In this document: positions 1-36,649 of the stretch, in pieces | Layout: every line of letters starts with the position of its first letter | How positions within the stretch are numbered: the first letter of the stretch is position 1 | Origin: Haloquadratum walsbyi J07HQW1 | GTDB lineage: Archaea > Halobacteriota > Halobacteria > Halobacteriales > Haloferacaceae | Reading direction: 5' to 3' | NCBI GenBank assembly: GCA_000415965.1 | Contig: KE356560.1 | Coordinates: 249,186 to 285,834 of the forward strand | DNA: 36,649 nucleotides | The notes under the pieces: model-generated | Databases searched by the model: none | The model's input: only the letters and a program-made list of their open reading frames with translations | Told to the model about the DNA's origin: nothing | Program-made: the position numbers and the translations under genes

Positions 1-29
1 GCGCCGAGAGGATACCAATCGATCGATAT

Positions 30-717
30 ATGGCTGAGCTCTGGATTCCGTATCATCGTGAACTTGGCGAGATTATCAACTCAGAAGGACTGTCAGCATC
101 ATTTGATCGCGAAGACGAAATCAAGTGGTAGGTCGAAAAATTTGAAACGCCAGACAACCGGCTCTGGCTCGCAGTTGATGATACCGCGGATCCAGCTGTG
201 CCGATTGAAACGATTGAGGCAACCTTTGCGGGGTTCATCAGTATTGAACTTGAACCGGTTTCGGACAATTCGCTCGCCCTGACAGATTAGCAATCAACGA
301 TTCTATGTCACTCCTGAGTACCGTGAGGGCGATCTTGCCGACCGACTCATGACGCGTGCGGTACAATATGCCCGTGAGGATGGCTGTCCAGAATTAGTTC
401 TAACTGTTGACATTGACAACAGGCGAGCATTGAGATATATGACAGAACACGTTGCTGATTCCGCCCTCATGGTACTGAGTGCGTCGCCACCAGATGATCG
501 TGTTGAACATCTGGTGACAGACACCGCTGAAGCATTGGCGTATAAACGTGCAGTCAATTACCGCGAGAAGTATGCCGATGGAGACAAAATGACTGAACTT
601 CGCATTGCCAACACGGATACAGACAACCACTCATATTTTATCACCCAATCTGTATTTTTCTTTTTAGTTCAAAACCGTATACCAATACGGGGAGCATGCT
701 CTGAGACTTGTTCATAA
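30..717 (+). pseudogene. GNAT acetyltransferase, broken by a stop and a frameshift
   Basis: An open frame starts with ATG at 30 (MAELWIPYHRELGEI...), meets an in-frame TAG at 129-131, continues in the same frame as protein-like sequence (VEKFETPDNRLWLAVDD...) to a TAG at 288-290, and then resumes in another frame from about 295 (QRFYVTPEYREGDLADRLM...). The last part resembles the acetyl-CoA-binding motif A of GNAT N-acetyltransferases (the PEYREGDLADRLM stretch), followed by the usual strand with LVLTVDIDNRRALRYM. At least one nonsense mutation and one frameshift are therefore needed to explain it. The final ~40 residues, after about position 600, may be read-through rather than family sequence. 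The substrate cannot be told. The GNAT call is fairly sure. Whether the gene is truly dead depends on sequence accuracy. Confidence 0.72.
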
Positions 718-843
718 TCCCGACATGATTCACCGCTGAATAACCCATTGAACTCTCAGAGGAGAAAGTCTCCAACAGGAATATACTCCGAATCAATCAC
801 AACATACCCAAGTCCTTCCTCGGAGCAATTCCCTCAGCTCGTT

Positions 844-966
844 TCAATTGAGCAATCCAATATTATGCACATGCTCTTTGGCTGTCTCTGCTGAGTCAAA
901 CTGTTCGCCGCAGACGTCACAGACAACAGCTGACTCTGTATGATCTTTCGTTGTCTCATCCATCAT
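844..966 (-). CDS. C2H2-type zinc-finger microprotein, 40 aa
   Basis: Reading the minus strand from ATG-ATG at 966 gives a 40-residue protein ending in TGA at 844. It has an acidic N-terminus and a single finger, CDVCGEQFDSAETAKEHVH, with C16, C19, H32 and H34, so a Cys-x2-Cys-x12-His-x-His ligand set. Single-finger microproteins of this sort are common in haloarchaea, and some affect biofilm, motility or stress responses; no role can be assigned here. The gene is on the same strand as, and 3' of nothing but, the decayed acetyltransferase; the flavoprotein gene at 1035-2441 lies upstream in the same direction, 68 bases away, so co-transcription is possible. Start choice between the two adjacent ATGs is arbitrary. 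Confidence 0.72.
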   Translation of the reverse strand: MMDETTKDHTESAVVCDVCGEQFDSAETAKEHVHNIGLLN

Positions 967-1034
967 ATAAAAACAGAGACAATGACCCTTATTTGTGTTT
1001 TCTCGATTGTGCGGTACAGACACACAAGCAATGG

Positions 1035-2441
1035 CTACAGTGATTCGATCTTTTCTGTCGCCGAGCGGATAAGTCCATCAAGAATCTCAGGTGTTGTTGG
1101 GTGATATGCCCGATCTGGAAGTTCTCGAACATCGAGTCCTAACTCAACAGCGACTTGCATTGTTTTTGCCATCGGGTCAGCATGATAATGTAATCCTTGC
1201 CATCCAAGCACCGTACCATCAACATCAACAACTAACCGAGCAAGCCCATCTGGCACGTTCTTTGATTTAAATACTCCATCGCTTGCTGCCTCTCGGGTCA
1301 CAGTAATAAAGTCATGATTGCTTGCTTCTGCGGATTCAACCGAGTGACCGACGCGAGCGTATGGCAGAACGCCAAGTCCGCTGAATACAACATGATGGTG
1401 AATATTCTGATACGATGTGAGTTCGTCGCCCGCAGCATGTGCACGAATATTTTCCGCAGCAGTGACACCTTGCTCCTTGGCAACATGGAGGATTGGCTCT
1501 CGTCCATTCGCGTCACCAGCAACGAAAATTCGGTCATTCCCTCGGGCTTGCATCGTCGCTGGAACCCATCCAGGTGCAGGATTCAATGAGGTCTGTTCGA
1601 GACCTAGATTGTCAACTGCAGGTCGACGTCCGGTAAATCCAAATAACTGGTCTGCCTCGATTGTCTCTTCGTGTCCATTTCGCCTAACCGACATTCTCAC
1701 TCCGCCGTCTGCTGTCGGTTCAACGCGGCGCTCGTCAGTTTCAGTGAGTACTGTGATATCAAATGCATCACGATAATACGACAGCAGTGCATCACCAAAG
1801 GCTGGGTCAGCTTCATCAAGCGGTCGAGAATCATGCTCAATGACGGTGAGATCCATCTCCCCTGCCTCAGCAAGATATGGGACCATCTCCATACCAACGT
1901 ATCCAAAGCCCATGACGATTCCCGAATCCTCGAATGCGGTCGCATCAAGCACATCCGCGCTTGTCATCATCGAGACATCCTCAATACCGGGAAGCGAGGG
2001 CTCATTTACTGTCGACCCAGTCGCGATGACAATATAATCTGGCTCAATAACCGTCTCACCGACTGAGAGTGTTCGATCATCGATGAACTCTGCTGTTTCG
2101 GTGCGAAATTGCACATTCTCCTTTTCAGCAAGCTTCTCGACACCTGCTCGTCTATGTGCTGCGAAATTTAATACACGCTCATTCTTCGTCTCCACGACTG
2201 CATCGAGATCAACATCCGGTATCGGTCCGTCTATGCGGCTGTCATGTCGAGCCGCAAAGCGATGTTCAGCGGCTGAAAGTACCTCCTTTGATGGCATACA
2301 TCCTCGAAGAATACAGAGTCCACCCCCAGGTTCGCCGTCATCGATCATTGTTACTTCAATCTCTGGCATCTCGGCAAGTCGCTGTGCGGCAGCAATCCCA
2401 GCGCTACCGTAGGCACCGATAACGGCGACATGTGTAGACAT
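1035..2441 (-). CDS. FAD-dependent pyridine nucleotide-disulfide oxidoreductase (dihydrolipoyl dehydrogenase-like)
   Basis: A 468-aa class I flavoprotein disulfide reductase. An N-terminal dinucleotide fold (VIGAYGSAG, residues 7-15) with one extra residue compared with the usual GxGxxG is followed by the redox-active pair C43-ILRG-C48 in GGLCILRGCMPSK. Next come the ATGS motif, a second NAD(P)-binding fold around GFGYVGME, the FAD-binding AGDANG motif, and a C-terminal dimerisation domain with the catalytic H447/E452 in YHPTTPEIL. All residues needed for dithiol-disulfide chemistry are present. Dihydrolipoamide dehydrogenase, mercuric reductase and glutathione-type reductases share this plan. 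No 2-oxoacid dehydrogenase genes adjoin it and there is no HMA domain, so the substrate stays open. It is about the usual length for the family and acts in the cytosol. Confidence 0.85.
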   Translation of the reverse strand: MSTHVAVIGAYGSAGIAAAQRLAEMPEIEVTMIDDGEPGGGLCILRGCMPSKEVLSAAEHRFAARHDSRIDGPIPDVDLDAVVETKNERVLNFAAHRRAGVEKLAEKENVQFRTETAEFIDDRTLSVGETVIEPDYIVIATGSTVNEPSLPGIEDVSMMTSADVLDATAFEDSGIVMGFGYVGMEMVPYLAEAGEMDLTVIEHDSRPLDEADPAFGDALLSYYRDAFDITVLTETDERRVEPTADGGVRMSVRRNGHEETIEADQLFGFTGRRPAVDNLGLEQTSLNPAPGWVPATMQARGNDRIFVAGDANGREPILHVAKEQGVTAAENIRAHAAGDELTSYQNIHHHVVFSGLGVLPYARVGHSVESAEASNHDFITVTREAASDGVFKSKNVPDGLARLVVDVDGTVLGWQGLHYHADPMAKTMQVAVELGLDVRELPDRAYHPTTPEILDGLIRSATEKIESL

Positions 2442-2605
2442 AATTATACTACAGCGTCCATCTGATTAACAGTTCGGTGGCGTTGTTCAGTGGTCACACA
2501 GCCGAATTCATGTCTCTAGGTGACACAAAGTGAGTGTCTCAGAGCGTTCAGTTATTTCTGAGAAAATTCACTATCTGTTTCGCTAAAATAACTGATTCCA
2601 TACGT

Positions 2606-2716
2606 GTGAACTACCCCGCCCTACTCAGCAACGCTTCGCGTTGCTTCCGTGAAAGCGGGGCTTCCTGCTTCTACGACGCGACTTGCATCCACGACGATAG
2701 ACAATGAGTCGCCACC
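2606..2716 (-). mobile_element. 3' end of a decayed IS200/IS605-type (TnpB) element
   Basis: On the minus strand a short frame (after an in-frame stop at 2717-2719) reads ...VVDASRVVEAGSPAF... and stops at TAG 2621-2623. From recall of the family this resembles the C-terminal tail of haloarchaeal IS1341-type TnpB proteins. The stop is followed within 15 bases by GGGCGGGGTAGTTCAC, ending at 2606, as expected for the right end of these elements. The tail contains a strong hairpin (AGCAACGC and GCGTTGCT around a 3-base loop, 2626-2644) and an outer CCCCGC/GCGGGG pair. In live elements this segment is the scaffold part of the guide (omega/re) RNA. No rest of tnpB or tnpA is present, so this is a solo remnant. 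A related end occurs at 21241-21321. Confidence 0.7.
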
Positions 2717-2742
2717 CTAACTGTCTGATCAGTTATTGAGAC

Positions 2743-3216
2743 TTATTCTTGATCAACATACCATATGATACTAGCTACTCCAATAACGATTAGACTGGGC
2801 CAGATATCTGAGCTCAGATAGATATCTCCTGATGGGAGGCGTGCCCAGGTGAGTGGATATAGATATGACGGCGCAGTGCCATCAGTCCGGATGACGAGAA
2901 GGTCAAGAAACATATGTGTCACTACACCGAGGCTGAGACCTCCAACTATCGCCGGTCTCTCATTAGCCTGGAACAGCAATACTCCGGCAGATATGAATAC
3001 TACTGCTGACCCGATCGTTTGGAGTGCATACCAGGACGCTCTAATTCCGAATACGACAAACTCTGGTCCCGTGAGCAACAATCCTTTAGCGGCATCTGGA
3101 ATGACTGCCCCAAGCATTGTGATTCCAACATAACGGCGGTTGAAGCAGTCAATCCGCCACACTGCGAGCGTGCTCAAAATATACATACTGAGAACATGCG
3201 TCAGTAAGTCGCTCAT
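2743..3216 (-). CDS. DUF457/YdjM-like membrane protein (putative metal-dependent hydrolase)
   Basis: A 157-aa integral membrane protein with about four hydrophobic segments. Conserved-looking polar residues sit at membrane edges: H6 in LLTH, D41 in VIPD, and THMFLD near residue 100. That His/Asp arrangement is characteristic of the LexA-binding/YdjM (DUF457) family of inner-membrane putative metal-dependent hydrolases, whose biochemical role is not settled. Its ATG (3216) overlaps the stop of the preceding gene by four bases (ATGA), so the two are translationally coupled in a two-gene operon. Function is inferred only from the residue pattern. Confidence 0.65.
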   Translation of the reverse strand: MSDLLTHVLSMYILSTLAVWRIDCFNRRYVGITMLGAVIPDAAKGLLLTGPEFVVFGIRASWYALQTIGSAVVFISAGVLLFQANERPAIVGGLSLGVVTHMFLDLLVIRTDGTAPSYLYPLTWARLPSGDIYLSSDIWPSLIVIGVASIIWYVDQE

Positions 3217-3683
3217 GGGTCACGCGGGATGAGTGTCCAGTGCTCGGTATTTAGCTTCCAGTGACGGACGAACACGACTAATGCGAGTAGCACACCTCCT
3301 GCGGAGACGGCTATCATGTATAATCGATTTGATTGGGGGATTACCACGATACGCTCGACAACGAGTTTCTGCTCTGGTCTGAGCGTGCCGTATACCTGGA
3401 TCCAGTCACCAGAGCGCACTGAGAGATCAGACGTTTGAATATACAGTGTTTGTCCATATGTGACACCGATTGTATCCTCTTGAACCATACTCACACGACC
3501 CCAGAAATTTACCTGATCGCCAACATATGCTTGATAATCAGCTTTGACATCTTCCGCTGCTGGATACGGTGATTGCCTCTCGGCATGATGGGCGTAATCA
3601 ATCATCATCCCCCCATTGAGAGATAGAAGCAAACAAAATACAATAGCTCGAACCCAGAGAGTGGAACTCATGTATAATTGCAT
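3213..3683 (-). CDS. Membrane-anchored protein with a predicted small beta-barrel domain
   Basis: A 156-aa protein with an N-terminal hydrophobic helix (about residues 10-28), a soluble middle part rich in beta-strand pattern (YVGDQVNFWGRVSMVQED... LYIQTSDLSVRSGDWIQVYG... LVVERIVVIPQ) and a second membrane helix near residues 120-140. The middle resembles an OB-fold-like barrel, with GDQVNFWGRV and SGDWIQVYGTL as repeated strand-turn units, exposed outside or inside depending on topology. I do not recognise a named family with confidence. It is the first gene of the two-gene unit with the DUF457-like protein, with a four-base overlap. The start could also be the ATG four codons downstream (MSSTLWVRA). 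Confidence 0.6.
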   Translation of the reverse strand: MQLYMSSTLWVRAIVFCLLLSLNGGMMIDYAHHAERQSPYPAAEDVKADYQAYVGDQVNFWGRVSMVQEDTIGVTYGQTLYIQTSDLSVRSGDWIQVYGTLRPEQKLVVERIVVIPQSNRLYMIAVSAGGVLLALVVFVRHWKLNTEHWTLIPRDP

Positions 3684-3848
3684 GATAGCGAAACGGTGTC
3701 AAAACTTCTGATTATCTACGGGATATGAGTGTCATCTATTACTCTGGCGTGTCCAATAATAACTCATATTTAACTGTTATGATGAGCCGTGATTCAATTA
3801 CACGCTCCAGTCACGTTTTATCATATACATGAATGATGAGCATGGTGC

Positions 3849-4289
3849 ATGACGACATCAGACTCGCTCACTCGACTCTCGCCGCAGGAGATTGAATCGA
3901 CTATCAGTTCAGTCAAAAAAATGCTCGTTGTTGGTGCCGTCTTCGCAGGTGTCGGATTTCTGCTCATTGGGATGGCACTTTTCCTTGAGCTCACGCAGTT
4001 CCATCCAATGATAGAGACGTTTTTTATAGAACACACAACTCACAGTCTCGCTGGCGGTGGTCCCGACCGCGCAGCGGAGACAGCACTCAATTCACAACTC
4101 ACCGCAATCCATCAGTTCCCCTCAACGCTGTTGTGGCTCAAACTCGGTGGGATTGGTCATATCCTCCTTGGCATCTTTATGACACTTGCTGCAATCGTCC
4201 GTGTATTGAGCCTCGTGCCACACCGCTTGAGTTATGAGATGGAGTGGACACAATCAACATCATCCGATGTCACCACGGGTGATCACTAA
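3849..4289 (+). CDS. Small haloarchaeal membrane protein, unknown function
   Basis: A 146-aa protein with two clear membrane helices (MLVVGAVFAGVGFLLIGMAL, about residues 24-45; and LGGIGHILLGIFMTLAAIVRVL near residues 98-122) joined by a loop of about 50 residues. The N-terminus is polar (TTSDSLTRLSPQEIESTI). No catalytic motif is seen. Several ATGs lie just upstream (3829-3847), but the chosen start gives the usual acidic haloarchaeal N-terminus. The stop codon TAA (4287-4289) is the first triplet of a fold-back repeat copy, so the C-terminal tail may have been set by that insertion. Real gene: likely. Function: unknown. Confidence 0.6.
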   Translation: MTTSDSLTRLSPQEIESTISSVKKMLVVGAVFAGVGFLLIGMALFLELTQFHPMIETFFIEHTTHSLAGGGPDRAAETALNSQLTAIHQFPSTLLWLKLGGIGHILLGIFMTLAAIVRVLSLVPHRLSYEMEWTQSTSSDVTTGDH

Positions 4290-4409
4290 CAGTCGTTGAC
4301 AATATGACCAGCGTTTCTATCCGAACCCACACTGAATTCAGCTGGAACGCCCGGTGACGCGTTCCGCCGCAACTTCGGATACAAAAGTCAAATTACCAAT
4401 AACTGTTAA
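4287..4409 (+). repeat. Fold-back (MITE-like) repeat, copy A
   Basis: This is one of at least five related ~118-bp repeats in the window. It starts CTAACAGTCGTTGACAATATGA and ends ...TTACCAATAACTGTTAA, so its ends are imperfect inverted repeats. The interior carries the family blocks TTTCTATCCGAACCCACACT, GAACGCCCGGTGACGCGTTC and CTTCGGATAC. The strand listed has the TTAACAGTCG end first. It begins inside the stop codon of the gene at 3849-4289. Confidence 0.8.
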
Positions 4410-4996
4410 ATACGCAGTATAACACCCACGTCTGAGTGGACCTTCCGTTTGATTCTTTGCTATATTCATGCTGATAGCTTCCGACAGTGTTACACCCACA
4501 GACAACCCCGGTTCCTTATTCCTCGTTTTCGTTCTCGTTGTGCTCCTCTCTCGTGATATACTCATAATAGAACTTGGAGATACTGAGTTGCATTCTGTCA
4601 CACTGAGTAGACAGCGGCTTTGATATTGTTTTCACACACATGCGTTTGGAATCTCCAATCTTTTTGCTCCGATTTCATGAATACGAAGTCTGAGCACTCG
4701 TGTCTATTGATTTTAGCTACGATGAGATACGATTGTCAGTCGCCCCTGCTGCCGTGTCTGCTCACGAGCATTTTTGTCGGATTCCCAAAAATATTCAATT
4801 TACTAAACGGGATCAAACTCAGATTCGATGGCATTCATATTCCATTGCTTTTGACCTCCTTCCACGGCTCAAGTTGTGGGCTTTCACTTCGAGCCTCTGT
4901 AATCCTCAGTCACTCCCACTCGCACGTCCATCATCAGTGGCATCGGGTGGGTTATACAATGATGCGGTATTAGTTTTTCATAGAGTATCCGTACCA
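4410..4996. other. Intergenic region, no gene seen
   Basis: About 590 bases between repeat copy A and the zinc-ribbon/HTH regulator. Open frames here have no haloarchaeal acidic bias or motif, and the long frame running into the regulator from 4700 is Ser/Leu/His-rich read-through. A TATA-like TTATACAAT near 4954-4962 is the only promoter candidate for the downstream gene. No hairpin or RNA gene was recognised. Confidence 0.5.
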
Positions 4997-5599
4997 ATGT
5001 CTGACGCCTCCAATAGCCACTCACCCGATGACACTGATAAACAGGATGTTCAATACGATCCTGACGACGACTCATATCACATCTTACAATGCACAGACTG
5101 TGACACAACCGTCCTTGCTATCGGTCGTGATGATCCACCGATGTCCTGTCATGACGAACCGATGGAACATATTCACCAGGTTAATATGACAGTAAAAACT
5201 CCAGATATCCGAGAAGTCTTATTTGAAGCGTTTGGACTTCCAAAGTCAGGCCTTGATATCTGCTTGTGTGTAATCGGTGATGGTCCGCTGTCAGCCAGCG
5301 AGGTGGCAGCAAAACTTGATTATGACCGAACGACGGTCACTCGATATCTCAATAAACTCGTTGACCTCGGGTTATTACGCCGCTCTGAACTCAATCGAGA
5401 AGATGGTGGCATCATCAACGCCTATCACTCAGTTGACCTCGAACAGATGCGTCGGGAGACACTTACTGGATTTTATCTTTGGGCGGGCGAAGCAGCAACA
5501 CTTATCGAGAACGCAAATACAACCAAACAGGAATATTTTGAGGAAAATCCTGATCACGACCTCCCAGAGGTGTTTTGGGAATCATTTTCTAAGAAATAG
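4997..5599 (+). CDS. Zinc-ribbon plus winged-helix transcriptional regulator (TrmB/MarR-like)
   Basis: The 200-aa frame from ATG 4997 starts with an acidic Ser/Asp tail (MSDASNSHSPDD), as typical haloarchaeal starts do; the 99 codons upstream look non-coding. Residues 30-60 form a small metal site (C32-TD-C35 ... C51-H52). Residues about 70-150 are a winged helix: PKSGLDICLCVIGDGPLSAS is followed by the recognition helix DRTTVTRYLNKLVDLGLLRRS and a wing. The C-terminal part (about 150-200) is helical, perhaps for dimerisation. The architecture points to a DNA-binding repressor or activator of the TrmB/MarR-like group in archaea. Neighbouring genes do not indicate its targets. Confidence 0.75.
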   Translation: MSDASNSHSPDDTDKQDVQYDPDDDSYHILQCTDCDTTVLAIGRDDPPMSCHDEPMEHIHQVNMTVKTPDIREVLFEAFGLPKSGLDICLCVIGDGPLSASEVAAKLDYDRTTVTRYLNKLVDLGLLRRSELNREDGGIINAYHSVDLEQMRRETLTGFYLWAGEAATLIENANTTKQEYFEENPDHDLPEVFWESFSKK

Positions 5600-5647
5600 T
5601 TATTATCATCTTCACAGCAGTTATCCTCCCGTCGTATCTCCTGACTG

Positions 5648-5770
5648 AGTAACAGTTGTTGGGACTGTGATTTCTCTATTCGAGACAGAACGCGCATACA
5701 GGCGTTCCAGATGAACTAAGTCTGAGGAGTCTGAGTCTGACTTCGGATATAAACATTAGTCATAATGAAG
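5648..5770 (-). repeat. Fold-back repeat, copy C (diverged)
   Basis: The plus strand reads GTAACAGTTGTTGGGACTGTGA, then TTTCTCTATTCGAGACAGAACGC, AGGCGTTCCAGATGAACTAAG and CTTCGGATATAAACATTAGTCATAAT. This matches, block by block, the better copy at 7114-7231. An extra GAGTCTGAGTCTGAC-like stretch is inserted and the right terminal repeat is lost. It lies about 50 bases after the regulator gene's stop codon. The strand is given by family orientation (TTAACAGTCG end taken as left). Confidence 0.65.
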
Positions 5771-5888
5771 AGATACCAGTAGCGTTTCTGATATTTACAC
5801 ACAGCTGTATCAATACCATATCCATCTCATCTGATACTCTTATTTCAGAGAGCGCATTTCACGCTGATCGGTATCGATGCAACTGAAC

Positions 5889-6917
5889 TCAGTGCCGATC
5901 AGTCGTTGATGATGGGACCGGATTGTCACTGTCACCGCCCTGGTTGGTTGTATTGAGGACGTTGAGACGATTCTCGACAGTCTCTGAGATAATCTCCTCA
6001 GGCGGAAGCCTCTGTGTAGTTGCTTCTGTTTCTGTATATGACCGTGATAACTCTGAGGCGTACTCAAGTACTGGCTGTGTAACCGTCTCATCAACAGCAG
6101 ATGCGCCAACCGCGACGGCAAGTGCAAATATATCGGCTTCGAGATTTCCATCAGGTGCAGCGTTTTCAGCATTTCCCGTTCGGTGGAGTGTTTGATCCCG
6201 ACCAAAGGCACGAACAACATCCACGGCTCGACCTGCAGCGTCAGTTCGAGCAAGCAGCGCGAATCCACGCGAGACAAATACATCCGCGGCGAGAACCTCA
6301 AGATCGGCGTCAATATCGCCGGATGCCGCTATATTATTAATGTCTCCGTCTATTTCTGTTTCTGTTTCTGTCGCTGATGTAACCCATGGCTCCGTGTCGG
6401 CGAGTGACCGAGTCAAACGTAAGCCTTCGTAGATCAACTGCACACCTGCTGCGCGGTCAATGAGTGGTAGCCGACGTACACTTTCAGCCGCGTCCGTATA
6501 TTCGGCGAACTGGTGACGATCGGATGCCTCATCTGTCGTTTCAGTGTTCAGATCACAGTTTGACTCTGTTTTTATCTTTTTCTTTGACTTTGAATCTGAA
6601 TTTGAATTTTGAGAACACGCTTCGCCGTCATCAACCTCCGTTTCGGCAATCCGCCCATGAGTCCTTCCAGATGCATTCCCGGCTCCATCGCTGATTGGTG
6701 ATCGGCTTCGGTCCTTATTCTGATCTTGATCAATTATATCGTCAGTGTCGCCACTATCATCAGAGCTACCGAGTGCACGAGCGCTCGCAAGTGCAAGCAC
6801 GGCGGGTGTCATCACCGTGTCTGTCAGGCGAGTGTGAAGCGCCGTGCGGAGAGGACCAGGTTCAATATCCATAATTGCCTCCCGGGCGGCGTCACGGACC
6901 CGCACGGCATCGTCCAT
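5889..6917 (-). CDS. DUF7114-like haloarchaeal protein with acidic low-complexity insert
   Basis: A 342-aa protein. The N-terminus (DDAVRVRDAAREAIMDIEPG...LTDTVMTPAVLALASARAL) and C-terminal half (EVLAADVFVSRGFALLART...AVDVVRAFGRDQT) are helical and match my memory of the haloarchaeal DUF7114 family, which has a distant polyprenyl-synthase-like all-alpha look. Between them, residues about 52-130 are a Ser/Asp/Asn/Lys-rich spacer (DDSGDTDDIIDQDQNKD, SDSKSKKKIKTES), and a second TETETEID tract lies near residue 190. These are encoded by TTCTGT-type short tandem repeats. The inserts are probably disordered and peculiar to this lineage. The gene is upstream of and divergent in role from nadE; no enzymatic motif is certain. 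Confidence 0.65.
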   Translation of the reverse strand: MDDAVRVRDAAREAIMDIEPGPLRTALHTRLTDTVMTPAVLALASARALGSSDDSGDTDDIIDQDQNKDRSRSPISDGAGNASGRTHGRIAETEVDDGEACSQNSNSDSKSKKKIKTESNCDLNTETTDEASDRHQFAEYTDAAESVRRLPLIDRAAGVQLIYEGLRLTRSLADTEPWVTSATETETEIDGDINNIAASGDIDADLEVLAADVFVSRGFALLARTDAAGRAVDVVRAFGRDQTLHRTGNAENAAPDGNLEADIFALAVAVGASAVDETVTQPVLEYASELSRSYTETEATTQRLPPEEIISETVENRLNVLNTTNQGGDSDNPVPSSTTDRH

Positions 6918-7113
6918 TAAATATCAATAACTGCGGCAGGGGCAAAGACCTTTGGAAAATCACCGCCATACAGCGACCGGGTATATCTATGCCCACTTCG
7001 CACAGGCGATTTTGATGAACTCAATTTTCTATCATTGTTAATCAACTCATCTTCTTGTATTAATTTCTCCGCCTCCTCGAATAATTGGCTGTTTTCTATT
7101 ACTCCGATGCTCG

Positions 7114-7231
7114 TTAACAGTTGTTGGTAATTTGATTTCTGTATCCGAAGTGGAACGCGTCACCGGGCGTTCTAGTCGAAGTTAGTGTGGTTTCGGATAG
7201 AAACACTGATCATATTGCCAACGACTGTTAA
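7114..7231 (-). repeat. Fold-back repeat, copy D (best preserved ends)
   Basis: This 118-bp copy runs from TTAACAGTTGTTGGTAAT to ATTGCCAACGACTGTTAA. The two 18-base ends are inverted repeats with two transition mismatches. Nested inside are TATCCGAA/TTCGGATA and AACGC/GCGTT pairs, so the whole element can fold as one long hairpin. It lies 22 bases past the nadE stop codon and, read in the nadE direction, has the same orientation as copies A and E relative to their genes. Confidence 0.85.
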
Positions 7232-7253
7232 GCAGGTGCAGGTTGTGGTGCAC

Positions 7254-8087
7254 TCACAGAGACAGTGGTGATGGTGCAGGTGGCATCTGTCGTTTATGTT
7301 CACTCTTCTCATATAGCTCGACAACCCGAGTGACATCCTCAGCTGTCACATCAAGTTGTCGGACAGTTGCATCGATTGATAATGGCCCATCAACGTGTAC
7401 TGCAAGAATCGCATCGACAGTATCATACCCTAATCCAAGTTCTTCCTCATCAGTCTGTCCAACCCACATACCCGCGGATGGTGTCTTCATGACTAATTCC
7501 TCAGGCACCCCGACCGATGCAGCCAACTGTCTTACCTGCTGTTTATACAGATTCCCGATAGGATTACAATCGACTGCTTGATCACCGTATTTTGTATAAT
7601 ATCCAGTCAATGCCTCCGACCGATTTCCGGTTCCGAGGACAATTTTGTTTTCATGATTTGCGATAAAGTAATTAAGAACTGCTCGAGTTCGGACGTAGAC
7701 ATTCCCAGCAGCCATTTGATCATCTGCAGCCTCTGGGACTGCCTCGAAAAATGATTCAGCGATTGGCTGGATCTCAATCACGTCATATGGAATGTCAAGT
7801 TCTTCTGCGACCCACTCAGCGTCACTCATGTTCGAATCATCACTGACCTCACTTGGCATCACAAGCCCATGTACGTTCTCTGCACCAAGTGCATCGACCG
7901 CCATGTACGCGACTGTTGTGCTATCGATTCCTCCTGATAATCCAAGAACAGCACCGTCAACACCTGCATCATCGACCATATCAGCAATGAACTGACTTAC
8001 ATGCGATTCAATCGCGTCGAGTTCCTCCGGTGATAATCGGAGATCAAGCGGTGCATCCGTCGAGAGAACTGACTGTTGTGCACTCAT
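7254..8087 (-). CDS. nadE: NAD+ synthetase (ammonia-dependent)
   Basis: A 277-aa N-type ATP pyrophosphatase that amidates deamido-NAD+ to NAD+ in the last step of NAD synthesis. The PP-loop SGGIDS lies at residues 51-56. Family landmarks follow: RTRAVLNYFIANHENKIVLGTGN and then RSEALTGYYTKYGD, DCNPIGNLYKQQVRQLA, and KTPSAGMWVGQTDEEELG. No glutaminase domain is present, so ammonia is the likely nitrogen donor. The start at 8087 (MSAQQSVLSTD) gives the expected acidic N-terminus; an in-frame ATG at 8174 would add 29 atypical residues. A fold-back repeat follows directly after the gene. Confidence 0.93.
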   Translation of the reverse strand: MSAQQSVLSTDAPLDLRLSPEELDAIESHVSQFIADMVDDAGVDGAVLGLSGGIDSTTVAYMAVDALGAENVHGLVMPSEVSDDSNMSDAEWVAEELDIPYDVIEIQPIAESFFEAVPEAADDQMAAGNVYVRTRAVLNYFIANHENKIVLGTGNRSEALTGYYTKYGDQAVDCNPIGNLYKQQVRQLAASVGVPEELVMKTPSAGMWVGQTDEEELGLGYDTVDAILAVHVDGPLSIDATVRQLDVTAEDVTRVVELYEKSEHKRQMPPAPSPLSL

Positions 8088-8295
8088 CAACGAATTATAC
8101 ACTACCAGAGGATTAATATCTATTTCCTGTTGCTCATGACTAAATCTTGAAAATCTGATATCGAGTGTTAACACCGGTTATTGAGTGTTACCATTGTGAT
8201 CATGCTCGGGATCGGGAGTGTCTGGGTGTGATCTAACCGTCACAATTAACATTAATGTATGAATAACTTACATACAGCGTTATACTGCACCTCTC

Positions 8296-8366
8296 GCGCC
8301 GGTGGTCCAATGGTAGGACTCGGGCTTCCCAAGCCCGCGGTCCGGGTTCGATTCCCGGTCGGCGCA
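8296..8366 (+). tRNA. tRNA-Gly (anticodon CCC)
   Basis: The 71 bases fold as a full cloverleaf. The acceptor stem is GCGCCGG with TCGGCGC (one G-U at the seventh pair). The D arm is GTCC/GGAC. The anticodon stem CGGGC/GCCCG has loop TTCCCAA, so the anticodon is CCC. The T arm is CCGGG/CCCGG with loop TTCGATT, and A is the discriminator base. CCA is not encoded and there is no intron. Confidence 0.96.
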
Positions 8367-8562
8367 GTTTCAAACCCTCTCTCGGCGGACATATATCTTG
8401 TCACGGTTACAACGAATATTTCCGATAGCGACTTTGACTCAAGACAACTGCTAACACCGCTGTTATCATTTAACCTGGCGTATGTCAGACTACCTGAATG
8501 CTAAGTTAAGCCGTCTGCTGTCGAAGTTAGTAACCTCATTAGTTACCGATAGTCTAGTCTGG

Positions 8563-8823
8563 TTAGACATCGAATCCGTTTCGTCTCAGTGCGTCTGCTA
8601 AGTCGCTGTCAGGGGCAGCTGAAAACTCCGTAAACGATGATTCCGGACGTGTTGTCGTATAAAGGTCAGCATCGATATTGTCCGGGATTTCGTTTGCGTG
8701 CGTGTCTTCAACAACGGCGATTGTTAACGTCCGGTTCGCAGATGCATCGTTCGACTCACTCATTAACTGATGTATGAGAACGTGACGTTTGTCCCTTGGC
8801 ATTTCTTCGACAACCATCTTCAT
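8563..8823 (-). CDS. Small haloarchaeal hypothetical protein, 86 aa
   Basis: The frame gives an acidic 86-residue protein with alternating hydrophobic strands (LTIAVVEDTHA, ADLYTTTRPESSFTEF) and a C-terminal helix (SDLADALRRNGFDV). Codon use and acidity match neighbouring genes, which supports it as real. No family is recognised. It is alone between tRNA-Gly and the divergent aldo/keto reductase gene. Start could be the second Met (two codons later) or a later one (MPRDKRHVL). Confidence 0.5.
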   Translation of the reverse strand: MKMVVEEMPRDKRHVLIHQLMSESNDASANRTLTIAVVEDTHANEIPDNIDADLYTTTRPESSFTEFSAAPDSDLADALRRNGFDV

Positions 8824-8999
8824 TCATCTCAGAATGCGTTGATTATTGATTTCAACTTAACACCGTCTCCACATCTACACTATTGGGTCGAATAACGTAT
8901 TCTTTACACCGAAGCGAGTATGCAATCGACATATCCGTGTGTCCGCTTGTGTGCGAACGATACAAGAATGGCTAAGTAAGTTGCATACATTGGTTTGAT

Positions 9000-10082
9000 A
9001 TGCACTATCGAACACTGGGCAATTCCGGTGTTGAAGTTAGCGAGGTCGGATTCGGTGCATGGGTCGTCGGAACCGACTGGTGGGGTGATCGCACCCGCAG
9101 CGACTCAATTGAACTTTTACACCATGCTGTTGATCAGGGCATCACATACTTTGACACGGGTGATGTCTATGGTCACGGTGATAGTGAATCGATTCTTGGT
9201 GAGGCGCTGACACCATATCGTGATGACGTCACTGTTGCAACAAAAGTCGGCTATGACTTTTATAATAATCCACAAGCAGGTCATGGCGAATTACCAAAAG
9301 AGATAACAGGTGAGTGGATACGGGACGCAACTCGTCGGAGCCTTGACCGGCTTGATATGGAGTATATCGACGTCTTACAACTACACAATGCAAATGTCGA
9401 TGAGGTTGATGCAGATGTGCTCGAAACGCTTGATGAACTGCGTGAGGAAGGACTCGTTGATGCGATTGGCTGGGCACTTGGTCCCTCAATCGGGTGGCTT
9501 GCCGAGGGCGATCTAGCTATCACTGAAGAGTTTGATTCAGTACAACTTGTCTGGAATCTTTTCGAGCAAGATGTCGGTAATCACTTTCTTGACACGATCG
9601 AAGAAACGAACGCCACAACAAGTCTCATCCCACGTGTTCCTCACTCATCGGGGCTTCTCAACGAACAAGTAACACCTGAAACAGGGTACGATCTTGATGA
9701 TCATCGTGGATTTCGACCGGATGCATGGTATGAGACTGGCTGGGACAAAATTGAGACACTTCGATTTCTCGAACGTGATGGTGACCGGACCATGGGTCAA
9801 GCTGCAATTGCATATCTCCTCAGCCATGATGCAGTTGCAACAGTGACACCAACCTTCCACACTCGCGAGGACATCACTGCGTGGGCGGCTGCTTCTGATG
9901 TTCCAAAACTCTCAGCCGAAGAACTCTCTCGGGTGTCATCACTGTACGCAGAGAACTTTGGTATCGATCGCGACGATGGAATGGATCAACTTCGTTCATC
10001 TGTTGATGGTGAGGATATCCGTGCCGCTGGAATTAATAAACGAGCGACGAGTGATTCAAGAAATACAGCGTCCTCAGATTGA
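9000..10082 (+). CDS. Aldo/keto reductase
   Basis: A 360-aa NAD(P)H-dependent oxidoreductase of the aldo/keto reductase superfamily, a (beta/alpha)8 barrel that reduces carbonyl compounds. The catalytic tetrad is visible: D52 and Y57 in FDTGDVYG, K82 in VATKVGYD, and H129 in VLQLHN. The opening MHYRTLGNSGVEVSEVGFGA is standard. The cofactor-phosphate region near AIAYLLSHDAVATVTPTFHT is present. The last ~20 residues are polar and dispensable-looking. It converges with pitA. The natural substrate cannot be read from sequence. Confidence 0.9.
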   Translation: MHYRTLGNSGVEVSEVGFGAWVVGTDWWGDRTRSDSIELLHHAVDQGITYFDTGDVYGHGDSESILGEALTPYRDDVTVATKVGYDFYNNPQAGHGELPKEITGEWIRDATRRSLDRLDMEYIDVLQLHNANVDEVDADVLETLDELREEGLVDAIGWALGPSIGWLAEGDLAITEEFDSVQLVWNLFEQDVGNHFLDTIEETNATTSLIPRVPHSSGLLNEQVTPETGYDLDDHRGFRPDAWYETGWDKIETLRFLERDGDRTMGQAAIAYLLSHDAVATVTPTFHTREDITAWAAASDVPKLSAEELSRVSSLYAENFGIDRDDGMDQLRSSVDGEDIRAAGINKRATSDSRNTASSD

Positions 10083-10251
10083 TTATTTAATCTGCTTAAT
10101 AATGATAAACTGAAACTGGAACCGGAACCGGAGGTGAGACTTAGACTCAGACTCAGAGTAGGTGTGAGCTTTCTCAGGATCACGCCCAAGCCCCGAGTCA
10201 CTCGCCTTGGTTATCTGTAGAGGTGCTATGTCACACACACGGCTGAGCCAC
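10083..10251. repeat. Short tandem repeats in intergenic DNA
   Basis: Between the convergent aldo/keto reductase and pitA genes lie GGAACC-type repeats (GAAACTGGAACCGGAACCGG, about 10111-10130) and repeated GACTCA units (about 10143-10157). They are simple-sequence tracts like those found within coding regions nearby. No gene or clear terminator was seen. Confidence 0.5.
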
Positions 10252-11877
10252 TCAGGCTAAAAACACATGTCGTGGGCGCTCAGCAAGCACGTCACGTCCC
10301 CATTCGACGGTGTCACTGAACTCATCCGACCGGAAAAAGTTCATTGCATCCTCACGGGCATCCCATTGGCTGGAAATAAACATATCATTCTCGTTTTCAA
10401 GATTAATCATCAGGTCTGTCTGTTGATGCCCGTCCATCTCAGCGAGGATTCCCCCAACAGTATCAAAGGTCTCATTGAATTCGCCGCGATATTCTGGTTC
10501 GACTGTATAGAACATCCCCATCGTTCCAAAGCCTGATTCTTCGCCCGCCCGTGAGACAATGTCAGGTAACTCCGAAAGAAATCCGGCTGCTGTTTCTGCG
10601 GCCGATTGTGTCTCCCAAATACTGACAACAGCATTTCGGTGGCGATTGCGAGCCTCGTATACCGCCGTTTTGACATGTGTCTCATAATGGTCGAAATTCT
10701 TTCTCAGTCCGTCAACCTCTGAGAACAGCTCATCGGTGTCCGCCTGTGAGTATAGAACCGTCGCATAGACATCTTCGCCGTGTGGCTGTCCTGCATAAAT
10801 ATCATACTTCGCCAACTGTTCACGTATTTCGCCATCTTGAGCGTCACCGCGAGTGCTTGTGCTTGTGTCTGATTGTGCCGTCTCCGCGCTCGCGGGAGGT
10901 CCAGAGCTGCTGTGGTCTGCATCTTCTGTCCTGTGCGTCGACCCGCCGGCGCTGGCACCGCCAGGTGACTGTCCAGGAGAGCCATGACTTCCTCCGCCTC
11001 CGCCTCCGTGTGGAGAGTCCCCATGGGCATGTCCGTGTGCCTCACCATGTGCTGTTGGCGCGTCAACGTCCTGTTCGACTGTCGGGACCGCCTGTCCTTC
11101 GAGAAGTGCACCAAGGTCAGCTGGTGGGAAGCGTCGTCCAATATAAAATGTCCCAAATTCGCCATATTTTGCAGACACCTCATCAAACCGCATTTCATAC
11201 ACGATATCCTTGATATCCGTTGGATCATCGGCGAACAGCGTCACTCCCCACTCATAATCATCAAACCCAACCGAGGACGCGATGATTTGCTTGATTTTCC
11301 CTGCGTATTCCTTTCCAGTCTCAGCGTGAGCCTCCATCATTTCCGCTCGCTCATCCATCGGGAGATCATACCAGTTGTGTGTCTCACCCCGACGCTTCGA
11401 CATCGGGTAGAACCCGGCATAATCCTTCTCAGGTATCTCGGGTGTCAACTTTCCTTGCATGTACTGCCGGAGTCCCTCATCTGCGGCATCTGGATTCTCA
11501 AAGTATTCGGGTGTTGTATATCCCGATATCTCTGCAACAGAAACATATGATGTTGGCTGCGTTGTAAAGCCAGCAAATGTTGTTTGCTCGAATTGACGTT
11601 CAGCCTGTGAGAGTGCATCAAGCGTTGGTCGGAGATGTGTGATAAGGATGTCAGCTTTATGTCCAATCACAGAGAACACGGCTGAGGAGCCCTCTTCAGC
11701 GTCGGCAATCGCCTCATATTTTCGAAGATATTCAACACCATCACCGATTGCAGCCTCTTGACGGTGTGTTGGTGCGTCGCGCCACGCATCCCAATCAATC
11801 GTACGAAAATCATGTAGGACGAACCAGCCCTCGTCAGTCGGCGGGACCTCTGGCATACTCATATGTTCAACCGCCAT
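10252..11877 (-). CDS. pitA: PitA-type fusion: chlorite dismutase/HemQ-like domain plus ABM domain
   Basis: A 541-aa fusion. Residues about 15-260 are a chlorite dismutase/coproheme decarboxylase-like domain: LHDFRTIDWDAWRDAP, then YPMSKRRGETHNWY (Y157 matches the catalytic Tyr of HemQ), a candidate axial His at H184 in MEAHAETG, and GFDDYEWGVTLFADDP. Residues 452-541 are an antibiotic-biosynthesis-monooxygenase (ABM) dimeric barrel (MGMFYTVEPEYRGEF...). The linker, about 275-345, is Gly/His/Ser-rich (HGEAHGHAHGD, HGGGGGGSHGS) and could bind metal. This matches PitA, described in Haloferax volcanii as a fusion of these two Pfam families. A heme-related role is likely but unproved. Start may instead be M6 or M8. 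Confidence 0.88.
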   Translation of the reverse strand: MAVEHMSMPEVPPTDEGWFVLHDFRTIDWDAWRDAPTHRQEAAIGDGVEYLRKYEAIADAEEGSSAVFSVIGHKADILITHLRPTLDALSQAERQFEQTTFAGFTTQPTSYVSVAEISGYTTPEYFENPDAADEGLRQYMQGKLTPEIPEKDYAGFYPMSKRRGETHNWYDLPMDERAEMMEAHAETGKEYAGKIKQIIASSVGFDDYEWGVTLFADDPTDIKDIVYEMRFDEVSAKYGEFGTFYIGRRFPPADLGALLEGQAVPTVEQDVDAPTAHGEAHGHAHGDSPHGGGGGGSHGSPGQSPGGASAGGSTHRTEDADHSSSGPPASAETAQSDTSTSTRGDAQDGEIREQLAKYDIYAGQPHGEDVYATVLYSQADTDELFSEVDGLRKNFDHYETHVKTAVYEARNRHRNAVVSIWETQSAAETAAGFLSELPDIVSRAGEESGFGTMGMFYTVEPEYRGEFNETFDTVGGILAEMDGHQQTDLMINLENENDMFISSQWDAREDAMNFFRSDEFSDTVEWGRDVLAERPRHVFLA

Positions 11878-12232
11878 CTGTATGTGCGTTGCGAGTCATT
11901 AACTCATCCTCTTTGATTACACTCTTTTTCATTGGCTTCTGGTGAGAGTACACGGATAATGTCTCGTTATCCACAGTGGGGAGGATGTCAATAGAGTCTT
12001 CACTGACGATTTGAACGGAAAACAAGTAGTCGAATGATCGGAAGTTCATTCCTCGATGATACACTGTATTCCGAGGTATGCAACATTTACAACCACGAAT
12101 GTGCAACGACTACCGACGTCATGTGCACCCATGGAGCAGAGAGCACTGTCCTAACTAAAAGAATACCAATATTTCAATACCACTGTGTAGTGTAGTGTAA
12201 TGGAATCACTGTCTCAACGAGAGAGCGATTAT
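11878..12232. other. Intergenic region, no gene seen
   Basis: About 355 bases between pitA and the site-2 protease gene, both on the minus strand. Short frames here have no acidic bias or motif. The AT-rich stretch just before pitA (about 11890-11960) presumably holds its promoter, and the rest shows no recognisable feature. Confidence 0.45.
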
Positions 12233-14062
12233 CTATCCACTGAGCACTGTCGGACCGAACACCAACAGTAATAATGACAAAAGCATTATTATTCCAACGC
12301 TTGTCGTAATTGTTCGAACCAATCGACGCTTTCCGCTGGCTGGTAGTGGCAATCGCGACACAACCGCCTCAGCACTTGTTCGAAGAATGCGTCCTCCATC
12401 AAGTGGATGTCCGGGAATGAAATTAAATATCCCCAGTTGGAGATTGATCCATGCCGTCCAAAAGGCGATATTCGCTATGAGGAATACCCCACTCCCGATC
12501 GGCTCAAGCGGACCAGCAATTGTATAGAAATTATGCACCGCTCCGGTGAACCCTGGGAAGTTTGGAATGCCAAGAACAACAGATGCAAGAGGTAATACGA
12601 GCGAGACATATACCGCTCCAAGTGGGGAATCAGCAATCGTTCCACTCAGACCAATGGCGCCGGGACCACCCTCTCCGCCAAGCAACTCAAGATATGTTCC
12701 AGCAGGATATGATTGTGCACCAAAATCTGTTAGCAACAACCCGCTTGTCCCTGGGAAAATGTTCACACCCAAGAAGCCACTTCCATCCTGTGGATTCTCA
12801 CCAAGACGAACAGTATACTCCTTTAGCTCCCCCGATACGACAGCCTCAACCATGACCTCCTCACCCGGTTGTGTTGTATCCAATACCTTCGTCAATTCAC
12901 TCGAAGAGACAACACGCTGATTATCGATTGCGGTCACGATCACCCCGGCATCGCTTGGAACCCCAGCCTGAGCAAGCGGTCCATCAGACGCAACTCGTGT
13001 TAGATATGCCCCAGCTGGGATTGTTGTTGTTCCGCGTGTCGTCGTCAATTCAATAAACCGATTTGTTCCAACTGCATTCGCAAATCCTGCTTGCGTATAG
13101 ACTGCAGTGCCATTTACAGCCTCAACGCCAATCGGGTCTCCCTCTGTGTCAACACTAATCCCCGCCGGATTTCCTCCGACTGACCCAGCAACAATCAATT
13201 CTCGTTCGACGGTGACTGTCTGCGGTTCCCGCTTTGCTGCACTCGCACCGTCGTTAATTTCGACGGTAACCTGGCGTTCGTCCGTTTCTGCTAAGACACC
13301 ATTGAGCTCACTTTCATTACTAATCGGTGTTCCAGCAACAGTCGTGATCCGATCCCCTTGCTCGATTCCTGCTGTTGCTGCTGGTGATTCATCATATGCC
13401 CCAGAGACAGCCAATCCCGGTGCAACAGCAATACTCCCAATAATCGGACCGAATAAAAGGACAAACGCGATAATCGTGATCGCAAAATTATTTGTGACTC
13501 CTGCTGCAAACATCCGTGTCCGTCCCCCCCGACTCGCAAGCCGCTCACTCTCTTCATCCGGTTCGACAAATGCGCCAAGCGGTATGATTGTTAAGAGAAA
13601 CACCCCCATTGACTCAATCTCAATCCCCTCAACTCGACAGAGTATTCCGTGACCACCCTCATGGACGACCAATCCAACGAGCAATCCAAAAATGATCTCT
13701 GGAGCAACCGAAAGTGGCAGGAAATCATTCACGCCTGGAATAACAAGAAAGTTTTCTGGCTGATTTACCGCCGATGGTGCCGGCGGATTTTGGAGGATTG
13801 AGATTCCCTGGATCAGTAAGAACGCGAACATTCCGACCATAATCACAAGTGCTGTGCCGACACCGAAGTTCGTCCATGCCCGCCAGAACCGCTTCGGTTG
13901 CGCAATCCACTCAATAAATTCTCGCCCACGCTGGGTATGAATTGTCGTGAATGGTCCTTGTACCTGAACGAACTTTGGTAGCAGTCCACGCTGAGAGAGA
14001 AAGAATGTGCCTGCTGAGTATGCAGCAAGACCAACAAGCACCCATAGAAGCGTGTTCATCAC
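12233..14062 (-). CDS. Site-2 protease (M50 family) with two PDZ domains
   Basis: A 609-aa intramembrane zinc metalloprotease. Helices run at the N-terminus and around residues 65-90 and 120-150. The zinc site is H134-EGG-H138 in VVHEGGHGI, and the third ligand lies in NFIPGHPLDGG (D555). Two PDZ domains occupy about 215-290 (ESPAATAGIEQGDRITTVAG) and 350-430 (GPLAQAGVPSDAGVIVTAID). This layout is that of RseP/SpoIVFB-like proteases that cleave membrane-anchored regulators. The long first segment and double PDZ fit haloarchaeal homologues. It lies downstream of the pyrH-lysS pair, separated by a divergent gene. The substrate is unknown. Confidence 0.92.
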   Translation of the reverse strand: MMNTLLWVLVGLAAYSAGTFFLSQRGLLPKFVQVQGPFTTIHTQRGREFIEWIAQPKRFWRAWTNFGVGTALVIMVGMFAFLLIQGISILQNPPAPSAVNQPENFLVIPGVNDFLPLSVAPEIIFGLLVGLVVHEGGHGILCRVEGIEIESMGVFLLTIIPLGAFVEPDEESERLASRGGRTRMFAAGVTNNFAITIIAFVLLFGPIIGSIAVAPGLAVSGAYDESPAATAGIEQGDRITTVAGTPISNESELNGVLAETDERQVTVEINDGASAAKREPQTVTVERELIVAGSVGGNPAGISVDTEGDPIGVEAVNGTAVYTQAGFANAVGTNRFIELTTTRGTTTIPAGAYLTRVASDGPLAQAGVPSDAGVIVTAIDNQRVVSSSELTKVLDTTQPGEEVMVEAVVSGELKEYTVRLGENPQDGSGFLGVNIFPGTSGLLLTDFGAQSYPAGTYLELLGGEGGPGAIGLSGTIADSPLGAVYVSLVLPLASVVLGIPNFPGFTGAVHNFYTIAGPLEPIGSGVFLIANIAFWTAWINLQLGIFNFIPGHPLDGGRILRTSAEAVVSRLPLPASGKRRLVRTITTSVGIIMLLSLLLLVFGPTVLSG

Positions 14063-14463
14063 AGTAAAAAAGGCGTGCTGTGGGGAAATGCGTTCGGGTT
14101 AGTCATTCTACTTCAGTATCGTTTCTATCCACATAGGTGATATTATCGACTGACGAGGAGCTCGTATTAACCATATCTGGGGAGAAAATATCGATACTCA
14201 GCATCGACAGTCTTCATGTTGATAACATCAGTTATACGTTCGTCACATCATCACATAATCAATCCGCAATCGTTCACCACAGGAAATAGGAGACGAGAGA
14301 CGAGAGACGACAGACGACAGATAATATAACTCTCGCACTGCCCGTGAGTGATAGACGAACGTCAAGATACTTGCTCTACTCAGCCTGTCGATGTAATCGG
14401 TGCGCACTGCGTGAGCATGATTTACACGAGAATGTTTATATTAACGAGAATCATCCCACCGTA
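14063..14463. promoter_or_regulatory. Divergent intergenic region with leaderless promoter
   Basis: About 400 bases between the divergent protease and LURP-one-like genes. TTTATATTAA at 14435-14444 is centred about 26 bases before the ATG at 14464, as expected for a leaderless archaeal promoter, and decides that start. An imperfect GAGACGAGAGACGA tandem tract lies near 14290-14320. No gene is seen in the rest. Confidence 0.65.
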
Positions 14464-15015
14464 ATGTTTGAGAGTCGCTATTATGAGGTACACCGACGAC
14501 TTGGCTTCAGGACAGAATACCGTGTGTATGAGAATGAGACTCCGATTCTCAAGACTGCGTCTAAGCAGTCCCCACGGAACGAGGAATTTCGATTCAGTAA
14601 TCCACAAACAGGCACTGATCGGTTTGGTGTGCGAGAAACGCTGACGAAGACCGGTGATGATGTAAACACATACGATATCATCGATGCACAGACTGGCGAA
14701 CGAGTTGGGACTGTTCGACGTCAAATAATCTCGTGTCTCCGTCATGAGTATACACTCTCCGACGATAATGGTCATATCGTTGCGACACTGCGAGAAGATA
14801 GACTTCCTGTGGCGGTTGCACGTCGTCTCCTCACCAGCATCCTGCCTTTCTCATGTGAGATTATTGCATCGAGTGGGACCCAGGCGGGAATAGTTACAGG
14901 CGCACTTTCGATTCGTGATCAATTTAGCATTGAGTTGTTTACTACTCAGATCGACCCCCAACTTGCTGTTGTTGGCACGATTATTGCCGATGCTATCGAG
15001 GATAATGAACTTTGA
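14464..15015 (+). CDS. LURP-one/scramblase-like (tubby C-terminal fold) protein
   Basis: A 183-aa protein from ATG 14464 (MFESRYYEVHRRLGFRTEYRVYEN). It is made of repeated beta-hairpins: YRVYENETPILKTASK, EFRFSNPQT, TYDIIDAQTGERVGTVRR and YTLSDDNGHIVATLRED. A hydrophobic helix near the end (VVGTIIADAIED) fits the central helix of the barrel. This pattern matches the LURP-one-related/phospholipid-scramblase superfamily, whose archaeal members have no defined role. A GTG start at 14344 would add 40 Cys/Arg-rich residues unlike the family, and the TATA box 26 bases before the ATG argues against it. It is transcribed divergently from the M50 protease and converges with lysS. Confidence 0.7.
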   Translation: MFESRYYEVHRRLGFRTEYRVYENETPILKTASKQSPRNEEFRFSNPQTGTDRFGVRETLTKTGDDVNTYDIIDAQTGERVGTVRRQIISCLRHEYTLSDDNGHIVATLREDRLPVAVARRLLTSILPFSCEIIASSGTQAGIVTGALSIRDQFSIELFTTQIDPQLAVVGTIIADAIEDNEL

Positions 15016-15194
15016 ATGCTCAACTTCCGACTTTCATATATCGACGTGATCTCAATTGTATATGTGTTCAGTATCCTCTGTAAGTGAGTGCGATAATACA
15101 GTATGTTCATGAGAACAAGTATTGGATCTGTGATACTGTCTCGTCGAGCGAGTCAACCGTATATTCTAATTTCAGCTCTTATCAATAAATCAAT

Positions 15195-16868
15195 TCATCC
15201 CTCGCGGCGAAGACGCTGCACGACAAACTCAGTATCGAGTTCTCCAAGAAACTCACCGAGGCGAGGACCTTCTGATTGATCGAAAAACAACTGATACCCA
15301 ACCTCGAAGAACTCACTTACAGGGATATCATAATCCCGTGCGATGTCAAAGATTGCCGCTTGGATCTCTTCACCATCACTTCCTTCTGCAACGACTCCTG
15401 CAAGCGTATCAAGAGCCTTTGCTGTATCCGACGCTGGGTCGATGTCGATAGCTGGTCGGGTCTCCTGTAATTGATAATTATATGTATTGTCCATTCGTTC
15501 CGCCCATCTACGGGCTTTCTCCACACGGTTGAGTGCATCATCAATCGCCCACTCGGGCGTTTCCGCATCGATATGCCCTTCATTCCGTGCCATTTCAATC
15601 TGCAACGACCGGTCGTCTGTCATCCCGAGCACCGCCGCAAATGTATATGGAAGCCGTACACGGTCTGGATCAATTGTTTCGACAACATATGGATATGCCT
15701 GTTCAGCAAATGCATTAACCGACTCATCGTTCACCCCCTCGAAGTACGCACGCTCGAATCGATCAAAGTCATCAACGAGCTGATCAAGATTCGTTAAATC
15801 AAGATCGCGCGCCCGCCGTGGATCAAGTGCAAAGAAATATCGAATAACAGCTGGCTCAAGCAGCGTCAGGAGCTCAGTAATCGTGACTATGTGTCCCGTT
15901 GATGAAGATAATGACTCGTTATTGACTGTGAACCATTCATATACCATCGGGACAGGAGGGGTTGTTTCGAGAACAGTGTTCGCGATATCTTCCCCGGATG
16001 GCCATGACCCCTCAGCGTGGTCTTTCCCGAACGGCTCAAAGTCGACATCAAGAATTTGCCATTGTGCAGGCCATTCGAACCGCCACGGGAGCTTTCCCTC
16101 CCGGAACGTTGCTGTGCCCTCATGTCCACACCCTTCGATCGTTCTTTCACCAGCAGTCATATCGGTGCACCGATATGTGACCGTCTGCGTGTCAATATCA
16201 ATATCAGTGACTGTTTCTGTTATTTTCCCACAATTTTGACACAATGGATTGAATGGAACATAATCCGCATCCACCTTTGATTGATACTGACTAAGCACTT
16301 CACGCGCGGTGTCAATATTCGCAAGGATACACGTAATTGCCTCTTCAAATTTTCCCTCTCGATAATATTCAGTATTTGAGACTATCTCGACCGGGATGTC
16401 TAGACGGTCAGCGTCAGCTGCTAACAATTTTGTAAAATGAGCGGCGTATGACTCTGACTCGCCAAACGGATCGGGAATGTCAGTGTACGGTCGCCCCAGG
16501 TTTCGACCGAGAGCGCCGGCATCGACATCGCCTAATCCGACAATCTCACCGCTAGCATCAGCAAGTCGTTGTGGAAGACTCCGCAGCGGGTCGCGATCAT
16601 CACTGGTGAATACCTGTCTTACCTCATGACCACGTTCTCGGAGTACCTCGGCGATAAAGTACCCTCGAATGACCTCATTGAAGTTTCCGAGGTGTGCAAC
16701 TCCGGATGGTGATACGCCACCTTTGATTACAATCGGGTCGGTCGGATTAGTTTCCTCAATTTCGTCGGCAGCAGCTGCAGCCCAAAATGTTTGTGTCTGT
16801 GTTTGTGTTCGTGATTTGTCTGTTCGCTCAACATCCTCCGTCGCAGTGGTCTGTGTGTCATCATTCAT
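15195..16868 (-). CDS. lysS: Lysyl-tRNA synthetase, class I
   Basis: A 557-aa archaeal class I LysRS that charges tRNA-Lys. The HIGH-type signature is H59-LGN in SPSGVAHLGN, and the KMSKS-type loop is SLSSS at residues 319-323. Four Cys residues in the insertion (CQNCGK, then YRCTD...CGH) look like a zinc site. The C-terminus is the helical anticodon-binding cage. An N-terminal extension of about 25 residues contains TQTQTQT, encoded by a GT-rich short tandem repeat, which is probably disordered. The ATG follows the pyrH stop by six bases, so the two genes form one operon. Confidence 0.95.
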   Translation of the reverse strand: MNDDTQTTATEDVERTDKSRTQTQTQTFWAAAAADEIEETNPTDPIVIKGGVSPSGVAHLGNFNEVIRGYFIAEVLRERGHEVRQVFTSDDRDPLRSLPQRLADASGEIVGLGDVDAGALGRNLGRPYTDIPDPFGESESYAAHFTKLLAADADRLDIPVEIVSNTEYYREGKFEEAITCILANIDTAREVLSQYQSKVDADYVPFNPLCQNCGKITETVTDIDIDTQTVTYRCTDMTAGERTIEGCGHEGTATFREGKLPWRFEWPAQWQILDVDFEPFGKDHAEGSWPSGEDIANTVLETTPPVPMVYEWFTVNNESLSSSTGHIVTITELLTLLEPAVIRYFFALDPRRARDLDLTNLDQLVDDFDRFERAYFEGVNDESVNAFAEQAYPYVVETIDPDRVRLPYTFAAVLGMTDDRSLQIEMARNEGHIDAETPEWAIDDALNRVEKARRWAERMDNTYNYQLQETRPAIDIDPASDTAKALDTLAGVVAEGSDGEEIQAAIFDIARDYDIPVSEFFEVGYQLFFDQSEGPRLGEFLGELDTEFVVQRLRREG

Positions 16869-16874
16869 CGGTAG

Positions 16875-17600
16875 TTATCGTTCAGCACGAACCCATGTTG
16901 CTAAATCGTCCGTCGCGTCGGGAGGAATGATATCTGTTCCGTTATGCTCACCATCAAGAACGGCTGATTTAATATGCTGTGGGTCAGCCCCATCAAGAAC
17001 AATTGTTCGCATCCCTGCTCGCTGAATAAGCTTTGCTGCAAGGAGATCAACGGGTGCAGACGCACCAGCATCTCGACTCATTGGCGCAACGACGTCGACT
17101 AACTCAGTCGGGAGCAACTGTGTATACTTTTGAGCCCCATCCTGTGAACTTGGGTCAGCATCATATACGCCGTCAACGCTTGTTGCATACACGAGCAAGT
17201 CAGCATCAACGTATTCAGCAAGCGCAGCAGCAACTGCGTCAGTCGTTTGTCCTGGCATAATACCTCCCATTATCGATACATCGCCGCGTCGCACAGCATC
17301 ACCCGCATCCTCATAATCTCGTGCGACCTTCGGGTCAACACGCGGTCCGAGTGCGGCAATGAGTAACCGTGCATTAATTCGTGTGACGTCGATGCCAATC
17401 TGGTCAAGTTGTACCTCGTTCGCACCTAACTCCCGGGCAGTCCCAATGTAGTCACGGGCAACACCACCACCACCGACGACCGCTGCGATATCACATCCCG
17501 CCTCGGCAAGCGTCTCGACAACCGCCGCGTGGTCCTCAACGCGTCGTGCATCGAGATTAGGAGCAAGGACACTCCCGCCGATGGAGACGACAACTCTCAT
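16875..17600 (-). CDS. pyrH: UMP kinase (archaeal type)
   Basis: A 241-aa amino-acid-kinase-fold enzyme that phosphorylates UMP to UDP in pyrimidine synthesis. Landmarks are VVSIGGSVLAP near the start, AAVVGGGGVARDYIG, the RINARLL helix, MGGIMPGQTTDAVAAALAEY, LLVYATSVDGVYDADP, and the C-terminal GTDI loop. The start at 17600 (MRVVVSIGG) matches family N-termini; an upstream ATG would add 13 residues. It is the promoter-proximal gene of a pyrH-lysS operon with only six bases between genes. Confidence 0.95.
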   Translation of the reverse strand: MRVVVSIGGSVLAPNLDARRVEDHAAVVETLAEAGCDIAAVVGGGGVARDYIGTARELGANEVQLDQIGIDVTRINARLLIAALGPRVDPKVARDYEDAGDAVRRGDVSIMGGIMPGQTTDAVAAALAEYVDADLLVYATSVDGVYDADPSSQDGAQKYTQLLPTELVDVVAPMSRDAGASAPVDLLAAKLIQRAGMRTIVLDGADPQHIKSAVLDGEHNGTDIIPPDATDDLATWVRAER

Positions 17601-17653
17601 TGAATGTGGTTGCTTCGAATCGGGCTTAAGAGTTATCAACTGGACACTCCTGC

Positions 17654-17800
17654 CTACTCACTTGTCGTGCCCTGAACAGGCAGTTCAACGTAGTGGATGC
17701 TCTGTCTGTCACAGTGATGTTCGAGAATCTCGAGTTCGCGTTTGACTTCTCGACACGGTAATGTACCCCGTTTGTTATGTGTGGATATATGCGAAGTCGA
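17654..17800 (-). pseudogene. Possible remnant of a small gene
   Basis: On the minus strand a short frame reads THNKRGTLPCREVKREL and then EILEHHCDRQSIHYVELPVQG, stopping at TAG 17654-17656. It has a protein-like helix-rich composition but no start codon, and stops interrupt it upstream. It may be the C-terminal stub of a decayed gene. The flanking 290 bases up to moaE show nothing else I recognise. Weak evidence. Confidence 0.25.
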
Positions 17801-18143
17801 TTAGCTTCGAGTCTGACCCCGTGTGCACGACATCATGAGTCCACTGCAGGCTCTCTCACTGTCCGGTCGTCGTGAAGAGCTTGTGATTTGGACTGTGCCC
17901 TATGCAACTCGACAACTACGTGTAATCATAGACATCTTCTAACGTGAGTATTTGAGGCGTATGCGGACACACTCTATCTCTGCCCTACTCGGGTATTCCG
18001 ATTGTCCGTGTACCTGTGGACGGAGGCTGAGTGCTCTCTTAGTTGAGTAATATTCATACCATGGTGGATGTTGCGCACGTCAGAAGTGTAATTTGAACGG
18101 ATGCGCCGATAAGATGAAACCGATTGGTCACCGGAAAGAAGTT

Positions 18144-18962
18144 ATGCAGGTGCTCGGGATTCTTGGGCGCGATGCAGAGACGCTCTGCGATGACGTTGCT
18201 GCTCAACTTGATGGCACGGTTGCCGTTATCCAGACAGAGAAAATACCAGAACGGACAGTCACTACTGCTCACGATGTATCGTCTAGTATAACGACGCGAT
18301 ATGACCTTGCAGATGATGGTCGCTGGCATGCGAGTGGAGAAAGCTATGATGTGGTCGATATCCTTGATGAACTTTCGACGACAGTCGATTATACACTCGT
18401 TATCGGTTCATCAAATGCACGTATACCCACGGTATTGCTCGATACCGCGGTAACAGATATTGACCCTAACTCGAGTCATGTCGTTCTCACTGCCGAAACA
18501 GCAGCAACGGTTGATACCGAGGAGGTCGTTACTGCGGTTGAGACTGCTGAACCGCATATAGCGTTGTCGACACTTATCGAACGAGTCAAAACGTCTTCGC
18601 ATGCAGACCGTGCTGGTGCAATTGCCACCTTCACGGGACGTGTGCGAGCACGTGACACTGATGATGACCCAAAGACGGTTCGCCTTCGATTTGAGACGTA
18701 TGATTCAGTCGCTGATGACCGAATGCGCAAAATTGAATCTGAATTAACTCAACGAGATGGTGTCTATGCGGTCGAGTTATTCCATCGGACGGGTGTAATC
18801 AACAATGGGGAAGACATCGTTTTTGTCGTCGTCTTAGCCGGGCATCGAGAGGAAGCGTTTGAGACAGTTTCGGATGGAATTGACCGATTGAAAGCCGAGG
18901 TCCCGATTTTTAAACATGAAACAACTATCGAGGAGGACTTCTGGGTTCATGAGCGAAATTAA
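18144..18962 (+). CDS. moaE: MobB-like/MoaE fusion, molybdopterin synthase large subunit
   Basis: A 272-aa two-domain protein. Residues about 155-272 are MoaE, the catalytic subunit that inserts sulfur from MoaD into precursor Z. It has ATFTGRVRARD, HR at 234-235, and two Lys residues, K250 and K257, seven apart as are the catalytic pair K119/K126 of E. coli MoaE. Residues 1-145 look like a MobB-type GTPase fold (MQVLGILG..., then VDYTLVIGSS), but the Walker A Gly-Lys-Ser/Thr is absent: the loop reads GILGRDAETL. MobB-MoaE fusions are known in haloarchaea. The start at 18144 is chosen because it begins the first strand; ATG 18093 or 18114 would add a non-conserved tail. Repeat copy E follows the gene. 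Confidence 0.85.
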   Translation: MQVLGILGRDAETLCDDVAAQLDGTVAVIQTEKIPERTVTTAHDVSSSITTRYDLADDGRWHASGESYDVVDILDELSTTVDYTLVIGSSNARIPTVLLDTAVTDIDPNSSHVVLTAETAATVDTEEVVTAVETAEPHIALSTLIERVKTSSHADRAGAIATFTGRVRARDTDDDPKTVRLRFETYDSVADDRMRKIESELTQRDGVYAVELFHRTGVINNGEDIVFVVVLAGHREEAFETVSDGIDRLKAEVPIFKHETTIEEDFWVHERN

Positions 18963-19468
18963 TATACCCTTTTATCGAACACCGCAGTGAGCGTTGATAG
19001 GGTGACCCATCGAGAACCTACAGACAGTAACAGTCGGTGGTAACATGACCAATGTTCATATCCGAACCCACACTCATCTGACTTGGAACGCACACGTGAC
19101 TGTTTCGTCTGGAGTAAAAAACCACAGTCCCAACAGCTGTTAACTGAAATGGAATACTGAGACTGGCGATTCACATCTAAACAGTGTAGCTTCGTATCTA
19201 GACTGGTCACGGTGCCAACCGCTGATATGGATAACTCATCACTGTGATCGTCTGATGACAGTCGGACATGTTATTATTAGCATCGGATTAATTTTGTACA
19301 CTGAGACCAGAAATAAACAGTCAAAAACAATAATAAAAAGTCAAACAGATAGAAAATCTCTCTTAAAGAGAGGTAAATCCTCTTTTCATATCGTAAATAA
19401 AACTGAATTTTATCGAACGGTCTTATCCATATATATTTCCAGGGGGGTAACATGAAGTTGTATTACCG
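18963..19468. promoter_or_regulatory. Intergenic region: fold-back repeat, A/T tract, promoter
   Basis: This 506-base gap holds repeat copy E (19028-19143). It also has an A-rich stretch (19308-19345), a perfect CTCTCT/AGAGAG hairpin (19358-19372), and TATA-like boxes at about 19406-19412 (TTTTATC region) and 19430-19437 (TATATATT). A Shine-Dalgarno-like AGGGGGGT sits at 19441-19448, before a six-codon minicistron. No other gene was seen. Confidence 0.55.
19028..19143 (+). repeat. Fold-back repeat, copy E
   Basis: It begins GTAACAGTCGGTGGTAACATGA and ends CCCAACAGCTGTTAA. Interior blocks TTCATATCCGAACCCACACT and CTTGGAACGC match copies A and D. It lies about 65 bases after the moaE stop, with the TAACAGTCG end nearest the gene. 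The right half is more diverged (TTCGTCTGGAGT in place of the CTTCGGATA block). Confidence 0.78.
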
Positions 19469-19472
19469 ATGA
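19452..19472 (+). CDS. Six-codon minicistron overlapping the next start codon
   Basis: ATG 19452 encodes MKLYYR and stops at TGA 19470-19472, which overlaps the next gene's ATG (19469-19471) as ATGA. A G-rich AGGGGGGT at 19441-19448 sits four bases before this ATG and could pair with the 3' end of 16S rRNA. If transcribed, it would couple translation to the DUF7123-like gene. If transcription starts about 26 bases after the TATATATT box, the ATG would be missed, so this is a hypothesis. Confidence 0.3.
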   Translation: MKLYYR

Positions 19473-19735
19473 GCGCAACTGCAACACCCTCCACAGATGC
19501 GGACGAGGATCAATCGAAAGAAGAGCGTTTGAAGAACTATCTTGTCTCAAAGGCACAGGATGGCGAGATGTATTTCAAATCGAAATTTATCGCCGATGAG
19601 GTTGGGCTCTCGGCTAAGGAAATTGGTGCACTCATGGTGAAGCTTCGTGACTCCGCGACTGAATTGACCGTCGAGAAATGGTCATACACAAGTGCAACCA
19701 CCTGGCGGGTCGAAACGACTGCTGAGACTGCTTAA
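19469..19735 (+). CDS. DUF7123-like winged-helix protein
   Basis: An 88-aa protein with a short Thr/Asp tail and a compact helical domain: ERLKNYLVSKAQDGEMYFKS, KFIADEVGLSAKEIGALMVK and VEKWSYTSATTWRVE. The order helix, helix-turn-helix, two-strand wing suggests a small winged-helix fold. It matches, from memory, the well-conserved haloarchaeal DUF7123 family, whose function is not described. It is monocistronic, with an unusually AT-rich upstream region and a candidate minicistron overlapping its start. Confidence 0.75.
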   Translation: MSATATPSTDADEDQSKEERLKNYLVSKAQDGEMYFKSKFIADEVGLSAKEIGALMVKLRDSATELTVEKWSYTSATTWRVETTAETA

Positions 19736-20015
19736 TCATCATTGAACGCCTACAGTCACGACCAGTGACTGCGTCTGTACTTGAATTGACATCACAATTA
19801 TCCGGATGAGATTGAAACCACTGATCTCCGGCACATTATTGTTCTTACTGCGTGCACCGTGACTAACAGTGAGTGTATTGAGACAGAGTGCTGTTCACTT
19901 TAATAATCTTGAGTTTATTCATGCTACCGTCACGCGGACAACCTCACGCGTTGTAGCCGTTTCAATCACGGTGTAGTCAAGAGGTTTATTGGTCCCTGTA
20001 TCATATTTGTCCATA

Positions 20016-21156
20016 ATGGAATCACTCGATCCGGCAGTGGACCCGCCGGTCGACGCCCTCCAATCGGTCTTTCATCTCTATGAGACACAGCGGGACGGCG
20101 ACCGTATTCTCTATTACGGCGAATCGCTCGTGCCTGAGCAGATGTTAATTCGTGAGGCATGGCCAGCATTCCGCGAGGCGGGCTATGAGATTGAACTGGC
20201 ATCCACAGAGACTCGTGAAGATATTGTTGTTGCGCGTCCAATCGACACTGGTATCGATGGATTTCCGTGGAAGAATATGCTTCTGTTTCTCGCAACGATT
20301 GTTTCGACGCTTCTTGTCGGTGCAATCACATGGTATTATATTCCACCATCAGATCTCATCGCAAATCCACTGACAGTGCTGCGGGCGTGGCCATTTACTG
20401 CAGCTATCCTTGGTGTTCTCGCCACTCATGAGCTTGGTCACTATGTCATGGGGACGATATCATGGTGTTAACGTGTCACTCCCGTATGTTATTCCGTTCA
20501 TATTTCCCTTTGGGACGCTCGGTGCGATTATTCGGATGCGTGGACAGATGCCGGATCGAAGGGCATTATTTGATATCGGTGTCGCAGGTCCACTTGCTGG
20601 ATTAGCGGCGACAGTGATTGTGACTATCATTGGTCTTACTCAGTCACCCATTCAGATCCCGGCGCGAGCCATGGAGCAAAGTGGTCAGATGATTATATTC
20701 AATAATCCGCCACTGCTTGACATTGTCGCGACCGCAATCGGAGAACCAACGACATACAACGATCCCCGCATGTCTGTTTCTCCGATCATTATCGGGGGAT
20801 GGGTTGGAATGTTCTTTACTGTACTCAACCTGCTTCCCGTCGGTCAACTTGATGGAGGACACATTCTCCGAGCAATGCTTGGAAGTGCACAGGAGCGTAT
20901 CGCCGCTCTCGTCCCAGTCAGTCTCATTGCACTTGCAGCATACCTACATTACGGTCTTGGTTATGCGTTTAATGAGTCAGTCGGACTCTGGGCATTTTGG
21001 GGAGTCCTCTCGGCGTTTGTGGCGTTTAAAGGTCCAGCAAACCCTATCGACGATACACCACTTGATATCCCACGAGTTCTCCTTGGCGTCATTACGTTTG
21101 CTCTTGGAGCACTTTGCTTCTTACTTGTTCCAATCGAAGTAGCCACGGTTGGTTGA
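20016..21156 (+). pseudogene. Site-2 protease (M50 family), frameshifted
   Basis: The first frame, from ATG 20016, encodes a soluble N-terminal part and membrane helices up to the zinc motif THELGHYVMG (H138, H142). It then runs into TISWC and stops at 20469. From the same point the +1-shifted frame reads GRYHGVNVSLPYVIPFIFPF and continues to 21156 through a GPLAGL segment and the third-ligand motif LLPVGQLDGGHIL. The two parts join seamlessly if one G is removed from the GGGG run at 20450-20453. The restored protein would be about 379 aa, a six- or seven-helix S2P without PDZ domains (EGY1-like). This is either a recent inactivation or a homopolymer sequencing error. Confidence 0.85.
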
Positions 21157-21240
21157 TTGATACCGAGTACACGAATAGACTGACTTCCATGTCGCCACAG
21201 CTTGTAGGAATAGGTATGAGTCCTAACGATACCGCTTGAC

Positions 21241-21321
21241 TCTCATTTAGCTGAATACAGGCGAGCCCCCTTCCCCGAGGAGCAACGCAGGACGAAGACC
21301 AAGTAGGCAGGGGCAGTTCAC
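21241..21321 (+). mobile_element. 3' end of a second decayed IS200/IS605-type (TnpB) element
   Basis: The segment reads CTGAATACAGGCGAGCCCCC...GAGCAACGCAGG... and then TAGGCAGGGGCAGTTCAC, ending at 21321. The last 18 bases match the corresponding end at 2606-2623 (read on the minus strand) at 15 of 18 positions. The CAGG-AGCCCC block upstream is also shared. No tnpB coding sequence can be followed further left, so it is a solo end. The surrounding 340 bases between the protease remnant and thiL contain nothing else recognisable. Confidence 0.6.
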
Positions 21322-21394
21322 CGCACTGACAGAGCGGTATTTGTCGATACACATAACGGAACATTACAGCGATTACATACACTCACAAAACAAT

Positions 21395-22290
21395 TTACTC
21401 TGTGGCGTGTGTATATCCCTCATCTGGAAGTGACTCACCATCCATTGTGATGCCGCTATTAGACTCGGTGACTTCGCCAATCACGTGTACAGGAACTATG
21501 CTGTTTCACGAGCGTCTGTAAGTTCTGTTGGTGGCAGTGTCAACACAAGTTCAAAATCCTCGCCGACTGTCGTCGTGAGCTCCTGTCGTGTCGATACGTC
21601 GTCAACGTATTCCTTCACAGCCGAATGTGTTGGAATTGCATCTCGATGCAATGACATTCCAACTTCAGAGGCGGATGCAAGTTGATGGACCGACCGTGCG
21701 AGTCCATCGGAAGAATCCATCATTGCTGTGGTGTGTTCTGCAAGTGCTGCTCCGGTGGTTACGCGGGGAGTAAACTGAAATAACTCATTTCCATAGCCCA
21801 TATCTCCGGCATCGAACGCTTTCAGACCTGCTACTGTTCGCCCAAGGCTACCAGTCACGCATACACAATCACCCACCTGTGCGCCATGGCGATATGATGG
21901 ATAATCAACAGTACCGAGTGCTGTTGTTGCGATGGTCAACTCTGATGTCGTATCAAGATCACCACCAACGTATCTAGCGCCGACGGCTTCACATACATCA
22001 ATCGCACCGGCGATGAATGCGTCTAGCTCATCTGGGTCAAACCCTGGGGCACCATACACGGCAACTGCAGCAGTAGCCTGTCCACCCATCGCAGCGATAT
22101 CTGAGAGTGACGCACCAACAGCACGCCACCCTGCAGTGTATCTGGTGATTCCATCTGGGAAATCTGTCGTCTCATGAAGCATATCGGTCGTGATGACGAG
22201 TGAGGTTGAGTCTAATGAGACCACTGCTGCGTCATCGCCTGCCTCTGACAGGGTCTTTGATATCTGTTCAAGAGCAGCACGTTCATCCAT
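21395..22290 (-). pseudogene. thiL: Thiamine-monophosphate kinase, C-terminus out of frame
   Basis: ThiL phosphorylates thiamine monophosphate to the diphosphate. From ATG 22290 (MDERAALEQISKTLSEAGDDAAVV) the frame shows ITTDMLHETTDFP, GWRAVGASLSDIAAMGG, VGGDLDTTSELTI, MDSSDGLARSVHQLA and VGEDFELVLTLPP, all family motifs. It stops at 21496 after 264 residues (ARETA). The missing C-terminus continues in another minus-strand frame as VPVHVIGEVTESNSG and DEGYTHATE, ending at TAA 21395-21397. One base is lost near 21497-21501 (restoring it would give about 297 aa). The truncated protein keeps the ATP and Mg sites but loses the last strands. It may still function, or the shift may be a sequencing error. 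Confidence 0.85.
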
Positions 22291-22305
22291 ATACAACAGT
22301 ACCAC

Positions 22306-22872
22306 ATCTGTAGTAATACGCGTTTGTCATCTCTGCATATAACCCTCACCAGGATAAGTGACACTGATCATAAATATACATATGTTGATACCCCCCCTTC
22401 GCGGGTTATTGAATTGGATTCGCGTCTTTATACTCCGCTTAAGTTGTCGAAGGCACACCACAGGATCTGTATGAGTCAGGTGTGCTACAACCACCACGAC
22501 TCAAGACTCGACAGACACTGACAAAATCATACATATCATAACAGTCGCCAGAGCTTTCACCGACGCAACTAGAGTCATTGTCTATTGCATTAGCCCGAAA
22601 AATGTGTGTCTGATGCCCGTTATTTTGCCATTACCTGTCATTTTTTCGACAGCAACCCCCTGTTCATGACTGTTTGAACAGAGTGTTATAAATGTCGTTG
22701 ACGGTGATTCGGCAGACTGTGAGTACTGATGTCGATACCAGCTATCTAGTTGCTGGGCAGCATCAAAGTACCATTGACACCAATAATATCACCGTGATTC
22801 TGATATTTACTGAATATGATATGTGCTCGGTGTTTCGATGGGTTGATAATCAAGACAGCCAAGTAAAGATAT
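22306..22872. other. Intergenic region, no gene seen
   Basis: About 570 bases between the divergent thiL and YbhN-type genes. It contains a C8 run (about 22391-22399) and AT-rich stretches. The short frames lack haloarchaeal composition, and a 63-codon frame entering the YbhN-type gene region is out of frame with it. No repeat copy or RNA gene was recognised. Confidence 0.45.
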
Positions 22873-23919
22873 ATGCATATTGATGACCTCCGAACCACCA
22901 TCATCGGGTTCGGCAGCGTCATCATCATTTTCGCTGCGTTATTTGCCTTTGTTGGTGTTGATGAACTCATTGCAACGGTGCGTACAGCTAATCCACAATA
23001 TGTTGCACTAGTTATCGGAGCAACGCTCACATGGCTCTTTGCATGGAGTATTTCACTCCATACGGTACTTCAAACACTCGACGTGCATCTCTCGTATGCT
23101 GCATCGTTTCTTGTGTTTGCCGGTGCGATGTTTTCGAATAATGTTACCCCATTTGGACAGGCTGGTGGGGAGCCAATTACTGCATACCTTATCTCACAAA
23201 CTGCTGATGCAGAGTACGAGACAAGTCTTGCAGCAATCGCAAGTGTCGATACATTGAATCTGATCCCCTCAGTCACAATTGCGTTAATTGGTGCAGGGTA
23301 CTTTACAACGGAAGTTGCAGTTGGTTCACGCTCAGATGTCCTTTTTGGAAGCTTGGTGGTCGTTGCTCTTGCAACGACCATCTTGACAATTGCATACGCC
23401 GCGTGGCGATATCGATATAAGATTGAAAATCATGTTGTACATGCGCTTGCACCCGTGATTCATTGGGCTGCGGATATCGTCCCTCATCTACCGGATATTG
23501 CTGAAGCAGAGATTAAAACACGTATTGAAGGGTTTTTTCGAGCAATTGAACGTGTCGCTGCGAATCCACAACAACTTGCCGTTGCTCTGAGTGCATCGAC
23601 CATCGGATGGATCTGTCAAATGACTGCATTATGGCTTGCTTTCCGCGCTATTGGGGTCGAACTTCGAACTGCGTTTGTTTTGATTATCGTCCCGATTGCC
23701 ACCATCGCCGGGATGACACCATTACCTGGTGGTGCTGGTGGGATTGAAACTGTACTTGTGTTTTTGTTATTAGCTGCTCCACTCCCGCACGTGAGTGAAG
23801 CAATTGCAGTCACGGCAGTGGTTATCTTCCGTGGTGCTATCTATTGGGTCCCAGTCATTCTTGGTGGTGGCGTCGTCGCTTGGATCAGCAGTGGCGCCAA
23901 TATCGGTAGTCCTAATTAA
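22873..23919 (+). CDS. YbhN/UPF0104-type membrane protein (flippase-like domain)
   Basis: A 348-aa polytopic membrane protein with about eight hydrophobic segments. It carries the signature stretches of the lysylphosphatidylglycerol-synthase transmembrane/YbhN family: FLVFAGAMFSNNVTPFGQAG near residues 79-98 (the family's P-x-x-x-G-GE region, here AGGEP) and TPLPGGAGGIE near residues 280-290. There is no lysyltransferase domain, so it is the stand-alone flippase-like form, likely moving a lipid or polyprenol-linked substrate across the membrane. Neighbours do not identify the substrate. Confidence 0.85.
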   Translation: MHIDDLRTTIIGFGSVIIIFAALFAFVGVDELIATVRTANPQYVALVIGATLTWLFAWSISLHTVLQTLDVHLSYAASFLVFAGAMFSNNVTPFGQAGGEPITAYLISQTADAEYETSLAAIASVDTLNLIPSVTIALIGAGYFTTEVAVGSRSDVLFGSLVVVALATTILTIAYAAWRYRYKIENHVVHALAPVIHWAADIVPHLPDIAEAEIKTRIEGFFRAIERVAANPQQLAVALSASTIGWICQMTALWLAFRAIGVELRTAFVLIIVPIATIAGMTPLPGGAGGIETVLVFLLLAAPLPHVSEAIAVTAVVIFRGAIYWVPVILGGGVVAWISSGANIGSPN

Positions 23920-24057
23920 TGATTGGTCTGTGGTGATATGGATATGACTTTCCACGAAATAAAACAGACTCACAATCATACGTCGATACACACGTGTTCT
24001 TTGTCGGTCCAGGGTGATTCGTTCCGCACTGATATGATCTGATTATCATATGTATGA

Positions 24058-24100
24058 TATAATATATTCTATCCGGACCCATGTCGCTGGATAATTACCG
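24058..24100 (+). repeat. Possible fragment of the fold-back repeat
   Basis: TTCTATCCGGACCCA (from about 24068) differs at one position from the family block TTCTATCCGAACCCA of copy A, and CTGGA follows as in the family. The rest is not alignable by eye. It may be a decayed sixth copy between the YbhN-type gene and rps19e. Confidence 0.3.
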
Positions 24101-24130
24101 GTTTTGAGCCATAAAGCGGTGATACGATGG

Positions 24131-24138
24131 CTTTAAAC
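24131..24138 (+). promoter_or_regulatory. TATA box of rps19e
   Basis: CTTTAAAC is centred about 27 bases before the ATG at 24162, the spacing of a leaderless haloarchaeal promoter. No Shine-Dalgarno site precedes the ATG. Confidence 0.6.
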
Positions 24139-24161
24139 AATATCGGTCGATATCAAAACAC

Positions 24162-24617
24162 ATGGTTAGCGTATATGACGTACCGGCGGATGCTCTGATC
24201 GAGGATGTCGCCGACCGGCTCACCGATCGGATTGAAGAGCCTGGGTGGATGGAATATGCAAAGTCTGGACAGAGCCGTGAACTCCCGCCTCAACAGGATG
24301 ATTTCTGGTATGTTCGCGCTGCTTCGCTCCTGCGTAAAGTCGCAAAGAAAGGTCCGATTGGCGTCGACCACCTTGCAAGCGAATACGGTGGTCGTAAACG
24401 TGGGTCAAATCGATACCGAGTCGCGAGTGATCACTCAACGACGGGCAGTAAAAATATCATCCGAACTGCTCTCCAGCAACTTGAAGAAGAAGGACTTGTT
24501 TCGACAGCAAAAGGACAAGGTCGACGTATTTCACCTGAGGGTCAACAGTTTCTTGACAACGCCGCTTCTGATGTGCTTGAGGAACTAGACCGTCCCGAAC
24601 TTGAGCGTTACGCGTAG
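24162..24617 (+). CDS. rps19e: Ribosomal protein S19e
   Basis: A 151-aa small-subunit ribosomal protein found only in archaea and eukaryotes and needed for 40S/30S maturation. Family landmarks are VYDVPADALIEDVADRL at the start, WYVRAASLLRKVAKKGPIGV, the Arg-rich GGRKRGSNRYRVASDHSTTG loop that contacts rRNA, and IIRTALQQLEEEGLV with a Gly/Arg wing (GQGRRISPEGQ). It is full length with an acidic C-terminus. It is followed by a PDCD5-like gene and a PP-loop ATPase on the same strand, a grouping I recall from other haloarchaea. Confidence 0.96.
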   Translation: MVSVYDVPADALIEDVADRLTDRIEEPGWMEYAKSGQSRELPPQQDDFWYVRAASLLRKVAKKGPIGVDHLASEYGGRKRGSNRYRVASDHSTTGSKNIIRTALQQLEEEGLVSTAKGQGRRISPEGQQFLDNAASDVLEELDRPELERYA

Positions 24618-24649
24618 ACGGATTTATGTCTATCTCTTAGCAGGTATTG

Positions 24650-24720
24650 ATGCTGTCGGTCGCTGTTTATATTCGAGACCGAGCACGCAAACGGGCGCTT
24701 CAAGTCGACTACTCCGGGGT
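24650..24720 (-). repeat. Fold-back repeat, copy F (fragment)
   Basis: TATTCGAGACCGAGCACGCA, ACGGGCGCTTCAAGTCGA and ACTCCGG align with the left half of copies C and D (TATTCGAGACAGAACGCGCA in C; CCGGGCGTTCTAGTCGAAG in D). The terminal repeats are decayed. It begins about 35 bases after the rps19e stop. Confidence 0.5.
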
Positions 24721-24772
24721 GCGTTCACAGACCCCGTAATCGTTTTTAGCAATCAGTGAAAAGTATATGCTG

Positions 24773-25135
24773 ATGAGTGGAACTCCTGATGATTTAGATG
24801 AGCTTCGCCAGCAGCGGATGGAGGAACTCCGTGATCAAGCGGAGGGTCAACAGAGTGAGACGTCTGATAATACTGCTGCCGCGCAGGAGGCCGCTCGCGA
24901 ACAGGCTGAAGCGCAGCAGGAAGCTCTTTTGAAACAGCATTTAACCGATGGCGCCCGACAGCGATTGAATGCAATCGAAATGTCGAAACCTGACTTTGCA
25001 GAAAAGGTAAAAAAGCAGCTTGTCACCCTCGCACAGAGTGGTCGAATCCAAGACCGTATCGACGAGGATCAGATGCGTGAGTTGCTTCAAGAGCTAAAAC
25101 CTGACTCAAAAAGTTACAATATTCGTCGGCGATGA
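24773..25135 (+). CDS. PDCD5-family DNA-binding protein
   Basis: A 120-aa basic-to-acidic helical protein of the PDCD5/TFAR19 family, in archaea a small double-stranded DNA-binding protein. It has an N-terminal helix with [17 protein letters not shown], a Gln/Ala/Glu-rich stretch, the core [20 protein letters not shown] and then [20 protein letters not shown], and the family-typical end [17 protein letters not shown]. Start [11 protein letters not shown] at 24773 matches relatives better than the ATG two codons upstream. It is followed after seven bases by the PP-loop ATPase gene, so the two are likely co-transcribed. Confidence 0.88.
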
Positions 25136-25142
25136 GATAGCT

Positions 25143-25757
25143 GTGGATCTTGCAGTTCTTTACAGTGGCGGCAAAGATTCCTCGCTTGCGGCATTACTTC
25201 TTGAGAGATTCTATGATATTCGACTCGTTACTGGTTCCTTTGGCATAACGGACGACTGGCAGCATGCCGCTACGGCAGCCGAACGACTTGGATATTCATT
25301 CGAAGCAGTCAAACTTGACCGAGATGTCGCTGACACAGCGGTAACAACGATGATTGAGGATGGGTATCCTCGAAATGGAATTCAGCACGTCCATGAACAT
25401 GCACTTGAGGTAGCTGCACAGTTGGATGTTGCCGCCATTGCGGATGGGACGCGCCGCGATGACCGTGTCCCGACTGTCTCACGAGCACAAGCACAAAGTC
25501 TTGAGGATCGTCATAACATCGATTACCTCTCACCGCTTAGTGGCTTTGGTCGTCATGCGATTGACCAATTGGCTGCGAGATGTCTCCACGTAGATACAGG
25601 ATCTTCAGTTGACATCATAAAGAGTGATTATGAAACAGAACTTCGAACGCTAATTGCCGACCGTGTTGGATCCGAGGCTGTCGGGTCTATCTTCCCAGCA
25701 CATACACAATCATATGTCCAACATCGACGCTCGAATAAGACCGAAGAAACTCAATAG
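25143..25757 (+). CDS. PP-loop (N-type ATP pyrophosphatase) family protein
   Basis: A 204-aa protein that starts with the PP-loop YSGGKDSSLAA (S8-GGKDS13), which binds ATP and drives adenylation of a substrate. Further conserved parts are VTGSFGITDDWQHA, the HVHEHALEVAAQ helix, and AIADGTRRDDRVP. It lacks the zinc and Rossmann extras of ThiI, TtuA or asparagine synthase, so it may be a minimal tRNA- or cofactor-modifying enzyme; substrate unknown. The start is GTG. It sits just after the PDCD5-like gene in the rps19e group. Confidence 0.75.
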   Translation: MDLAVLYSGGKDSSLAALLLERFYDIRLVTGSFGITDDWQHAATAAERLGYSFEAVKLDRDVADTAVTTMIEDGYPRNGIQHVHEHALEVAAQLDVAAIADGTRRDDRVPTVSRAQAQSLEDRHNIDYLSPLSGFGRHAIDQLAARCLHVDTGSSVDIIKSDYETELRTLIADRVGSEAVGSIFPAHTQSYVQHRRSNKTEETQ

Positions 25758-26089
25758 GTAATTATTTTTACAACGCGTTGACAATCTTGCGGTTCAATCA
25801 GGTTTCATACTCCTAAGAGCAAGTCAAACTCCCTGATTATCCCTTTTCGAGAGGCATTCAATAGCCGCAGTCGCAATGGTAGGGTCTCATCCGAGAGTGG
25901 TGTCACTCGGCAGGTATATGATACACATATGTGCATCAACCCCCGATGTCGACAGCAGCCAAGTCAGTCGGTGTCAGAATCTATACGAGTGTCGGCTCAG
26001 TCGCAGATTTCGACTGTATTGATTTCCGATAAGGTCACTGTCCAATACGGTTCAACAACTTCAAGCGCGAGACTGCCGAAACGCGGCGT
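25758..26089. other. Intergenic region, no gene seen
   Basis: About 330 bases upstream of hisS. No frame with haloarchaeal composition, no repeat copy and no RNA structure was recognised. The hisS promoter presumably lies here, but no clear TATA box sits 25-30 bases before its ATG. Confidence 0.4.
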
Positions 26090-27394
26090 ATGTATGACCG
26101 ACTCAAGGGGTTTCGAGACTTCTATCCCCGCGAGATGACCGCTCGACGGCAAGTTATTGATACGCTTGAGGCGACCGCTGCTCGGTATGGATTCCGTGAA
26201 GTTGGAACCCCAACCCTCGAACAGACACAAATGTATATTGACAAGAGTGGTGAAGATATCGAAGAGGAGCTGTACGCATTTCGTGATGATGGTGGACGGG
26301 ATGTGACGTTGATACCCGAATTGACGCCGACAGTTGCACGGATGGTTGTTGATCAACAGCAGGCACTTTCAAAGCCAATCAAATGGGTTTCCACGCGACC
26401 ATTCTGGCGATATGAACAGGTTCAGCAGGGACGGTTTCGAGAATTTTATCAAACGAATGTCGACATCTTTGGCACTGCCGATCCAATCGCTGACGCCGAG
26501 ATCCTTGCATTCGCTGCTGATGCGCTGACAGAGCTTGGGCTGACTGCGTCCGATTTCGAGTTTCGGGTTTCACACCGTGATATCTTAACTGGACTCTTAG
26601 AGTCTCTCACCGGTGACGATGCCAATGTTCACACCCGTGCTGCGATTCGTGCTGTCGATAAACGCGCAAAAATCGAACAAGCGGAATATCACGGACTGCT
26701 CACCGATGCTGGACTTAGTTACGACCAGGCACAATCATTTGATGATCTTCTGAGAAGGGCTGACCTTGATGAAATTGCAGCCGTTGGCAACGATACCGTC
26801 ACGAGCGCAATCCAAAATCTGCAGTCGGTCCTCGCTGCTGTTGATGACCTCGGGGTTCGCGAGTTCTGTGATATATCATTGACGACTGCACGTGGGCTTG
26901 ATTATTACACCGGAGTTGTTTTTGAATGCTTTGATGCGACCGGCGAAGTGTCTCGATCTGTTTTCGGTGGAGGACGATACGATGATTTAATTGAAAATTT
27001 CGGCGGGCAACCAACACCTGCTGTTGGAGTTGCTCCTGGTCTTGCACCATTGTCACTGTTGTGTCAGCGTGCCGGTGTCTGGCCGGCTGAGGAGTTGATG
27101 ACGGATTATTATATTCTCACCGTCGGAGAGACCCGTTCGGTTGCCACTCGAATTGCTCGCGAGTTACGTGTAAGTGAAAACACCGTCGAGATTGATATTG
27201 CTGATCGAAGCTTTGGTGCACAAATGAGTTATGCGGACAGTATTAATGCTGAAACGGTCGTTATTGTCGGCGAACGAGATCTTGAGAATGATGAAGTCAC
27301 AATTAAAGATATGAACTCTGGTGATCAAACGACAGTTCCGGTGGACGCATTCCCTGGTGATCTTGATGCACCGACATACGAAGACGTTGCTTGA
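26090..27394 (+). CDS. hisS: Histidyl-tRNA synthetase
   Basis: A 434-aa class II synthetase that charges tRNA-His. Motif 1 lies around DTLEATAARYGFREVGTPTLE. Motif 2 is RPFWRYEQVQQGRFREFYQ. The histidine-A motifs are GLDYYTGVVFE and FGGGRYDDLI. Motif 3 is in PAVGVAPGLAPL. An anticodon-binding alpha/beta domain ends the protein (YYILTVGETRSVATRIARE...). The first residues MYDRLKGFRDFYP fit the family start. truA follows 101 bases later on the same strand. Confidence 0.96.
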   Translation: MYDRLKGFRDFYPREMTARRQVIDTLEATAARYGFREVGTPTLEQTQMYIDKSGEDIEEELYAFRDDGGRDVTLIPELTPTVARMVVDQQQALSKPIKWVSTRPFWRYEQVQQGRFREFYQTNVDIFGTADPIADAEILAFAADALTELGLTASDFEFRVSHRDILTGLLESLTGDDANVHTRAAIRAVDKRAKIEQAEYHGLLTDAGLSYDQAQSFDDLLRRADLDEIAAVGNDTVTSAIQNLQSVLAAVDDLGVREFCDISLTTARGLDYYTGVVFECFDATGEVSRSVFGGGRYDDLIENFGGQPTPAVGVAPGLAPLSLLCQRAGVWPAEELMTDYYILTVGETRSVATRIARELRVSENTVEIDIADRSFGAQMSYADSINAETVVIVGERDLENDEVTIKDMNSGDQTTVPVDAFPGDLDAPTYEDVA

Positions 27395-27495
27395 TTAATC
27401 ATTTGCTCAGATTATATCATATATCAAGATAAGATAAATATAATACAGGATAATGATTTTCAACTGCCAACCGCTTACATCACTGTGCGTTTGAG

Positions 27496-28380
27496 ATGTC
27501 GGTTCAGATGCGTGCATTTCGACTTGCGTACGATGGACGCCCGTTCTCTGGATTTCAGCGGCAACCGTCAGTACCAACCGTTGAGGATACGCTATTTGAT
27601 GCACTTGATTCGCTTGATATATTTAATCGTGACACTGATTCGAAACCATCAGGATACGCGGCAGCGGGCAGGACGGATGCCGGTGTCTCAGCACTTAGAC
27701 AGACAGTCGGATTTGAATGCCCATCATGGTGTACCCCCCGGGCATTGAATAGTGAACTTCCTGCAAGTGTCCGAGCATGGGCAAGCGCTGATGTTCGATC
27801 TGAGTTTCATGCTACTCACGATGCTATCCAGCGGACATACACCTATCATTTGTACGGACCAGAACTTGACATGAGCCGACTCAACACTGCTGCAGAGACA
27901 CTCTCCGGTAAACATGATTTCCACAACTTCACGCCTGATGATGACGGCACGACGCGTGAGCTGTCAATAACACTCGAAGCTGATGATCCCTTTGTTAGTG
28001 TAATTATTACTGCTGATGGATTCTCGCGGTCGCTCGTTCGTCGGCTTGTGTCTGCGCTTCGGAGTGTTGGCTCAGAGTCGATGACAGTTGAAACACTGAG
28101 TGGACTCTTAACTACCGTGTCACACACTGGTCCAGACGGTATCCCAACAGCATCCCCGGAACCACTTATTCTAACGAGGGTGACATATCCAACTATTACC
28201 TTTCGAACGGATGATCGTGCAACCGACTCCCTGAGGACTGTCTTTACACACCGGTATCAACGCCACCGTACCCAGGCACGCGTTGCTGAACACATTGTAT
28301 CAGGATCACAACCACAGGGAATAACAAATTTTGATGCTGACACAAGTGCGCATACTAACGCCGACTCACAGACCGAATGA
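27496..28380 (+). CDS. truA: tRNA pseudouridine synthase TruA
   Basis: A 294-aa enzyme that makes pseudouridine in the tRNA anticodon arm (positions 38-40). The catalytic Asp is D61 in AAGRTDAGVSA. Family parts FRLAYDGRPFSGFQRQP, RTYTYHLYGP, LSGKHDFHNFTPDD and GFSRSLVRRLVSAL are in order. The C-terminus has an extra Asp/Ser/Thr-rich tail beyond the family core. The start could also be the ATG four codons downstream (MRAFRLAYDG). Confidence 0.95.
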   Translation: MSVQMRAFRLAYDGRPFSGFQRQPSVPTVEDTLFDALDSLDIFNRDTDSKPSGYAAAGRTDAGVSALRQTVGFECPSWCTPRALNSELPASVRAWASADVRSEFHATHDAIQRTYTYHLYGPELDMSRLNTAAETLSGKHDFHNFTPDDDGTTRELSITLEADDPFVSVIITADGFSRSLVRRLVSALRSVGSESMTVETLSGLLTTVSHTGPDGIPTASPEPLILTRVTYPTITFRTDDRATDSLRTVFTHRYQRHRTQARVAEHIVSGSQPQGITNFDADTSAHTNADSQTE

Positions 28381-28522
28381 AATCACTCAATTAGTTATCT
28401 CCGATATGACCGTGTCACACCCTGTGCCGGCAGCAGCAAGTATCCAACAATACATCGGCATATGAATATCATTGGTATACATATACGTATGCCATGTAGT
28501 ATCAGGATTCACACTTTTGTCC

Positions 28523-28531
28523 CTAAATATT
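28523..28531 (+). promoter_or_regulatory. TATA-like box of the 52-aa zinc-ribbon gene
   Basis: CTAAATATT is centred about 33 bases before ATG 28560, consistent with a very short or absent leader. No Shine-Dalgarno site is seen. Confidence 0.4.
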
Positions 28532-28559
28532 ATGAGAGTTGGGCAAAGATGCGCAATTA

Positions 28560-28718
28560 ATGCCGCACTGTGAGAACTGTGGTTCATTTGTTACCACCGA
28601 GTATGTGCGCGTGTTTGCCCCTGAAGAGATGGATCGTCCCCGTGTGTGCCCAAACTGTGAGGATAAAGTACGAGACGGTGCTGGCGTTCGTGAAGCACGC
28701 GCAACTCGACACTCTTGA
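28560..28718 (+). CDS. Zinc-ribbon microprotein (DUF7563-like), 52 aa
   Basis: The ATG at 28560 opens a 52-residue frame with a complete zinc ribbon: CENC at residues 4-7 and CPNC at residues 30-33, separated by GSFVTTEYVRVFAPEEMDR. This pattern and the wording of the sequence match my memory of the haloarchaeal DUF7563 family, one of many tiny CxxC...CxxC proteins in these organisms. The basic C-terminal tail (VREARATRHS) would suit nucleic-acid contact. The longer open frame that overlaps it in another phase (28570-28839) is a shadow. It is monocistronic. Confidence 0.82.
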   Translation: MPHCENCGSFVTTEYVRVFAPEEMDRPRVCPNCEDKVRDGAGVREARATRHS

Positions 28719-29187
28719 TCATACTGACGATGATGATCGTCTCTGTACTTTGATTAGACCACGCTTTCTAAATAGGAAGTTCTACAGGCGGAGCAGGCCG
28801 AGTGCCTCGGGGCTTGACCCCGAGGCGGTTCGCGCCTAATCAGCAGGTCTTAATTGGTGAGGAGGGCAGAAACCGTTCATGATAATAAATATCAGATTGA
28901 TATGATTACAATCACAATAAGCCCGATCATCATATATCGCATAAGAGAACTGTCGTTGATACCGTAATTCCTGTTATGTGAAACAGAGCGCACAACAGAG
29001 CGCTCCGACTCGCCTCAAGTGAGTATAGTTTCGATTATATACAGCAATCAGATTGCGGAGTATCAATCAGAATATATACCAAAGAATCGTCTCATGGGGA
29101 AGCCCCCAGATAGACGTATGAGTTGATTGTCTAAATGCGGTAGTATCGAGTAACAAGGTTCACTTCTGTTGCCGATTATTTATCTAT
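28719..29187. other. Intergenic region with GC-rich hairpin block
   Basis: About 470 bases before pepF. Its first part (28765-28860) is a GC-rich island with stable hairpins, listed separately. The rest is AT-rich with no frame of haloarchaeal composition and no recognised repeat. Confidence 0.45.
28804..28836 (+). other. Double hairpin, possible element end or terminator
   Basis: Arms CCTCGGGG and CCCCGAGG (28804-28811 and 28817-28824) form a perfect 8-bp stem with a 5-base loop. A second perfect stem AGGCG/CGCCT (28822-28836) overlaps it, so the two are alternatives. The upstream AGGCGGAGCAGG and the GTTCA about 40 bases later recall the TnpB-element ends at 2606 and 21321, but I cannot align them convincingly. 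Confidence 0.45.
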
Positions 29188-30987
29188 ATGAGTTCGGTTC
29201 CCGAGCGAAGTGAGATTGAAACCGAGTACACCTGGGATCTTTCAGGCATCTATACCGACGCTGCAGAGTGGGAGTCAGCATATGAATCTGTTCAGGAGCA
29301 ACTGACGGATCTTGAGGCGTATGAAGGACGCGTCACTGAGTCGCCGTCGACACTGTTAGAGCTGCTTGAGCGCCGTGAAGAGGTATTTCGAACACTTGCG
29401 ACAGTGAGCACGTATGCGAACCTTCGCAGTGCAGAGGACACGCGTGATCAAGAATCACAGGCACGAAAATCGAAGGCTGAGTCGCTATCCTCTCGTGCGC
29501 GTTCAGCGGTGAGTTTCATTGAGCCTGAATTACAGGAACTCGATGAAGCGGAGCTCACGTCATTCTACGAGCGCGAGCCCGCACTCAAACAATATGAACA
29601 TTTCTTCGATGATGTTCTCCGGGCAAAGCCACACACGCGATCTTCTGAGGTTGAATCTGTGCTTGCAGATCTCGGTGAAATCGCGAGTTCACCGTCAGAT
29701 ATCTATGGAATGTTATCGAACGCGGATATGACGTTTCCAACTGTCGATCACCCAGACTCTGATGAGGACGCAGTTGAGATCACCCTTGGAAACTTCACAA
29801 AACTACAGAAACATCCAAACCGTGCATTTCGACAGACTGTCCACGAGCAGTTCTACGATGAATGGGAAGACGTCCGTAATACAGTCGGGACCGCATTACA
29901 AAACAGCGTCAAGAAGGACGTCAAATATGCTCGTGCTCGACGGTATGAGTCTGCCCGTGCCGCTTCACTTGATGGTCCAAATGTTCCCCTCACAGTATAT
30001 GATACCCTTTGTGAGACCGTTCGAGATAACATTGAACATCTTCACCGCCATGCCAAATTAAAACAGACAGCGCTTGATCTTGATGAACTTCGCCCATGGG
30101 ATCTGTATGTCTCACTTACTGGTGATGAAAGTCCTGAGATTCCATACGACCGTGCGACAACATATATTACTGATGCTGTTGCCCCGCTCGGATCGGAATA
30201 TCAACAGCGTGTCGCTGATGGACTTGAGTCTCGATGGGTCGATGTATATGAAAACCGCGGAAAACGATCTGGCGCATTCTCTTCTGGGGCTTATGACACG
30301 CAGCCATTCATCCTGATGAATTATCAGGACGACATCTCATCGATGTTTACGCTTGCACATGAACTCGGTCATTCGATGCATTCTGAACTTGCAAAGGACG
30401 CCCAACCGTGGCAGTATGCTGATTACACAATATTTGTCGCTGAGGTCGCTTCAACAGTCAATGAGACATTATTAACGAATCATCTGCTTGAGACGCTTGA
30501 GGATGACACACTTCGATTGCACATTCTTGATAAGTATCTTGAGCGCGTTCGGTCAACGCTTTACAGACAGACGATGTTTGCAGAGTTTGAATCGACGATT
30601 CATGAAATAATCGAAGAGGGCGGTGCACTCACGCCTGATCGATTTGATGAAATATATCTCGATTTGAAAGAAACATATTATGGACCAGCAGTGCTTGACG
30701 ACCGAATCGCTCGCGAGTGGATGCGTATTCCACACTTCTATTATTCATTTTACGTGTATCAGTACGCGACCGGTATTTCAGCCGCGATTGCAATTGTTGA
30801 ACAGATTGAGAAACATGGAGAGGACGCAGCTGCAGACTATCGCGATGCACTTGCGCTCGGCGGATCAGCGTATCCAATCGATATTCTCCAGACAGCTGGT
30901 GTCGATATGACAGATGCAGCACCGATTAAGTCTGCACTGACAGGATATGCTGATTATCTTGATCAGATGGAGATGCTTGTTGAGTAG
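29188..30987 (+). CDS. pepF: Oligoendopeptidase F (M3 family)
   Basis: A 599-aa cytosolic zinc metallopeptidase that cuts short peptides. The zinc site is H391-ELG-H395 in LAHELGHSMHS, with a third ligand E419 in VAEVASTVNE. The N-terminal helical domain (YTWDLSGIYTDAAEWESAYE...) and the C-terminal substrate-binding helices with YYSFYVYQYATGISAA are typical of the PepF group. It is of full length for the family and stands alone on the plus strand. The start at 29188 (MSSVPERSEIE) gives the usual N-terminus. Confidence 0.94.
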   Translation: MSSVPERSEIETEYTWDLSGIYTDAAEWESAYESVQEQLTDLEAYEGRVTESPSTLLELLERREEVFRTLATVSTYANLRSAEDTRDQESQARKSKAESLSSRARSAVSFIEPELQELDEAELTSFYEREPALKQYEHFFDDVLRAKPHTRSSEVESVLADLGEIASSPSDIYGMLSNADMTFPTVDHPDSDEDAVEITLGNFTKLQKHPNRAFRQTVHEQFYDEWEDVRNTVGTALQNSVKKDVKYARARRYESARAASLDGPNVPLTVYDTLCETVRDNIEHLHRHAKLKQTALDLDELRPWDLYVSLTGDESPEIPYDRATTYITDAVAPLGSEYQQRVADGLESRWVDVYENRGKRSGAFSSGAYDTQPFILMNYQDDISSMFTLAHELGHSMHSELAKDAQPWQYADYTIFVAEVASTVNETLLTNHLLETLEDDTLRLHILDKYLERVRSTLYRQTMFAEFESTIHEIIEEGGALTPDRFDEIYLDLKETYYGPAVLDDRIAREWMRIPHFYYSFYVYQYATGISAAIAIVEQIEKHGEDAAADYRDALALGGSAYPIDILQTAGVDMTDAAPIKSALTGYADYLDQMEMLVE

Positions 30988-31458
30988 GCTCTCACGTCTA
31001 TGACCGTGTCAAGGTAAATTCAATTAATTGATAATTATTGGATTCACGCGCAGATCGCATGAGTACTGTACAAAATCGATGATAGACTGAATCGAATAAT
31101 GCGTGGTCTGTCGTATTGAGCCCCAAGGGTAAACGCGACGAGACCGGGGATGAGGGAGCACTTTATTCTCGCAATACCACAATAGAGTGTATCTTTAGCG
31201 TCGATGCAAGGTGATCATGTAGCAACAGACAGTATAATATATATATCCAGTGTCGCTGCTGCTTTCTCAAATTATACCAGTTTTTATACTACGATTTCCC
31301 TTTTAAGATGGAACAACACAGAACGCATCGACGGTCACACTCTGATGAGTGCGATTCCGCAAAAAAACACCGGATAAAAACTATTGACACTGAATAAAAT
31401 TACAACACGATGTAGTCAACAATAATTTTAAACAAAGATCATCACAGCAATCATCGTG
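30988..31458. other. Intergenic region, no gene seen
   Basis: About 470 AT-rich bases between the convergent pepF and DUF7119-like genes. There are runs of A (31363-31380) and TATATATA (31230-31243), but no coding frame, repeat copy or RNA structure I can support. Confidence 0.45.
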
Positions 31459-32430
31459 TCATTCGGTTTCGAAGGCATCCTCAAGCGCGTTACTGACTAT
31501 CTGACCTGGCGGACAGTTCTCGACAGATGCTCGTCGGCGCAGTTCACGATACAGTGGAATCGGTAAAGAGACCTCAATTGATCCAACAGTAATCCCTCGT
31601 TCGGCGAGTGCCTTGGCTGCGGTTGTCTCATCATCAACCTCACTGGCAATTCGTCGCACTTCACGAACAGTGAGATCAGCATCAATCACAGCCCATGCAA
31701 GGTCAAGTCGGTCAAGCCCTGAGACGCGTGCAATGTGCTTTGCGGCTGTCGGTGCGATATCACCCTGTGCAACATGGCGTCTAATCGCCTGTGGAAGGTC
31801 ATGGACTCGTGCCCACTTTCGCACAAAAGAAATTGAGACGTCACCACCTGCACGCTCAACCGCTTGTTTATATGAACCAACGCCTCGCACAAGCGCGGCA
31901 CATGCAGCGGCTCCGCGGAGAATATAGACATTATCATCAGCGCCGACGGTGTTTTCAGAAAATGCCCGAACCGTCTGTGCGGCTGACTCAATACTTGCCG
32001 GGTCTGTCGGGTCGAATTCAACCGCCTCGCGTGCCCGCTGCCCTGTGATGGCTGGGTCAGATCGAACAACTGGTTCGCCAACAGGTTCCTCACGATCCGC
32101 TGGTGGACGAATCGAGGGGTCCCCACCATCGCTACGGAGTCGGCGAAGACGAGGTTGATCAAAACAGTGTGCATTATTATCGTCGCTAGTGCTCTCACGC
32201 GCTACAGTGGGGGTAACATCAGTGCCAGTGATAACACCAGCATCAGCATCAGCGTTAGTGCCAGTATCTTGTGCTTTCACTTTCTCCGACTCAGACTCTC
32301 CATCGGTGTCGTTATTAGCATTCATACCAGGGGTAATGTCCATAACGAGATCTCGTTTCGAACGATATCTCAATACTGAATCGAACCGGTTGCTAAGTTT
32401 ACCACCAGAATCGCGGTCATCCCCACTCAT
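31459..32430 (-). CDS. DUF7119-like protein with ParB/HTH-type helical domain
   Basis: The conserved C-terminal ~200 residues read TVRAFSENTVGADDNVYILR, ACAALVRGVGSYKQAVERAG, VSFVRKWARVHDLPQAIRRH and VAQGDIAPTAAKHIARVSG. The last of these resembles the ParB/KorB-type helix-turn-helix, which suggests DNA binding. The ending (PIPLYRELRRRASVENCPPG...) matches, from memory, haloarchaeal DUF7119. The N-terminal ~110 residues are low complexity (NANNDTDGESESEKV, TNADADAGVITGTD). I chose ATG 32430 because TTTTAG about 30 bases upstream suits a leaderless promoter and the start lies after the previous gene's stop; ATG 32526 or 32325 are alternatives. Function unknown. Confidence 0.65.
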   Translation of the reverse strand: MSGDDRDSGGKLSNRFDSVLRYRSKRDLVMDITPGMNANNDTDGESESEKVKAQDTGTNADADAGVITGTDVTPTVARESTSDDNNAHCFDQPRLRRLRSDGGDPSIRPPADREEPVGEPVVRSDPAITGQRAREAVEFDPTDPASIESAAQTVRAFSENTVGADDNVYILRGAAACAALVRGVGSYKQAVERAGGDVSISFVRKWARVHDLPQAIRRHVAQGDIAPTAAKHIARVSGLDRLDLAWAVIDADLTVREVRRIASEVDDETTAAKALAERGITVGSIEVSLPIPLYRELRRRASVENCPPGQIVSNALEDAFETE

Positions 32431-32480
32431 CTCATATATCGATAACCTACCACCGGCTAAAAGTTCCACCCCGTTTCTGG

Positions 32481-32720
32481 CTATGACTCTCGACTCTCTG
32501 AGAGGTGTTCCCAGATTTCCGTACATCCGGCACCATCAGCAAGATCATCGAGATGATCACTCCCATCGTTTGATGTAGATGTGGACTCCGATGCAGTAGC
32601 GTCAACGCTCGATTTCTCACTGTCAATTTCCTGTTCGTCGCTGTCGATGCATCGCTCCGGGTCAACAGTATCTATCTGGGGGTCACGGTCACTGTCACTG
32701 CTCACACCTGTCCCCGTCAT
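32481..32720 (-). CDS. Acidic small protein with conserved C-terminal CxEIWEHL motif
   Basis: A 79-aa, Ser/Asp/Thr-rich and probably disordered protein that ends in GAGCTEIWEHLSESRES, a tail I recall at the end of short haloarchaeal proteins. Its ATG overlaps the stop codon of the preceding gene by four bases (ATGA, 32717-32720), and it lies just before the DUF7119-like gene, so the three genes form a unit. The single Cys next to the amphipathic tail is the only notable residue. No function can be given. Confidence 0.5.
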   Translation of the reverse strand: MTGTGVSSDSDRDPQIDTVDPERCIDSDEQEIDSEKSSVDATASESTSTSNDGSDHLDDLADGAGCTEIWEHLSESRES

Positions 32721-32950
32721 TGTGATGACTCCTGCGTATCAGCATTAACATTGTACAGCTCAGGAGCGACATCCGCAGACGCATGCTGCCGGGTGGCGAG
32801 TTCAAGAGTATTCTTTGATTCTGATTTAACGTTATTCTTGCTTGTATCTTCATTGTGAGCTTCTTTTGTACCAGAGTCGACGATCGCCGCTCGCTTGATT
32901 GCTATTGCAGCGACCGGCTTGATCGTCGGCTGTGGATTCAAATCAGTCAT
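32717..32950 (-). CDS. Small hypothetical protein, first gene of the DUF7119 unit
   Basis: From ATG 32950 this gives 77 aa: a hydrophobic/basic N-terminus (NPQPTIKPVAAIAIKRAAIV) followed by a polar Asn/Glu/Ser-rich tail. CTTATACG on the minus strand (32975-32982) is centred about 29 bases before this ATG, fitting a leaderless promoter. The frame also extends to ATG 33064, but that would place the TATA-like box inside the gene. Its end overlaps the next gene by four bases. No family is recognised. Confidence 0.45.
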   Translation of the reverse strand: MTDLNPQPTIKPVAAIAIKRAAIVDSGTKEAHNEDTSKNNVKSESKNTLELATRQHASADVAPELYNVNADTQESSQ

Positions 32951-32974
32951 CAACTCAAACAATTCCTGCACTCC

Positions 32975-32982
32975 CGTATAAG
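32975..32982 (-). promoter_or_regulatory. TATA-like box of the three-gene unit
   Basis: The minus strand reads CTTATACG, centred about 29 bases upstream of ATG 32950, and decides that start over ATG 33064. Confidence 0.4.
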
Positions 32983-33168
32983 AGCCGCTGCACGAGTGAA
33001 TTCGACCCCTACTCCCGAAAACCGGAACGTTATGCTGGTACTGGCGACACATGTTAGATGACATATACGCTCTCTGTCTGGCGATTATGATTGATTATGT
33101 GCGTCATCGGCATCGTCGCCGTTTGCATCCTCCGTCACACACTGTGGTGTCCGGCCTAAACTTCCAGT

Positions 33169-33501
33169 GTGACTGTGCGACTTCGAGTGCTTGATGATGG
33201 TGCATGGATATCAGTCAATGATCAGCGGGAAGTGAGCGTAAGCGAACTGTGGCGGGTGGCAGCGACTGATTTTTGCTCATGTGACCTCGTCGATTTCGTC
33301 GTTGAAAACTTCCAAACAGTCGGTGTTAATGGACAAACGGTTGAGGTTGTTGTCTATGGTCAATGCATCGCCTGTGGTGCGACTGGTGAGATCGAGTGGC
33401 TTCCAGTTGGTCGGGTCATAGAGGACGAATTCACTGTGTTTGACCAATCAGCTGTTCGCCGAACGTGGGAATCAAGAAAACCGGAAATAAATTCTGGTTA
33501 G
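33169..33501 (+). CDS. Small protein with CxC/CxxC putative metal site
   Basis: A 110-aa protein starting at GTG 33169. It is mostly beta-strand, with C36 and C38 in DFCSCDL and C66 and C69 in YGQCIACGATGE; the four Cys could hold zinc or an Fe-S cluster. The strand/turn pattern (VRLRVLDDGAWISVND, EVVVYGQCIACG, GEIEWLPVGRVI) suggests a compact barrel. Its stop lies 68 bases before the nitrite/sulfite reductase ATG on the same strand, so joint expression is possible. I do not recognise a named family. Confidence 0.6.
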   Translation: MTVRLRVLDDGAWISVNDQREVSVSELWRVAATDFCSCDLVDFVVENFQTVGVNGQTVEVVVYGQCIACGATGEIEWLPVGRVIEDEFTVFDQSAVRRTWESRKPEINSG

Positions 33502-33569
33502 CGGGAGCAGCGGGGAATGGTGACGAAACACTATCACCTATGTTATTGTTCCTCGTTATAATTTATATC

Positions 33570-35318
33570 ATGCCGACGGATGTCGAACGCTGGAAGTCAG
33601 AGGTATATGGGCAGGAGATACGTGAGCATCTCTTCGAATTTGCCGAGGAAGGATATGACACAATTCCAGAGGATGAACGAGATGCGTGGTTTGAGCGGTT
33701 CAAGTGGTGGGGGCTTTATCATCAGCGAAATGGGCAAGAAGGCTACTTTATGATGCGGATTGGGACGCCGAATGGCGTCATGAAGCCTGGTCAGCTTCGA
33801 GTCGTCGGTGAAATCGCTTCTGAATACGCCACTGGTCCTGGCGTGAACCCAATATTCGGTGATGGATATGCTGACTTTACGACGCGACAGTCAATCCAAC
33901 TCCACTGGATTGAATTATCAGATATCCCAGATATCTTCGAGAAGCTCGAAGAGAATGGGCTTTCGACCCAACAGGCCTGCGGTGACTCATGGCGAAACAT
34001 TGTCGGAAACCCTGTTGCCGGTAAAGATGCACGCGAAGTTATTGATGCATGGCCAGTCATTCATGATCTCAATGAGACATTCAAGGGGAATGATGACCAT
34101 TCTAATCTTCCGCGAAAATGGAAGGTTTCTGTCACCGGGACACCTGATGGTTCCGGTCAGGGAGACATCAATGACCTTGCGTTTGAGCCAGCATACAAGA
34201 CAATCGATGGTGAGGAAACTGTTGGGTTCAACGTTCGTGTTGGAGGCGGTCTTGCCCGTAACGAGCCGCGATTCGCTCGTGATATTGATGTGTGGGTTCC
34301 TCCGGCAGATGTTTCAACGGTTGCAGGTGGGCTTTCAGCGCTGTTCCGGGACAATGGGGATCGTGAAGATCGGTATAACGCTCGTATCAAGTTCCTCGTT
34401 GATGAGTGGGGTGCAGACAAAGTTCGTGAGACGCTCCAATCGGAGTACGTTGACTTCGAGTTGCACACAGCCGGACGTGACGTTCGAGATGAATACACAT
34501 ACAATACCGGAGACGGTGACCGCAACGACCTGATTGGAATACATGAACAGCATGATGGGTCATATTTCATTGGATTGAATGTTCTTGTCGGACGAATGGG
34601 AGCATCAGATGTGCTTGAACTCGCTGATCTCGCCTCCGAGTATGGGTCTGGTGAGGTCCGACTCTCTCAACGACAGAATATCATCGTGACTGATATCCCA
34701 GCAGATGCTGTCGATGAGTTCACCAGTGAGGAGCTTCTCGAAAACTATTCACCGGATCCATCCCCATTCATGCGGGGTTCTGTTGCCTGTACAGGCACTG
34801 AATTCTGCTCGTTATCTATTGTCGAGACAAAGAATCGACAGGTTCGATACGCCCGATGGCTCAAAGACAATGTCACTCTTCCGGCTGATGTTGATGAATT
34901 CCATATTCATCTATCAGGGTGCACCGCTTCCTGTGCACAACCACAGATTGCAGATATCAGCCTTCGAGGGATGAAAACACGCAAGAACGGGGAACCTGTT
35001 GAGGCTCTTGATGTTGGTCTTGGCGGTGGACTTGGTGCAGACCCACAGTTCGCACGCTGGGTGACACAACGTGTCCCTGTTGATGAGATTCCCGGTGCAA
35101 TCTCCAATCTGATTGAGACATTTGCTGATGAGCGTAACGATGATGAATCATTCCGTGCATTCGTTGACAGACACGATAATGATGAGCTTGATTCATTTGT
35201 TGCACCTGAGGAGACCGACTATGAGGATCCAATGATGCATAATACCAAGCGTACGTGGTATCCATACGCAGAAAACGATGGTCTTGATGCTGGACCATCT
35301 GCACCAGCGGACGACTAA
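33570..35318 (+). CDS. Ferredoxin-dependent nitrite or sulfite reductase (siroheme, 4Fe-4S)
   Basis: A 582-aa cytosolic enzyme for six-electron reduction of nitrite to ammonia or sulfite to sulfide. It has two ferredoxin-like half-domains (RIGTPNGVMKPGQLRVVGEI...FTTRQSIQLHWI and FIGLNVLVGRMGASDVLEL...VRLSQRQNIIVTD). The siroheme/4Fe-4S motif is C407-TGTEF-C413 and C451-TAS-C455. The start at 33570 (MPTDVERWKSEVYG) is chosen because the 35 codons upstream overlap the previous gene. No nitrate reductase or sulfate-activation gene adjoins it, so sequence alone cannot separate nitrite (NasD/NirA) from sulfite reductase. A DUF6360-like gene follows after five bases. Confidence 0.9.
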   Translation: MPTDVERWKSEVYGQEIREHLFEFAEEGYDTIPEDERDAWFERFKWWGLYHQRNGQEGYFMMRIGTPNGVMKPGQLRVVGEIASEYATGPGVNPIFGDGYADFTTRQSIQLHWIELSDIPDIFEKLEENGLSTQQACGDSWRNIVGNPVAGKDAREVIDAWPVIHDLNETFKGNDDHSNLPRKWKVSVTGTPDGSGQGDINDLAFEPAYKTIDGEETVGFNVRVGGGLARNEPRFARDIDVWVPPADVSTVAGGLSALFRDNGDREDRYNARIKFLVDEWGADKVRETLQSEYVDFELHTAGRDVRDEYTYNTGDGDRNDLIGIHEQHDGSYFIGLNVLVGRMGASDVLELADLASEYGSGEVRLSQRQNIIVTDIPADAVDEFTSEELLENYSPDPSPFMRGSVACTGTEFCSLSIVETKNRQVRYARWLKDNVTLPADVDEFHIHLSGCTASCAQPQIADISLRGMKTRKNGEPVEALDVGLGGGLGADPQFARWVTQRVPVDEIPGAISNLIETFADERNDDESFRAFVDRHDNDELDSFVAPEETDYEDPMMHNTKRTWYPYAENDGLDAGPSAPADD

Positions 35319-35323
35319 GACGA

Positions 35324-35623
35324 ATGAGTGACAGACTCCTCCGCGTGAACGCATACACAACACTTGACCTCGCCGATGTCCGTGCTCGTGGACATGATTT
35401 TGACGTAGATACCCTTGGCGTTGTTAATGTCACCGCACCGCGAAAAAACCCGGATCATGTGACCCTTCAGGTTGAAATTGACCACACGAACGTTGAAATG
35501 CTTCCTGCTCACGCTGATGAAGTTACACTGTCAGTCTCAGAAGCCCGCACAATCGCTGAGGACTTGCACTCATACGCTGATCGCGTTGAGAATGCACAGT
35601 CACCGGACTCAGATGACGCGTGA
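35324..35623 (+). CDS. DUF6360-like haloarchaeal protein
   Basis: A 99-aa acidic protein with strands LLRVNAYTTLDLADVRARGH, DVDTLGVVNVTAPRKNP and DHVTLQVEIDHTNVEMLPAH, and a C-terminal helix SVSEARTIAEDLHSYADRVE. It matches, from memory, the haloarchaeal DUF6360 family. It starts five bases after the nitrite/sulfite reductase stop, so it is in that operon and may support the reductase. No catalytic motif is seen. Confidence 0.75.
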   Translation: MSDRLLRVNAYTTLDLADVRARGHDFDVDTLGVVNVTAPRKNPDHVTLQVEIDHTNVEMLPAHADEVTLSVSEARTIAEDLHSYADRVENAQSPDSDDA

Positions 35624-36009
35624 GCTAAACGATTGAACTGAGTGGATTATGTTGCGCCAGGGGTCTCGTGAATTTCTCATATCTCATCTTGAAAACTACT
35701 TTCTGTTCGACCCTGTAGTGCGTATTTTGAGAAATTACCGACGCGTATTCACACATCTAAGTGCTTGCTATTCCTTATCATGCAAGTAGAGATCAACTCC
35801 TGAGTAAGAGACACCTCAAACATACAGACAAGAGCTCAGTTCCTGTCTTTGCTCTTTCAGACAATGCATTTATGTTCATAACGAACCGGAGCAAGATACT
35901 GTTATCTGGGCTACTCGCACCTTTGGATTATTTGCTGTAGACAGTCATAAATTTATAATTAAAAGTAAATTTTCAAACACTCTTATTCTCGTCGGATGAA
36001 CTATCAAAT
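35624..36009. promoter_or_regulatory. Intergenic region, AT-rich upstream of the Lrp/TRASH gene
   Basis: About 385 bases without a gene. The last 70 bases contain a run of A/T (AAATTTATAATTAAAAG, about 35949-35965) with a likely TATA box roughly 50-60 bases before ATG 36010, implying a short leader. No operator repeats could be picked out. Confidence 0.45.
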
Positions 36010-36636
36010 ATGCTTGATGAGACTGATATCCAGATTCTTGAACTTCTTGTTGAGGATGCTCGCCGTTCATACACTGACATTGCCCAGGTAGTCAACCTCT
36101 CACCACCAGCGGTCTCAGACCGGATTGATCGTTTGAGTGAGTCCGGCGTTATCCGCCGATTTACTGTTGAGCTTGATCGATCACAACTTCGCGCTGGTGT
36201 CCCTCTCTTGGTGACTCTTCTGCCGTCAACATCTGCAGCTAACTCGGTCCACTCTGCCGTTCGTGAGGACCCACAGGTCGAACACAGCTTTATGACCGCA
36301 GATAATACCGTCATCTTCTCTGCTCACGTCCGCGGGGATCGTGTTCGCACTGCAATTGATGACATTGTTGATCTTTCACGTATTGATAGCTACGAAATCA
36401 GTATTATCGATACTGCTGAGTGGAGCCCGACTATCGGTGGGACAGAATTCGCTCTGTCATGTGCTGAATGTGGTAACACCGTCACCACTGAAGGTCATAG
36501 TGAACAGATCGGCGGTACCCAGCGACACTTCTGTTGTTCATCATGTTTACATCGTTTTCGAGAACGATATGATCGAATTGAGGCTGATACCGATACCCCT
36601 GAGAACACTAATACCAAGAGTAACGATCCCTCGTGA
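36010..36636 (+). CDS. Lrp/AsnC-type regulator with C-terminal TRASH metal-sensing domain
   Basis: A 208-aa regulator. Residues 1-50 are an Lrp/AsnC helix-turn-helix (DETDIQILELLVEDARRSY, then SPPAVSDRIDRLSESGVIRR). Residues 55-140 are a diverged sensing/oligomerisation domain. Residues 150-187 form a TRASH-type treble-clef site with C151, C154, C175/C176 and C179 (HFCCSSCLHRFRERY). In Halobacterium salinarum a protein of this architecture (VNG1179C) controls a copper-efflux P-type ATPase, so a copper- or zinc-responsive role is likely. The last ~20 residues are a Thr/Asn/Asp tail. Its target may lie just beyond the window. Confidence 0.88.
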   Translation: MLDETDIQILELLVEDARRSYTDIAQVVNLSPPAVSDRIDRLSESGVIRRFTVELDRSQLRAGVPLLVTLLPSTSAANSVHSAVREDPQVEHSFMTADNTVIFSAHVRGDRVRTAIDDIVDLSRIDSYEISIIDTAEWSPTIGGTEFALSCAECGNTVTTEGHSEQIGGTQRHFCCSSCLHRFRERYDRIEADTDTPENTNTKSNDPS

Positions 36637-36649
36637 TCACTTTAGAATC

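Follow-up and report, generated by a model that had tools for sequence, protein, structure and literature searches.

MITEs near gene ends in Haloquadratum walsbyi have ends similar to those of haloarchaeal transposons with HRAMP-like genes

Background

A stretch of 36,649 nucleotides from Haloquadratum walsbyi J07HQW1 (contig KE356560.1, positions 249,186 to 285,834; the window in the following) contains fold-back repeats of about 118 bp that appear to be placed at the 3' ends of genes. An initial annotation, made from the letters of the window, listed five copies and described them as MITEs by structure, whose position suggested either targeted insertion or a role in transcript ending or mRNA 3'-end stability. 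This raises the question of what these repeats are, which element moved them and what accounts for their proximity to stop codons.

Results and discussion

Copies in the window

The copies were assessed with a profile model (R1) built from 29 copies of the genome, and the following features were assigned in the window.

4286..4289, CTAA, target duplication to the left of copy A, ending in the stop codon TAA
4290..4405, plus strand, MITE copy A, 116 bp (R1 140.6 bits, E 2e-30)
4406..4409, TTAA, target duplication to the right of copy A, with three of four bases equal to the left one
5653..5771, minus strand, MITE copy B, decayed, 119 bp (R1 64.3 bits, E 6.7e-13), flanked by GTAA and GATA
7118..7227, minus strand, MITE copy C, 110 bp (R1 131.4 bits), with TTAA on both sides (7114-7117 and 7228-7231)
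19031..19139, plus strand, MITE copy D, decayed, 109 bp (R1 69.6 bits), flanked by GTAA and TTAA
24641..24755, minus strand, copy E of the initial annotation, membership in the family unsupported (R1 7.5 bits, E 7.9)
28950..29062, minus strand, weak and decayed MITE copy absent from the earlier list (R1 33 bits, E 1.1e-5)

Four of the five copies listed before, A to D, are real members of the family (E 2e-30 to 7e-13 with filters off), while the fifth, at 24650-24720, does not match R1 and its best blastn match to 150 copies of the genome covers 28 nt (E 0.008). A segment of 42 nt in copy E is 74% like copy B. The boundaries given here are shifted slightly, by a few bases, relative to the earlier ones, because the outer 4 bp are the target duplications. 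Copy A begins with the base that directly follows the TAA stop of the gene at 3849-4289, and by our own gene calls the distances from the stop are 0 bp for A, 53 bp for B, 26 bp for C and 68 bp for D. The additional copy at 28950-29062, which is 72% identical over 106 nt to one genome copy (blastn, E 2.8e-7), lies on the start side of a tandem gap, 569 bp past a stop and 125 bp ahead of a start by the same calls. Therefore, the copies of the window are not all placed at 3' ends. As stated before, the window is without a matching transposase; the two transposase places of the host genome both lie outside it. A tRNA is the sole match of an Rfam search of the window. At the locus of copy D, the same aligned gene flanks enclose shorter gaps in two other genomes, G012 and G009 (119 and 146 bases versus 269 and 344), and copy D is absent from these aligned gaps, which are too diverged to define a base-exact empty site.

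A MITE family with 4-bp target duplications

A first look at the 3.48-Mb genome yielded 1,600 candidates, 150 places were scored, and R1 matches all 150 of them (149 at E < 1e-6), a number that is to be read as a lower bound. At E ≤ 0.01 there are 174 matches across 96 stretches. The whole-genome scan with a profile model, which the initial annotation had proposed as a check, thus shows at least 150 copies, more than expected by chance. Copies measure 109-122 bp in 30 aligned examples and 85-158 bp across all 150, a length that leaves no room for a transposase. They possess terminal inverted repeats (CAGTYRTTGG...CCAAYRACTG; the consensus ends over 100 copies are CAGTCGTTGGCAATATGA and CAGTTGTTGGTA) and are flanked by 4-bp NTAN target duplications with a central TA. 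The two duplications are identical in 56 of the 150 copies, compared to 8.7 expected from shuffling (never more than 20 over 2,000 shuffles), and their outer two positions agree in 75% and 68% of the copies (36% and 29% expected), with agreement near base level outside. The median divergence from the consensus is 18%. Ends, duplications and copy number are all consistent with the earlier description, and the repeats of about 118 bp are a MITE family.

Folding of the repeats

It had been claimed that each copy can fold into one long hairpin. This applies to copies A and C, with z from -3.8 to -5.9, but not to B and D, with z from -1.1 to +0.45. No covariation was detected in the hairpin over the 150 copies, with 82.0% of the cells paired versus 82.2% after shuffling, when the hairpin was taken from the consensus of the minus strand; this absence argues against a role as RNA. 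RNAalifold predicts no long hairpin for the plus strand of 29 copies (-2.8 kcal/mol), and the minus strand folds better in 143 of 150 copies. Proximity to a stop codon brings no better folding, at -0.306 kcal/nt for near-stop copies compared to -0.319 kcal/nt (p 0.34), and five T in a row occur in only 14 (plus strand) and 17 (minus strand) of the 150 copies.

Position relative to genes

Genes were predicted with our own Markov caller, which assigns 59% of the fetched stretches as coding, and therefore some of the gaps contain missed genes. With this gene set, 144 copies genome-wide are distributed over 45 convergent, 73 tandem and 26 divergent gaps. The position test proposed before, of distance and orientation against random placement, gave a mixed result. 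There is an excess close to stop codons, with 36 of the 144 copies within 65 bp compared to 25.5 under uniform placement in the same gaps (p 0.005), but copies in tandem gaps show no strand bias (35 vs 38) and divergent gaps hold their 26 copies. The data thus support a targeted insertion at 3' ends only weakly, and the excess becomes smaller when placement is limited to NTAN sites (35 of 143 vs 27.7, p 0.04). It then corresponds to the ten copies that lie exactly at a stop codon, whereas the other 25 near-stop copies are about as frequent as expected. Nine of these ten are at TAA or TAG, where 3.8 are expected (p 0.012), and one is at TGA; their duplications are identical in four cases, equal at three of four positions in another four and equal at two positions at most in the remaining two. 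Near starts, in turn, copies are depleted (8 vs 21.0 expected). We conclude that the placement at 3' ends is mostly explained by NTAN sites inside TAA and TAG stop codons together with the depletion near starts. The excess at stop codons goes beyond what a uniform choice of NTAN sites fully explains, and within 100 bp of a stop the copies are weakly biased towards the strand of the gene (32 there, 16 on the opposite one, p 0.03), which is not predicted by an account based on MITE insertion and selection.

Larger transposons with the same ends

The search for an element with matching terminal inverted repeats, also proposed before, led to broken elements elsewhere in the host genome and to intact ones in other haloarchaea. 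These are transposons of 3.5-9.6 kb from several genera, with ends similar to those of the MITE and with identical NTAN duplications in the complete elements. They encode a Cas7-like, an uncharacterised and a Cas5-like protein, resembling HRAMP genes, and the longer ones additionally an ISH3-like DDE transposase. The element of genome G030 (9,603 bp), for example, has ends at 1 and 0 mismatches, is flanked by ATAA on both sides and has TnpB inside. Among 80 Cas5-like loci, 35 have a MITE-type end (≤ 3 mismatches) within 400 bp downstream, compared to one of 80 in a control with the reversed pattern; 24 of these 35 ends have 0 or 1 mismatches and 31 adjoin an NTAN site. Complete elements with identical 4-bp duplications were found at eight of the 80 loci (control 0); their left ends differ from the right ones by 1-6 mismatches. 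MITE and large element have about 18-29 bp of the end in common and differ in their interiors. The MITEs also co-occur with the Cas5-like gene: with at most 92 candidates per genome scored, 7 of 40 genomes bear MITEs, all of them within the 14 genomes with a Cas5-like match, compared to none of 26 without (Fisher p 1.8e-4, for genomes that are related to each other). Judging from these shared sequences, the HRAMP-bearing transposon is likely the parent of the MITEs.

The transposase is intact, with 618 amino acids, in the two complete elements L265 and L290, where it matches DDE_Tnp_1 (PF01609; 34.0 and 37.5 bits, cut-off 23); the transposase of L232, searched by itself, has no Pfam match. Among NCBIfam models the transposase comes closest to ISH3 (E 2e-15 to 3e-12), with a score below the equivalog cut-off (NF033541, 56.5 of 225 bits for L232). 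In the host, the only two transposase places seen are both broken, one at 974123-974791 within a 2,670-bp element and one at 1947991-1948632 with two TGA codons. Among the close transposase matches in 195 genomes (E ≤ 1e-90, at most 6 candidates scored per genome), seven of nine have a Cas5-like gene within 5 kb and are paired with the HRAMP-like genes in one opposed arrangement. Transposase relatives without HRAMP-like genes are located at host 1947991-1948632 (nearest Cas5-like match 11.5 kb away) and at G044 161091 (none near).

With regard to the cargo, a Cas7-like homolog was matched in 65 of the 80 Cas5-like loci and the third gene (260 amino acids) in 75 of them; the latter may correspond to the third, uncharacterised protein of HRAMP, and its product gave nothing significant in the libraries searched. 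The Cas5-like protein matches Cmr3 of PADLOC (E 4.7e-6 and 1.7e-6) and no Pfam or NCBIfam model, and its structure model from a 14-row alignment was poor (pLDDT 48) and set aside. Queried with the transposase and with the alignments of the Cas7-like and of the Cas5-like protein, the PDB gave no sequence match at E ≤ 0.1. There is no CRISPR repeat array in the three elements L265, L290 and L294 and no nuclease by Pfam among eight intervening ORFs of L265, L290, L276 and L295; in G044, NurA (PF09376) adjoins the element outside its ends. The HRAMP-like genes found here form two main branches, and a large part of one of them lies in mobile elements, in genera of several haloarchaeal families.

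A search for sites spanned by the joined flanks of the 150 copies gave 16 rows. Nine of them (six distinct loci) belong to one MITE that sits in a decayed version of this third gene of the HRAMP-like set, where the homologs are continuous across the site; in eight of the nine rows the junction shows a gap of 5 bases. Another three rows represent one place in G012, a genome with 17 matches to the family, where a MITE is present at the matching site beside a flank 89% similar to that of copy 1690293; this is a shared, old insertion. The remaining four rows are self-matches or weak.

Origin and placement of the MITEs

Taken together, this MITE family, which shares ends and duplication type with the HRAMP-bearing transposons, was likely moved in trans by the ISH3-like transposase of the longer ones and does not consist of 3'-end signals, an account that we regard as highly probable. 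The transposase would bind the MITE ends and insert the MITEs at NTAN. Copies in genes and near starts would be lost by selection, whereas insertions at NTAN in convergent or 3' gaps would be tolerated, including those at the NTAA or NTAG of a stop codon, because the left duplication leaves the stop intact. The impression of a 3'-end element might thus arise from target motif and selection without any function in transcript ending, and the palindrome may be a feature that the MITEs inherited from the transposon and that is decaying neutrally.

The opposite view, that the hairpins are kept near stops since they end transcripts or protect mRNA ends, could draw on the near-stop excess, on the ten copies exactly at stop codons and on the good folding of one strand. 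However, over the 150 copies there is neither excess pairing nor compensatory change, near-stop copies do not fold better, T-runs are few, 26 of 144 copies lie in divergent gaps, the median copy is 18% diverged from the consensus, and close to stops the strand of the gene is more often the worse-folding one. The lack of strand bias in tandem gaps also speaks against the suggested role in transcript ending or mRNA stability. The repeats are likely no gene-ending signals, and we regard this explanation as very improbable.

It is also conceivable that an unrelated transposon with similar ends moved the MITEs. The transposase relatives without HRAMP-like genes and the differing interiors would fit, but neither of these two loci has a MITE-type end (≤ 3 mismatches, flanks of about 1.5 kb), MITE presence tracks the Cas5-like gene, and close transposase matches are mostly neighbors of this gene, which makes such a transposon an improbable source. 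Slightly less probable still is that the transposition machinery itself, guided by protein or RNA, targets MITEs to 3' ends: the copies at stop codons exceed a uniform choice of NTAN sites, but the other near-stop copies do not, numerous copies lie nowhere near a stop codon, and the depletion near starts points to selection. A further reading, to which we assign a small though not negligible probability, is that the HRAMP complex of Cas7-like, third and Cas5-like protein together with the ISH3-like DDE transposase might choose or license insertion sites, with MITEs as passengers, in the manner of an archaeal CRISPR-coupled transposon. It is based on the pairing with the transposase, on the module alone being repeatedly bracketed by the same ends, on several elements in which no nuclease was found, and on the MITEs at stop codons beyond the NTAN prediction.

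Relation to known systems

CRISPR-associated transposons (CASTs) carry a CRISPR-type module within transposon ends beside the transposase, use Tn7-like transposition genes and insert in an RNA-guided manner. The large elements resemble them in the position of the module and in that several are without a nuclease found, but they differ from them in that no CRISPR array was seen (three checked). No Tn7-like gene was named among the scanned ORFs by the general library models used.

MITEs of H. walsbyi are described by Dyall-Smith et al. 2011 (PMC3119063) as short and non-coding, with transposon-related inverted ends and often with target duplications; they are moved in trans, and their parent transposases are sometimes all broken. 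The family presented here has the same general features, but comprises at least 150 copies, whereas table 4 of that paper gives 55 MITEs in all in each of two strains. It may coincide with one of the five published families (HqIRS), to which it was compared by description. SMR-A, according to PMC3119063, is similar in its size of about 110 bp, its prominent inverted ends and its many copies, but is said to cause no target duplication and to insert into the palindromes that belong to PATEs and IS605-type elements, in contrast to the 4-bp NTAN duplications of our family. For ISH3, tables of PMC10264941 give a target duplication of 5 bp, while the eight complete large elements have 4 bp. The large elements are also unlike ISH3 in their transposase of about 620 amino acids, their length of 3.5-9.6 kb with cargo and their score under the curated cut-off.

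HRAMP (haloarchaeal RAMP systems) consists of diverged Cas5- and Cas7-like genes and further proteins, according to passages of PMC8730458 and PMC12669027. The module described here resembles it in its Cas7-like and putative Cas5-like genes, likened by description, and has no array in the three elements checked; it differs in lying within transposon ends, partly with an ISH3-like transposase. Carriage by transposons is not mentioned in those passages, nor is HRAMP inside transposons in the titles and abstract starts searched; the original HRAMP paper was outside that search and novelty is unproven.

Conclusions

What appeared to be a family of 3'-end hairpins becomes the traces of a transposon lineage. 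For the repeats at gene ends there is a simple reason in the NTAN target inside TAA and TAG stops and in selection against hits on the start side. Moreover, since much of one main branch of the HRAMP-like genes is found inside mobile elements, some of them with an intact transposase, the role of this CRISPR derivative becomes directly testable, be it defence, transposon control or guided transposition.

Repeat copies in the window and in the host genome

The host genome consists of one contig of 3,475,501 bases, with the window at G000:C1:249186-285834. A profile model (R1) that we built on 29 copies recovered four of the five ~118-bp fold-back repeats that the initial annotation had described in the window (A, B, C and D; E 2e-30 to 7e-13) and an additional weak copy at 28950-29062. 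The fifth repeat, E, could not be upheld as a member of the family, R1 giving only 7.5 bits, and the folding into an RNA hairpin proposed for all five was good for A and C, but not for B, D and E. In the host genome, copy A as blastn query yielded 41 matches. All 150 scored candidates, taken from 1,600 in a first look, matched R1 (149 at E < 1e-6), and 174 places within 96 fetched stretches matched at E ≤ 0.01. Since the scored set covers 150 of 1,600 candidates and the stretches hold 174 matches, this family of miniature transposons (MITE) has at least 150 copies.

Copies begin with CAGTYRTTGG; their length is 109-122 bp in the 30 aligned first and 85-158 bp in the full set of 150. Their left and right flanks agree above chance only at the first and last base of a 4-base word with TA in the middle (75% and 68% of the 150 copies, compared with 36% and 29% by chance), and the flanking words are identical in 56 of 150 copies as opposed to 8.7 in 2,000 shuffles (maximum 20). 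This word is a 4-bp NTAN target duplication. The median divergence from the consensus is 18% and therefore most copies are probably old. For the host copy at 1690293-1690414, the left flank shows 89% similarity to the sequence beside a MITE in another species (G012:C3:1477487-1477614); this insertion is apparently common to both species and thus older than their split.

Position relative to genes

The position tests rest on the 150 scored copies and on genes that we called ourselves, 683 in the fetched stretches. For all 150 copies, any overlap with a called gene is limited to 40 bp. After omission of six copies with an undefined neighbour, 144 remained, of which 45 lie in convergent, 73 in tandem and 26 in divergent gaps. 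These 31/51/18% differ from the 25/41/34% expected from intergenic length (p 3e-4), an expectation that assumes the unfetched genome to be similar to the copy-free fetched gaps. Within 65 bp of a stop codon there are 36 copies where 25.5 are expected (p 0.005), and within 65 bp of a start codon 8 where 17.5 are expected (p 0.0025). With placement restricted to NTAN sites within a copy's own gap (143 copies), the excess near stops shrinks to 35 versus 27.7 (p 0.04), while the deficit near starts becomes 8 versus 21.0 (p 5e-5). The bias to gene 3' ends, which had been taken as a sign of targeted insertion or of a role in the transcript, is therefore present but modest, and it is mostly accounted for by the NTAN motif plus loss near starts.

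Part of the stop-codon excess and a weak strand bias are not fully covered by this explanation. Ten copies start at the base directly after a stop codon (7 TAA, 2 TAG, 1 TGA), among them copy A, whose left duplication CTAA ends in the TAA stop of its gene; over NTAN sites at TAA or TAG, 9 such copies compare with 3.8 expected (p 0.012). Orientation is balanced in tandem gaps (35 versus 38) and skewed close to stops (32 versus 16 at distances of up to 100 bp; p 0.03).

The proposed role in transcript ending or 3'-end stability left no sign in pairing, in folding near stops or in T-runs. In the alignment of 150 copies, 82.0% of the long-hairpin cells are paired, compared with 82.2% with shuffled partners, and two-sided changes number 122 versus 135.5. 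Folding was not found to be better in copies located up to 65 bp from a stop than in the other copies (p 0.34), and five T in a row occur in only 14 of 150 copies on the plus and 17 on the minus strand.

Probable parent elements

By following MITE-type ends whose counterpart is missing at the spacing of a MITE, we found longer elements in the host genome:

Longer elements of the host genome
244291-246063, 1,773 bp, ATAG/ATAG, pieces of a Cas5-like gene
973787-976456, 2,670 bp, ATAA/ATAA, pieces of a Cas5-like gene

Fragments of a DDE transposase (PF01609, 26.5 bits; nearest NCBIfam family ISH3) are present in the second element as well. A host Cas5-like ORF of 306 aa (locus L166) has relatives in 17 of 60 genomes. 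In L166, a short N run (assembly gap, local ~551-571, genome ~1959050) lies beside an apparent second leuS fragment, with the longer leuS copy at 3976-5799; this is probably an assembly artefact that also interrupts the HRAMP-like (CRISPR-derived) element.

In another genus of the same family (G030), a 9,603-bp element between two MITE-type ends has ATAA on both sides. It encodes the transposase, whose final portion seems to be in a different frame, together with a CPBP protease, a beta-lactamase-fold hydrolase and TnpB, as well as Cas7/Csm3-like, 260-aa and Cas5/Cmr3-like proteins. The protease, hydrolase and TnpB genes, which sit between the transposase and the HRAMP-like genes (locus L232, 2807-6970), are either cargo or a nested IS605-type insertion.

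When 14 aligned Cas5-like proteins were used to search named genomes, 83 loci emerged, of which 80 were kept. In 35 of these, a MITE-type end (≤ 3 mismatches) lies no more than 400 bp downstream of the Cas5-like match, mostly at 84-148 bp, and 31 of the 35 ends are followed by NTAN; the reversed pattern was found at 1 of 80 loci (within 500 bp). Eight complete elements with identical 4-bp duplications (3,747-7,292 bp; control 0) were present:

Hosts of the complete elements
Haloferax sulfurifontis (two), H. walsbyi J07HQW2, Halobacterium salinarum DSM 3754
Natronolimnohabitans sp. A-GB9 (two), Halovenus MAG, Halobacteriaceae MAG

Ends occur at 33 of 54 loci with at least 55% identity to the G030 protein and at 2 of 26 below; these two lack TA and may be due to chance. 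The tree of 64 stop-free Cas5-like proteins comprises 25 rows with 0 NTAN-flanked ends and 39 with 24. Haloarchaeal families are mixed in it, some at short branches, as expected of a mobile element. One contig, binned as an Elusimicrobia bacterium (L308), carries haloarchaeal-type Cas7-, third- and Cas5-like genes and is probably misbinned.

A transposase match lies to the left on the opposite strand at 10 of the 35 end-bearing loci (one weak, L268), and no such match was found left of the Cas5-like gene at the 26 loci below 55% identity. Intact transposase ORFs (618-626 aa) are present at L265, L290 and L276. In 195 genomes of the order (best 6 candidates at most per genome), the L290 transposase has at least nine matches at E ≤ 1e-90. 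Among the nine listed, seven have a Cas5-like gene no more than 5 kb away; for the other two, the distance is 7.5 kb (G097) and 11.5 kb (host). Four of the eight complete elements, 3.7-4.1 kb in length, carry the three RAMP-type genes and show no match to the transposase; the other four have such a match, in J07HQW2 a remnant. No Cas7-like match was found in the H. salinarum element. In two HRAMP-like transposons, a gene for a conserved DUF7718 protein (L265 6130-6504, L290 6845-7228) sits next to the transposase gene on the same strand. In G044, a NurA-domain gene (L228 7833-9134) lies immediately outside the ends of the HRAMP-like transposon. On G044:C1, pieces of ~40-56 residues from the Cas5-like C-terminus recur at several places (e.g. 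3992-4129, 615370-615498); they may represent another class of short, non-autonomous elements, one in which the right end is retained.

Relationship of the MITE to its probable parent

Compared by eye, the ends of the MITE and of the larger elements are alike over ~18 bp, in part up to ~29 bp, and both have the same length and motif of target duplication. R1 matches occur in 7 of 40 genomes (G000, G001, G009, G012, G016, G017 and G044; best 92 candidates at most scored per genome), and all seven belong to the 14 genomes in which a Cas5-like match is present (Fisher p 1.8e-4, indicative only because the genomes are related). One MITE lies in a degraded copy of the gene for the 260-aa protein, and homologous stretches in the host and in relatives continue through the site. 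The MITE family is large and probably old, and it was very likely moved in trans by an ISH3-like transposase of HRAMP-bearing transposons. This transposase would carry out the transposition step, the hairpin itself would have a neutral fate, and the position of the copies may be shaped by selection.
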